Assembly (NCBI RefSeq): GCF_040183065.1
Contig: NC_091133.1
Location: forward strand, 137,078,306-137,142,305
Length of the DNA: 64,000 bases
Reading direction: 5' to 3'
DNA from: Periplaneta americana
Taxonomy: Eukaryota; Arthropoda; Insecta; Blattodea; Blattidae
A program made the position numbers and the translations under genes. How positions within the stretch are numbered: the first letter of the stretch is position 1; each line of letters opens with the position of its first letter. Below the pieces are notes generated by a model. That model saw only the letters and a program-made list of their open reading frames with translations. It was not told the origin of the DNA and searched no databases. Shown here in pieces: positions 1-64,000 of the stretch.

Positions 1-880
1 TCGTATAATTAAATTAATCACCATTTAAAACATATTGGTGACATATTCAGTACAAAGTAAAATTCAAGTGTCCCAAATTTTTTGTCCGTCAGTCGTATTT
101 CAAGCAGAACTCCAACTTCCATTTTCGATAATCTAAGACGGGCATCTGTGGTTTTTGTAATGCCTGAGAACAGACGCACGGGATCTTTTCAAATACATGC
201 ACAATGAAAGTTGTGGATGGATATAGAGATTCCTCCAAAGTAGTACGAAGTTCTGCGAGGAAAAGTCGGAGAATGAATATGAATGTGATATGGATGAACA
301 ATGACTTTACAGCACTACCTTTATGGGAAAAAAATTCTACGAAAATGTCTTTCTTTTCTCCCTTTAAAATTTAAAAAAAATAATTTCACTCTATCTTTAC
401 ATTGTGGGATTGATATGTCCTTTAAAATCGTGCACTTGTTTGGAAGTATAAATAAAGTCATTATACATGCTATTTAAAAGTAACAGGACATTAATCGCTT
501 GTATTTTCTATATTCATGTTCAAGTAAGTATACATTTTTCTATAAACTATCTTGTTCTCCGGAAAAAGAGCCCATGACAGCTCTCAGTATTTCATTTTAT
601 TGTATATAAGAACTTAAGTTAACAAAATAATAAGTTCTGAAGTGCACTTAATTATTAGTTAGTTCTCTTGAGGTTTCATATTCTTTAAGTGAAGTTAAAA
701 GAAACCGTTATACCATCCTTAACTCAAAATATGAATTTTACATGTGGACCCTTTTTTCCGGCAACCACCTCAATTATTTTCTGTTTTGTTCGGAAAAACT
801 GACATTTTTCATGTCCTGTGTCCTCAATGTGTGCCATTTCTTTCCCTACATATACTGTACATGAAAGTTCAGTGTACCAA
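1..880. other. AT-rich stretch without recognised gene
   Basis: No coding region, RNA gene or repeat boundary is recognisable here. The short open frames do not resemble any family I know and show no codon-like structure. Best read as intergenic or intronic DNA. Confidence 0.6.
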
Positions 881-884
881 CAAA

Positions 885-936
<52 letters not shown>
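885..936. repeat. (ATT)n microsatellite
   Basis: An uninterrupted ATT trinucleotide array. Apparent poly-tyrosine or poly-asparagine open frames across it are artefacts of the repeat. Confidence 0.97.
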
Positions 937-949
937 TTCCCTCATAAGG

Positions 950-1775
950 ACCCCCTCTGAGGTTGGGCCCTAGGCAGAAGTTCACCGCTGCCCACCTTCG
1001 TTATCATATCTCATTTTGTTCACTTTTGAATTCATAAAAGCCTCAACCTCATTAAGTATTATTTTAAATACATCTCAACTTCATGTTTGTTTTATCAAGT
1101 ACACCATACAGAAAAGGTGTATAATGATCTACGAAACTAAGAAAATAATTTTCCCCATCATGTATTTCAGATTCATTAGGACCACAAACATCTATATGAA
1201 TTATTTCTATTGGCCTTGAGGCTCTTCATCTTATGCTATCAAATAACAATCCACTATGTTTTTTTTTACGACATATACTACATTTCGAACCAACATATTT
1301 AAAATCAAGTAGTGACTTATCTCCACTTAAATAAAATCCGTTAATCTTTTTAAATTTGACATACTTATATGCCCTAGTTTTCTATGTTATTCATTAACTT
1401 AATATTATTTTCAGCTAACAATACTTCATTATCACTATCCAAAACTCCATTACTCATTTTGTTTCCTTACCATCATCTTCAGTAATTACTGACAGCAAAT
1501 TTTTAGGTAGTTGAGGCACATTAATTACATTGTTCAGAATACGGTACTCATTTCAGACTCCACTTTCCCTACTGCTTGTTTCAATTCATTCTAAAATAAC
1601 AATCACTTTCAATAGGATTATTTTTCTTACAAAATTTACTATTCTTTGCATAGCAATTCTTATTATTTTTGCACACAGTGCAGTACATTTTATTCTTTGT
1701 TTTTCTTCTTCTACTCCGTAGCACAGTCTTGCAATTAGATTCTGCAACATCTCAATTCGTACTTGTTGAATCCCA
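950..1775 (-). pseudogene. Decayed Ty1/copia gag-pol fragment
   Basis: Read on the minus strand, this stretch carries pieces of a Ty1/copia polyprotein in the right order but in shifting frames. From high to low coordinate there is a gag-like segment (MLQNLIARLCYG, about 1740-1705), a zinc-knuckle-like segment (CKKN then ESDCYFR, about 1640-1590), the segment that follows the protease (NNVINVPQLPKNLLSV, about 1545-1495), then the gag-pre-integrase/integrase start (RASRPIEIIHIDVCGP, about 1225-1175, with an upstream C-x2-C motif) and the integrase core start (NYFLSFVDHYT, about 1150-1115). Copia integrases normally show this arrangement. Several frameshifts and stops make it non-functional. 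No LTRs are visible, and reverse transcriptase and RNase H are missing. The hAT fragment to the right abuts or interrupts its gag end. Confidence 0.75.
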
Positions 1776-1804
1776 CGCACTGTGGAAATATTTGTATTCG
1801 TCTG

Positions 1805-2866
1805 GAAGCCATAGGCGCAGTTATGGAGGTGGGGGCACTGCCCTCCCAACCTTGTCTCAACTCTTTTTTTCTACTAACGTTAGAAAATATTGAATTCAAA
1901 AGGTTTTTCTTGCTTTTGTTTATGATTAAATTTCTGTGCTTAAATTGACGAATTAATGTGTTCAGATCATGTGTCTGGACTAATATTTTTATTTTAAATC
2001 TCTGAATGTTTAAGAATTTCTATACCTCATTTGAGAAATGGAAGTACCGCAATGTTTCTTCTGTACTCATGTGTTAGAAGACTGCAGGTGTTCAGCCGCC
2101 ACTTGGAGAAATATGAATAACATACTGCACAACAATGCAGAAAAAAGAAAAGTGATCCCGGTATAATGTGTAAACTCAAGGACGAGAGATTAAGTAAAAT
2201 AATTAGACTTTACATTTCATATGATATCTTCAGAAAAGTAAGCTTCAGATAAAAAAGTTTCTGTTAGTGTTTGCGTATGACAAAAAAAAATAGGGAGATT
2301 ATCTTAAGTTGTGCCCTATTTTATATGTAGGTCCAATTTGTAGTGTAGTAGACCTACAGTTCAAGCCCTATACAACTCGGTCTGAAACACTGCGGGTATG
2401 GATGTACACAAAATCAGAGGTTCGTATGAATAACATCTTCAGTTTGTCTATGCTGCTTAAAGAGAATATTGCAATTCAGTTAAACTTACATTACAGACTC
2501 GCGATTGCAAAACACGACGAGCAAGTTGAAGAAAACAGATATGTCCTAAATTTAATAATAAATTGTATAACATTTTAAGCAGCAGTAGATTTAGTATTAA
2601 CAAGGTACGATAAATCCGACGACTTAGAATGCAGGAGCGTTTTCGTGAATTAGTTCACTTCAGTTCTGAGTTCGATAAAGACTTATAGAGTTAAAAAAGC
2701 ACTTAACAAATTCAACAACATTTAAGGGTACTTCTAAAATCATTCAAAAAGAGTTGGTTGACTGCATGTTGAAAGGGTACGATGTAGAAATTAAAAAAGA
2801 ACTAATGATTATAGACTGTTTTTATCATTGTTTACCATACGACTGATGTTTCAACTCCTCCAACTA
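1805..2866 (+). pseudogene. Decayed hAT transposon fragment, DUF4371/ZMYM1-like transposase
   Basis: The coding part lies at about 2430-2830. The segment at 2464-2575 reads IAIQLNLHYRLAIAKHDEQ and continues in frame to a stop at 2576. After a break, another frame gives RFRELVHFSSEFDKDL (about 2635-2690) and then FKGTSKIIQKELVDCML (about 2722-2775). That order is the N-terminal part of the DUF4371 domain found in ZMYM1-like hAT transposases. The catalytic half is absent. A sequence resembling the G-rich termini of this class lies at 1812-1850 and may be the 5' end. The 3' end is not present; the fragment runs into a SINE at about 2875. Several stops and frameshifts make this a relic. Confidence 0.72.
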
Positions 2867-2874
2867 TTACGTTA

Positions 2875-3140
2875 CGAGCCACCGGCGTAGCTCTGTCGGC
2901 TAAGACGTTTGCCTGCCGATCCGGAGTTGCTCTCGGGCGCAGGTTCGATTCCCGCTTGGGCTGATTGCCTGGTTGGGTTTTTTCCGAGGTTTCCCCAATC
3001 GTAAGAAAAATGTCAGGTAATCTATGATGAATCCTCGGCCTCATCTCACCAAATATAGGTATAACATTATCACCAATTCCATCGACGCTAAATAACCTCG
3101 TAGTTGATACAACGTCGTTAAATAACCAAGAAAATAAATA
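2875..3140 (+). repeat. tRNA-derived SINE (family A, full head and body)
   Basis: A tRNA-like head holds an A-box-like region at 2886-2906 and a clear B box, GGTTCGATTCC, at 2942-2952. It is followed by a body with the segment CCTGGTTGGGTTTTTTCCGA and a second conserved block ending in CGTCGTTAAATAACC. The 3' end is A-rich (AATAAATAA). Antisense copies sharing head and body lie at 7800-8052 and, more degraded, at 19655-19848 and 63463-63550. The architecture fits Pol III transcription and LINE-assisted retroposition. Confidence 0.88.
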
Positions 3141-3246
3141 AATTACATTATATTATTGATGGAATGCCTGTCTATTAACCGATAAGTGTGCATTTTTCCT
3201 CTAATTTATCTGGATTGTATCTACAGTTGTATATATTTTGGTGAGT

Positions 3247-3247
<1 letters not shown>

Positions 3248-3317
<70 letters not shown>
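3248..3317. repeat. (TAA)n microsatellite
   Basis: An uninterrupted TAA array of about 70 bp. Confidence 0.97.
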
Positions 3318-3318
<1 letters not shown>

Positions 3319-3888
3319 TCATTATTGTTACTGTTTATCATTATCCTTATCTCTGGCACTAGGCATTAAATTTTTATGAGCCGCCACTGAAAAACATCCC
3401 GATGTGTAGGCTACGCTGTATTAGCTAATGTTGCTACAATCATATCGATAACTGGCTGGATTCCCAGAAGTTTTAAAGAAGTCTTAACACTTCTCATAGC
3501 CTATACAGGCCTGAAAGTGGCAAACATGGCGGCCAATATCTATCTGTTCTGTTCTTCGTCGTGTTATAGATTGTTTGAAAGACGACTGAGGAAGTAGGCC
3601 TATCTGTGTATCTTTCAATAAAAAGCAGCGAGAATTTACGGCAACTCAAGGTAAACAGATTAATTCATGTAGGTAGCCTATTTAAAAACATGCCAAGGGG
3701 AAAAAGAAAAAAAAAAAACTCGGTTGTCCTATTATTTTTTCTGGATATTAGTAAGGCTTAATTACGACAACACTGGCTTAGATCATTTAAAACCTGTAAT
3801 AAGCGTACGTGCAAACTATCCCAGAGAAATTGCAAGATAGTCCTATATTAACCCAGATCTGCTCACTGTTCTTTTAAAAGGACAGACA
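3318..3888. other. Unannotated stretch left of a hAT element
   Basis: No gene is recognised. There is a CATGGCGGCCAAT sequence at about 3523-3536, which combines a YY1-like core with a CCAAT-like string, and a possible splice donor (AAGGTAAAC) at about 3649. These are too weak to call a promoter. Confidence 0.4.
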
Positions 3889-4089
3889 TCATTAGTAGGC
3901 CTGAGAAATGTAAGTTATGCCGCTATACCACCACTGCGCTTCGTGCACCTCTGACTTCGAGTACGTCTCAGAGTGGGGGTGAGTTTGAACTCATGCTCAT
4001 CATCACGGTAAGTTAGTGCTCGGCATTTGGGTGGTTGAAAGCCACTCCTTTGACTTCGAAACACAACTATCTGCTAAAGAAACATTTAA

Positions 4090-4900
4090 AGACATCATTT
4101 TCTTTGTTAAAGAAAAATTGCACTATTTTAAAGACATTTTTATTTTCTGTCTGTAGAAAATACACCTAATATAACATTGATAATTATCAGCCTTATTATT
4201 TCACTATGTTAATGTGATGGTGTATTACGTTTTTATTTTACATAATTTTTCATTTCATATATTGTTGCAGTGAATAACAAACCACATTTTCAAATTTTCA
4301 AAAGAGATTGGTTGCCTTTTGCTATAAAACACAGCCTTACATCTAGAAGAACTTCGTTCCGCTTCTGCAGAAACAATGAGGACATATTTGAAATATTTTG
4401 CACAAGCATTATCTATCTCAAAATCTGTGTCATTATTATAAATTTCCTCATTTGAAATTGTCACAACTTTTACATAGAGCTATCTATCCATAACGTTTAT
4501 CCAGTATTTTTTTCATCTTGTTTGCTACATTTTTTCCTATTTCGTGTTGCAACTATTCGATTCGTCACAACATCATTGACTACATGCTATTTTATGTCTG
4601 TAGAAAATACACCTAATATGACATTGACAAGTATCAGCCTTATTATTTCACTATGTTAACATGGTAGTGTATTACGTTTTTGTTTTACATAATTTTTCAT
4701 TTAATATATTGTGAATAACAAACCACATTTTCAACTTTTCAAAGGAGAATGATTGCCTGTTGCTAGAATCCCCAGTCTTATGTTTAGAGAAACTCAGTTC
4801 CACTTCTGCAGAAACAATGCGGGAATATTTGAAATATTTTACACAAGCATTATTTATCTCAAAATCTGTATTATTGTTACAAATTTCCTCATTTTAAATT
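4090..4900. repeat. Tandem duplication, about 450-bp period, inside a hAT element
   Basis: Two diverged direct copies start with the shared string GAAAATACACCTAATAT (near 4157 and 4604). Both run through TATCAGCCTTATTATTTCAC and the hAT C-terminal coding segment. The second copy is shorter and carries more disruptions in its coding part. Confidence 0.8.
4255..4464 (-). pseudogene. hAT transposase C-terminal fragment (first copy)
   Basis: The translation contains IVSAEAERSSSRCKAVFYS and then SFENLKMWFVIHCN. This is the C-terminal dimerisation region of hAT transposases, where the usual motif is V-x-VERSFS-x-YK followed by a hydrophobic helix. The better-preserved relative in this window has [11 protein letters not shown]. 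The catalytic glutamate survives as AEAERS, but nothing upstream of this region is present. A second, more decayed copy follows at about 4690-4890. Confidence 0.75.
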
Positions 4901-5122
4901 AAGTCACAAATTTCGTCCTCAGCATCTTGCTATTATTCTTCTTTTCAAGACGTTGAATGTTGTCTGTTACGAATAGCAGTAATGTAACCGATCAACTGAA
5001 GTTCCCTGCTGAACGAAACACACTGAAATCCCCCACCCATCACAATTACGTACCGATACCTGAAGTCAGAGGCGCATGAAGCGCAATGCAACGGCATACA
5101 ATTCTTAGCCCTAGTCATTAGT

Positions 5123-5510
5123 ATAGGCTCTCTGATAGGCTATCATTGGCGTGTTTTAATCGGGATGGTTTTATGTTGGCATCACTGTTGATATTATGAG
5201 ATAATTATTCTAACAGCTGCAATTAATTTCTAACGCAGAGTTTGACTGTTGGCACTGGTCAAAATGTGGGATTCTTCAAACGTGAAAAAGAAGACGGATT
5301 TGAAAAGAAAAAGTAAATAGCCTAGGTCTAATTATTGTAAGATTGCAAAGATAGATTGTAATAACTTCAAAATTAATATTTATATTTTGAATTACCCATT
5401 ACCTGTTTTACGGCCATTACAGCAAATTTGTTTGTCCTTTTTGAAGAGCAATGGGCACAAAGGGTGCTATACCTACCTACTATATAATAAGCCTGTTATT
5501 GTTTCAGTTA
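5123..5510. other. Unannotated AT-rich stretch
   Basis: No gene or repeat end recognised. Decayed TAGGCTA and TAGCCTA strings occur at several points. Confidence 0.5.
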
Positions 5511-5511
5511 T

Positions 5512-6052
5512 GTGACAATGACTGAGGATGATAATGAGATGGTTGACAGAAATGAGATCTCTTACGGTGTTCCCGCCTCCTGTGGAAAATGGTGGTGCCA
5601 AAGATGAAGATTCAGGGGAAGAAAATGACCCTAGACCTAAATATCGTCCACTTAACCTGGATCAAAGCTTCGTGCTGAAGCTGAAATAAATGGCGATGAA
5701 TGTAACGAAGGAGAGAAATATAACATTGGTGAGGATTTATTACCTGTGAATTATTTCGAGAAAAAAAACATGCTTGGAAAAATGGTGACTTAGAAACAGA
5801 CTAAGTTATGTAGACTGGCCTGAGATGAGTTCTGTTCCAAATAACCTTTTCCCAGTGGACCGTTCAACATCAACAATAAGGAAGAGAAGTCGATCATCAT
5901 CTTTCGAATACGCAGATTCAAGATAAGATCGCACTGATCATTTGAGAACATCTCAGGGCAAACAAACATGATGCAGGGTTTGTCGCAAGAAGACTTCAAT
6001 GACATGTCAAAAGTGTCTGGTTGCCCTACATGTGTACCATAATAACACAGTG
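5512..6052 (+). pseudogene. piggyBac-type transposase relic with internal deletion
   Basis: The first part reads as the acidic N-terminus of a piggyBac-derived transposase: ENGGAKDEDSGEENDPRPK near 5587-5645, then in shifted frames RKKTCLEKW and VDWPEMSSVPNNLFPVD near 5812-5865. The sequence then jumps to the family's C-terminal cysteine-rich zinc-binding region, with CRVC-x7-CQKC-x3-LHV-x-YH near 5972-6035. The DDE catalytic core (several hundred residues) is missing between about 5870 and 5890. Frameshifts and stops occur throughout. No inverted repeats or TTAA target duplications were found at the edges. Confidence 0.72.
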
Positions 6053-6109
6053 AGTTGAATTACAAGTAAAGCACACTGCTCGTCTATTCGCTCGATAAGC
6101 TGGTTCAAG

Positions 6110-6480
6110 CATTTCTTTCCTGCGCCACTGAAACAGACATTAGTTCAAACATTCGTAATGCCGCACTTCGATCCGATCATATTTCACCGACTCAACGATC
6201 GCAGAACTTTGCAGTCTTCCTCTTCTGTTCCAAATTCTGCGTACTCAACCCCAAGTTATCTGTGTTATTATGCTTCAATCATAACCTAAATACTCGATTT
6301 CAGATCACAGCCACATCAAGTAGGAATAGGCCTAGGCCTATATCTCATCATAACACTTCCCGATAGTACTCTTCATCATTTACTGTTTCAATTTCTCGTC
6401 ATTGGAACTCCCTAACTCACAGGTTCTCAGACATTAACTAATTTCAAAACCAGATTGTCAAATAGCTTAGACTATGACAT
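6110..6480 (+). pseudogene. 3'-terminal fragment of a jockey/CR1-like LINE ORF2
   Basis: In broken frame the translation gives RSDHISPTQRSQNFAVFLF (about 6172-6230), KLSVLLCFNHNLNTRFQIT (about 6253-6310) and FTVSISRHWNSL (about 6380-6415). The last motif is the short hydrophobic and tryptophan segment typical of the C-terminus of jockey- and CR1-like LINE reverse-transcriptase proteins. Catalytic domains are absent, as in a 5'-truncated insertion. A TAGGCCTA doublet sits inside at 6327-6340. Confidence 0.6.
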
Positions 6481-6539
6481 TTCCTAAAATACAGGTGTAT
6501 TAGGGCCTAAGCCCTACATTTTCTCTATTATTTTAACAA

Positions 6540-7660
6540 CTAGCCGTACCCGTGCGCTCCGCTGCACCTGTTAGAAATAAATATAAAGTAATTACATAAT
6601 TAAAATAGGACGTTTGACCCAGGGAACAACTTTTACAACAGCGCAAGATAATCTGCTTCGCTCATTACCCATTTTTTTTTCATTGCATTTATTGCATAGG
6701 CCTATATATTTTATGTATTTTAACACGATTCAATTGAGCATAGTTAAAATTTGAATTATAAAATAATGGATTGCTAAGCTAACGTACTATTACTGCATAC
6801 TAAATCAATATACTCTCGTTGTTCGTTAATTCTCTGAGATTAAAATGAGTGTACATAAATATTATTTTAAGAAATACAGAAAACGAATGTACAAAATAGC
6901 CTATCAAATTTTCTGTGCTTAAAAAGCTATTTTAATCTTTCCTGTCCTCGATTTACTCAGACGTTACTGTAATAACATTATAGCATTATATCCATCTAGA
7001 GAAACTACACTTTCCAATGGTGAAATAATAATTAATTATACAAATCGGTTAATTTAGCTTCTGATATTGCTTCATACAAACACAGAAACATTCTTTGTAG
7101 GCTATGTTTAATAGCTTTCGATTGTTGATGTCCAAGGCCCCTGTTTCGATTGTTGTTGTCCAAGGCCCTTTATAGACGAAGTCATTTGTTCTTAATTCAT
7201 TGTACCGTCTTAGATGGCGTTATTTTAATTTTAAAACTCATTTATCTCATTAAATATCAGTCCTATCAAAATTTTGTAAAGAATAAAACTTATCGGAAAT
7301 CATTTTTAAAGAAACTTTTGTTATGTAACATTTTTCACAAAAATCAATAATAAGCGAGATATTTCGATTTATTTAATTCAAGCCTCCTTATAACCCCCCC
7401 TTTTAAATAAAGTATTTTGAATGCCATATAGCCTAAAATCTAAGTTACAACGAACTTAATTTATACTCCAATTTTCATATAAATCGGTTGAGCCATTATG
7501 GCATGAAAAGGTAACAAACATACAGACAGACATACAAACAAAAATTTCAAAAATGCGATTTTCGGTTTCAGGGTGGTTAATTATATATGTTAGGACCAAT
7601 TATTTTTGGAAAATCGAAAATTACCAGAAAAATTTCGGCTACAGATTTATTATTAGTATA
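6540..7660 (+). repeat. Interspersed 1.1-kb repeat, copy 1
   Basis: It begins CTAGCCGTACCCGTGCGCTC and ends GATTTATTATTAGTATAGAT. Two further copies in the same orientation lie at 22729-23918 and 48645-49832. The last 650 bp align well among all three. Copy 1 differs in its left third (about 6620-6950) and lacks the ATATT array of the others. A short CATACAGACAGACATACAAACA-type run precedes the conserved 3' end. No coding potential was recognised; class undetermined. Confidence 0.85.
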
Positions 7661-7737
7661 GATTAGGCTTACTTCGACTCACATTGATGATTGTTTGATT
7701 TTTAGAATTACATGTAACCAAACTTCTCTTCATTTTG

Positions 7738-7738
7738 C

Positions 7739-7783
<45 letters not shown>

Positions 7784-7797
7784 CATTATTATTATTA
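7738..7797. repeat. (ATT)n microsatellite at a SINE 3' end
   Basis: The ATT array abuts the 3' end of the antisense SINE at 7800-8052 and is best read as an expanded retroposon tail. Confidence 0.95.
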
Positions 7798-7799
7798 TT

Positions 7800-8051
7800 G
7801 TGTTATTTAATGACGCTATATCAATTCCGAGGTTATTTAGGGTCGATGAGATTGGTGAAAGCGAGATGGTATTTGGAGAAATGAGGCCGAGGATTCGACA
7901 TAGATTACCCAGCATTCACCTTACGGTTGGGGAAAACCTCGGAAAAAACCCAACCAGGTAATCAGCCCAAGCGGGGATCGAACCCGCGCCCGAGCGCAAC
8001 TTCAGACCGGCAGGCAAGCGCCTTAACCGACTGAGCGACGCCGGTGGCCGC

Positions 8052-8052
<1 letters not shown>
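7800..8052 (-). repeat. tRNA-derived SINE (family A), antisense copy
   Basis: The reverse complement matches the SINE at 2875-3140: head with B box (plus-strand GGATCGAACCC at 7975-7985), central CCTCGGAAAAAACCCAACCA block and the AACGACGCTATATCAA-type distal block near 7810. It is flanked by ATT arrays on both sides. Confidence 0.88.

Positions 8053-8087
<35 letters not shown>
8052..8087. repeat. (ATT)n microsatellite
   Basis: Short ATT array at the head side of the antisense SINE. Confidence 0.95.
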
Positions 8088-8088
<1 letters not shown>

Positions 8089-8089
8089 T

Positions 8090-8189
8090 GTATATTGTGC
8101 CTGTATTTGTGTCATTTTTATATTTGCTATTGTTCTTGTACTGGTTGAGTGGAAGAGAAGGCCTTAACTCTACCAATAGAAATAAATCT

Positions 8190-8262
<73 letters not shown>
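8090..8262 (+). repeat. LINE 3'-tail fragment with (AAAT)n array
   Basis: The string CTGGTTGAGTGGAAGAGAAG followed by GCCTTAACTCTACCA resembles the 3'-end segment also seen at 18660-18720 and 40425-40475. It is followed by TTAAATAAAT and a long AAAT array (8190-8262). Here the hairpin copy has lost its inner GGCC arm. Interpreted as a 5'-truncated retroposon tail. Confidence 0.7.
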
Positions 8263-8737
8263 ATCCTTAATTCTAAAGGAAACTGTGCCAATGTAAGATG
8301 TAGTTAGGTTAAGTTATTTGTATTTTCTTCTGTAGGCCTAAAGTTAATTAATGTTGTATAGCATTGCAATTTTTTTTTATATTTGCTAAAAATACCATGT
8401 TAAAATGTTTGTATGAATGTTATACAAATTGAGAACAGTCATTTAGGCCTAGCCTATATGTTTCACATTACGTTTTGTAACAATATAGACTACCAGTCTA
8501 TGTTACGACAATAAAACATGCAAAAACTTAAATAACTTAATATACATCTCAACTCTCATAAATAATAGGCTACATACATTTGAATCAAACTCAGAAAGAA
8601 GTAGGCATAAGTCTAGGTCTACCTTGAAATAGTACCCAATTTGCCCACTTCCTTTTAAAAGGACAACACATTTCAGCTACGGTGGATTCCGATTTTTTTT
8701 AATTTTCCGGTTTATAACTTAGCCTATGTCTCATTAC

Positions 8738-10035
8738 CAGGGCCCGGATTTTGACGTGTCATCTTTTTTTCCTCATGAAGTATGCATGGCTCTCAAGTAT
8801 TAAAATCCTGAACATGAACCTCTGGTTATAAAAATATTAATTCTATTGTACAATTTTTTTCGTAATATTTTCTATTTTTGAAGTTTTAGGTAACTGTTCC
8901 AAGTTTTACGTCATTTTTTGGTAACTGTTTTCGCATTTTACTTCCTTTTCTTGTCCTTTTCTTTCTTTTTTGTTTTTGTTTTTTTTTTACAAAATATTAT
9001 ATTAATTTAAATTCTTAAATTATTTAAAATTTATTTTTAATCTAACGAAATAATGGAAGTTTGATCAGTGGTTCGACAATGTAGGCCTACATGTTGACAG
9101 ACTGTCTTAGCTGTAGCTACTTAGGCCTATTATTGTCGCTGCAACCAATTCTCCTATATTTTCAAACCTGCTTATAGTAATAAAAAAAACAACATGCCGC
9201 TCAAGAATGTATACATACAATCATGTTGAAAGTAGTGATTGTAGCTACATCCCATCGCGACAAGCGTTTGATTCGTTATTTTCACTGTCACTGATTTAGT
9301 TAATTACAAATTTTCAGAGTGGAATGTTCGGTGTTCGGTTTTCGAAGTTTCATTCAGCCATGCCTAAAATAAAGTCAGCTAAATCTTGTCATGTAAGTCA
9401 GACTGTATCTGAATTTGGAGACGATGTTTTCTCTACGGACAGTGAAGTATTATTTCGTAAGTTGTGTGAAACAAAGGTAGACTATCAGTCGAAAGAAAAT
9501 TCGTTGTTCAACAACATGTGGTTCGCGATAAGCAAATACGGGCAGTGCAAGTCGCAAGTAAGAAGAAATCCACGCAACTTTTACTGCAACAAAGTGTAGG
9601 CTATCCTTGACGGAGAATAAATCTCAAATTTTTACAGAGACTTTTGTGAAGCATTTGATACTTCCTGCATTGAAGAAGATCTCACTACCAGTGATTTAGC
9701 TCATTTCACTATGCTCCAGTTGTAGAAAGGAGTTTCTCACAGTAGGCCTACAAAAATGTGCTTTCCGACAACAGGCTTCCCTAACTTTCGAGAAGCTGTG
9801 CATACTGGTGATTACCTACTGCAATAATTCTGAATAAGCTAAGTATTTTATACGTCCTCTTTCCTAGAACTTACAAATTCGCGAGTTTAAATTAATAGGC
9901 TATTAGTTTTTAATTTCAATTCTAACATTACAGAAATAACTGCTGTACTGCCATACCCTAAAATGAAGACAAAATTTTTTTGTCATTTTTTAGATCATTT
10001 TTGAGATTTTTTAGGTCATCAAAATCCGAGCCCAG
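8738..10035 (+). mobile_element. Deleted hAT element with 8-bp target duplication
   Basis: CTCATTAC occurs at 8730-8737 and again at 10036-10043, an exact 8-bp target duplication. The termini are imperfect inverted repeats: left CAGGGCCCGGATTTTGACG, right in reverse complement CTGGGCTCGGATTTTGATG. The element is 1298 bp and carries only the two ends of a hAT transposase gene (9360-9830), so it is an internally deleted copy. It belongs to the same broad family as the nearly intact element at 44370-46535. Confidence 0.88.
9360..9835 (+). pseudogene. Internally deleted hAT transposase (zinc finger joined to C-terminus)
   Basis: The frame opening at 9360 gives MPKIKSAKSCHVSQTVSEFG and then VFSTDSEVLFRKLCETKVDY. 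It aligns with the N-terminus of the hAT at 44819 (MPKVRHS..., STDNKILFCNLCQ). The second cysteine of the zinc finger is kept, but the first cysteine is arginine. After frameshifts the sequence passes to the hAT C-terminus, FHYAPV-VERSFSQ (about 9700-9743), with the following YKNVLSDNR split by a TAGGCCTA. The catalytic centre is missing. The break at 9744-9751 is a net gain of 6 bp relative to the expected CAGTAC (Gln-Tyr) codons. Confidence 0.78.
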
Positions 10036-10043
10036 CTCATTAC

Positions 10044-10147
10044 ATACCCTTGGTCAGTTAGAAGTCGGATTTGAAGAAATATGAAGGATTTGGGGGGGGG
10101 GCAGATCTGGGTTAAGTCGACTATTACAGAAGACAATGTAATTGAAC
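10044..10147. other. Unannotated spacer with G run
   Basis: Holds a run of about nine G near 10091-10099 followed by CAGATCTGGGTTAA. The inverse of that last string occurs at about 3850, so both may belong to an undefined old repeat. Confidence 0.4.
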
Positions 10148-10389
10148 GGTACACGGGAATAACGATCAAGGTCCATTTTAGAAAGTTTCGAGAAAAACGA
10201 ATTTTAAAGTTTAAGCACTTATTACTTTGTTATGTGTGTATTTAATAGAAATTGACGTAGTGGAATGTCAAGAACGATGATTTCTTATTACTAGCCAGAC
10301 CACATGATAGTACTTCCTTTCCATTATAAGATAGCATTATTAACTCAATTTCGATTTTTGATGGACCTTGATCGTTTTTCCCGTGTACC
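10148..10389. mobile_element. MITE with about 29-bp terminal inverted repeats
   Basis: The left end, 10148-10176, starts GGTACACGGGAATAACGATC. The right end, 10361-10389, is its inverse with one mismatch. The element is about 242 bp with an AT-rich non-coding interior. No convincing target duplication was found, so the superfamily is open. Confidence 0.8.
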
Positions 10390-11089
10390 CTTCGTATATG
10401 AATACCCGAAGATTTTATGTGAATAGACATCTAAAATAGATTAACCTATTAGCTAATTGTGCACCAGACTAGGCCTAGGCCCATGTTAAGAAGACATTTG
10501 GTGCACTCGATGAAGAAATGCTTGTGTGATTGGAACCGCAACTGATTTGAAAGTCCTGCTTTTAAAGATTAGCCTGTGGCAGGCTATAGCCCAGGCTATA
10601 CTATCATACAGATTTCCCCTTAACTCCCCCCTCCACCTTCTCCGACTGAGACGAGTAGACCAGCACTGCTCAGTGACGGATTACATCATAGCTTTTATGA
10701 ACTTTCGCTCGAGCTGGTGGCCTGAAATCACCACTGAAGCGCAGTGCCCCCTGTGCGTTTGTTTACAAGGCAGTGAAGCCCAGGCAGTGCCCAGGGGCGC
10801 TATAGCCTGAATGAAGTAGGCTAGGTCTTGTCTCGGAAAGGAGGAAAGAGAAACAATTTTTTCTGTTTCCAATGAGATTTTTCATTATAATGGAAATAGT
10901 AATTCGATTGAAGTTTACAACAGTGCGTGAAAATGATAATAGACCCACACTAATGCACACAGCCTAGGCGAGGACGACACGCACAGCTGCTCCGGACGCT
11001 AGTGGTGGTTAACGGAGGAATAGTGAGTGAAGAAGGAACAACAGTGTATTCGAGTACAGGCCTAAGTGGGTAGGAAACATGTCAGATTA
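10390..11089. other. Unannotated stretch, GC-richer from 10600
   Basis: No gene recognised. The region 10600-11030 is richer in C and G than its surroundings and has several CpG. Open frames such as 10526-10810 have no recognisable domain. Confidence 0.45.
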
Positions 11090-11672
11090 TGAATAATTTC
11101 AAGGGAAAAATTGTTCCGGGGCCGGGTATCGATCCCGGGACCTCTGGTTGAACGTACCAGCGCTCTGCCAACTGAGCTACCCGGGAACTCCACCCGACAC
11201 CGTCTCAACTTTTCCCTTTATATCCACACAACTCGCGTGGGCTGACGAAACGCCAGAGACCCACATCGAGTGCACACAATCTCTGTGTGACTTGGAATTG
11301 TGCTTTTCTGTTAACGTACACAGTGACTTATATTATGCAAATCTAGTCTTTCAGATAAGGCTCCCTGTAAAGCAGATTTGAATAATTTCAAGGGAAAAAT
11401 TGTTCCGGGGCCGGGTATCGATCCCGGGACCTCTGGTTGTGTGCACTCGATGTGGGTCTCTGGCGTTTGGTCAGCCCACGCGAGTTGTGTGGATATAAAG
11501 GGAAAAGTTGAGACGGTGTCGGGTGGAGTTCCCGGGTAGCTCAGTTGGCAGAGCGCTGGTACGTTCAACCAGAGGTCCCGGGATCGATACCCGGCCCAGG
11601 AACAATTTTTCCTTTGAAATTATTCAAATCTGCTTTACAGGGAGCCTTACCTGAAAGACTAGATTTGCATGT
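11090..11672. mobile_element. Foldback element with inverted tRNA-like heads
   Basis: Two 188-bp arms, 11091-11278 and 11438-11625, are reverse complements with only about three mismatches. Each contains a tRNA-like sequence (11113-11188 minus; 11528-11603 plus). The first 60 bp of the left arm also recur in direct orientation at 11381-11440 and then switch abruptly to the distal arm sequence. A second inverted pair links 11339-11390 with 11616-11670. The second family member at 26159-26525 has the same modules. The tRNA-like parts keep A and B boxes but have C at the position of the invariant U33 and a mispaired acceptor stem. I read them as SINE promoter heads rather than working tRNA genes. 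Confidence 0.82.
11528..11603 (+). other. tRNA-like Pol III head (right arm)
   Basis: The D arm GCTC-AGTTGGCA-GAGC, anticodon stem CTGGT/ACCAG and T arm CCGGG/CCCGG are all intact. The anticodon loop is ACGTTCA, so position 33 is C instead of U. The acceptor ends do not pair fully. A reverse-complement copy lies at 11113-11188. Probably the tRNA-derived head of a retroposon. Confidence 0.7.
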
Positions 11673-12139
11673 GAGATTATTCTATTCTTACATTAAGTTT
11701 CCGTAAGACTCATTTGCTGCAGGCGACGTGTGAAGACGTCATACGCCAGATATTCGAGTTTGCACCCGGTGCAGTTTCCCCTGCCACAATGCTTTGGAAT
11801 TCACTCAAGGTCTTAAATGCACTTCTGGCCACAAGTGACTTGGGTTAAGTTGTATCCCTGCAGTTTGAGCCTTCAGGTTGTCTACGATAGGCCTATTTGT
11901 TAGGCCCGTGGATCTAGGAGTTGAAGTAGATCTGGACGTGTTCATGTTCGTAGAAAGGCGCCAGAGAGGCGGAAGGGTTGTGGAAAATGAAATGCACGCC
12001 CGTGTGATGTTCACACAGCGAGGCAAGTGGCCGTCAGTCTCGAGATTGCGCGAGGCTACGCTTTAGATTTTCTCTTTCCGAGGTTCTCGAAGTTGAATAA
12101 ACAATTAGAAAACCGTCTGCCTCATCTGACAGGGAGTCT

Positions 12140-12480
12140 AACCCCAGACCTCGCACACATTGTGCTACATAATGAGGGAAGGCGCCGACACATAATGAGG
12201 AATAAGAAAGTCCATCAGAGCGTCGCGGACCGACTCTATTGGCAAGTCCGGCCCGCCTATTGGCTCAGCAGAGGAGGGGCCATCCGCTCCGCCCCCCGCT
12301 CTGGAGATCCGCACGACGCGACGTCGTCGGCGGAAGAATACACGGCGAGAGGAAAAGAACACTTCCAGAGAAACGGCTGCCTTCTCTGTGCAGCAGCCGC
12401 TCCTCCCAGAGCGAAGGAGAGGGGATGAGGGAGGGGGTGGCGCAGGGGAGGGAGATGCGTGAGCAGAGATAATGCATGTT
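12140..12480 (+). promoter_or_regulatory. Candidate CpG-rich promoter
   Basis: This is the clearest CpG cluster in the window. It holds two inverted CCAAT boxes (ATTGG at 12238-12242 and 12259-12263, 21 bp apart, a spacing typical of NF-Y promoters), a GC-box-like CCGCCCCCCG near 12290 and an ETS-like GGCGGAAG near 12328. A consensus splice donor follows about 200 bp downstream at 12691. No TATA box is evident. The gene itself is not visible; it would lie downstream on the plus strand or beyond the window. A 133-codon open frame overlaps at 12027-12428 but has no recognisable domain. Confidence 0.45.
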
Positions 12481-12690
12481 AGTATTTCTGTACGGGAGTA
12501 GTTTCCCTACGGGAAGAAGGTTTTAACCATATAGTTGTTAAGATTATATTTACCACTCCGGCCGGCAAAGAAGATGTTTTTGAGATGTCTATCCCCGGTA
12601 GCTTAGAGGATCCCGCAACTCTGCAGCCTCGACGAGGACGGCATTGCTGAGAACCGTTTAAACGAAATAAAGTGCTTTATCAGTCCGCAG
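12480..12690 (+). other. Possible non-coding first exon ending at a consensus splice donor
   Basis: The sequence CAGTCCGCAG|GTGAGTCC places a strong GT donor at 12691. The stretch upstream has short ATG-initiated frames that stop quickly, so if it is an exon it would be 5' UTR. Support is only the donor and the promoter-like block upstream. Confidence 0.35.
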
Positions 12691-12699
12691 GTGAGTCCT

Positions 12700-15600
12700 C
12701 CAGTGAACTGTTCTGTGACACGTGACACTTGCCTCGCGGATCTAAACACTCATGCTGTCTGGTTTATTGTCTGTTGTTATTCTAAGATGTTTACCTACCA
12801 TGTATGTTCTGCGAAAGCAGCCTAAATTAAGTCATTTTCCTTCAATTATTCAGTTAAGAGTTTTGCTTGCGGTGTAATTGGTTTCCATAGCGACTGCTCT
12901 GTCCCCTCGACTTCGAGGCGATTTTCCAATCAACTTTTTTTAGTTAATTACTTTTATAAAACTACAGTAAATTATTCCAATAGGCCAATCATGCGCATAC
13001 CCAAAAGAAAGTTATAAATTGTGTAAGCTTGACACTGTTATTTTATCGCATTGTGTAAAGTAAACAGCCTGAAATGGCCTATTCAAGAACTGGAATACGT
13101 ACTAGACCCAGGACGAACTTTGACGCGATCACATTCTTAACAATCGAATGCGTGCATCAGATGATACCGTATGAAATTGCACACGTTTAACTACAATCGA
13201 TAGCAACCTACATATTGTAAAGTGGCATAATGTTATTACAACACTCAAGTTACCGCTAGTCGAAACCTACCCAAACAGCAGGCCTAGCCTACCCCAGTTG
13301 GCGCATAGGCCGTAAATGGCTTTGGCCAGTAAATGTTTTGTAATAAAATGATAAATTTCCTCTCTGTTATGAAGTTACAACGAGTAGCTTACATCATTTA
13401 ATTTGTACTCAGTAGGCCTATCTTGCGTGTATGTTCTTAAATTAATAGCTCAACACTGTTCTCCAACCAGGAGATTAACCGTGAAAGGAATGTGCTTACT
13501 ATTGCGTCATCTATTGGAGCGAAGTAGATAGATAATATTATCGTTATAACATCAGTTTAAAAACCATGTGCTCTCCTGCATATGTTATTTCCTGTATGGA
13601 GGGATTAAAAGACCAGGAGATTAAAAGTGATCTAATTTTGTAACTAGGGTAGTATCAATATGTGTGTAACGATGTTATTGTTTGTGCTGTGAGAGCGAGC
13701 CAATAGAGATACGAGTACCCACGTGTGTGACCTTATGACATCAACATTCATTCACAGCATCACCCCGCTCCGCTTCATTCCGCACACTTTCTCGTGGTTG
13801 GAGCACAGTATAACTTAACTCAGATAATTGCTGATCTGTGACCAAAGAGACGGGCGTTCAATTCGCTTCATGTAGCCTGCTGCTGGCAAAAATACCGACG
13901 TGCCGAGTGCCTCACTTGCTAGTCTTCCTTGTCCTTGTATTTCACTGCTGTTAGTAACAACATCATGGCGTCATATTTAAATACTCTGCAATATTGCTTA
14001 AAAGCAAAGTCTGATAAAGAATAACTTATGACTTGTATCGAATTTTCACAAAACAAACTTGGCCTAAACAAAAATATAACTTATAGCTGAACAGTTGTTA
14101 AAAATTGAACATTAGACCTAGCTGAAAATCAATTAGGCCCTAACTTCTAGCCTATATATGCATCGACCCTTGGTAGTATTAATTTTTAATGTCTTTATTA
14201 TTTTTAAACTGAATGACAACCGTAAGCACTTGCCTTAATTTAATTAATCATTCATCATAGCCTTTAGCCTTTCACTGCACCACGACATTTCAATATTTAT
14301 TATGAAATTAGGCCTAAGTCAAATTATCCGTGTTTCACATCGGTGGGGCGAGGGCTGCAGAGTCAATGTTGCCAGGCCAAGACAACCTGAAGAGATTAAC
14401 AGGACTGTGACGTGCACCAAAGCAATGAACTGTTACCCAACTGACAAACACGGACGATTCCTTAAGCTAGCAAAAGTACCAAAATAGATTTTGACATAAA
14501 CTTTGATGGAAAATTAAACATTTATGAGTTAAGTTTTAGTTAAGTGGCGAAATCTTTAGAGCAATGAATTAGGTCTAGGCCTATGCATTTCCAACATGAG
14601 TCTAAACGACGAAATGTAGAAAAAGAAACTTGAATGTCATAGGCGAGAACAGAAGGCGATGTGGATGGAGCAGATCCGACATTGTTGTTTTTGATAATGA
14701 TCTTATTTTAGTCAGCTAATTAAAAAGTCTGGTTTAATTTAAACAGTGGAACACATCTATGTGAACCATTGCCGTGCATACTGTCTGACCAATGAGAATT
14801 CCAATCGACTATCGGACTTCAAACAAATATGGCTTCATGATTGATAGGCTTGTAAGTTCTTATTGTAGTCTAAATATTCCTTATAGGCCTTTTTATTGCC
14901 TTTACTTTCTCGTCATCTCCTGCAAAATTTATGCCACGAAGCAGGTCTACCTGTCTGTGTCTTAAGTCGATTACCAGCATCTCTCCAACCCGCCTCAATT
15001 CTCTGGGATCATTCATCTCTCAATATTAACATCTGCTGTTGTAATTTATTCATTAAACATTCGCAAGATCTAAAATAAAATATACAAGGGAAGAAGAAGA
15101 ACATTTTGTAAAATAAATGCTGACTCACTCTTCTATAGGCCTACGAACAAGCATAGGCCTCACACAAAGGGTAGAAATGAGTTTCTTAAAAGGAAAAAAA
15201 GGCTGAGGGACAACGGACCTCGTAAAAATGAAGATTTAACAAGAATATTAATGATAAAATAGAATCATATCACATAAATTCATTGGATAATTTAAATATA
15301 ACTTATGCAACATGAAAGGTTAGAAAAAAACAGTTCGATATATAAACAGAATGCAACATAAAATGTAGCATAAGTTACTTATCAGAATGACGAGATGTCG
15401 AAGTAGACCTAAATGATGTGAAGAATGCCTACGCCTATGCTTAAATTGTATGACTTATTTATAGGCCTACTTACGATCTCGCAATTGGTCTAAGAAATCT
15501 CAACAGCTGATTAATTCAACATGTCGTCATTTGTTTTGAGGGCATCGCATCGCGCTCGCTTCGTAACAAGAATTTATTGATTTTACGTTTCGATTATCGG

Positions 15601-17830
15601 AATAAAAAAATATTGATGCGGCAAGACTTTTTCAAGTAATTTCGTTTGCTCTGCAATAATCCTCATGGTTGTGCGTGCCGGTGCGTAGGACGTACGCACT
15701 ACTATTGGAGTTGAAATTGATTCGAAGTCCTGCCTGTATGGATCCTTCTGTCACTGCCACATTTTATATCCCTTACATCTAAGATTACGCATGACTGAAA
15801 ATTGTGAAACGCGTAACCAAAAGTAATTTGTGGCCTCAGCCTACCTTTAAACAGAGAACGGCTCGTTAACAAATAAACTTCGCGAAAAATCAGTCGGATA
15901 ACTTTCCTACATCAGTGCCATGTTGACTTCCTAAAGCAGAAAATTCTAATTAGGCCTACACGTCACATTATTAGGCCTATTTACATTAATATTAACTTAA
16001 TAATAGGCCTAATGCCGGTGATGATGGTGGTGATGATGATGTTGATAATAATAATAATAATAATAACAATAATAATAATAAATGCAATAAACTCGGACTG
16101 ATAATTTACTAAATATTAATATTGATATTAATTATTAATCGGACTGATAAGTTTTTATTCACGATTATGAAGCAAAATTAACGAGGCTGAAATCTTGCTA
16201 TGACGCAGGACGATCAGATCAGCTCCTTGCTGGGATCAAAATCATTCTGTGTCGCTGAACGTGCGTCAAGTAGGCTAATAACTTAATAAAGCCTACAATG
16301 GTCTCTCCTTCTTTCGGATCAGTAAAAGATTCGCAGCGCACTTCGAATTCTAAGAGGAACCACCAACGACAATAATTTCCGTCGTGTTTGTTTGTTTGTA
16401 TTCCTTTTGATGATATTGCAATAATAAGGGAATGAAATTAAAGCTTTCTGTTACAATTACTTTCTTCACTACATCTGGATCCAAAGATGAACAACTGTTT
16501 CCAGCTCACACTTCCTTCTGTTCACAGCGCTTCAATCTTATGCTCATTTCGGAGATGACTTCCACTTTTATCGATCGCATTATTTAGGTCTTTACACAAG
16601 GCACAAGTTACACTTTTTATTCTTTTAGTCACAAATATTCAAACAACATTTCGTATCAGGATTTTTTTTTTTGGCAAATAAATGTTGAAAATTCTCCGAA
16701 GAACTGTCTTAATAATTTCTTCATTACTTCAATATGAAGAAAAGAGAGAAGGACAAAATGTGATCTGTTAATTTCCAAAGATTTCCTAGAAGTTCTCGTT
16801 GTTTTACACGGCGACAGTAATTTGAGGATTTCCGCTCATTAACACAGAAAAGGTGGTTGTAATTTGAGGAAAATAAATACAGGTAGGCCTATGCTGACAC
16901 AGAAAAGGTAGTTTTCAGTAACATCATAGGCATATGAAGGCAGTTCATGCTTCTGTTTCTCTTATATTCCTCGTCGTCGTTGTTGTTTTTTTTTCAAAAT
17001 CTTGATCCTTTATCAGTTTATGGATTTGAGGACCGACGAAAATTTCAGTTTCCAACTTGTCTTCTGTCATGATTGGAAATTAGGCCTAAATGACAAATGG
17101 TTAATCCAGGGTTCCTTTTGGGCTATAGCCTTTAGAGTATTAGGCCTACTTGTAAACTCCTAATGGTGGAAGTAAAACTTTTTGGGTGTTTACAAGTGGT
17201 TCACTTAAATGTTTTCAGTTCCAGGCATAGAATTTCTCCTTCCTGACCAATCCCTCACAATACAGTCCTTTTGTTTCACTCGACTATCCCATTCATAAGG
17301 TAGCAAGACATTTTATTGTAGGCCTATCCATATTGCTGTCTCAGTAGCGTCCCTATACCTTTAAAGTCACTGCACATTATCCATTTGTGTTTTTCATAGT
17401 GAATATCTTCATATTTTCACAAGTTTACATTCAATGGACAACGGAAATAGATCCATAGTCTACATAGATTGTGCGGCAACACACGGTTCAGGCTTCTCTG
17501 CTGAGAAGGGTCCGTAAAACTGCATTAACTCATTGCAGTAAACGAGGAAATCTTTCTGAGCGAATAAGTAGGCCAACTCGTTTTCTACGTGTCTGACTCT
17601 AGCCGTTCATAAATTGTTTTAGGCATCACGCACAACACGAATAAGGGTAGACTTTTTTGTCGTTGAAATTCTCTAACTCGCAGCTCTTGTATTTCAGTTT
17701 GAATAATGATTGAAAACAGCGAAAATAATAAATAGATATAAACGGGTTGACTGATTAATATATTTATTCATACGATGCGTTTGAGTAAAGAACCATTGAT
17801 TTCTAATACGCGGATCTCTCAAGGTAGTTA
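12700..17830. other. Long unannotated stretch, rich in TAGGCCTA
   Basis: No coding region or known repeat was recognised. The stretch contains at least twelve exact TAGGCCTA palindromes, for example near 13414, 14309, 15474, 15954, 15972 and 17090, plus many one-change variants. A short TAA array is at 16045-16082. This could be a host intron or intergenic DNA. Confidence 0.5.
16045..16082. repeat. (TAA)n microsatellite, imperfect
   Basis: AATAATAAT array with one AAC interruption, preceded by a short GAT/GGT run. Confidence 0.92.
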
Positions 17831-17834
17831 ATGG

Positions 17835-17905
17835 CTCTCAGCTAGAGTAATGGGCTCTAGAAATATTTCGACTGCCTGTGAGCGTTCGATTCCCGGTTCT
17901 TCTGT
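17835..17905 (+). repeat. Possible tRNA-derived SINE head
   Basis: TGGCTCTCAGCTAGAGTAAT resembles an A box region, and GCGTTCGATTCCC is a good B box about 55 bp downstream. No body similar to the other SINEs was identified. Confidence 0.4.
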
Positions 17906-18580
17906 TCGTACTCTTTAATGTCGAACTCCGATAGCAAGTGATTACAGAAGGTTCTAGTTAATACTACTTTAAAACGGAAATATGTAATCGATGAAACATC
18001 CTATGAACCAGGATGTTCCATAGCAGTAGCTATAAAAGCTTGGATCCTGCCTTCGATGATCATTCACATTTCTGAAACTCGTGACAGCAAAAGTGAACGA
18101 GAGCGACAGAAGAATTAAATAGGCCTATATGATATTCCAGCAAGCAGTATGGCCCAGCTCCATGCGGGTTGTCATTGATCTCGTATGTCGTAGATCATTT
18201 GGTGTGTCATAGTCTGAATCCAACGTTTTTCATGGTATATCCAGGCTGTGGCATTCGCAGGGTAGTGACATGGGGCCTACTCAAAATATCTTTAAATAAA
18301 TGAATAAATTGTGTTAAAACTTTACGCTGTCTATTCTTTATACTGGCACCTTCTTATTATGTCCGTTATTTATTCCAAATGAAACAAGTCAAATTAATTT
18401 GAGGGACTGGAGATAACTTAAGTAATTATTACGAATAACATGAGAAGAGCAAATGACTGGATAAACACTATGCATTGAAAAACGCGACTATAACGAACTT
18501 GAAAAGCTGAAAGAAAATAACTAATTAATATAGCACATGTTTAACATAAAATTATTACACGAAAACTAAAATTCCTAACA
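17906..18580. other. Unannotated stretch
   Basis: Nothing recognised apart from one TAGGCCTA at about 18121. Confidence 0.5.
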
Positions 18581-18599
18581 TTCACATGACGATGTCAGA

Positions 18600-18718
18600 G
18601 GACGTTATAGGTCTACATATCTACTACTTTGTAAATTTGTAGTGTTTTTGTAACGCAGTTTTTACTCCTGGTTGAGTTAGAGAAGGCCGTATGGCCTTAA
18701 CTCTGCCAGGTTAAATAA

Positions 18719-18755
<37 letters not shown>
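18600..18755 (+). repeat. LINE 3' tail with hairpin and (ATT)n
   Basis: CTGGTTGAGTTAGAGAAGGC followed by GTATGGCCTTAACTC forms a short hairpin, AAGGCC-GTAT-GGCCTT. It is followed by TGCCAGGTTAAATAAATT and an ATT array at 18719-18755. The same module is at 40425-40475 and, damaged, at 8150-8200. It looks like the 3' recognition end of a LINE. Confidence 0.7.
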
Positions 18756-18756
<1 letters not shown>

Positions 18757-18759
18757 ATA

Positions 18760-19650
18760 TCCTTGATTCCGCCTGCGAAACCATTAAATACCACCCACAT
18801 ATCTGGACTGATATTTGGGCTGCCTAAACAAAAATGAGCGGCTTAAATCGGACATCTTGTACAGTGAAAAATGTGTCTCTTATGCCAGAAAATTTTTACT
18901 TCTAACCGGAGCCAAATAGTTTATCACACTCCTTAGACAACTGCAGGAATCGCACTAAGTTAGATCATTCAGTTCATTCTGTGGACTGAAGCGGTCTTCA
19001 GGCCTGCAGACATTCTCGTCATCGGAGACTTTATTCCTGTTCAACATCATTTTCTGTCATGTTCTTAACACAACTGGAGGAAGAGGATCAGGCAAGTCTT
19101 TTCCATGTGGGACTGCCCTAATGGCTGATGGAATGCTCGGACACACAATTTCTTTTTACTCCTTCATATTAAAGGAACTGCAAATGACATAGCCTTTGGT
19201 TTACAATCTTAACCCTTTAGCACCATAGTGGCAAACTTTGTGTGGCACCCACGGTTTGTCTTGGTCCCGAAGTTTCACTTTAAAATAAGCACAGTACATT
19301 TTCTTCATAAAGTCAGCTACGTATGTTCTTTGGTTCAGCACTACACACTTTCCACAGATGTAAAAAGAACACACAAAAATTCTTTAGACACTTATGTGTA
19401 TAGTACGCATTGTAAGAGTTCAACTAACACTACAGCATGAATAGGGAATAAACATAGAACAGCTATGGCAACACAGCAACTGCAGTGCCTCCAAGACACG
19501 GAGCAAAGGCAGTTGTGTCCAGGCTTATGATAGGACTCTCAGCGATACATCTGGTGACGAGAAAAAAAAAAGCTGTAGGGCCTACGTAACAGAAAGACAA
19601 TCAATGATAGTTCTTAAGTCAGCATAAAATATTAGTCTTCGGTACTTCTT
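18760..19650. other. Unannotated stretch
   Basis: No gene recognised. The 70-codon frame at 19228-19440 has no family resemblance. Confidence 0.5.
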
Positions 19651-19654
19651 TATT

Positions 19655-19848
19655 ACTTTTAACGACGCAGTACCAAATGTAGTGGGATCCGTGGTAACGA
19701 GATGGAATTGGCAGTACGGATCTGAGGATTTGCTAAGGGATTACCTGATATTCGCATTAAAGTTTGGGGAAAGCCTCGAAACAACTAGGTCAACACGCGA
19801 CCAACCGCAGCTTCGGACCACGAGTTCACCACTACTACCAACTGACTT
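19655..19848 (-). repeat. Degraded SINE (family A), antisense
   Basis: On the plus strand the order AACGACGCAGTACCAA, GTGGTAACGAGATGG, GATTACCTGATATTCGC, GTTTGGGGAAAGCCTCG follows the antisense body of the SINE at 7800-8052, with a decayed head up to 19848. It abuts the 3' end of the neighbouring LINE. Confidence 0.75.
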
Positions 19849-19849
19849 A

Positions 19850-20965
19850 CAAATGGCTTTTAAGGAACCCGAAGGTTCATTACCGCCCTCACATAAGCCC
19901 GCCATTGGTCCCTATCCTGTGCAAGATTAATCCAGTCTCTATCGTCATATCACACCTCCCTCAAATACATTTTAATATTATCTTCCCATCTACGTCTCGG
20001 TCTCCCTAAAGGTCTTTTTCCCCTCCGGTCTTCCAACTAACACTCTGTATGAATTTCTGAATTCACCTATATGTGCTACATGCCCTGCCCATCTCAAACG
20101 TCTGGATTTAATGTTCCTAATTATGTCAGGCGAAGAATACAATGCGTGAAGTTCTGCATTGTGTAACTTCCTCCATTCTCCTGTAACGTCATTCCTCCTA
20201 GCCCCAAATATTTTCCAAAGAACCTTATTTTCAAACACCCTTTATCTCTGTTCCTCTTTCAAAGTGAGAGTCGAAGTTTCACAATCATACAGAAAAACCG
20301 GTAATATAGGCCTAAATGTTTTTTAAATTATAACTTTCAGATTTTTTGACAGCAGACTAGATGATAAAAGCTTCCCAACTGAATAATAACAGGCATTGCC
20401 CATATTTATTCTGCGTTTAATTTCCTCCCTAGTGTCATTTATATTTGTTACTGCTGCTCCAAGATATTTGAATTTTTCCACCTCTTCGAAGGATAAATCT
20501 TCAATTTTTATATTTCCATTTCTTACAATATTCTCGTCACGAGACATAATCATATACTTTGTCTTTTCGGGATTTACTTCCAAACCTATCTCTTTACTTG
20601 CTTCCAGTAAAATTCCCGTGTTTTCCCTAATCATTTGTGGATTTTCTCCTAACATATTCACGTCATCCGCATAGACAAGAAGCTGATGTAACCCGTTCAA
20701 TTCCAAACCCTGTCTGTTATCCTGAACTTTCCTAATGGCATATTCTAGAGCGAAGTTACAAAGTAAAGGTGATAGTGCATCTCCTTGCTTTAGCCCGCAG
20801 TGAATTGGAAAAGCATCAGACAGAAGCTGGCCTATAGGCTCTCTGCTGTATGTTTCACTGAGACGTATTTTAATTAATCGAACTAATATCTTGGGAATAC
20901 CAAATTCAATAAGAATGTTATATAAAACTTCTCTCTTAACTGAGTCCTATAGCCTATGCCTTTTC
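19850..20965 (-). pseudogene. RTE-like LINE relic, reverse transcriptase and C-terminal tail
   Basis: The minus strand codes for the second half of a non-LTR reverse transcriptase. From high to low coordinate it gives [19 protein letters not shown] (about 20930-20870), [20 protein letters not shown] (about 20800-20735), [16 protein letters not shown] (the YADD catalytic box, about 20680-20635), the connection region ending in a gap near 20330, and the distal tail with RLRWAGHVAHIGE (about 20105-20065). The 3' end GGTTCCTTAAAAGCCATTT matches the copies at 31860 and 39870. Frameshifts at about 20320 and 20240, a TAGGCCTA insertion at 20307-20314 and the missing 5' half make it a relic. Relative to the open copy at 31058-31852 it is clearly older. 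Confidence 0.88.
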
Positions 20966-21075
20966 TACTAGCAACTAACAGGCGTTAAAATGCATGCAAA
21001 TCCTTTTAAGTTATGAAACATTTATTTCAGGCTATATTGGATTTATTGGATATAATTCTAATATTAATGATTAGA

Positions 21076-21076
<1 letters not shown>

Positions 21077-21141
<65 letters not shown>
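21077..21141. repeat. (AAT)n microsatellite
   Basis: Uninterrupted AAT array of about 65 bp. Confidence 0.97.
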
Positions 21142-21145
<4 letters not shown>

Positions 21146-21528
21146 CAATATCAGCGACAACAGTTTCATTAAAGAAGGGAGCCTGATCTTAGGCAACCCT
21201 TCATGCAAGGATCGTTTCGAATGTTATACATTACACTAGACATTAGACCTATAGAAGAACTTCGAGATCATGTTTCTTAACAATAAAAATTCGCTGTACA
21301 GAGTGTTCAGCTCTTGTTGCCATGGTGAACGCCGTTGGTTCGAACTCTGTCTAGGGTACGAATGTTAACTGTCAGAGACGCTGTGATATAGCTGACAGTT
21401 TTTCCATGGATATTTCGTCCACAAATGGTTTTAGTCCTCTACTTTTTGCTACTGGCCAAAATGTTCATATTCGAATTAACTGCAATGTTTGAACACTCAT
21501 TGTGGACGTATCCATAGTAACAGTAGGC
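21142..21528. other. Unannotated stretch
   Basis: Nothing recognised. Confidence 0.5.
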
Positions 21529-21529
21529 C

Positions 21530-21800
21530 TACATTGCGTTAAGCTGAGGCTCGTCATAGGTTTCCTGTATGTTTAGCTTTACTTTCCTCCCATCGCTCTC
21601 AGTGGGGTAATGTAGAAGCATGGCGGGGAAAACCGGAACAGACCAACTCAAAGAAAATGTGCTAATCTGGTTACCACAGAAACTGATCCAGATCGGATGG
21701 AGCAAATGCATCAGAAGGAAAACAGGCAAATAATCATTGTGAGCGGGATCTGAACCCCGCCATGTACGAGTACGACTCCCGTGTGCCACGCCAGCGGCTC
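21530..21800 (-). repeat. tRNA-derived SINE, antisense (family B)
   Basis: Near 21733-21795 the reverse complement gives TGGCGTGGCACACGGG (A-box region) and GGGGTTCAGATCCCGC (B box). The body extends left and contains GTTCCGGTTTTCCCCGCC near 21615-21640, similar in pattern to the central block of family A. A poly-T run at 21829-21846 lies just beyond the head. Confidence 0.62.
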
Positions 21801-21846
21801 AGCTGATGTTGCGCAATATCAAGCGGCCATTTTTTTTTTTTTTTTT

Positions 21847-22726
21847 ACATTTCCGTATTCTGAAGGTAGGCTGCGAGCACAGCAGGAATGGAGCGAAGAT
21901 ATATGAGCTGCTGGCAACTGCGCGCCAGACACAATGAACTCCGTCATCGCACCAGCAGTCGGAGTCAATATTGTATTATATCTGATTTCCATTCTATTTC
22001 CCCTCTTGCACGCTTTACGACAGTATGATGTGTTGCCGTATCTTTTCAACATTTCCGATACCAACAAGGATCTGCATTATTGCTGTGGTATAAGCCTAAT
22101 ATTATAACATTGCCAGCAACGCAAATTCAACTTCTGAAAGATGTGCATTATAATGAAATGCAATTCTGATATAACTTGGAATAAAGCGTTACATAAAAAC
22201 TGAAATATTAATTTCCAACATCGAGAAAATGATCCTGAAACCACACATAGGCTATTAGGGAAGAAGTTTTCGGACAACGCTAGAATAAAATGTTGATAAA
22301 ATTGAGAAACTGGTTCCGAAGGTTATGAAGGGAGCTATAGGGCCTACATAATGAAAAGTCTGTCAGATGAGAAACGATTTTCCCATGCTTATGATCTGCG
22401 AATTTGCAAAATCCGCTAGGCTATTGCTCCTGAATACGAATTAACAGAGAATGCCTGAATAAAATTGAGAACTGATGCTTGTGTTAGTTTTAATCATTTT
22501 TTCATGCTCTAAGTTCACATATAAGGATAACATTTCCTAAAAGTGCTCATACACTGAAGTGGGCTAAGCTTCCTGTTGCAAGTCAATAAAAGTGACGACG
22601 TAAGAGACTTACACCATTCATCACTTTAAGATTATTTTACTAATTTTATATCCTTGACAGAAATAAGGTCGGAGTTGATGCAGTCTGCGCATGAGAAAGA
22701 AGTTAACGCGTAAGAATTATATTCTA
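21847..22726. other. Unannotated stretch
   Basis: No gene or repeat was recognised. The short open frames have no family resemblance. Confidence 0.5.
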
Positions 22727-22728
22727 CA

Positions 22729-23738
22729 CTAGCCGTACCCGTGCGCTCCGCTGCACCCGTTAGAAATAAATATAAAGTAATTACATAATTAAAATAGGAC
22801 ACTTTATCCAGGGAACATTCGTGTTTGATAGAAGGATAAATCGTTTAATATGTTACTTAATTTAAATTGTATCCAAATAATTAAAATGCGATCCAGAGAC
22901 ACTCATTTGGTACAATGACAATTCCTTTAACATGTTTCTTAATTTTTATTACATGCAACCATAGTTTAATGAACATTGACATCATTTAGATTTAATGTGT
23001 ATATTTTATTTTACTTGTTATAGGTTTCCATTGAATTATGGTAATAACTTAATTTTAACCCTTGTTTTCTACGTATTCAGAAAATGGCGCTTGGCCCACT
23101 ATGGTTCTGAACCCTTCAAATAACTTAAATTATATTATATAATATTACATGTTATATTGTATTATATTATATTATATTATATTATATTATATTATATCAG
23201 AAGTTACTGTAATAACATTATAGCATTATGTCCATCTAGAGAAACTACACTTTCCAATGGTGAAATAATAATTAATTATACAAATCGGTTAATTTAGCTT
23301 CCGATATTACTTCATACAAACACAGAAATATTCTCTGTAGGCTATCTTTCATAGCTTTCGATTGTTGCTTCCAAGGCCCCTTATAGACGAAGTCATTTGT
23401 TTAATTCATTACACGGCCTTAGATGGCAGTTATTTTAATTTTAAAACTCATTTATCTCATTAAATATCAGTCCTATCAAAATTTTGAATGGAATAAAACT
23501 TATCGCAAATTATGTTTTAAGAAACTTTTGTTATGTAACATTTTTCACAAAAATCAATAATAAGCGAGATATTTCGATTTATTTAATTCAGGCCCCCTTA
23601 TAACCCCCCTTTTAAATAATGTATTTTGAATGCCATATAGCGTAAAATCTAAGTTACAACGAACTTAATTTATATTCCAGTTTTCATCGAAATCCGTTCA
23701 TCCATTATCGCGTGAAAAGGTAACAAACATACGGACAT

Positions 23739-23777
<39 letters not shown>

Positions 23778-23918
23778 GGCATACAAACAAAAATTTCAAA
23801 AAAGCGATTTTCGGTTTCAGGGTGGTTAATTATATATGTTAGGACCAATTATTTTTGGAAAATCGAAAATTACCAGAAAAATTTCGGCTACAGATTTATT
23901 ATTAGTAGGCCTATAGAT
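22729..23918 (+). repeat. Interspersed 1.1-kb repeat, copy 2
   Basis: Same start (CTAGCCGTACCCGTGCGCTC) and 3' end as the copies at 6540 and 48645. It contains an ATATT array at about 23153-23197 and a GACA run at 23735-23775. Its final GTATAGAT is expanded to GTAGGCCTATAGAT at 23905-23918, while the other two copies keep GTATAGAT. Confidence 0.87.
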
Positions 23919-23924
23919 AAGTTG

Positions 23925-25940
23925 CTGTACGTGTAACTGCTTAATTTGTGAAGTGAATGTAAAAATGCAGCGCATTCAAAATTACTTTAAATACGAAACT
24001 TGGGGGAAGAGTTATAACATTGAACTAACAGTGGCACTTGCGTGTGTACTTGGGCCAGTCAAGCAGCTCTCTGTGTCACGTGTTTCATTGCTTCTATTCT
24101 TCGAAGCCACATTACTGCTTATTGCTATTGAACCATGAACCTTCAGGTCTACTAGTTATCAAAGGCTAAAGATAATTTTCAACATGTGAGTTTTGTCACT
24201 TGTCAATATTTTCCATTAGAAGCTTTTGTCTTTTTATTTTATGGTGAAGAATCGGCTGAACGGAGAAAAATTCACCATACGGAAACGCAGAATTACTCCA
24301 CTGAAACTCCGTATGTACTTCGGTACATCATAGAAATATTTTCATTTTATGCCGAACTCTTCAATTTCTCAATGCGGCATTTTTGTATCATAAAGTTTGC
24401 GTAAGTTGTGCGTAATTACATCTTGGTTCATTCCAATGACCGATGAAGTCATACTGCTCACAATGACAAATTAAAAGAAAAAACAAAAAAGTGTAATATT
24501 TATCCATCCGACATCTTTGTGAAAAGGCCTACTTTCCCAGAGGGTGTTTTGAGGACTTCGTGTCGTACGTTGAAGACCTTTGTGTAGCAAGTATGACGAT
24601 CTTCATTTTATTTTCACAAAAAAAAAAATTGGACAAACTACGCAGTATTAAACATACAGCAACACACTGACTTCAAGCACGTAGAAAAATATATAATAAT
24701 GAAGACTCATCAATGTCCATGAGTGGAATTATTTTCTTCTGGTGTTGACGGTCCTCAACTACAGAACAGCGGAATGAAGAGTGAGCCTCCCCCAGTTGAG
24801 CTCCATCAGCACCTTGCAGCAGCGACTGCTCAAGAACGTGGCTTCTGGTTTCACCTAATTAATCTAATCTAACAAATTCCAATTTGCTGTGTATGGATGT
24901 TAATACGAAGCAAAGTATTGCCAAAACTTCTCTGGTCGTGACATTCCATTTAGTGTGGTGGATTTTGTTAATTGCAACAATAGACTATTTGTAAAGGTAT
25001 GGAAACCTCCATTGACGGAGAACGTGCCACATGGCATCAGAACCGGTTCTGATTGATGCAACAACGTCCTGACTTTACTACAAGTGCGAAAGTCAACGGT
25101 AAGTTTGAACCATCTTTAGAAGTTACTTATGTAAGTGGGGTCGCGGAAACGAGAGAAAAGTTGTGTGAAATCGTACAAGAAGAAAAGAAGCAATATGATC
25201 AAAACGAGCACTGCACAATAATTATGACATTCTGCTTGCAGCTCACACACGAGAAATCTTCTTACAAAGAACCTAACAGTCAATGACATTTCATTTAGTG
25301 TGTGTTAGAAACAAACAAGAATTTCTGTTGCCAATATGAGACATTAGAAAGTTCAGTTAGTGCAGATACACTTTGGTACTCTCAAAGAGATAAACGAGTA
25401 TGCTTATCCTTAAGAAATATTTTCACTGCAATGAGAAAGGTGTCAGCTAATAATGAAAAAAAGAACTGATAAACTATTGGCAAAAATAAAGTTTGCAACG
25501 TTGTTGTTGTTGTTGTTGTTGGATATCAAATTCTGCCACCTTGCCTCAATAAAAAAGAGAACATTCTGTACAGAAATATAGCCTGGCAGTCTTAATGAAG
25601 AGCATCTTGAGGTGACGGATAATTAAACTGAAGCCCGCTCTAGGCCGTCAACAATATACGCAGAGATCATGTGCGACTGTGAAAAGAAGTCCAATATGAA
25701 ACAACATTTTGTCATTTTAGTAGAAGAACTAGCGAAACTAGCCTAGTTATTATCAGACTGATGAATAAATAATTATGATTGAAACCATCACTGTTATCCC
25801 ACAGTAAAGAGTGGCGCTAAGATCATCCTAAAGCAAGATTTGTTTGCTTAACATCTTTAATCTTCATGCATGATATGAACGCCACTGACTAAAAGAAGAA
25901 TTCAAAACTGTACAGAAAATGTTATTTTCGTTACACGAAT
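23925..25940. other. Unannotated stretch
   Basis: No recognised gene. A 77-codon frame at 25053-25286 has balanced amino-acid composition but matches no family I know, and no splice sites support it. A GTT run lies at 25502-25521. Confidence 0.45.
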
Positions 25941-26158
25941 AAATCGCGGGTGCTCGTGTAAAGGGGGTTAAGCCAAATTGCAAGGTATGTAAACTTCTCT
26001 CCTTTGGTACTGAATAGAACCCCTTTGTCACAAAATATGGAGCACTGTAACTATATCAAGGATGGAAGAATGACTTAACCCCTTTAACACAAGAGAAAAG
26101 TAATTGTGGATAGTTGAAATCTGTACTTATTCCAGTGTAGCCAAATCAACTTAACCCC

Positions 26159-26284
26159 GCAAATCAAGATTTTCAGGTATAACTCCCTGTAAAGTTGATT
26201 TGAATAATTTCGAGGGAAAAATTTTTCCCTCGAAATTATTCAAATCAACTTTACAGGGAGTTATACCTGAAAATCTTGATTTGC
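26159..26284. repeat. Perfect 126-bp palindrome
   Basis: Bases 26159-26221 are the exact reverse complement of 26222-26284 with no spacer. Such a structure can extrude as a cruciform and is usually unstable in cloning and assembly. Confidence 0.95.
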
Positions 26285-26525
26285 ATAATACACGTCACTG
26301 TTCGTTAACAGAAAACCACAATTTAAGTCACACAGAGTTAGTGTGCACTCGAAGTTGGTTGCTTGACGGTTGTCAGCCCACTTTGAGGTCTGTGGATATA
26401 GAGGGAAAAATTGGATCGGTGTCGGTTAGAGTTCCCGAGTAGCTCAGTGGTAGAGCGTTGGTACGTTAAACCAAAGGTCCCGGGTTCGATACCCGGCTCC
26501 GGAACAATTTTTCCCTCGAAATTAT
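26159..26525 (+). mobile_element. Foldback tRNA-headed retroposon with 13-bp target duplication
   Basis: TCAACTTAACCCC occurs at 26146-26158 and 26526-26538, a 13-bp direct duplication that points to retroposition. The element opens with a perfect 126-bp palindrome (26159-26284, arms of 63 bp, centre GGAAAAA|TTTTTCC). It continues through a body and ends in a tRNA-like head at 26431-26505 followed by about 20 bp. The tRNA-like part has A and B boxes (GGTTCGATACC) but C33 and an imperfect acceptor. The modules match the foldback element at 11090-11672. The inverted part could come from snap-back cDNA synthesis during insertion; that is inference. Confidence 0.85.
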
Positions 26526-27107
26526 TCAACTTAACCCCCTTTACACGAGCACCCGCGAAATATTAGTTTTGCTTTAGTTTAAAAATCTCCCTACTCTGTT
26601 TTGCGGTATAACTTAAGCCATGGTCATCCGTGAATTTACAGCCTTTTAATTGAAAATTAATATTTTCAATACAAGGAAAACAGAAACAAGAGAGTAATTT
26701 TGATTTGTTTTAAAAATCATCCGTCCTTCTGAGTTTAGTATCAGTCCATATAGAATTATCTACTTCTAATTTATTAATTTTCAAGGTAATTTTGTATGAA
26801 AATGTAAGGGCCTTTTATTGGTTATTTTTCCGTCATCAACATCCGCCCTGTAATAATGACACTGACCCAACCACAAGTAAAAGCATAAATATTAAAAATG
26901 CATATTTTAATTTAATTGTATTCAATTTGTAATGCATTCTCGCCTGCTTATCAATCTGTATGAAAGTTGTTCACTAACGTCAGAGATACATGAGAAGCTG
27001 TGACAAATAATTTTGAGGTTTTTACCGTTACTTTCCATTCAATATGAAAGGAATTGTAAAGCTTAGATGTTGTACCCCCTTTGACATTGAAATTATCTCT
27101 GTTAAAA

Positions 27108-28000
27108 GACTAAAGGCTGGCTCACAATAAACCGGGAACGAGAACCAGAATGAAAACGAGAAGCAGAGGACGTGAATATGAGAATTTTTGATTCACAATA
27201 AACCGAGAACGTAGACGACTCTGCATATCGATATGCATGCCAATAACGATATGTAAAGTCCGATATTACGCATTCTGATGTTATTTGTGTATAACTGACC
27301 AATGGCGTTCTCTCATGAGTACAAGGCAACCATCATAAACACAGGTTAACCAACTTCGAAATTTCAACTGAAACATTTCATTAGGTACGGTACTATAAAT
27401 ATGCCCATGCATCTTTATTATCACAACCTATTTTAAGTCTACCATAACGTAAAATAATTAGAGAAGAAACATTTGTAATAGAAGAAAAATGAACACAACA
27501 GTAGTTATTGAATTGAAGCATGAATATGTAGTGTGTCATACAACCAATACAGTAATAAAATATGATTCACTTACGATCGGTGTTCCAAGATGCAGCTATT
27601 GAAAGCCACATATTCGCCTTCATTTTCTCATCTTTATACGAGGCGCGCCGTTTATCATAAACGTGAGGATTTTCCTCAACACTCAATATTAGAATCTCAT
27701 CAAATAAAACTTGCTCCATGAACAAAATAATGCATAGGTTATGTCACGGTCTTCTTGCTATTAAATATACGACGACAAAATAGCTTTTAGATGGCAATAG
27801 AATGAATCTAGTGGGCTGTGATCGGAAACGTGAACGCCAAAGTTGAAACTTGGCCAACTCTCCGTTCCCGATCCCGGGTTCCGGCAAGCTTTTCGTTAAT
27901 TGTGAATGCTCACATTTAAATGTACACATTTTAACAATTTTACCGTTTTCGTTTCCGTTCCGATTCTCGTTTCCGGTTTATTGTGAACCAGCCTTTAGTC
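27108..28000 (-). mobile_element. TIR element carrying a MADF exon (PIF/Harbinger-like candidate)
   Basis: Terminal inverted repeats of about 53 bp with roughly seven differences lie at 27108-27162 (starting GACTAAAGGCTGG) and 27946-28000. A further internal copy of the CACAATAAACCGAGAACG motif lies at 27192-27210, a subterminal repeat. The only recognisable coding exon is a MADF domain on the minus strand. PIF/Harbinger elements often encode such a Myb/MADF-type DNA-binding protein next to the transposase. No transposase is present and no direct target duplication is clear, so this is a non-autonomous candidate. Confidence 0.7.
27575..27719 (-). CDS. Partial MADF-domain DNA-binding exon
   Basis: Starting at the ATG at 27719, the frame reads MEQVLFDEILILSVEENPHV, then YDKRRASYKDEKMKANMWLS and IAASWNTD, ending at a consensus splice donor (GTAAGT, 27574-27569). 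The pattern of an acidic helix, NPHVYDKR, YKD and W-x2-IA is the first half of a MADF (Myb/SANT-like, Adf-1 type) domain, which binds DNA. It lies centrally in the TIR element at 27108-28000. A possible acceptor (TTTCAG) occurs near 27373, but the sequence after it does not give a convincing second half, so the gene is probably truncated. The exon has no stop or frameshift before the donor. It may be transposon-encoded rather than a host gene. Confidence 0.65.
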
Positions 28001-28024
28001 CCACTTCGGAATAGCTCGGGAATC

Positions 28025-28118
28025 ATCTTGTGCGTTGTGTTTTACATAGAGAGATTCGAAGCCCGGGCTTTGTAACGAGAAGAAAGGGCTCTATCGCTAA
28101 GCCACAAAGGCTTCGTAG
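28025..28118 (-). repeat. tRNA-derived SINE head, antisense
   Basis: The reverse complement gives TGGCTTAGCGATAGAGCCC (A box region) and GGGCTTCGAATCTC (B box) in tRNA-like spacing. No clear body was found. It begins about 25 bp beyond the end of the TIR element on its left. Confidence 0.55.
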
Positions 28119-28268
28119 GGAATGTGTCGTTTCGTGACATTCAGATATGGCGCTGCTACTACTTGACTTCATCCTTGGAACTGGATGGTTAATATTTCCC
28201 TTCGTGAATCTCGCGTTAAGCCGAACGACACAGGCTAGCGCCCATTTTCCGTGTCAAAGGGTGCAGTA

Positions 28269-28460
28269 CAGATACGGAATTAACATTTGGAGCGAGTCTT
28301 GACGGGAGTCCACCTGTATTTAGGCAACAATTTCTCACGACTTTCCACAAGCAGCATGTAGGCCCATAGGCTACAGGGGGAATCTTGTTTACTGCGCATG
28401 CGCAGTGTGTTGTAAGCGAAACATACAATAAAGGAGGTCCAAATTTTATTTCCGTATCTG
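28269..28460. mobile_element. 192-bp MITE with TA duplication
   Basis: CAGATACGGAA opens the left terminal repeat (28269-28291). The right repeat (28438-28460) is its inverse with about three differences. TA lies directly outside both ends (28267-28268, 28461-28462), as in Tc1/mariner-type elements. The interior is non-coding and contains a perfect 16-bp palindrome at 28391-28406. Confidence 0.8.
28391..28406. promoter_or_regulatory. NRF-1/EWG-type palindromic site
   Basis: ACTGCGCATGCGCAGT contains TGCGCATGCGCA, a perfect match to the NRF-1 (insect Erect wing) consensus. It lies inside the MITE at 28269-28460, so it could be a transposon-borne regulatory site. Binding is not shown by sequence alone. 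Confidence 0.5.
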
Positions 28461-28469
28461 TACAAGCAT

Positions 28470-30090
28470 GTAAGAACTAAGACAAAAAAACTTTGTTTTA
28501 ATATAAAGATGTTAAACGGTGTAGGCCTACAAGTGACGTGCGCATGTTGCCCATAACAGGTATCTTCTGCTATCTATACGTCATTATTGATCAGAGATGA
28601 CCTTCATCTCGCCGTGGATTCCGCTCGCCACTTGGTGCGATGCAAGCCTCCGCCGGCCGCCGCTGTAGCCAGCGAGTTCCGCTTCAGTCGAGATCTGAAT
28701 TTGTTTCGTTTTTCTGAAGGCAGAGCTGAGATTCAACAATTCCCACCACTTAAATAAATGCTTAGCAATCACCGTCTGTTGATTGCAGTGCCTTCTCAAC
28801 AATGGAAACGTTCTGCTAATCTTTACTGGTTTAAAAATTATTAAGGGATCAAGATTAATAAATCAAATGTGCGTGGAGCAGCTTGTGCAAGTCCGACTAA
28901 GTTGAACAGTCCTGGCAACTGAACCTTGATGTGGGATGGTAGGCACTCTTCTCATCTTTCTGTGCTCAAGATGGAACCAGTAAGCGCTATTAGTCTACCA
29001 AGAATGTCCTCATCATTTAAATTAATATTATTGTTATTTACTTCCTGTGCCTGATATTTTCAAACTTACACCACAACACATCCACCGTAAAACACCTTTG
29101 GTGGGTTAGGTGTATTACCAAGAACATCTCCATCCTTCAAGTGGATATTTGTTTTATATTTCCTCTGCTTTTATTTTAAAATCCATTCATTACAAAGCAC
29201 TCTTCTTCTTTCTTCTTCTTCTCAACAATTAGGTCTATTATAAAAAATATATTCATCCTTTAAGTACTAATTTCGGTTCTTTTGCTGCTCTGGGTGACAT
29301 TTTAAAACTTATTTTCTGTTTATTTCTCATTCAAAATTTTTGTGTTGAGAAACTTGTTATTTTTATAGGCCTATATTATATTATAAGTAACGGTCTTTCT
29401 TGTATGCATTTTTGCATATATGGATTCGCTAATTATTAGTCCTTGCTTTTATTTCCGGCTGTAACAGATGCACAAAAACCTTTCAGGGTCTTGGAAATTT
29501 TACAGTGATGAGGAATAAGACGTCCCAAAAGACTTTGAAACCGTTTGAAATGTTATTAAGAATTCAGTATTTTGTTCCCCAGCTGTTGTATGTAACTGAA
29601 TCTGGCCATATTTTATCTCTAAAAGTTCATCCGGTGCCTCTTGTAAGTCCCTCTTCATTAATTTCTCCACACACACACAGTAGCCTAAGTTATCTTCGAC
29701 CCACATCTGTTAGAGGCGGGAGTCCTTACAGCAACCTGGATGACGGAATAATGTATTCGAACATGAATGTAGAGAGGAATTTCGAAATTTAAAGATACTA
29801 TTAAGGAGCATACATTTATAGATTATATTTGTTAAAATGTATTGTCCCCGATTTTATTCCTTTATGAAGAATACTAAATTATTAATTTGTATTCATTTCT
29901 TCTTTATAGGCCTATCTTTAGCTTGTTCATTTATCTATAGCCTACTTATTTCATAGCCAATTAATCATTCTTCTTTTTCATTCTTTATTCATCTATGTTG
30001 TCTTTCTTCGTACCAATACTAGACTCGTCACATGGCGGACCTCCCTAACTGTGTGGTCAGCACATAAAAGTTGCAGAACAAAGGGCAAAA
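28470..30090. other. Unannotated stretch with a CpG-rich patch
   Basis: The patch at 28600-28700 has several CpG and includes CCGCCGGCCGCCGCTG. It could be part of a regulatory region, but there is no supporting exon. Elsewhere nothing is recognised. Confidence 0.4.
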
Positions 30091-30094
30091 AGCC

Positions 30095-30165
30095 AGACCT
30101 GCCGACGCAGGGAATGGAACCACGGACCGCTTTGTTATAAAGCACACTTACACTCACGCGTGTAT
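30095..30165 (-). repeat. Possible tRNA-derived SINE head, antisense
   Basis: The reverse complement contains GTGGTTCCATTCCCTGCGTC, a B-box-like element with a pairable 3' end (GTCGGC), after an anticodon-stem-like GCTTTATAACAAAGC. The A box is weak. Confidence 0.45.
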
Positions 30166-30780
30166 TCATTCATTCATGTCTCCTTCCCCCCCCCCCGTCT
30201 CTTCTGCTTCTCGTAGGCTACGCGCTTCCTATTCACCGAGTTATTTACGTAGGCCTACTTGTTCTCAGTTTGCTTGCTTTTATTTTTGTTAATTCAGTCG
30301 CGCGGTCTCGCTTTGTTTAATGTATCTCTTTATCATTCATAATTGTATATTCGTCAATATTGTTTCATTTTTTGTTTCTACATTAATTTATTAATTCACT
30401 GCCTCAACTGCTCATGATCCATTCATGAATAAGCAGCCAGTTATTTGGTAATTTATGTTTTCAATGTCGATTTCAAGTTGCCAGATTTCATGAAAGAATT
30501 TAAAGCAAGTTATTCAGGCTTGCGCTGTCTAGCACGTCACAACTCATTTCAAAGCGACTGACCTTCTGGTTTCTTTTGGTTTTTACGCCATTTGAATGTA
30601 TATACAAATATAGGCCTATAAAGAACCAAACGCCGTGGTGATTGCTTTAACAGATCTGTGCGGTGATTGTGGGTCCCTATCACCACGGCATGGCGCGTCC
30701 TCAGGTTGCGGATCGAGGAGACGGCCTCCAGATATGGAGGGTAGCTGTGAATATATTGAATAAGCAGTCGCGGACAGCCG

Positions 30781-30963
30781 ATGAGGGGTGGTCCTCCAGC
30801 TTGGGGGTTGGGCGAAGGGCTAACAACCCTTCACCGTAAAAAAGAGCTTGTTACGAATCCTTCAAATAAGCCTCGGAATGGGACTGATTCTCTGGCACGA
30901 CCACAGCAAAGGAATAAGGTTTTGAGATTTAGTACTTGGAATGTTACAAGTCTATATTTTTAA
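30781..30963 (+). pseudogene. LINE ORF 5' start (60 codons, before the deletion)
   Basis: An open frame of 60 codons from 30781. Its end, NKVLRFSTWNVTSLY, corresponds to the N-terminal strand of the AP-like endonuclease, where the Asn of WNV is catalytic. It is cut off by the internal deletion and stops in the junction. Confidence 0.7.
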
Positions 30964-31057
30964 CTTTGCTCTAGAGTATGCCATTAGGAAAGTCCAGGTT
31001 AACAGAGAGGGTTTGGAATTGAACGAGTTACATTAGCCGCTTGTCTATGCAGATGAC

Positions 31058-31852
31058 GTGAATATGTTAGGAGAAAATCCGCAAACGATTACGGAAAACA
31101 CGGGAATTTTACTGGAAGCAAGTAAAGAGATAGGTTTGGAAGTAAATACCCAAAAGACAAAGTATATGATTATGTCTCGTGACGAGAATATTGTACGAAA
31201 TGGAAATATAAAAATTGGAGATTTATCCTTCGAAGAGGTGGAAAAATTGAAATATCTTGGAGCAACAGTAACAAATATAAATGACACTCGGGAGGAAATT
31301 AAACGCAGAATAAATATGGGAAATGCGTGTTATTATTCGGTTGAGAAGCTCTTATCATCCAGTCTGCTGTCCAAAAATCTGAAAGTTAGAATTTATAAAA
31401 CAGTTATATTACCGGTTCTTCTGTATGGTTGTGAAACTTGGACTCTCACTTTGAGAGAGGAACAGAGATTAAGGGTGTTTGAGAATAAGGTGCTTAGGAA
31501 AATATTTGGGGCTAAGAGGGATGAAGTTACAGGAGAATGGAGAAAGTTACACAACACAGAACTGCATGCATTGTATTCTTCACCTGACATAATTAGGAAC
31601 ATTAAATCCAGACGTTTGAGATGGGCAGGGCATGTAGCACGTATGGACGAATCCAGAAATGCATATAGAGTGTTAGTTGGGAGGCCGAAGGGAAAAAGAC
31701 CTTTAGGGAGGCCGAGACGTAGATGGGAAGATAATATTAAAATGGATTTGAGGGAGGTGGGATATGATGATAGAGAATGGATTAATCTTGCTCAGGATAG
31801 GGACCAATGGCGGGCTTATGTGAGGGCGGCAATGAACCTCCGGGTTCCTTAA
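31058..31852 (+). CDS. RTE-like LINE reverse transcriptase, C-terminal 264 codons
   Basis: This is the longest intact LINE frame in the window. It enters just after the YADD box ([13 protein letters not shown], of which the tyrosine and alanine precede the ATG). Recognisable parts are the RT segment [20 protein letters not shown] (about residues 24-43), the thumb region FEEVEKLKYLGATVTN, ILPVLLYGCETWTLT (about 117-131), RVFENKVLRKIFGAKRDEV and the distal RLRWAGHVARMDES with the arginine-rich GRPKGKRPLGRPRRRWEDN. The ATG is an artefact of truncation, since the frame is part of a larger polyprotein. No protein from it would have a complete polymerase. Older copies are at 19850-20965 (minus) and 39380-39870. 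Confidence 0.85.
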   Translation: MNMLGENPQTITENTGILLEASKEIGLEVNTQKTKYMIMSRDENIVRNGNIKIGDLSFEEVEKLKYLGATVTNINDTREEIKRRINMGNACYYSVEKLLSSSLLSKNLKVRIYKTVILPVLLYGCETWTLTLREEQRLRVFENKVLRKIFGAKRDEVTGEWRKLHNTELHALYSSPDIIRNIKSRRLRWAGHVARMDESRNAYRVLVGRPKGKRPLGRPRRRWEDNIKMDLREVGYDDREWINLAQDRDQWRAYVRAAMNLRVP

Positions 31853-32099
31853 AAGCCATTAAGTAAGTAAGTAAGTAAGTAAGTGCGGTGATATCAGCAT
31901 GCTGGCTGCTACAGTGAGCGCTTCCTTGTAAGTAATTATTACGTCTTACACATGGCCAGATATTCCTTCGTTCCACTCGTCAGTACTGCAGACTCTATTG
32001 CTATTGGAGTTAAGCTTTTGCGCAGGACGCCTATCCACCAAGTAGTCATGCTGTGAGTGACTGTTGACTTGCAATCCATCAAGCCAGTGACTGGCTTCC

Positions 32100-32460
32100 A
32101 GAAGTGAGATTTCACTTACAGGGACTGAATGTTAATGTCATGCCAACCACATTACCAGCGAGTCCCGCTACTTTGGTGATGATGGAACTGGTAAGCAGCA
32201 ATGCCAGTCCCCAATCCATGGCTCCCAATACCGCCATGTTGAGGAGCAGTGGCGAGTCCAATTGGGAAGGGCTCTCCCATACTACTGATGCTAGGTTCAA
32301 ACCTGGCCGCGTCTGTGGTTCAGCGATAGCGCGAGCTGGTCTTCCGTCCAAGCGACTCGTGTTCGATACCCAACACTGTCGCGATAATGAAGCAGGTGTT
32401 GCAGTGTGTTCTCTTTTATTCCAACTCCACCAAACTCATTTATCATCACAATAGTGATGA
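32100..32460 (+). repeat. tRNA-derived SINE, sense
   Basis: CTGTGGTTCAGCGATAGCGC (A box region) and CGTGTTCGATACCC (B box) near 32310-32375 give a tRNA-like head, followed by a body that ends near TTTATCATCACAATAGTG. The boundaries are approximate. Open frames across it are incidental. Confidence 0.55.
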
Positions 32461-32464
32461 AGTG

Positions 32465-33885
32465 TGCTACTCGTCTGGGTTGCGACCTGCTGTCACGGCT
32501 GAGGCAGGATGGTCAATCTGTCAGCATCGGGTTCACGAATGCCATTCGGGCGACCTGTAGGCTGAAACAATAATCTCATACATGCGTAAAATGGGTCAAA
32601 ATGAGCGCAAGCACATGGAAAAGGTAGCCATGGAGCCACGTCTAATTCATTTAGCACTCCGTGAGTTGATTAAGAGATGTATATGAAATCGACACCTGTG
32701 GTCATCTGGTGAAGCGGAAGGGAAGTTTATCTCCAAACAATTGTCAGTCTGCGACTTCCTAGAGTAGGTTAATTGTTTGACTACGCAGAAGCATTCGTAA
32801 TAGTTTCAGAAGTGGGGGTCGAGCGCAATATGTTTGCTGCCAGAAAGTTCGGCTCCAACTCTGCAAGTTGAGGAGGGTCTGCTGCACGCACGCGCCGTTC
32901 TGCTCCTTAATGCACTGCAACCCGCGTGCTCTGGTTTGCGCAGGCAATAAACGCACACTATGAAGTATCTGAACCTACAAAATTATGACTTCACTTATTA
33001 GGCCCTATTATTTATTTTTCGATTTTAATTCCCTAAGGCCGGTCATATGTCTTTGTCAAAACAAGTTGGAGACCAGAGTTCGAACCCTTGTAAGACAAAG
33101 TCGAACTAGCGGCAAACTGATACGCTGCTTCTCTTCTTCTTTTAAGTTCTGGACTTCAGACTCCCAATTCTGGTCTTCCTATCTGCAATCTCTACACTCG
33201 TAGCATACTTTTCCCATGATCTTATTTCCAGATGTATGAAATTGAAATTGCTCGTTTAGCTGCCAAATGCTATCATAATTGTTTCATAGAGTTTTAATTA
33301 AACATCATTTCTACTTTACTTTTTAGACGTAATCTTGCTTCCTGACTCAGAAGGTCCTCGAATGTTCCGCCATTTCTCTCTTCAGTGGCACTCATAAAAT
33401 GAAGTAGATTTTCATATTTGTTCTGACAAGTCTAGGGATCTTATGATCTATGAAGAAAATAATAATTAATATCAATCCAGGGAGGATACTTAACAATTGG
33501 CCCAAAAATGCAGAGATTATTTTTGACCCTAAAATATGTTACATTGGATCTATAGCTTGCCTATATGCAACATTAATGTGACTTCATAATTGTTCAATTT
33601 TAAGCAGTAGACCTAAACATAGTACCAATCTATGAAGAACAGAAGGCGAGCAACTGAAAAGAATATCAAAACCAAAAGTTTGAAGTGCCCGTAGTGGCAT
33701 TAGTAACCAAGCAACAAGAAGAGACTTTCCATTCAAAAGTGCATCACAAGACATGCTGGAAATGTGGAAATCATCCGTAGCTATTGCACGCAAGACAATT
33801 CCCGAGGCTTGATTCGGAAGTGAAGATTATATCACAATGTGGTGAACGCCGAACTGCTATGATGTATACCGAAATAGAACTGAGA
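32465..33885. other. Unannotated stretch
   Basis: No gene or repeat recognised. The open frames up to 72 codons show no family resemblance. Confidence 0.5.
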
Positions 33886-33890
33886 ACCTC

Positions 33891-33947
<57 letters not shown>
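33891..33947. repeat. (AAT)n microsatellite
   Basis: Uninterrupted AAT array. Confidence 0.97.
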
Positions 33948-33948
<1 letters not shown>

Positions 33949-33949
33949 A

Positions 33950-36090
33950 TAAATCAACATGTTGAACCATCTGGTCATAAGAATGGTTGAAATTGAAATA
34001 GAACAACAGTGAGTAGTTTTGACATTGGGCGACGAACTTTTAGATTTCCTCGAAACCTCACAATTTCATGATAGTATATTTACTACTTTTTTACCGCCAA
34101 ATATTATTCAAAGTCTACACTACAAAACACATTTGGCCTCCTTAACTCTGAGAGAACAGTAGCCTAAGTTACATGTCAGACTTCCAGTTAGATGCTGACA
34201 CCTTATTTCACGACTTCATTGTCCGCAAACATGAGCTCTACTTAAATCTAGTAACTTGTGTAGTTTTAAATTAGCCTGCTGTAAATAAGGAGGAAGCTCG
34301 ACATCCAGTTGTTTGCTTATAGCTTCTGGCTGTTCACCGCCAGTAATTCTTACTGTTTCATCTGTTTTTATCATATCACTAGTCAAAAAGAAAACCGCCT
34401 TTCACTCCGACGATCCGAGCTCGAATCTAAGAGACACCTAGTGGAAATTTTGGTAGATAAAGAAGGTGTTGAAGAACGTTTATGAAATCTCCAGGCTTCA
34501 ATACTTTTTAATTATTATTGTTGTCATAAAACAAATGAATGGAAAAATCTTGTTGTAACAAATTATTTAATATCAAATAAAGCGATCATGCTTTCATCAC
34601 GGAAGCAACGAGAGTTTCTGTAATAGTCAACTGAGCCCTTCGTCAGGCCTAACCGAATGTCGATCGTCTCGTACATTTATTAATGCTGACTGTTGTGCAG
34701 GTCGACCATTTAGGCAAGACTATCGTTGTAAGTGTATTGTCGTGTTTCCGAGAAAGAGAAGAACTCCTTCAACCTTTGTTCGGGGTCCGTCAAGCGTTGT
34801 TTTTATTTAATTGCGAACGATATTGAGATATGATTAATTAGGTTAAATTATATCCGACCAATGGCAGAAATTTCTGGCACAAGCTATAGTACAAAATCTA
34901 TATGTTGCATGAACATTTACATGAGCCTCATAATAAACAACATTGTAAATCGTCTGGCCATCACGAACGACCCCTCCCGCCACAACTCACGCTGTTTCAT
35001 CAGAATATATACTCTGTTCGTATTATATAACACGGAAACCAGGTCCGTCGGGGGATGGGTGTGTATTCCACGACTAACACCATCCATCACTGGGCCATCA
35101 CCGACCTCAAATCCCGTGCGCGGGGGGTGAGATCCCCCATGCATCACGGTGACAACATCTACGAGCAAGCATCAGAAAATGCGCGATACCCGGGCCCGTG
35201 TAGCCGGCTAACACCACGGGGCACATTACACAAGACAAATGTTCGGATAAAAAAAGGTTTTTTGTGAATGGGGGTGGGGATGGTGTGTAGCCTACACATC
35301 AGGGGTGAGCTGCTGTGTACGGTTGGAATGGGGGATTGTAGGTGGGAGTTCCGCCCCAAACCACTGGTATTTGCGAACCTGCAGCTAGGATGGACGACCA
35401 CCAACCCTCTCACCCTTCGCCGCCCCTCGAACAACCCCCGCATTTTAAATTCCAATAATTTTCTATAGCTGTGAAAAAAGAGTGCTGAATGTTGGAGAGA
35501 TATGGGGAGGGGTGAGGGCAAAGGCAGAATAATAATAAAAAAGATTGAGGTATTTGTGTATGTGTATAGGATAGCCGGCTCCTATCATCAGAACCCGATA
35601 AAAAGATACATGCACGGTTGGAAGGCATATTTCGCCTGGCCTCATTCCTTGCTCTCAACGCACATAGTTTTTCAAATATCTGTTTGATGCCTAAATCACA
35701 ACTTTTCGGCACTTCTCTCCTTGCAGGTTCTTTGTGCTCAAAAATGGAATTCTCGGGATATCATCTGAAATAAGCGGAATGGCGCAGACAAGAACGTAAC
35801 ACAAGTCCAGTAGGAAATAGCTTGCTCACTGAAATGCCACTTGGTTACAGGGGCATTCCTACAGTCTCAGCTATGATTTTGGTATACAGATTCCTTCCAA
35901 AATGCTCAAAACCTGTATGTAAGTTAGGCTATACAACATCATCAATATGTAGGCCTATAGACATAAGTAATACATCATCACCACCATCTGCTACTGCTTT
36001 ATTTCCACTGTCCTCGGTATGAGATTGGTTGATAGGCCTGTATTGTCCATAAAATAACGAGTAAATGAGGCTTGCCAGCGCCACGTAGGA
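33950..36090. other. Unannotated stretch with GC-rich middle
   Basis: The part from 34980 to 35720 is GC-rich and has long overlapping frames on both strands (for example 35159-35521 minus, 120 codons), none with a recognisable domain. It may be an unrecognised transposon 5' region or a host regulatory area. Confidence 0.4.
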
Positions 36091-36099
36091 ACTGACTTT

Positions 36100-37046
36100 C
36101 TTTGAATGAAAGGAATCCAAGAATTGAATGTGAAATTATTTGTCGCCGACGAAGTTGCCTGTTTTGCGGACAGATTAACATGTCGAAAGGGACTGTCGAT
36201 GTTTTACAAAAACAGCAAAGGTCTGTTGCGAAACAATATACAGTAAAATATTTTCGACTTAAAAAGATGGCCCTTGTATATTCGCTACTGGACCTGAAAC
36301 AATCTGAGCTATCGATGTTGAGGAAGAATTAAGAACCGCTGCTATTTGGAAATCACTTTATAACAGCGATGGGCGTTTGAGTGCATTTGCCCTCCGTGCT
36401 CACGGGGAATTCCAAGTGCAGCGCTGTAGTGTGCCAGCAGCTGTGACAGATCTTACAGCTTTTAATGAGCTAAATTAGGACTTCGGAGAAAAGGAATTCT
36501 TAATACACAATTTGCAGATAGGATTGCAGCTTTTAAGGAGAAATTGCGGTTATGGATACGTCAAATGCAAAAGGGCGAAATATATCATTTTCCATCCTTA
36601 TCTAAGCGCATAGAATTTTGAACAATGAAAATTTATAAATATACGCATGTATTCTATCCGGTCTATTAGAGGAATTTACATCAAGGTTCCACGATTTAGA
36701 TTACCTGGATTTGCGTATTTTCGCTACATGTTCTGATTCCAACTGATTATTGATAAAGTCCCCCCCTTCATTATAGTGTGAATTGATTGACCTGCGATGT
36801 GATCGAGAGATGCGAGCGAAATATGATTCAAGGTCGAGTCTTATGCACGGATTCCCAAGAGGACGCTTTCCCAATCTGCATAAGCTGTGTGAGAAAGTTT
36901 TGTGTTTATTTGGTTCCACTTATAGATTTGAACAGTTATTTTCTATGACGAAAATAAACAAATCTCAAACAAGAAATGATGGGCTTTTAACGGCAGTTCT
37001 TTGCAAGCTTGTGCTAATACAGTTTCTCCAAATCTTGAGAAATTGA
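36100..37046 (+). pseudogene. hAT transposase relic, GTF2IRD2/Charlie-like
   Basis: The confident part starts at about 36512 with FADRIAAFKEKLRLWIRQMQ and KGEIYHFPSL, then in another frame LEEFTSRFHDLDYLD (about 36668-36712). It ends in the open 87-codon frame 36783-37046, which has IDLRCDREMRAKYDS, GRFPNLHKLCEKVLCLFGST and YRFEQLFSMTKINKSQTRN. This order is the C-terminal half of hAT transposases of the Charlie type that gave rise to GTF2IRD2. The usual CEQLFS motif reads FEQLFS, keeping the glutamate. Upstream sequence (36102-36332) is open but not clearly related. Stops and frameshifts are present, and no inverted repeats or target duplication were found. Confidence 0.75.
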
Positions 37047-37049
37047 GTA

Positions 37050-37605
37050 ATATGAATTAATGTGCAACACACATGTTTTGTTTTGTGTTTAAGGAAGTGT
37101 TTCATTACTTTGTGTTCTTATTTAGTTTGGTAGAATAACATTTTCTTATGAAACATACAGTATGTACCGCAACTTGAATAAACCGGTTTTCGTGCACTCT
37201 GTAAGCACACTTCTCTCGTAGTACACCGTGCAAGCACAGAGTGCATAATTCTGCCCGACCTTGCTTTATAAGAATCTCTTAGGGCTATTGGACAGCCCGG
37301 TTGTAACACAATGCCAGTGTGAGTGGCTTTTGATTCGTGACCCACGTCGGTCCTATGCTGGCATTCAGCGCTGTTCTTACATGATGATCAGACTTAATAT
37401 TCCAGCTACCTAAAGACTCAAGTTAAAGACACATTGGGTATATAGTACGCCGAACACAGATGACGCAACGGATAAAGATATAAACAAACAGGTCGTCGCT
37501 TCGTGTTCGTGGAGTACAGTCAACTTCCAATATAGTGGAGCACTGTTGAACAAGTTGTGACCAACTGCTGAATTGAGGCGTGACCTACATGTAGTTACAT
37601 ATATT
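37050..37605. other. Unannotated spacer left of mariner
   Basis: No gene or repeat recognised. Confidence 0.5.
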
Positions 37606-37610
37606 ACATA

Positions 37611-38969
37611 CGTGGTACAGTCATTAAGTTCTAAGACTTGACGCCTGGAGGGTAGGCTCCCACAAGAATCTGGATGTATTACAAGATGCCGCATAACACG
37701 GCGTACATTTAAACAGAACCACATCCTCCCTCAAAATAGCCTCCGTTGGGCGTTATGCACGTTTGCCAACGTTGGTATAGCTGCTGGAAGTACCGTTGAA
37801 AGATGTTGGCAGGAAGGTCCCGTATAGCTTCTCTTGTGGAAGTCATGACCACTTCGGAAGAATGAAATCTACGCCCACGTAGGGTTGCTTTCATGCGATG
37901 AAAGAGAAAAAAATCGCATGGTGCGAGATCAGGTGAGTACGGAGGGTGTGGAAGAACTGTCACCTGTTGTCTTGCAAGTTCCTCTTGGACAAGGACAGAG
38001 CGATGTGCAGGGGCGTTGTCATGTAGCAACAGCCAATTCTTTGTACGCCATAGCTCAGGTAGCTTACGGCGAATTGAATCTCGTAAACGGCCAAGGATCT
38101 ATTTGTATCGGGTTTTGTTCACAGTTGCACCTTCTGGGATGAATTCCATGTGAACAATTCCATTTGAATCAAAAAACAGTTCAAGCATCACCTTGCCTTT
38201 TGACCTGTCTTGTCGCGGTTTTTTCTGTCGTGGTGATAACGGCGTTTTCCAGGTGGCGGATTGTCGTTTCAGTTACGGATCGTAAAGGAAACACCAAGTT
38301 TCGTCTCCAGTTATTATCCGGTTGAGAAACGTCAGATCATCGTCAGCACTACTGATGAGGTCACCACAAATCATCATGCGATCATCACGTTGGTCTTGCG
38401 ACAGGATTCGTGGCACACTGTGCTGGGAAGCACGAGACATGTTCAGGTCATCAGACAGAATTTTGTAGCAAGTACCATGGCTGACCCCTACTGTTGCTGC
38501 GATATCGTCTACCGATTGGGAGCGGTTAGCACGCACCAACGTTGCAACTTCTTGGATCTTGCGTTCAGTTCGAATTGTTTGTGGCCGACCAGTACGCACA
38601 TCATCTTCCAAACTGTCTCTTCCTTGCAAAAAACGTCGGTGCCACCTAAACACAACACTGCGACTCACTGCGTCCTCACCGTAAACTTGCTGCATCATTT
38701 GAAACGTTTCGGCAGCAGTTTTGCCTAATTTCTGGCAGAACTTGATGTTTGCCCGTTGCTCAAACTGTGACATCTCGGGTTCCGACGTGCGCATTCAAAT
38801 CACCGTCACAACAAAGACCGTAGTTCTGCTTACAGTGCATGCACTCAACTGTCTCTTGTTGGGTCGAGAGACTAACTGACAAGGTATCATACCATGGCGC
38901 CACCTATGCTTTATAGTGCACCACAACGCCACTATGCGCTCAGTATTAGAACTTAACGACTGTACCACG
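37611..38969 (-). mobile_element. Full-length mariner element
   Basis: The element is 1359 bp, normal for mariner. TA lies outside each end (37609-37610, 38970-38971). The terminal inverted repeats start CGTGGTACAGTC and continue for about 28 bp (TTAAGTTCTAA) with about two differences. The transposase gene fills the minus strand from 38794 to 37709. Both untranslated ends are of normal size, so apart from point mutations the element is structurally complete. Confidence 0.93.
37709..38794 (-). pseudogene. Mariner transposase, two in-frame stops
   Basis: One reading frame of about 361 codons runs from the ATG at 38794 without frameshift. The N-terminal half (residues 1-173) has the two helix-turn-helix DNA-binding segments (FCQKLGKTAAETFQMM; VSRSVVFRWHRRFLQGRD) and the linker TGRPQT. 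The catalytic aspartates are all present: ITGDETW (D164), HDNAPAH (D259) and SPDLAPCDFF (D294), giving the D-34-D spacing that defines mariner. Stops interrupt at codon 174 (TAA, 38275-38273, where the family has glutamate or a similar residue) and codon 232 (TAG, 38101-38099). Two nonsense changes and no indels suggest a fairly young, inactive copy. The open frame on the opposite strand (38261-38728) is its antisense shadow. Confidence 0.93.
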
Positions 38970-38971
38970 TA

Positions 38972-39375
38972 TAAACGCGTGCTGGAGCCGTCATGATCGC
39001 TGCAGTGAATAACAATGTGCATTCATAAGCTACGGAACTTGAACTTGCTGCAGATATCACTTAAAAGGTTTTATATAGCGATAGGCTAGGCTAAACTTAT
39101 TTCATGACGTCATTGGTGCATGAGAATAATGCAAGATATTCCTATCACGCTATTGCATATGTCACTTGCCTCTGAAAACACACTATTTTTTGCATACTTT
39201 TCTATAAATTCTCTAAAATGTCGATTATTTGATTTAGTAATTGTGTTGGCACTGTACACAAATCCATGCTGAACGTCGAGGTGGCGTAGTCAATATCTTG
39301 ACAATTCTCAAATTTTGATGGTACTGATCCTTTTGGTTCAACAGATTTTCTATGCCTTTTGGTAACTCAATGTCG
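38972..39375. other. Unannotated spacer
   Basis: Nothing recognised. Confidence 0.5.
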
Positions 39376-39379
39376 TTCA

Positions 39380-39642
39380 ATGAACAGTTATACTACCGGT
39401 TGTTCTGTATGGCTGTGAAACTTCGACTCTCACTTTGAGAGACGAACGGAGGTTAAAGGTGTTCGAGAATAAGGTTCTTAGGAAAATATTTGGGGCTAAG
39501 AGGAATGAAATTACAGAAGAATGAAAAAAATTACACAACCCAGAACTGTACGCAATGTATTCTTCACCTAACATAATTAGAAACATTAAATTCAGACATT
39601 TGAGATGAGCAGGACATGTAGCACGTATGGGTAAATCCAGAA

Positions 39643-39688
<46 letters not shown>

Positions 39689-39880
39689 ATTTGGGAGAGC
39701 TGAGAGAAAAGACCTTTGGGGAGGCCGAGACGTAGATGGGAAGATAATATTAAAATGGATTTGAGGGAGGTTGGTTATGATGATACAGACTGAATTAATC
39801 TTGCACAGGATAGGAACCGATGGCGGGCTTATGTGAGGACGGCAATGAACCTCCGGGTTCCTTAAAAGCCACTTTTAAGT
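39380..39880 (+). pseudogene. RTE-like LINE 3' fragment with embedded (TA)n
   Basis: The sequence aligns with 31400-31870: YGCETSTLTLRDERRLKVFE, then KVLRKIFGAKRNE, HVARMGKSRN, a TA dinucleotide array at 39645-39684, and RPLGRPRRRWEDN. It ends in GGGTTCCTTAAAAGCCA. In the sibling copy the array position holds about 20 bp of ordinary coding sequence. Several stops and a frameshift are present, and the 5' part is absent. Confidence 0.9.
39645..39684. repeat. (TA)n microsatellite inside a LINE gene
   Basis: About 20 TA units, located between codons for HVARM and the glycine-arginine tail of the LINE. Confidence 0.97.
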
Positions 39881-39884
39881 AAGT

Positions 39885-40420
39885 AATGCCTTTCAATGCA
39901 ATGCTTTTCTCACTTTTATGTTCATTTGACACAATTTATATGTAATGTTGTCTATATTAACAGTGAAAATATCAGTTCAATACTGCTCAAGTATGCCCTA
40001 CAACAACACGCTTGAGCGTCTTACACAGGCATTTTACTTTTGCAATCAGCCACGAAGTTGTAGTTATTAAATAATAGAACTAGTAACAGAATTGATAACA
40101 GTATCCACTACGACTGGATCCCGACTTCGACTTGCTAGAGCGAAGGGTAGAGGAAACGTAACTATTTTGTATACCTACGCTATGACGTCACTAGGCTATA
40201 TTTCGAATCAGGCAACTTCACAGATAGCTGAATTACGAAGCCTAGGAATGAAGCTGGGCGCTGAACATCGCGGGATATGCTTTGCATTTCTGTTTGTTTT
40301 TCTAAACCCAACAGCAGACTCCGCAACTCAATGCTAGGGACGTCCACTGCTGTGGCAATTTCTCCAGTAAATCTAACCAAGCCGCGCACGATACCACTGC
40401 TCCATCGTTTTTCCGTTCTG
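39885..40420. other. Unannotated stretch
   Basis: No family recognised; the overlapping 106-codon frame on the minus strand (40180-40500) shows no known domain. Confidence 0.45.
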
Positions 40421-40424
40421 GTGG

Positions 40425-40478
40425 TGTGGAAGAGAAGGCCTGATGGCCAAAACTCCACCAAAGTAAATAAATAAATTA
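40425..40478 (+). repeat. LINE 3'-end hairpin module
   Basis: GGTGTGGAAGAGAAGGCCTG followed by ATGGCCAAAACTCCACC and AAATAAATAAATT. It has the same layout as 18660-18720, including the GGCC-loop-GGCC hairpin. Confidence 0.6.
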
Positions 40479-40489
40479 TGCGAAGCATG

Positions 40490-40742
40490 GAGAGAGTCAT
40501 ATATTTTACGTCGCTTTATCAACTGCTATGGCTGTCTAGCTTCTGAGTGATATGAAGGTGATAATGCCAGCGAGATGAATCCAGGGATCAGCGCACAAAG
40601 TTACCCAGCATTTGCTATTAATGGGTTGAGGGAAAACTCCGGAAAAAACCTCAACCAGGTAACTTTTCCCAACTAGGATTCGAATCCGGACCCGCTTCTT
40701 TGACGACCAGACAGACTAACCGTTACTCTACAGCTGTGGACG
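40490..40742 (-). repeat. tRNA-derived SINE, antisense (family C)
   Basis: In reverse complement, a head with GTAGAGTAACGGTTAGTCTG (A box region) and GGATTCGAATCC (B box) is followed by ACCTGGTTGAGGTTTTTTCC, a central block shared in pattern with family A, and a distal part different from family A. A different tRNA head joined to a similar central block implies modular evolution. Confidence 0.82.
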
Positions 40743-40744
40743 AG

Positions 40745-41295
40745 TCATATTGTAAATAGTTATTTATGATACAAATGTTAAACGTGTCACTTTACTTCGT
40801 GAGTAGGGATGTTTGTTAAACGAGGTTTTCAGACCAGATGGAAAGTTCTTGATGTTAAAAAATGTTGCTGTACGTATGGTGGGTGTATTCGGAGAAGAAC
40901 TGTCAGATGACTGCGAACAATGTTCAGGACTAGGAAGTCCACTGCAATAAAAATTCCAAATAACAAGACTAAAGTTCCATGAACTTTCAATATTGTTGGT
41001 AAATTTTTGGTATAGGCCTACTTGGTATATGTACAAGAATAAGTTCTGACTGACTTTTATTCGCTGGCAACTTAAACACTTTTCGTACAACAAGTACTGC
41101 TGACTGCCAATCTCTTCGATGCAAAACTGTCGGAAGAAAATGACATGAAAATTGATGTTTTCAAAACTAACCATAGCAATAAAAACTACTTTCTTAAGTT
41201 TAACTATAACTTAAATAATAATCAAGTCAACAGAACAGATGTTAAGACCTTGGAATATGCTTTGAGAGCAAACTTTATTTTCACAACATGTAAAT
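40745..41295. other. Unannotated stretch
   Basis: A 136-codon frame at 40764-41174 (minus) is the longest unexplained one here, but it shows no domain. It begins with a hydrophobic phenylalanine-rich stretch and its composition follows the AT-rich background. One TAGGCCTA lies at about 41013. Confidence 0.45.
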
Positions 41296-41298
41296 TAC

Positions 41299-42905
41299 GT
41301 GAAATACAATCACGCAACTAGAATGTTGGGTCTACCCTGTAATAAGGTAAACAATGTATTCTTTCTCTACGGCTATTTTATATTGAATAATGCACTTTAT
41401 TTCAGTGAGATTCAACTCTACTCTGGAATTCTAGTGAGATCTAAACATGAATATACATCCGTAATCTGCAATTCTAGTGAGATCTAAACATGAGTATACA
41501 TCTGTAATCTGAAATTCTAGTGAGATTTAAACATGAATATACATCCGTAATCTGCAATTCTAGTGAGATCTAAACATGAATATACATCTGTAATCTGCAA
41601 TTCTAGTGAGATTTAAACATGAGTATACATCTGTAATCTGAAATTCTAGTGAGATCTAAACATGAGTATACATCTGTAATCTGAAATTCTAGTGAGATCT
41701 AAACTTGAATATACATCCGTAATCTGCACTTCTAGTGAGATCTAAACATGAGCATACATCTGTAACCTGGAATTCCAGTGAGATCTAAACATGAATATAC
41801 ATCTGTAATCTGGAATTCTAGTGAGATCTAAACATGAATATACATCTGTAATCTGAAATTCTAGTGAGATCTAAACTTGAATATACATCCGTAGTCTGCA
41901 ATTCTAGTGAGATCTAAACTGTAATATGGAATTACAGTGAGATCTCAACTTGAATATACATCTGTAATCTGGAATTCTAGTGAGATCTAAACGTGAATAT
42001 ACATCTGTAATCTGAAATTCTAGTGAGATCTAAACTTGAATATACATCCGTAGTCTGCAATTCTAGTGAGATCTAAACTGTAATATGGAATTACAGTGAG
42101 ATCTCAACTTGAATATACATCTGTAATCTGGAATGCTAGTGAGATCTAAACGTGAATATACATCTGTAATCTGGAATTCTAGTGAGATCTGAACTTGAAT
42201 ATACATCCGTAATCTACAATTCTAGTGAGATCTAAACTTTAATATGGAATTAGAGTGAGACCTCAACTTGAATATACATCTGTACTCTGGAATTATAGTG
42301 AGATCTAAACTTGAATATGTATCCGTAATCTGCAATTCTAGTGAGATATAAATTTTAATATGCATTTGTACTCTGGAATTCTAGTGAGATCTCAACTTGA
42401 ATGTGCATCTGTACTCTGGAATTCTAGTGAGCTCTAAACTTGAATAATCATCTATACTCTGAATTTTTAGTGAAATATAAACTTGAATATGCATCTGTAC
42501 TCTGGAATTCTAGTGAGATCTGTACTTTGAATTAATAGTGAAATATAAACTTAAGTATGCATCTGTACTCTGGAATTGTAGTGGGATCTAAACTTGAATA
42601 TGCATGTGTACTCTTGAATTCTGTTTCAATAACTGACTCGGCTAACTCAGAAAGCATCCAAGGAAAATCGTCTGGTTATGTTCATATAGATTTCTGCCTA
42701 GTGACTCCGGGAACAGTTAAGATGAAAACTGTGACAATTTGAAATTTCGAGCTTATAATCCAAACGCTTGATCTTGATTCGTATCTTTTCAAGGTCCTTA
42801 ACGGTGATAACATAATCGAGCCTCTTACAAACAGTCCTAGCGTTTGTGTTCTTGCGAAAATTATGAGAGCTCACGAACCTTTGCGCAACAGAGATTCTAG
42901 ATCTT
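41299..42905 (+). pseudogene. LINE reverse transcriptase relic containing a minisatellite
   Basis: Before the array, RMLGLPCNKVNNVFF and ALYFSEIQLYSGILVRSKHE follow the thumb region of jockey/CR1-like reverse transcriptases (L-x-Y-x3-LVRSKLEYAS-x-VWNS). After the array, SKLEYACVLLNSVSITDSAN and then FKVLNGDN (about 42790) continue the same protein in broken frames. The interior, 41431-42620, is a tandem array made of the LVRSKLEYASVIWNS coding segment. Stops and frameshifts abound. Confidence 0.72.
41431..42620. repeat. 43-bp minisatellite, about 27 units
   Basis: The unit is ATTCTAGTGAGATCTAAAC, then TTGAATATACATCTGTAATC, then TGGA or TGCA. Its start recurs at 41431, 41474 and 41517, giving a 43-bp period. 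Several units are shortened (TAAACTGTAATATGGAATT near 41910 and 42075), producing a higher-order block repeated at about 41860-41990 and 41990-42125. The units drift along the array: ACATCCGTAATCTG forms at the left, GCATCTGTACTCTG forms at the right. Because 43 is not a multiple of three, the coding frame changes in each unit. Confidence 0.95.
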
Positions 42906-43018
42906 TTTCCTTTTTGTGAATATGCATTAGAACTATTACGTTATAGCCTACAACACTAAATTTAAGTGATATAATTTATTAATTAAAAATTTTCAAAACA
43001 GAAAAATATATGACAATA

Positions 43019-43020
43019 AA

Positions 43021-43079
<59 letters not shown>
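43019..43079. repeat. (ATT)n microsatellite
   Basis: Uninterrupted ATT array. Confidence 0.97.
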
Positions 43080-43080
<1 letters not shown>

Positions 43081-43164
43081 CTGTTATTATTTCAGTAATA
43101 GACTACAGAATGATTACTGTAACGTTTTTACTATCCTATAACTGAGTAATCGCTATGGCTAACA

Positions 43165-43505
43165 CATGAATATAAATAAATAAATACAAAAATAAATAAA
43201 TGAATAAATAAATAAATAAGTAAATAAATAAATGAGAAAAAAATAATATAAAGGTATCCCCTACTGCATATACGCCATGAAGGTGAGTGGAGGCATGGAG
43301 GTAGAGCTCCATGCTTTCGTGACCTCGGCACTAGAATGAGATGTGACATCAGCATCACGCTTCGATCGTGTTTCTCCATCCCCCAACACACTGGGAGGCT
43401 GAGTGAACCTCGGTGTTTTTTTCTGGCAACGAGAAAATTCCCGTCACCACCTGGGATTGAGGACAGTACCTTGCAGTGCGCAGCCAGCTGAGCTACCCGA
43501 TCGTC
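43165..43505 (-). repeat. tRNA-derived SINE, antisense (family D), with (AAAT)n tail
   Basis: In reverse complement the head is GATCGGGTAGCTCAGCTGGC at about 43502-43483, an excellent A box. The B box region has decayed (CCTCAATCCC). The body contains GGTGACGGGAATTTTCTCGT, CGAGGTTCACTCAGCC and the distal CATGGAGCTCTACCTCCATG palindrome. The tail on the left is an AAAT-type array (43165-43232), as expected for the 3' end of a minus-strand retroposon. Confidence 0.85.
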
Positions 43506-43509
43506 AATA

Positions 43510-44055
43510 ATTAACTATTATTGCTAATTTTGCGCTGCGGTTGGCCACCCCACGTCGTCTGAACCACTGAAACTGAGAACTGTGAGAGCCATTGATATGG
43601 GCCATCAGACGCGTTGAAACTGGAGGTGTGGCGGACTGACGGTAGAAACAGATTCGCTATAGATGTCGTAGGGTTTATCTGGCAACAGCTGCAAGGGACA
43701 ACGAGTACAGTGCCGTCGTCAGGACCCGAAGCCAAGCCGTTGTGAAGGCAAGACTGCGCCAGGCTCGTATTGATCTCTGTGACACGCACGCAGACCGCCG
43801 CCGCCGCCGCCGCCACTCATTAAGAGACGAGCGAGTCTTGCCGCTCAGCATGGCGGGGATGCCTTTGACTCTGATACGTTAGGAAGCCAGCCTGGCTCCG
43901 GCACGGTGCAACTTCCTATTTAAATAAATAACTAGCGAGAATTTTGTCTTATACGTTGTATCCTAAATTAAACGAAAATAAAAAAGAAAACATTAATGGA
44001 ACTCCAAGAACAAAATTTCTTTTAAAATTATATGAAGTTTTAGCAGTTCTGTCTA

Positions 44056-44088
<33 letters not shown>

Positions 44089-44361
44089 GCTGCTATTTGC
44101 ATTGTAAGATAAATCAAAATTTCTCATTCTCACAACAATAAAATTACGTTTTATTAATGGAAATTAATTTTCTTCTACGTGTTATACAGAAATTTTTATA
44201 ACTCAGAATAATTAGGCATCTTGAGTCCATTAATTTTCTACAAATTTACATGAACCATCTACTAAAATTGTAACCTCTTACATTGTTTGGTACTTTCTAA
44301 AATATCAATATAATTATATTAGGTACTTGACTACTGAGTCACTCAGTAAGTAAGTAAGTAA
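43510..44361. other. GC-rich patch then AT-rich spacer
   Basis: 43510-43900 is CpG-containing with a CCG trinucleotide run at 43796-43815 and an ATGGCGGGGATGCC string at 43850. It could be a promoter or exon fragment, but the frame from that ATG stops after about ten codons. TCTG/TCTA tetranucleotides occupy 44050-44094. A short (TAAG)n run at 44346-44363 resembles the LINE tail seen at 31860. Confidence 0.4.
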
Positions 44362-44369
44362 GTAATAAG

Positions 44370-46535
44370 CAGGGAAAGGATTTATATGTAAATACATATT
44401 TATTTGCATTATCTTTATGTTTCACAATGTGTAGGGTTGAAAAATCCTACTTTTATTTTCCATATTTTTCCATATTTTAGAGTTTAGTACATATTTTCGT
44501 TAATTTCCATATATTTTCCATATTTCATATAAAACAGTCCATATTATATTAGGTTTAACAATAAAACAAAACAAAATTCCATTAACTTTTAAAAATACAT
44601 TTCAACAATAGAGATTTAAACACATGTTCAGTAATCCCTTTAACATCAGAGTTATTTGAAAATTAGCAGTCCTATCAACAATGGGAAAGTAAGTTACAAA
44701 ACTGTATTAATTTAATTTAAAATTTTTAACAGACTTCAGTTGTGCAGCTCAACAGTTAAATGCCAGTCAGAGTACACATAGGTTCAGTTTTGTAAATCAT
44801 ACTATAAAGACGGTAAATATGCCAAAAGTACGTCATTCAGTCAATTTAAAATCAAAACTAACAAGTTACATTTCAGAATTTAAAGAAGATGGTTTATCAA
44901 CTGACAATAAAATATTATTTTGTAATTTGTGTCAGTGTGCAGTATCATCTACACAAAAGTTCCTGGTGCAACAACACATTACAACTAGTAAACATCAGGC
45001 CACAAACAACTAAATTCCAAGCAGAGACAATTGTTTTTAACACAACCAACAACATCGAATGTAAGATCTGAGTTTAACATCGACCTGTGCCGTTCTCTCA
45101 TCTCTGCTGATATTCCTCTCTACAAACTAAAGAATAAGGTCTTCAGGGAATTCCTTGAAAAATATACTCAACATACAATCCCGGATGAGTCAACACTTAG
45201 GAAGACGTATGCTCCATCCATCTACGATGAGACAATACAGAAGATAAGAGATGAAATTAAAGATAGTTCAATTTGGGTTTCCATTGATGAGACTCCCGAC
45301 AAAGAAGGTAGACTTGTTGGTAATGTAGTTATCGGTTTGTTAAGTGAACAATATTCTGAACGAATTCTTTTACATTGTGATGTTCTAGAAAAGTGCAATA
45401 ACAAAACTATAGTTAAACTGTTCAACGAAGCTATGGGTATCCTGTGGCCAAAGGGTATTATGTACGATAATGTGTTATTCTTTATTAGCGATGCTGCCCC
45501 TTATATGGTCAAAGCTGGACAAGCATTATCTGTTGTATATCCTAAATTGACTCATTTTACTTGTGTGGCGCATGCATTTCATCGTGTGGCAGAAGTGGTC
45601 AGAGACAATTTCCCTAAAGTAGATTTGTTGATTTCATCAGTGAAAAAAGTATTTCTCAAAGCTCCCAGTAGAGTTAACGTGTTGAAAGAAATGTACCCTG
45701 AAATTCCATTGCCACCAAAGCCAATTTTAACTAGATGGGGTACATGGCTAGAAGCAGTTGAATATTATGCCGAACATATAGACTCTATTAACAATGTTCT
45801 CCTTGCATTGGACTCTGAAGATGCAGTCTCAATTGATACTGCGAAAACAGTTACCTGTGACATAAGTGTGAAGAATGACTTAGCTCACATTCAGCATACA
45901 TTTTCATGCATCATAAAAACGCTCAAAAGTCTCCAAAATAGGCACCTTTCACTATCTGAAAGTTTTGAAATTATAAATAGTACTGTGGAACAACTGAATC
46001 GTGGTAGAGGTAAAGTTGCAGATGCAGTAAGAGCTAAGGTGGACACTGTACTTTCAAAAAACCCTGGATATGAAGAACTACAAAAGGTTGTTGCTGTGAT
46101 GAGTGGTGAATCAACAGTGAAGATTAACTTGGACTTATCCCCAGCAGACATTGTGAAATTGAATTATGTACCAGTTACTTCTTGTGACGTCGAACGCTCT
46201 TTTAGTCAGTATAAATCTATCCTCAGAGACAATAGAAGAAGATTCACTTTTCAGCACTTGAAAGAAATGTTTGTAACCTATTGTTATGGTAACAGACAAT
46301 AAAAATTGTGTTTTGTTGAAACTACATTGGAAGATAAGGTACGTCCATTATATTTTTTGTTTAGTTTGATTAAAATGTACCAATATTTAACGTAGTCATT
46401 TTTTTATAATTTTAAGTCCATATTTAATTCCATATTTTGGTAAAAATCCATATTTAATTCCATATTTTGGTAAAAATAACTACATATATATTTACATATT
46501 TCATATATTTTTAGTCCATATAAATCCGTTCCCTG
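44370..46535 (+). mobile_element. Nearly intact hAT element with 8-bp target duplication
   Basis: GTAATAAG is duplicated exactly at 44362-44369 and 46536-46543. The ends are CAGGGAAAGGATTTATATG and, in reverse complement, CAGGGAACGGATTTATATG: inverted repeats of about 20 bp with one difference, starting CAGGG as in many hAT elements. Both subterminal zones carry several TTCCATATTTT repeats (44455-44560 and 46415-46515), plausible transposase binding sites. The element is 2166 bp and carries a full-length transposase gene with a single frameshift. Confidence 0.94.
44819..46302 (+). pseudogene. hAT transposase, complete except for one frameshift
   Basis: The first frame, 44819-45013, encodes an N-terminal BED/C2H2-like zinc finger: FCNLC, then QQHITTSKH about 19 residues later. 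It runs into a stop near 45011 because of a 1-bp shift in an AAACAAC run; the other frame carries on through 45031-46302 (423 residues) to a natural stop. In the 423-residue part the catalytic residues are in place: D86 in SIDETPD, D154 in FISDAAPYM, the C-x2-H motif at 178-181 (TCVAHAF), the RW pair at 235-236 (LTRWGTW) and E388 in [11 protein letters not shown]. The C-terminal dimerisation helix follows. Relatives in this window at 9360, 4255 and 60590 share the VERSFS segment. The small number of defects suggests a recent insertion. Confidence 0.9.
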
Positions 46536-46543
46536 GTAATAAG

Positions 46544-48640
46544 CAATACTTGGAAAGCGAAGGTATTCGAATTTAAAACTTCCCAACTGAGAGAGGAAGA
46601 CTGAGAAACATCATCTGATTATGGATATTGGTCTGCATATTCCACGAGGTGCACAAGTCACCTCAGGTATGACATGTAAGCAGTGTTTACAAATATTATA
46701 AATAATCCCATAATAAGGAAACAGAACTTAGGTGATCCTGCTTCATTAATCTCAAACGGTTTTAATTATTATTATAAGCAAGGACCTAAAGAGTAGACCC
46801 ACATGTGCTACTTCTTCCTCTATAAATAACAAAAGAAAGCATGTCTTCTCTTCTCTATTATCCAAACAGCTATACACAATGACCAGCTTCCCTGATACAG
46901 ACAAAAAGTGCCAAACCGTTTTATTTTCCATCTCATCTCATATTTACAGCCACATTCGCACATTATTAGAAGCAGGAAAAAATTAAATTACTTCATATAA
47001 GTAAGAAAGATAACAGAATCCATTCTTAGGTCTAGTAATTTAAACATAAGGGATTGATACATTTTTTCATTAAGCTTTCAAATCCTTAAAGGGACAAATA
47101 TTCCTGTGAAAACTGAGAAATAAAAGAAGACTTATTCCTTGTTTTACCAGTATAATTAATAAATAGCATGACAGAGGGCATGACATTATGGAAATTAACG
47201 TGTCAAAATCTGTCGACTCAAGTATCAGAGCTTTAAATAGCAATATGTGCAATTTGGTAAGTATAGATCACTTTCTAGGAGTCACACATGCCAAATTTAG
47301 AATCGATAGTTAATCTTATGTATCACCGTTTCGAAAATTGATAAATGTTGTCATATTCTCAGAATATGACAACATTTATATTAATTTCAAGAACCCTCTC
47401 ATCTTGAATATTAAAAAAAAAAAAAAAGAGATGAAAGTTGTTGGTACAGGTTGATAATCGCGTAAAATGAATATTGCATTGAAAGTTGCAGTTCGTATGC
47501 TGGCATCAAGGTACAAAAATAATTAGACCACATGGTGATCTTCAATACATTATCAAAAAGAGCCACAACAGTTGTTGGAAAGGATTGATAACAGTGTAAT
47601 ATGAACATTGCACGAAATTTGTTCATTACCATAGTTCACACTCGGGACGCCTGGTGAACTCCGCTAGACTACGTGGCAGTTACTGATGTAAGACAAGTTG
47701 CCTGGATTGCACGGCGATTTTAAGAGAGAGGAGCGAATGTAAGATAAAACGGTGAGAGGGAACGATCAGTGGACTATCGTAAACTGCCTCCGTATTCAGG
47801 TTATATTTTCAATGTCAGCTCTATGACTGATTTTACGTAAATGTTACGTGACGATGTGGTGGGGATGGTTACAGTAAAATACGCCTATAAATGAATAAGG
47901 AAGGAACTTAATTCTCTTCATTAAGTATTTTTTCCACGTCTAAATAAACTTTTTATTATAATGCAAGCCGTACAAACTAACTTGTAGGCCTATTGTATGC
48001 AAACTGTCTGACGAGCAAACGCAAAGACTATGACGAAAAGGAGGGAGCATAGTAGCCCATATTACACATATTTATAATATCAAAATACCAACAGTCAACA
48101 TCTAAAATGCAAAGTTGGTTTGTGTGTTAGCAGTAAACAGAGAATTCGTATTGATTGCTAGGATACTGCAGCCTTGCTCAATCTAGTGTACGTTGTTTCA
48201 CTTTTTTGGAAGTTCAAGTAAGTTCTGTTTACTTCGTATGACGAGATTGTGGGGCTATCGCGTGCATGAAATTTAATTATAGTAAGAAAGGTGAGAGCAA
48301 AGGACATGTTGAATTGAGAAGAAAAGAAGTGACTAACGCTTCGATGTTTAAGAACTGATATGACTGAATAACCGTATAGCTGCTGTATTTAAGAGTTAAT
48401 TTGATTAGCACATAATGTACACTCATTTTTCTTCTGTTTTGTATATTCCTATAATCCTCATTAGCAGAAGCAAGATTTTTTGTTATTAGTGATAAATTAG
48501 AAAGTTGTTCATAAAAAAAACACGTTTTATATGCATATGCAGATATTTTGGAATGGTTTATGGCATTAAATTGTGGAGATTCTTTTTTTACAATTTTGAC
48601 TTTTTTCAAGATTATTGTGTTCTCTAGCGATATTATTATT
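46544..48640. other. Unannotated stretch
   Basis: No gene recognised. Contains a 39-bp hairpin (47341-47379), a poly-A run near 47412-47427 and one TAGGCCTA near 47986. A 131-codon frame on the minus strand (48277-48672) matches nothing I know and reflects AT-rich composition. Confidence 0.45.
47341..47379. repeat. Perfect hairpin, 19-bp arms, 1-nt loop
   Basis: ATAAATGTTGTCATATTCT, then C, then the exact reverse complement. It is too AT-rich and without a T tract to call a terminator. Confidence 0.9.
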
Positions 48641-48644
48641 ATTA

Positions 48645-49831
48645 CTAGCCGTACCCGTGCGCTCCGCTGCACCCGTTACAAATAAATATAAAGTAATTAC
48701 ATAATTAAAATAGGACATTTTATCCAGGGAACATTCGTGTTTGATAGAAGGATAAATCGTTTAATATGTTACTTAATTTAAATTGCATCCAAATAATTAA
48801 AATGCGATCATTTTGGTCCAGAGACACTCATTTGGTGCAATGTCAATTCCTTTAACATGTTTCTTAATTTTTATTACATGCAACCATAGTTTAATGAATA
48901 TTGACATCATTTAGATTTAATGTGTATATTTTATTTTACTTGTTATAGGTTTCCATTAAATTATGGTAATAACTTAATTTTAACCCTTGTTTTCTAAGTA
49001 TTCAGTAAATGGCGCTTGGCCCACTATGGTACTAAACCCTTCAAATAACTTAAATTATATTATATAATATTACATATTATATTATATTATATTATATTAT
49101 ATTATATTATATTATATTATATTATATTATATTATATTATATTATATCAGAAGTTTCTGTAATAACATTATAGCATTATGTCCATCTAGAGAAACTACAC
49201 TTTCCAGTGGTGAAATAATAATTAATTATACAAATCGGTTAATTTAGCTTCCGATATTACTTCATACAAACACAGAAACATTCTCTGTAGGCTATCTTTC
49301 ATAGCTTTCGATTGGTGCTTCCAAGGCCCCTTATAGACGAAGTCATTTGTTTTTTAATTCATTACACGGCCTTAGATGGCAGTTATTTTAATTTTAAAAC
49401 TCATTTATCTCATTAAATATCAGTCCTATCAAAATTTTTCAAGAAATAAAACTTATCGCAAATTATTTTTAAAGAAACGTTTGTTGTGTAACATTTTTCA
49501 CAAAAATCAATAATAAGCGAGATATTTAGATTTATTTAATTCAGGACCCCTTATAACCCCTCTTTTAAATAATGTATTTTGAATGCCATATAGCCTAAAA
49601 TCTAAGTTACAACGAACTTAATTTATATTCCAATTTTCATCGAAATCCTTTCAGCCATTATCGCGTGAAAAGGTAACAAACATACATACAGACAGACAGA
49701 CATACAAACAAAAATTTCAAAAAAGCTATTTTCGGTTTGAGGATGGTTAATTATATACGTTAGGAGCAATTATTTTTGGAAAATCGAAAATTACCAGAAA
49801 AATTTCGGCTACAGATTTATTATTTGTATAG

Positions 49832-49832
<1 letters not shown>
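48645..49832 (+). repeat. Interspersed 1.1-kb repeat, copy 3
   Basis: Same ends as the copies at 6540 and 22729, closest to copy 2. It includes an ATATT array at 49066-49147, longer than that of copy 2. ATT repeats lie directly on both sides (48630-48643 and 49832-49866), so it seems to have landed in an ATT microsatellite. Confidence 0.88.
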
Positions 49833-49867
<35 letters not shown>

Positions 49868-49869
49868 AA

Positions 49870-50095
49870 GGTGTTTTAATGTACATATGAAACTGACTAT
49901 AAATTTTGTTTACTTATATTTGATTTGCTTCTGATTTTCGAGAAAGCAAATAAACTTTTAATTTGGTACACAGGCTAGGTCGAGCCTAATAAAAGCTTAC
50001 GAATGATGAGCTGTAATATGTTTGCAAGACTTGCATAACCAAGTTTATTAATAAATTCCACTAACAGTTGTCATTAAAAATATAAAATTATAAAT
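49870..50095. other. Unannotated spacer
   Basis: AT-rich, nothing recognised. Confidence 0.5.
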
Positions 50096-50099
50096 AAGA

Positions 50100-50185
50100 A
50101 AAAATAATCCTACCAGGAAGCGAACTTACAATCTCTGGTTCCGAAGTCAGAAACCTTACCCCTACGCTACAGAACTTCGTTCCAT
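50100..50185 (-). repeat. Possible tRNA-derived SINE head, antisense
   Basis: The reverse complement has GTAGCGTAGGGGTAAGG (A box) and TAAGTTCGCTTCCTGG (B box) in tRNA-like spacing. The B box lacks the usual GGTTCGA start. Confidence 0.5.
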
Positions 50186-50449
50186 TTGCTGCATTGTAGA
50201 CGGACCACTATGAAAGAATCAACCGGAACAAACATCACAGCATTGCCTTCGAACGCAATGAGTTTACTCGTGTGAACCTGACTTAAAAACTTCACATTTA
50301 AACTACCAAGAGTTGGCCCATTCTTCTTGAACCCAATTGTACTTTTGTTTCAAGTTGAAAAAATGATATTTTACAAATAAAACTTGAATTTAACATTCAC
50401 ACTTCCATGCCATGAAGTCCGAAGAGCTAAGTTGGTATGCGAATTGCAG

Positions 50450-52600
50450 ATTTTCCTGCCGCTCGACGGTTAATTTGAATGGGGACAGATAAAATCTAAA
50501 CGAAGAGACAGTCCAGGACAATTTACAAGAATTACCAGGCATCAGAAATCAGACGTAGAAGAAGAAGCAGCTCACAGAATAAAACCCATGATTCAGTCGG
50601 CTCAATCAACACCATGCCTCGAGAGCAAATCGCAGCAGATGCAGAACGTCACCAAGAGCGAGTAGCAGCCTTGAGGTTCCTTCATCAGGCAAGGGTATCA
50701 AGTACCAACGGCAGAAGGAAATACAAGAATCTCCTGAAGAGAAAGAGGGAGACACACCTGGAGGAGGAAACCAGGCGCCTAATAGAGGAGGCCGTGCTGA
50801 AACCAAGGAACCGACGTTCACATCCGCTCTACAAATAGATTCCTGGAAACAATACTTCGCTCGGATCCTTAATCAGAGGAAACTGGAAAAAGAACCTAAC
50901 AGAGAACAGCAGCACAATCGACCACTTCCCTAAAATAACAATACAAGGAGTCACAAGACCTGAAAAGCAGAAAAGTCCCCGGACAAGATTTCATCTATAC
51001 GAACATCTGAAACAATCAGGAGATGCACTTAAAGAAATATGGATCGAATTTTTAACAAATGTCTAGAGATGGAACAAATATCAGAAGATTTGGACGTGAA
51101 TATTCTAAGCGTACACACACGAAGTATCTCCGTATACATAGTTCCTGGTAATTATGACTACGCACAACAAACCACCAACGACAACTATCAAATAGAATAT
51201 TCATGTCCAAATCTAAGCGTACACATACCACGTCACAGCAGAAACCACAAGCATATGTTCTTGATAATGATTAATTGTCAACTTAAAACACAAGATTTGT
51301 AACATAGTATTACACTAATGATATAATACTTTAACACATTTTACCCATTGCAAATTTTAAATCTATGATTTCTTCATTTTATTCATAATCAAATTTTAAT
51401 TGATGTTTTTAACACCGCCGATACTCGCATAATTAATTGCTCACTATTTAATTTGTGTGTATACGTGTAACATGAGTTATATGTATATACAATTACTTTC
51501 AATTCTTTCAAACTTGCATTTATATTAAAATCAATTATAACAACCTTATATATAGTTCCATACATAAAAATCATGAAGATTCATTTATCATGTATATTAT
51601 ACTGTTTGTTTATCAATTTATTCAAGTTTCAGATCACGTATTTTATTATATCTGATGATGCCAAACAAGGCGAAAACGTTAATATATATTTAATACATTC
51701 ATAGAAAATAAACATTTGCAAAGAGATATGTCTTATGATTGATCATATATATATATTTTGTACTATATTACTAGACTTATCTGAACAAAAACGAACTGTA
51801 AATTAAATATCAGAGGACTGAAGAAATTAAAACATTAGAAATCTGTACAAGGGGAAAAGGAAACGCCTCCGCAGCAGATTCGTAGCGGGGGACTGCATTA
51901 GAAAGCTATTCAGAGAAATCATCACAGAGTCTCACAAGAAACAGAAACCAAAATCCCACAGAATAATTTGGCTTTAGAAAAGGAAGAACAACCGTCCAGG
52001 CAGTCGTCAACTGACTAGAGGATTTAAAGACGCCCTATGGGAACCGAAAAGGAAGCATATACAGTGTTCGTCGACTACAGCAAGGCGTTCGATGTGATTG
52101 GCAGACCAAAGTTAATCAAGAAATTGGGAAACATGATTGGAAGAGGCAATCACCTGACGCATATTATTACAACAATTTAACTGCTGTCCACGACGGCGCA
52201 AGCGTTTCCAGACTAACGGCGACCCACTACTCCAGTCCTCTTCAATATTGCGACAGCATACGTAATAGACATACCCCAACGACAATGTAGGCTACATTTA
52301 CGCCAATGATATGCTCACAGTCATGACAGCGAAAAAGTAGAAAACTTGTAACTAAGCTTCCAAAGATTAGTAGATTGGGCAGATGACAACAGACGGAAAA
52401 TAAACAAAGACAAAACTCTATAGACAGCCTTCTGAAAAGAAGGCAAAGTAAAAACTCAGGACCATATCTGCTACAGAGAAGAGAACCTGCGCATTAACAC
52501 CTGTTTTAAACACCTAGGAATAACATTTCAACCTACCGGACACCACGCAAAATAAAAGACAGTCGCACCCATTTGAGCTGAAATCTTAAGCTTGCCTTTC
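50450..52600 (+). pseudogene. LINE reverse transcriptase relic, split by an insertion
   Basis: Left part: an open frame at 50614-50838 with basic, helical sequence typical of the linker between endonuclease and RT, then DSWKQYFARILNQRKLEKEP, then KEIWIEFL and MEQISED. The frame is interrupted at about 51090 by a 0.7-kb insert. It resumes at about 51805 with ISED and LYKGKGKR, NRPGSRQ, YTVFVDYSKAFDVIGRPKLI (the RT A motif, about 52055-52115), LTHIITTI, the YAND-type remnant of the C motif (about 52298) and DDN-x2-KINKDKT. Many stops occur. The superfamily (jockey-like or RTE-like) is uncertain. Confidence 0.82.
51091..51804 (+). mobile_element. Retroposon insert with hammerhead-like motif
   Basis: The insert lies between direct copies of AAATATCAGA (51076-51085 and 51805-51814); the similarity extends several bases further with mismatches, so the target duplication is about 10-18 bp. 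Inside, CTGATGA (51652-51658), a short stem with GCC/GGC and GAAA (51672-51675) follow the order of a hammerhead ribozyme core. AT-rich flanks at 51640-51650 and 51700-51715 can pair as a third helix. Hammerheads of this kind are known from Penelope-like elements. One closing pair of helix II is not canonical, so activity is uncertain. No protein was recognised. Confidence 0.55.
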
Positions 52601-52604
52601 AAAA

Positions 52605-53180
52605 GTGAGGTGCGTGGCTTATTCGAGGGCGCGGGGATAAGCAATACCTAACTAAAAATAATCCAAGTTTAAAAACAAAAGTGTTTCCATTGCCTGTAGC
52701 AGCTGGTTTAATTCATCGGCATATCTTGCTATATATTTTGATGCAATTGTTGATTTTGTTCTAAAACAGTAAACCTTTCAGTTCCTGCACAAAATGTGTT
52801 AAATGGTCATTTTAACGATGTCAAATGCCGCGACGTTGTAAAGACACAGCAGTCTTTGTTTCTGATAGTTGAGGATTGGTAACAAATCCATTCTTGGAAT
52901 TTCAATCTAAAGAAAATCCTGCCGTTCACCTTATTCTTCCCGAATTATCTCTCTGATAACCAAATGTAAAAATTGACATTACATTTTTTCAGTATTTCTA
53001 CCGAAGGCCAATCCATAATATTTTTATAAAAGGTCCATAGTAGTATCAATAAAACGACGTTTATATTAATTGTCTTCCATTAGATGCTATTTTTTTCTTT
53101 CATATTCCCTTTTCGTCTTTTTAATCTTGCCCACATTGTCTTCTGGACACTACCACAACAAACTAATAATTTCATAACTT
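52605..53180. other. Unannotated stretch
   Basis: Contains GAGGTGCGTGGCTTATTCGA near 52609, which looks like part of an unidentified transposon end, but no partner repeat was found. Confidence 0.4.
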
Positions 53181-53183
53181 ATA

Positions 53184-54230
53184 CAGGGACATCATTTTAT
53201 TTTTACTTCAATTTTTATTGTACCTGAGTTTTTTAATGTACTTCACTCCCACCCCTTCTACTAATGAAGTTCAATCGTTCTCCACACAGAACCAAGACCG
53301 CATATACAGTCATAGTAGCCTTACGGTTATAGTATGTTCGCGTTTTCCAATGACGAAAGAGCTTTCAATATTGCATCACTTTCGCACAGGTACTGTCGTC
53401 CATTTGCCTACGTCGCATTCCGGTTTTCCCCACCAGCTTCTAATCGCCTCTCTGTAAAGGCTAGTGGCTGGACTGTCTTAGCTCTTTTCTGAGAACATTA
53501 ATTTCTGTTAGGAATTGGACATCTACGTAATATTATACAACTGTTTAAAATAACTTAAATAAAAGTAATTAACTGTCACGTGATTTCCCTCCTTTCTACG
53601 ATCCTGCGACATAACCACTTGGACGGACAGTAGATAGCATGTCTGAGTAATTTTATCTTTTCGGATCGGGCAGAAGTGAAGATTGAATTTACAGTACCTA
53701 AGGTACTCTATTACAGAGTAGGTACAGAATTATTTCAACATGAGTTACTAGTACGAAGGACGAAACTGGTAATTGGAATTACACACCTTAGAACTGAAGC
53801 CTGAATCGAAATGAACCGCCACCATTTTGAAAAATGTGTTTAAATATCCATATTATGATTATTTTTCAATTTAACTTCATTCTCTATATTGTACGCTAAT
53901 GTGCTATAGACAGTATAATATACACTGTATAATGAATACGTCCACATGGATAGCTCAGTTCGTGAGTAAAAACACTTATTGTTAATACTGTACTGTATTC
54001 TGATTAAACAAAAACCTAATGAAAATGATCAAACTCAAAAGCGCGATATTTCCTAGTTTACGTAAATGGATGAACTACTTTCCTTCCCTCCTATACCTAG
54101 TAAAGTGATTTGTTTGTATATTACGCCAGTATCATCGAACTCCAGTCGTGGAAGGGGGTAGCAACCGTTGATCCAAAGGTATAGCCAGGTTAATGTCAGA
54201 AATGTTAGTAAAAATAAAATGATGTCCCTG
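53184..54230. mobile_element. TA-flanked element with CAGGGACATC TIRs
   Basis: CAGGGACATCATTTTATTTT opens the left end and its exact inverse closes the right end; the identity is about 24 bp. TA lies outside both ends (53182-53183, 54231-54232), as in the Tc1/mariner/pogo group. The 1047-bp interior has no recognised transposase, so it is probably non-autonomous. Confidence 0.85.
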
Positions 54231-54234
54231 TACT

Positions 54235-54555
54235 TTCTTTTGTAGTAGAATCCCCTTCTTCCTAATAATATAAATATCTGATCTGGTGAAAACTCTCTGA
54301 TCTTTGAAAAATGTTAAGGAATCTTCACTTTCCGATTCTTCAAACTATATTACATAGGCATGTTCTCCTCCCAAGAAGCAATTATGGTAGTGCACTCAAA
54401 GTCAATTACTTTCCCACTGTCTAAGTTACCACACCATTCAGTGATGTATGGCCATGGTGCTGCGTACACGAATATGAGATCATTCCCCACGTTCCTCATT
54501 TTCAAAGCTACAGCTTGTTCCACTGCCTGCTGTGATATTGCAGATGATAAAGGTT
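54235..54555. other. Unannotated spacer
   Basis: Nothing recognised. Confidence 0.5.
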
Positions 54556-54559
54556 GAAA

Positions 54560-54730
54560 TTATGGAAACGGGAGTACCCGAGAAAAACCCTCTGTAACGT
54601 CTGCTTTGTCCATCACAAGTTCCAACGCGACCTGGCCGGAGTTCGAACCTGGATGGAAGACCAGCGCGCTGGCATTTGAGTCACAGACGCAGCTTCCACA
54701 CGCCTCAGCCGACTGAGGTACGCCGGTGCT
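54560..54730 (-). repeat. tRNA-derived SINE, antisense (family E, long variable arm)
   Basis: In reverse complement the head starts CACCGGCGTACCTCAGTCGG (A box region) and has AGGTTCGAACTCC (B box) near 54640-54630. The roughly 85-nt gap between boxes suggests descent from a class II tRNA such as Ser or Leu. The body has GGGTTTTTCTCGGGTACTCC, again a variant of the CC-GGTT-TTTT-CC central block. Confidence 0.75.
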
Positions 54731-54734
54731 TATC

Positions 54735-56135
54735 TGGCTGGATTTGTGTATATCCATTCTGCTACGCTATTTTACGTTTTTCACTTTTATTTGTAGTTAA
54801 AATTTTACAATTAGGCCTATGAAGAGTAAAAAAAAACACTGGCTTACGTTTTTTGGACTTCATTGTGGTTTCTCAGATTGTATTATTCACATGAGCAACA
54901 TGTTAGACATTCTAACACTCCAGCAGTAGCTTGAACTGACACAGCCCTGCGAATTGGCGCACCAGTGACAGACTGATGTCTATTGGTTGTTGACACAAGT
55001 GCAGAACACATGCAACACAAACCAGTGGAGTCTTCCAGAAATATAGCCGGCCCTCCGCTGGGGCCAGTTCTTCCTTCGCCACTTGGAAACGCGAGGTTAG
55101 GTAGCTGCGGTCGCGACCTCTGCCAGAGATCCCGTCAAGAGCGATTCCCCATCATAAGTATATTTAATAACTAGACACTTCAGAATTTATATCAAATTTG
55201 AGCTTGTGAGTTAAAGCAAGCAGTGGGAAAGGATTAAGCATAGCTGGATGAAAAAACAGCAAAACCACAAGGACAAAGAAATCAAGAACAGGTTGCGGGG
55301 AAGCAATGGAGAGAAGGCGGGGAATACGGGAAGGAGCTGAAGAGATCATGATTATGCTCTGGAAGAGGTTGATTGGAAATGCGTCCATGCATCCGTACTT
55401 GAGACAGACGTGTGTATAGGTACAAATTGCATCACCTCTTCGTGGATAGCGAGTATTGCAACTACAAGAATTGTTTTCGAGCTGACCGCACAAAAATGTC
55501 GCCACAAAATATCCATTATTTTATTATTCTACCGCATTACTTAGCAAAGTACAACAAAAATTATTACAAGTATTAGATTGTATTGAAGGACGCCTATTGA
55601 ACCATCCAATATAACATTCCGTGGTAGTGTGCAGACTTCCCAAATGCGTTATTTTATCCTATCGTAAGCATGCAGGATTTATTTGACTATCGTAGGTAAG
55701 CTTGAACACTTTTTAGAAGTAAAGCTACAAGCGAATGAAACGCAAAAGAAACATTTCCAATTTTAATTATGATAAATTATTTAGAGTGTTCCATTATCGT
55801 CTGCATTGTGTACGTTTTCTCTGATTCCACACTTTTCAAGATTCTGCGTTTAATATAATGTCTACACAAATCTTTCCATTCTGCTTCAACTCTGTCTTTT
55901 CCTTTTCAGTTCTGAAACGCGTTCTCGTCATTTCTAGGCTTTGTATTGCATTTCTTTCAAGTTCTAGCTACAATATTTTACCACTCGTTCACTTTCCGCA
56001 CATTTTTTGGTATCTTTTCCCACAATTGATGATTTAAAAGCTGCTTACGTATTTTAATTCGATACTATGGAACATTCTTATCGTCATTTAATGAAAGTTC
56101 TTACAAGTTTTAGTAATTACGAGTACTAAAAACAA
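54735..56135. other. Unannotated stretch
   Basis: A 113-codon frame at 55164-55505 (minus) has eight cysteines but no recognised domain. It overlaps no known repeat and has no promoter or splice support, so I do not call it a gene. One TAGGCCTA lies at about 54813. Confidence 0.4.
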
Positions 56136-56140
56136 ATCTG

Positions 56141-56362
56141 CAGTGCCTGGGAAAAGTGACATAAGTCAGTTTCCACAAACCTTTTTTGATTATTTATTAA
56201 CTTATACTGGTTTATGCCACTTTGACTTTTTCTGTATGAATTATTGTAATGGGAGAAATACTTATGTCTCTATTTCCAAGCGAGCAGATGTTCCGTAAGT
56301 TGTCAATAAATTATCAAAAAAGGTTTGTGGAGACTGACTTGTGTCACTTTTCCCAGGCACTG
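56141..56362. mobile_element. 222-bp MITE with about 60-bp TIRs
   Basis: The left arm begins CAGTGCCTGGGAAAAGTGAC. The right arm is its inverse with about four differences over some 60 bp. The unique loop is only about 100 bp, so the whole element can fold into a hairpin. No target duplication is clear. Non-coding. Confidence 0.88.
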
Positions 56363-56464
56363 CGGAAATTCATAATAGACACAAGTGCGAAATCTAGAAA
56401 ATAGGCAGCGATTTAATTATATTACCTGTAACATAGACTAATATTAAGCCTGATAGTCTACATA

Positions 56465-56768
56465 CATTGTTTTAGGTATCATATCATATCATATCATGTC
56501 ATGTCATGTCATGTCATGTCATGTCATGTCATGTCATGTCATGTCATGTCATGTCATGTCATGTCATGTCATGTCATGTCATGTCATGTCATGTCATGTC
56601 ATGTCATGTCATATATCATATCATATCATATCATATCATATCATATCATATCATATCATATCATATCATATCATATCATATCATATCATATCACATCATA
56701 TCATATCATATCATATCATATCATATCATATCATATCATATCATATCATATCATGTAACATCATGTCA
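56465..56768. repeat. Two-phase pentanucleotide satellite
   Basis: After a few ATATC units there is a homogeneous ATGTC block (about 56496-56609), then a sharp switch to a homogeneous ATATC block (about 56614-56755). The three long open frames over it are artefacts. Confidence 0.97.
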
Positions 56769-56769
56769 T

Positions 56770-58080
56770 ATTAAAGTACAGTTAGCGAGAACTCGATTCC
56801 CGGGCGTTCAATTTGTTGACGACGGCTTTGGAACTCGAGCCGACTCCCGAGCAACATAACACTTAGGCGGGCACTTCTGCGACCAGACTCACTCCGACCC
56901 GCGTGGATTCATTCATTAAGTAATACATTAAGTGTGAAGTGGTTTCGTTAATTTTTAGAGTTTCAAAATATTTCATGTTTTCATTGTTTTTAATCAAATT
57001 TTACTGTATCAATTATATGTGTGTTTTTCAATTGTATTTTATGTTTTTAATGTATTTGCGACGACGCCTATTAATGGCCTAATAAAATTGAATTATATCA
57101 TATATCACTCATATCACATTATATTATATTAACATATTATATTTTGTTATGTTATATTATAGTACATTAATGGTGAGAATGAAAAGGAAAGAGAATAAAG
57201 AGAAGAAAATGCGGCCATGCCTTGCAGTCAGTTATCTTGTTGTTCGCCAAGTTCGGGACTCATTTCTGTTGTTGGGCAGTCAGGAACTGAATTGAGTTTT
57301 AAGCTCAGCGCCTGATATAGTCGTTCTTGTGTTTTATATGAACAAGCTGCGACCTCCCCCCTCTCCACAGAGCCGCGTAATCGGATATTCAGGAGGGGAT
57401 TACACCGAGCGTGATTAATTGATTCAGAGTAGGGGACAAAAATAAATCTTCGCTACTTACAACCGACACTGACGTCACTCATCGCGTCAAATGTCTTAAG
57501 CAGCATAATAATGAGTTGTCGCGTGCCAAACAGGAATAGAAAGTTTCGACGAAAATCTTTCTAAGCTCTAAGTTACAAAAAATAATAAATCATGGAAGAA
57601 GAGTTTGAATTTCAACTTTGAGATCCTACGTCTTTATCATTTCATTTATTTAATTCATGTGTCTCCCTCAAAATTCAATTATGGTTGCGAAATGTCATCG
57701 ACCTTATGTCCCGTCCTTGATGTCGGTGAGCATTTGCAATCACGTGACAGCGGAACACCAGCAGGTGCTCTTCCAATTTTAGAAAGGGAGATGACATTGT
57801 CCATTGTTTAATATGGGTGATAATGAGTTATCACATTTGTCAGATTTATCTAAGTAGGCAGGATATATTTTGTGTCTTTAGTTAACAAAATATATAATAC
57901 AGTTGTATTGAATGAGGCTATCTTGAGGAAAACATCTCATAGTTTCAAATAACTAAACCGAGGCAGCTTGTAGTTTCGAAGTAGAGTTCTTAAGTATTTA
58001 CAAAGCGGTTCCTTTTGTCTCCAGAAGAGGACATCTCGCCATGTGGGCCAAATTAACCAGTTCTGAAATGACACATAATA
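56770..58080. other. Unannotated stretch
   Basis: AT-rich ATATT-like sequence occurs at 57090-57170. No gene was recognised. Confidence 0.5.
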
Positions 58081-58088
58081 GTAAATCA

Positions 58089-58290
58089 TGGGCCGTATTC
58101 ATAGACATTCTTAGCGCGGGCTTCCGGTGGATGATCAGCGAACTAACGTTTTTCGTATTCATAAACCAGTGTTAGCAATATGATATGATATGAATCCCGT
58201 ACAACTAACCAATCGATAGCCGGGGCTAGTTTAGCACGCTCGTAGCGCGGGCTAGCGAATGTCTAAACCTATTTTGATCCAGCAATCTTC
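58089..58290. mobile_element. Candidate MITE with AGCGCGGGCT motifs
   Basis: It begins GGGCCGTATTCATAGACATT and TTAGCGCGGGCT. A decayed inverse, GCGCGGGCTAGCGAATGTCT, lies near 58236-58264. The expected closing ATGAATACGGCCC has been lost. An internal ATAGCCGGGGCTAG palindrome is at about 58216. Confidence 0.5.
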
Positions 58291-58715
58291 CCCGTCAGCA
58301 CGGAAAACATCGAGAACGTCGGCGAAGCTCGACACACTAACGCCGTTAGCCACAACTGTCGTGTTTCTTCATTGTTCGGTGCAGACGAATGCAGTGCTGT
58401 TTGCTCGTATTTATAAGTACTTTTCAAGTTAAGCATTTTATTGTAAACGATTACATTAATATAACCTTGAAATCTTTAGTTTTGAGGACGAAACACCTTA
58501 ACGCCTACACTGTGATTAAGAAAATATCGTCGATTATATTTCAATGGGTCGCTGGTCGAAGTCTGGATCCTTAAAAAAATGTCGAAACCTCCGATGAAGT
58601 AATTCCTGCAGCTGTGGAAGTATCAACAGCTATCAAGTGCGATATGTCCAACTGGTATGTTGGATTACGTATTTTATTTGTTTTTATCATTTATCCGATC
58701 CTCACTGTTGTTTTA
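58291..58715. other. Unannotated spacer
   Basis: CpG-containing near 58300-58350, otherwise nothing recognised. Confidence 0.4.
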
Positions 58716-58719
58716 TTAC

Positions 58720-58770
<51 letters not shown>

Positions 58771-58771
58771 C
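58716..58771. repeat. (ATT)n microsatellite
   Basis: ATT array. The sequence just right of it can be read as TYLRSFLTPR. The antisense of the sequence left of the 59550 array reads TYLGSFLTPR. Confidence 0.95.
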
Positions 58772-59548
58772 CCTCGCAACTTAACTGCTATAGAATTTCA
58801 TGCTACTTATCTGAGATCTTTTTTGACTCCAAGAATATTTGTTGCAAATAATTATATTTTATAGCTTAATGCATTTTTATACATAAGCAAATTCAAAGTT
58901 TTTATTGCACCCAGAGTTACTCACTATGTTTAAATAATGAATTCATTAAATTAGTTTAATGAAAGAATATTTATTCTGTATCTGTGTTTTTATTTTTTTT
59001 TTGTCAGAGAACATTTTCATTTTATTGAAATAAACACAAGAAGGAAATTGTTATTGCATCAAGTATTAATTATTTATTGTCATCACCTGCTGCGGTAGAA
59101 AGAACAAGAACCTAATTTTACAAATATAAATAATTACTCTTGAACCTACAACCTTTTACCCATAGCCTACGCCTACATGGAAGTTTATGCTGTATTTGTT
59201 TCATTTATTCACTTTTCAAAGTACATGTTCACTCTGTTTACAACAAAACACTGTCACTGCAAAATAATTCTAACTGAATAATAAAGACGTCTTCTACAGC
59301 TGGAGCCCTCCACGAACCCAAGCAATCAACATGAAAAATAATCAATATATAATTATGAAATAATAATTGTAATTGTAAAGGAAACTAAAACAACCAAGGA
59401 TAGCATATCTAGGTTACTGGAACATTTTGGAGTATATGGATGTAGATATTAACAATAAAACGTGGCGTGGGGTAAGAAAGGACCCCAGGTAAGTGTCGAG
59501 AATTATTATTGTTATCGTTATTGTTATTATTATTAGGCTATTGTTATC

Positions 59549-59549
<1 letters not shown>

Positions 59550-59608
<59 letters not shown>
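59550..59608. repeat. (ATT)n microsatellite
   Basis: ATT array preceded by an imperfect ATT/GTT zone from 59500. Confidence 0.95.
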
Positions 59609-59609
59609 A

Positions 59610-60429
59610 TTATTATCACTGTTTACCAAGCTGATAATTCAATTGTCTCATTTATGGATCTGTTAAATTTTATTTTATATCTTGCTCCTTGACACTAGTG
59701 GCTTGCTATTCTTTGCCACAGCTCAAGAGCAGAATGCCCTTCTCAGCACTACATCTTGTGACTTTTTAAATCTCACTAGCAACGGGAGAATTCCATGTTA
59801 GTACTTCTGAAAACTTTTCACTAAATTCGTGATTTTACGGAATTGATTTGTGACGTTATCCAATAATTCTTTCTATAGTAACAAATTTTGAACTCTCGGC
59901 AGTAGTCTGCAAACACGTAATCACAAACGACAGGTGTCAACTGTTCGATTCTTGGTGCGTACTGTGAATCTGAGTAGGATCTGGTATGGGATAATGTTGC
60001 AACGCGTGAAAACGCATCTAATGCTGGATCGTGCAGTGCAGAGAAAATTGAGGATTCAGTTGCATCAAGATGAAAGGAGAAGTTATTCGGGGCAACTTAC
60101 CCTCGGATACAAGGGGGACCGTATCAGGGGAGGAACGAGCGATCGGAATATGCAAATAGTGCCCGGGTTACAGCAAGCACCAAAAGGATTACAAAGTCAG
60201 CCCATCATTGGAAGTTCAACGAATATCAAGCGGTGAGGGTGAGAAGGGTGTGCGAGTGAGGCCCACAGTCCACGGTTGGCTCTAAACGATCTTTACAGCA
60301 GGCAACGAGGTAGTGAGTTAAAATCTGCTTACGTACGTCTGAAGGTGAAGAGGAGTCAGCAATAGCTGCTCAGTTCAGAGTTGTTGGCGTTCATAATTTG
60401 ACAGGCGACGAGAAGAGTCATGTACAAGA
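59610..60429. other. Unannotated stretch
   Basis: The 100-codon frame at 59934-60236 has no recognised domain. Confidence 0.45.
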
Positions 60430-60438
60430 AATTATTAC

Positions 60439-61706
60439 TAGGGAGCGGATTTTTATGTGCTAGAAAATTTAAATATATTAATTTTTTTATGTGGTAAAAA
60501 GTATGAAAATATTTGCTAAAAATAAAAAAATATATATTTCTTTTAAATATGACAAAAATATCTTACTTAGTATGGAAAAAAAAATGTTACTAGGTACTCA
60601 CCAACCACACTTGAGTGCTAGTAGTTGGCCGAGAATTGCAGTGAACAACAAAGGTCATCTCCAAATTCTCCATCACAAATGCATGCCGATTATCTCTGAA
60701 CGACGACTTATACTGTGAAAACGATCTTTCCACATCACATATCAGGCGTGCATATTTAAAGAGAGGAATGTCACAAACACAAACACCGTCAATTTCACCT
60801 ACAGGCACACCCTCCAATACTTCAGCAACTTTACACATTTTTTTATATCCACTGTTTTTCCCAAACACATTCTGGAATTTGTCCCTTAGTACTTGTACTT
60901 CTGAACCTGGTAGCTAGTCTAGTTTAATTTCCACGGCACGCACCTCCTTGTTTCAGACAACAGGTTTTTGGATGTTTCGAGTTTTTTTGTGGTGTCACAC
61001 AAAAAGCTTAGATTTGCTAATAGGAAAGCCAAATCGTTTTTAAACAACCATCTTTCAGTATATCTTGAAGGATATCGATTGACGAAGCCCGATAACAGGG
61101 AATCACAAGAAGACGTATTGCCTTACTTGATAGGCATGAGTGAGAGGCGAGAGATTTGTTTAAATTAAATAATGTTCATACCCAAGCTCTTATCTGTTGT
61201 GTTTCACAAACAAAGCGGGAATGAAATCATCTTCAGCTACAACAAACATTCCTAATTATGTGTTGCAAGATCTCTCCTCCTTGTCCATGTTAATTTATTC
61301 TCTAATAATAACACTGATATGCTGCCTAGCAGTTCTCAGATCTTGAGGCGATACTATTACGAAAATGGATCACGGATACACCACACAGCGCTTAGAAACA
61401 CGAAGCAACCGAGAATTCTTAAAAACATAACGTACTTCTGAGTGACATAATTGATTTAGTTTTAAAATATTTGAAATTTGTAGCAAAAAAATTATTTAAG
61501 TAAAAAAAAAAACTCAAAGATTTATGTGTTTATAATAGATTTCCTGAAAATATGTATTTACATAATTTTTTTGTGTAAATATGTGTTTTATGTGAAATAA
61601 AATTCGGGTTTTAAACTTGAAACTTCATGTTCGGAATTTTTAACTTTGTTAATTGTGTTTTGTCACACGCAAAAATGATATTTAATTACATAGGAATCCG
61701 CTCCTT
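60439..61706 (-). mobile_element. Deleted hAT element with 8/9-bp target duplication
   Basis: AATTATTAC occurs at 60430-60438 and 61707-61715. The ends are TAGGGAGCGGATTTTTATG and, in reverse complement, AAGGAGCGGATTCCTATG. They resemble the CAGGGAACGGATTTATATG ends of the element at 44370. The element is 1268 bp and only the transposase C-terminus is recognisable (minus strand). Confidence 0.88.
60590..60868 (-). pseudogene. hAT transposase C-terminal fragment
   Basis: The open 92-codon frame contains [39 protein letters not shown] and NRHAFVMENLEMTFVVHC. It aligns with the last third of the transposase at 44819-46302 ([10 protein letters not shown]..., [24 protein letters not shown]), keeping the catalytic glutamate in VERSFS. 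The first two catalytic aspartates are absent because of the internal deletion. Confidence 0.85.
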
Positions 61707-61715
61707 AATTATTAC

Positions 61716-63460
61716 GACCTTCCTGAACATGCATTTCTATAAAGCATGAACACAATGACTACATTCGGGAGAAATTTAGTCACTGCCACCAAAGCAATTA
61801 ATAAAAAAAGTGAATTAAACTGTACAACTAACCTTAAAACTCTCAATACATAATTATGGAGTCGTAGTGGAAAGTCTCAGCTTCACGCTATGTCGAGGAT
61901 TCGAGTACTGTACCTTTTCGGAATAAAGGCGGCCGAAGCGTGGTGCTGACCAGGCCAAGGGAGCCGCATGGCGTTACGGGACGCTTTTACCCTTATAGGG
62001 CAATTATAAATTCAAAACGTGTTGAAATAACTGGCAAGTAGGGATGAAAGAATTCACATTTTATAAAGAGGCACAGATGTCCACGTGCAGTACAGAGGCA
62101 CGGGAAGCAGACAGCTCGAGTTTTCATGCGTTCTCGATCTCCGGCCGTCTATTACCTCCGGATGGATTTCGGAACCTCTTAGTCTCCGCATGTGATACAT
62201 ATAATATGCAAACTTATAAATTCATTGCGCTTAAAAGTGAAGCGTTTTATAACGATTATTTCAAAATACAATGGGAAATATAAATGCTTGGAAGAAATGA
62301 ATGCCTGCCTCTCTGAGCAATATTTTCACCATAGCAACTTGCAAAAGTTTACACACTGTGTTTGTTTCACACGTAGCATTTTTTTATTTTATCAAATTAT
62401 CAAGTTGTTGCGTTCATTTTCGTTGAATGAAGTATCAAATGCTGCCCATCACGATAAATCTTATATAATGATTGTAATCTTGGTATTCCGACGAAATTTT
62501 TCCGGCAATATTAAAATAAATCTTTATTAGAACTGAGCTGAGGGTTGAAAGGAAGCCATGTACCAGATACACATTCAGAACTTTCCTTCATTATTTATCA
62601 TCCAGATTTGAAGTAATCTTCAAGAGAAGACACACACAAACGAACTGTATAGCCCTATGTAGTTGAATGAAATCAAGAATTAACAGTGCCAGAATACTGG
62701 TAACTAATTATACATTCCGTTACGAAAATCCGTTGATAAAGTTTCAAAAGTTTCTAAACAATCAAAGGACGGAAACAAACATTACGTTGTAGGAGCGCAG
62801 GCACATGTAGAATGCGAACAAATCTAATAACTTTAGAAATGACAGGTTAATAAAGCCTCCATTTGTTTAGTTGAATTGTAGAAAATTAATAGATATTAAG
62901 GAGGAAAAAGTAAAGCTAACAGTGCTCACGAGACGAGTAGGACGTCCAAGAAGACATAGTGGAAGAGGCCACTATCCAGAACTGCACATACTACACAATA
63001 CAGGCCTATCGTTTAATATCTAAGTGTTTGTAATTCATATTTCACTGCTTATTTTTACACGAATTAATTGAAACAGTACAGTTCCAGAACCAGTAAGCCT
63101 ACTCTCTGCCCTCAAACAGTAGAGCTCAGGGTTAATTCCGTTCAAAGCCGCGAAGTGAAAGTATCCACAAAAATCCGTGCACAGCCTGTAGCAGGCAACT
63201 CGTGGACAGGATTCAAAGGCTTTGACGGTGGCTACATCTGACGGCGGGAACCGAAGACTTCACTTTGGAGGAGGGCAGCTCAAAGTCCCTGTGAACTTTA
63301 CCAATACTTCTCCCCCACTCCCGCGCTCTGTTTCATTTCGGATCTCCTGGTTTGCTGTTGTCCCGACATACAGCTCAGAAAGTTGGCAAGTTTCCTGGAG
63401 ACCATGCAAAAGACTGACGCCATTATTTTGAATGCCAGGAATGTACACGATAAGTTATTT
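61716..63460. other. Unannotated stretch
   Basis: Small frames at 62044-62283, 62192-62530 and 63222-63448 match no family I recognise. Confidence 0.45.
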
Positions 63461-63462
63461 AA

Positions 63463-63550
63463 CGTTGTGTTAGATGGAGTTAGTGACAGTGAGGGGAGAC
63501 CGAGGGTTCGCCAAGGAGTTACCTCACATTCGCCTTACACTTGAGGACAT
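63463..63550 (-). repeat. SINE body fragment (family A), antisense
   Basis: AGTGACAGTGAGGGGAGACC, GAGGGTTCGCCAAGGAGTTA and ACATTCGCCTTACACTTGAG follow the antisense body of the 7800-8052 SINE. Head and tail are missing. Confidence 0.7.
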
Positions 63551-63584
63551 CATACTGAATGCGGTGTACCAATTAGGAGGTACT

Positions 63585-64000
63585 AACATGGAGGGTAGCT
63601 GCGAATATATTGAATAAGCAGTCGTGGACAGCCGATAAAAGGTGGTTCTTCAGCTTAGGGGTCGGGCGAAGGGCTAACAACCCATCATCGTAAAAAAAAT
63701 AGCTTGTTACGAAACCTTACAATAAGCCTCGGAATGGGACTGATTCTCTGGCACGACCACAGCAAAGGAATAAGGTTTTGAGAGAACTAGCTAGATATAG
63801 AATAGACTTCGTGGGAGTACAAGAGGTTAGGTTAGATGGGAACGGCATATCACAAATAGGCGATTACTTGTTGCATTATGGGGAAGGAAACAATATCACC
63901 AATTAGGAACAGGATTCTTTGTTCATAAAAGAATAAAATGAGCAGTAAAAAAGATTGAATTTATCAGTGACAGGTTATCGTATTTAGTACTTAAGGGTAG
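63585..64000 (+). pseudogene. RTE-like LINE 5' end with endonuclease segment, cut by the window edge
   Basis: 63590-63775 aligns with the 5' region of the LINE at 30745-30925 (GGGTAGCTGCGAATATATTG). After AAGGTTTTGAGA it jumps to ELARYRIDFVGVQEVRLDGN, part of the apurinic endonuclease domain (the E of QEV is catalytic). The stretch with the WNV motif present at 30930 has been deleted. A 1-bp shift near 63900 moves the frame to GTGFFVHKRIK. Non-functional as seen; its 3' part lies outside the window. Confidence 0.85.

Follow-up and report, generated by a model that had tools for sequence, protein, structure and literature searches.

The genome of Periplaneta americana carries the eight-base palindrome TAGGCCTA in great excess, and this word is gained by insertion at TA dinucleotides, as seen from the polarity of insertion in thousands of repeat copies and from a non-TA control position. 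We consider it likely that most copies are footprints left on excision by a cut-and-paste transposon that is specific for TA, belongs to the Tc1/mariner type and has ends beginning 5'-GGC.

Within the 64,000-nucleotide stretch analysed here (the window), an exact word count found 36 copies of TAGGCCTA spanning positions 3595–54819 (Table 1), which makes it the top-ranked palindromic 8-mer of the window by count; its spread is uneven, with 32 of the 36 sites upstream of 31 kb. A first-pass annotation had put the number at about 35, where fewer than one or two were expected, and had proposed a check against a Markov background. The excess is indeed large: 100 dinucleotide-preserving shuffles gave an expectation of 0.50 (maximum 3), and an order-3 Markov model gave 1.9. 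The flanking sequences of the 36 sites are unrelated to one another, with none of the common sequence beyond eight bases that marks an interspersed repeat or MITE, and the word is therefore not a piece of a longer repeat. A sample of 200 kb from 20 places in the genome contained 27 copies (1.6 expected), and the genome-wide count (over 3.23 Gb) was 457,526, versus 16,914 for ATCCGGAT, the same word reversed, a control that may be depleted because of its CG.

Table 1. Sites of TAGGCCTA and associated features in the window
Feature	Positions	Strand	Basis
TAGGCCTA site 1	3595..3602		exact word count
TAGGCCTA site 2, nested with site 3 as TAGGCCTAGGCCTA	6327..6334		word count, flank inspection
TAGGCCTA site 3, nested with site 2	6333..6340		word count, flank inspection
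TAGGCCTA site 4	6697..6704		exact word count
TAGGCCTA site 5	8333..8340		exact word count
TAGGCCTA site 6, then GCCTA, giving TAGGCCTAGCCTA (+6 and +5 marks nested)	8444..8451		word count, flanks
TAGGCCTA site 7	9082..9089		exact word count
TAGGCCTA site 8	9122..9129		exact word count
TAGGCCTA site 9, splits Tyr codon of hAT-like remnant (FSQ|YK)	9743..9750		word count, translation
TAGGCCTA site 10	10470..10477		exact word count
TAGGCCTA site 11	11888..11895		exact word count
TAGGCCTA site 12	13413..13420		exact word count
TAGGCCTA site 13	14309..14316		exact word count
TAGGCCTA site 14	14576..14583		exact word count
TAGGCCTA site 15	15136..15143		exact word count
TAGGCCTA site 16	15462..15469		exact word count
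TAGGCCTA site 17	15951..15958		exact word count
TAGGCCTA site 18	15972..15979		exact word count
TAGGCCTA site 19	16004..16011		exact word count
TAGGCCTA site 20	16884..16891		exact word count
TAGGCCTA site 21	17081..17088		exact word count
TAGGCCTA site 22	17141..17148		exact word count
TAGGCCTA site 23	17319..17326		exact word count
TAGGCCTA site 24	18120..18127		exact word count
TAGGCCTA site 25, inside LINE copy; 9/9 spanning sibling alignments without insert	20307..20314		word count, alignment
TAGGCCTA site 26	21524..21531		exact word count
TAGGCCTA site 27, repeat copy 2; copies 1 and 3 read GTATAGAT	23906..23913		word count, copy comparison
TAGGCCTA site 28	28522..28529		exact word count
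TAGGCCTA site 29	29366..29373		exact word count
TAGGCCTA site 30	29907..29914		exact word count
TAGGCCTA site 31	30250..30257		exact word count
TAGGCCTA site 32	30611..30618		exact word count
TAGGCCTA site 33	35950..35957		exact word count
TAGGCCTA site 34	41013..41020		exact word count
TAGGCCTA site 35	47985..47992		exact word count
TAGGCCTA site 36	54812..54819		exact word count
LINE copy bearing site 25	19841..20762	-	alignment
Empty sibling site TTATATTACC, in LINE copy at about 30957-31872	31404..31413		alignment
Repeat copy 1, empty sibling end GTATAGAT (repeat of site 27)	7616..7665	+	copy comparison
Repeat copy 3, empty sibling end GTATAGAT (repeat of site 27)	49786..49835	+	copy comparison
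TA-flanked mariner-like element remnant	37609..38971	-	inverted repeat 19/20 bases, ORF

Three comparisons between related copies in the window had earlier been offered as evidence of how the word arises, and all were borne out, with coordinates shifted by 0–1. Site 27 lies in a 1.1-kb repeat whose siblings have the plain form near 7658 and 49828. At site 25, in the LINE, eight of the nine sibling alignments that cross the site show a clean six-base gap, and in the ninth (L011) the gap is placed differently. Site 9 interrupts a hAT-like reading frame; joining its flanks restores the frame, which then matches the FSQYK of a related ORF at 45031–46302.

The LINE family was then used as a set of insertion traps. 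At a first LINE TA, 33,072 copies in the genome are empty and 113 carry an insert of 1–16 nucleotides. Among the inserts listed (100 of 113) are 19 of GCCTA, 17 of GGCCTA and 4 of GGCTA, the surplus of GCC over GGC being an imbalance for which we have no explanation. All 42 of the five-nucleotide inserts among those listed end in TA, as do 22 of the 24 six-nucleotide inserts, of which 17 are GGCCTA. A second LINE TA has 213 inserts, and the 100 of these that were listed include 7 of GCCTA, 6 of GGCTA and 6 of GGCCTA, with TA at the end of 28/28 five-nucleotide and 14/14 six-nucleotide inserts; pooled over both positions, 70 of 70 listed five-nucleotide inserts terminate in TA. The GGCCTA gains that the first-pass annotation had suggested tabulating in repeats, and both of the complementary forms GGC and GCC, are thus present at each LINE TA. 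At a non-TA control position five bases from the first, where the anchors were 4 bases longer and inserts were given without an empty-copy count, the 16 inserts are short local duplications and none is of GGC type, so that it is exactly at TA that a few bases and one further TA are gained. Twelve longer inserts (17–47 nucleotides) at the LINE TA, 7 of which by eye repeat LINE sequence, include none that starts with GGC.

Gains come in two sizes. The one-change forms TAGGCTA, TAGCCTA and TAGACCTA had been read as decayed versions of the palindrome. Decay may account for TAGACCTA, but the other two occur as direct +5 inserts at TAs of empty siblings, so they do not arise only as mutated +6 sites and are sister insertions. 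Among the listed inserts, +5 and +6 forms number 23 vs 17 at the first LINE TA and 13 vs 6 at the second. When the window plus the 200 kb were compared all against all, no more than 268 small insertions were clean, a number too low to draw up a spectrum, with direct GGCTA and GCCTA insertions visible among them. Genome-wide, the +5 form is put at about 0.5 million by extrapolation from the 200 kb, which together with the directly counted 457,526 brings TA-GGC(C)-TA marks to about a million.

Carriers of the same insert are no closer kin than other carriers, as expected for independent events. When 20 carriers were fetched and compared over their LINE part, identity was 0.890 within an insert class and 0.891 between classes (1118 of 2000 label shuffles were as large), and non-consensus bases common to carriers and empty copies stood at 0.043 vs 0.044 among carriers. 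An initial count, in which 19 of 20 carriers were nearest an empty copy, was rejected as biased because carriers retained non-LINE flanks and empties did not; on the LINE part alone, 7 of 20 are nearest one of 10 empties and 13 are nearest another carrier or tied, close to chance for 20 carriers among 30 sequences. Of all these carriers, L033 and L039 (both GCC) are the closest to each other, with 0.20 of non-consensus bases in common, and a few insertion events may be shared. The marks also favour a palindromic target, A.R-TA-Y.T, of the kind found around Tc1/mariner footprints: relative to all TA sites, the base adjoining TA gives P = 1.5e-7 for GGCC and 1.2e-8 for GGC/GCC, and the third base out gives P = 2.7e-5 (pooled).

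Other marks share these TAs. An unbiased ranking of TA-x-TA words in the 200 kb was led by GGC/GCC, followed by CAG/CTG, for the 3-mers and by GGCC for the 4-mers, where CGAG/CTCG came next after GAAG was set aside (21 of the 32 GAAG copies sit in L018). CAG/CTG and CGAG/CTCG marks are also found at both LINE TAs, and both correspond to end sequences of Tc1/mariner elements resident in the genome: TA-CAG in L043–L046 and L058 (and at one end only of L047), and TA-CGAGG in L054, L055 and L060.

The GGC class has no such element among those found. TA-flanked inverted repeats in the window plus 200 kb (264 kb) include no intact GGC-ended element, and no recurrent TAGGC words point to one there. 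The mariner-like remnant of the window, with its ORF at 38273–38794 containing the HTH_48 domain of Mos1 transposase, is ruled out as the source by an end that begins CGTGG, and the L017 inverted repeat, which begins GGAG, was set aside. At one LINE TA, 74 of 77 right junctions match the LINE at at least 10 of 14 bases; no GGC-ended element was found at these junctions. Of the other three, the single one fetched, a clear exception, holds no LINE, and two are weaker cases. Nineteen LINE-tail junctions showed no recurrent end in a test covering only ends that begin GGCC and are not followed by T; GGCCCTA, perhaps a +7 variant, stands at 10 of the 19. Among fetched DDE_3 and Transposase_1 loci, readable ends start with CAG, CAC or CGAG and never GGC (L042 and L050–L053 have no readable ends). 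Oddly, no source is visible for the most frequent mark, while fewer marks come from families that have tens of thousands of first-look candidates.

The first-pass annotation had suggested either a very small insertion targeted to TA or a footprint of repair, a suggestion upheld by the gain at TA in repeat copies and by the non-TA control. We find the excision footprint the better supported of the two, because the same TAs bear CAG/CTG and CGAG/CTCG marks matching resident Tc1/mariner ends. The putative transposon would enter a preferred A.R-TA-Y.T target with duplication of the TA and, on departure, would be released by cuts a few bases inward from its ends, leaving GGC as a 3' overhang on either flank. 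Pairing of the overhangs through their self-complementary GC, with gaps filled, would yield TA-GG-CC-TA (+6), and pairing of all three bases, with the central mismatch corrected to either strand, would yield TA-GGC-TA or TA-GCC-TA (+5); the +6 form could also come from a GGCC overhang of four bases. Since each hop would leave one mark, marks could come to outnumber the resident copies many times over.

Alternatively, TA might be cut by an enzyme specific for it, such as a domesticated Tc1/mariner transposase or the repair partners of one, which would add GGC or GGCC directly, most sites never having held a transposon. Such an activity would fit the great uniformity of the inserts, the prevalence of the GGC(C) mark over other footprint classes and the lack of a source element in the searches made. 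We nevertheless regard it as unlikely, since the other TA-x-TA marks at the same TAs match real transposon ends, indicating that an ordinary excision process operates in this genome, and since the spectrum of GGC, GGCC and GCC is that predicted from a GGC overhang. It is similarly doubtful that about a million marks were written by such a GGC/GGCC-inserting machine; a milder form of this reading would be a ghost transposon known by its exit marks only.

That the word is ancestral to the repeat families, or part of an amplified miniature repeat, with plain TA copies as deletions, is refuted as a main cause and extremely improbable: a small number of sites are indeed carried along by a repeat unit (two lie 157 bp apart in L006, and seven 84 bp apart on C1), but empty LINE copies vastly outnumber carriers of any short insert, same-insert carriers lack closer kinship and the flanks of the window sites are unrelated. 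Selection for a protein-binding or structural site, as proposed for other highly iterated palindromes, would suit a perfect palindrome in strong excess; we give it very little credence, given that insertions in transposon copies, even within a broken reading frame, give rise to the word and that a non-palindromic +5 class accompanies it. That TA acquires its inserts through slippage or microhomology repair, locally and without a transposase, is scarcely credible either; short inserts duplicating local bases do occur, but the GGC bases are missing from the flanks of both LINE sites, five-nucleotide inserts consistently end in TA, and the non-TA control contradicts it.

The cyanobacterial highly iterated palindrome, HIP1, is likewise a short palindrome in great excess; to our knowledge it has not been described as arising by insertion, whereas TAGGCCTA arises at TA in this way. 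The Minos-type footprint, CGAG/CTCG, has four bases, and the CGAG/CTCG marks at the LINE TAs, together with the resident mariner ending TA-CGAGG, indicate that marks of four bases exist here; GGCC differs in being self-complementary, so that joined overhangs would need no mismatch correction. Tc1/mariner excision leaves 3' overhangs of 2–3 nucleotides, and the footprints of Sleeping Beauty, Tc1 and Mos1 resemble the present marks in doubling TA around 2–4 bases, in an odd class with two complementary forms and in a palindromic target around TA (PMC3878927). The Sleeping Beauty footprint, C(A/T)GTA (PMC3878927), has its counterpart in the CTGTA and CAGTA inserts at the same LINE TAs; unlike those systems, the marks here have GGC or GGCC rather than CAG, number hundreds of thousands and have an unseen source. 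Excision marks have also been read genome-wide by sequence comparison between two rice species, where only 8 of 94 putative excisions were perfect and the rest had deletions, filler or both (PMC4423477); here, in contrast, the marks are uniform, and thousands of copies of one repeat serve as traps. Literature searches for the word itself, and on k-mers, footprints and the cockroach, brought up nothing relevant to TAGGCCTA or to a palindrome of this kind, as judged from titles and abstract openings. The type of footprint is already known; the number of marks and the missing source are new.

Cut-and-paste hopping is usually judged by the copies that remain, whereas this genome allows a count of hundreds of thousands of presumed departures. 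The end sequence allows the presumed exit marks to be classified, and tens of thousands of identical test sites are available in one abundant LINE family, so that the long-term hopping rate of each transposon type, the host's repair of transposon breaks and the existence of families that have vanished become open to direct measurement. With 5 or 6 bases added and codons split, such marks are, in addition, a measurable source of small insertions.

The palindrome TAGGCCTA occurs 36 times in the window, compared with 0.50 expected and a maximum of 3 in dinucleotide-preserving shuffles, and with an order-3 Markov expectation of 1.9. It ranks top among the window's palindromic 8-mers, the next of equal G+C content having 4 copies, and its flanks there are alike solely in a preference for a preceding purine and a following pyrimidine. 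The excess, as proposed in the first-pass annotation, is real, and it is genome-wide: a 200 kb sample from 20 arbitrary places contains 27 copies (1.6 expected), and the genome holding the window (3.23 Gb in 91 contigs, of which C1–C17 measure 138–229 Mb) contains 457,526. The corresponding Markov expectation, scaled up from the 200 kb, is ∼24,000; the same word read backwards, a control that includes CG and could be depleted on that account, has 16,914 copies. The distribution is patchy. Density in the window lies above the genome average, chiefly before 31 kb, with 23 sites at positions 8001–24000 and none at 56001–64000, and contig C1 has at least 35 among the matches listed for 752–820 kb (genome mean, one per ∼7 kb). 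Some copies are later duplicates, such as seven sites at 84-bp spacing at C1:1034003–1034514, apparently a tandem repeat with one site per unit.

Three comparisons within the window had been taken to indicate gain of GGCCTA at a TA, and all hold, with siblings lacking the insert. At 20307, in a copy of an abundant LINE, the insert is missing from all nine sibling alignments spanning the site, leaving a clean 6-base gap in eight (for sibling locus L011 the gap is placed differently). At 23906 both sibling repeats read plain GTATAGAT. The site at 9743 interrupts FSQYK at its tyrosine codon, in a remnant that we take, following the first-pass annotation, to be hAT-like; FSQYK is present in a sibling ORF elsewhere in the window, whose sole Pfam match is DUF659.

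The decisive test compared two TA dinucleotides of the LINE genome-wide. The first was tested as GTTCTG-TA-TGGTTGTGAAAC: 33,072 copies have it intact with nothing inserted (empty copies), and 113 carry an insert of 1–16 nt following the TA. Among the 100 listed, five-base inserts (42, every one ending in TA) and six-base inserts (24) predominate, any other size reaching at most 11; the sequences include GCCTA (19), GGCCTA (17), GGCTA (4), CTGTA (5), and CAGTA, CTCGTA and CGAGTA (one each). The second, tested as CGCATTG-TA-TTCTTCACCTGAC in a count of inserts rather than of empty copies, gave 213. There, 28/28 five-base and 14/14 six-base inserts among the 100 listed end in TA, and GCCTA (7), GGCTA (6), GGCCTA (6), TGTA (6), CTGTA (5), CGAGTA (3), CAGTA (2), CATA (2) and CTCGTA (1) were read. 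The ratio of GCCTA to GGCTA differs between the first TA (19 vs 4) and the second (7 vs 6), possibly reflecting flank-dependent strand choice in mismatch correction. A non-TA control five bases past the first TA, which with anchors 4 bases longer and a count of inserts alone informs on insert kind more than on rate, yielded 16 inserts, all short duplications of adjacent bases. The first TA also has 12 longer inserts (17–47 bases), with LINE sequence repeated in 7 as judged by eye and none of GGC type. A LINE copy at C1:79898291–79898349 carries a ∼31-base insert with inverted ends CAAGAGG/CCTCTTG between two 8-base copies of GTTCTGTA; by eye it resembles a very small transposon flanked by a target duplication of 8 bases, like those that hAT elements make.

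The shortened words TAGGCTA and TAGCCTA are likewise in excess (48 vs 14.5 expected in the 200 kb; 38 vs 5.1 in the window). They had been regarded as decayed palindromes, the sole point on which the earlier interpretation was wrong: they are direct insertions at TA, found as such in the LINE. The +6 and +5 classes have a target in common: A/G precedes the TA, mirrored by T/C on the other side (P = 1.5e-7 for +6, 1.2e-8 for +5), and the third base out is preferentially A (P = 2.7e-5 for the classes pooled). TAGGTA and TAGCTA show no excess in the window and 200 kb counts. TAGGCCCTA (5 vs 0.2 expected in the window; 0 vs 0.6 in the 200 kb) may be a third, rarer product, and GGCCCTA was read in 10 of 19 LINE-tail junctions selected for GGCC without a following T. 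TAGACCTA (12 vs 1.1; 8 vs 3.5) may represent decay or a variant. Nested forms, TAGGCCTAGGCCTA at 6327 and TAGGCCTAGCCTA at 8444, show that a TA created by an earlier insertion was used again.

Kinship was assessed for 20 of the 40 carriers of GGC-type inserts (among the 100 listed), with 200 bases on each side. Over the LINE part alone the nearest sequence was an empty copy for 7/20, about chance given that carriers made up 20 of the 30 sequences compared. Identity was no higher among carriers of one insert than between those of different inserts (0.890 vs 0.891; shuffled labels reached the class difference in 1118/2000 cases), so the inserts do not mark LINE lineages. Non-consensus bases were held in common at 0.044 between carriers vs 0.043 between carriers and empty copies; for this measure 554/2000 shuffles reached the difference seen between insert classes. 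A few insertion events may be common to several carriers: the closest pair (L033 and L039) has GCC in both, and two pairs sit close together on contigs C6 and C7. Five of the 20 are 95–97% identical to an empty copy over the LINE part, and part of the activity is therefore not ancient.

All TA-x-TA words in the 200 kb were ranked blind to the finding. GGC/GCC led the three-base words (z 8.7), followed by CAG/CTG (4.5), and GGCC led the four-base words (17.9), followed by GAAG and then CGAG/CTCG (4.1). Locus L018 supplies 21 of the 32 GAAG copies and contains a satellite (CCCGCTTGAGCTGTACTGTGTACTTCTAAAC head to tail) that dominates several 8-mer counts. Minos elements leave four-base CGAG marks. 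A first look at the genome gave 26,193 DDE_3 and 19,038 Transposase_1 candidates, and the best 150 of each include many open transposase frames, Tc1-like (352 aa) and mariner (387 aa). Ends could be read in several fetched copies (none in L042 and L050–L053), and two of the minor marks, CAG/CTG and CGAG/CTCG, match elements living in the genome. Tc1/mariner excision leaves 2–3 nt 3′ overhangs, and the Sleeping Beauty footprint is C(A/T)GTA, according to a review (PMC3878927).

Tandem arrays in the window and terminal sequences of transposase copies fetched from the same genome
Feature	Location	Remark
Tandem array, ∼43 bp	window 41422–42622	
Tandem array, TATCA	window 56477–56771	
TA-CAG ends	L043–L046, L058	one end only in L047, L062
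TA-CAC ends	L056	
TA-CGAGG ends	L054, L055, L060	

We regard the marks as best read as repair footprints, the form of the earlier interpretation with the most support. The source would be a transposon with ends beginning GGC, cut three bases inside to leave self-overlapping overhangs. Annealing at GC would give TAGGCCTA, and full pairing with one G-G mismatch would give TAGGCTA or TAGCCTA; this overhang chemistry is our inference. A four-base GGCC overhang would account for the +6 form alone.

The main weakness of the footprint reading is the absence of a GGC-ended source, none being found in the window and the 200 kb. At the LINE TA, right junctions numbering 77 were compared, and 74 match LINE by at least 10/14 bases; of the other three, one was retrieved and has no LINE in it, and two were judged by the 14-base comparison alone. 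Intact elements at 4% of the mark frequency would predict about three among the 77. The source could possibly be a rare but mobile element or an extinct one; a machine writing GGC(C) directly at TA is possible too.

Under the footprint reading the excess amounts to roughly 0.43 million +6 marks, beside +5 marks that extrapolation from the 200 kb puts at about 0.5 million. The palindrome would then be a chance consequence of the end sequence and not a selected site. Titles and abstract openings on footprints, k-mers, palindromes and the cockroach describe no such genome. Footprints are of a known kind; what appears to be new is a single class of such abundance whose maker is not in view.
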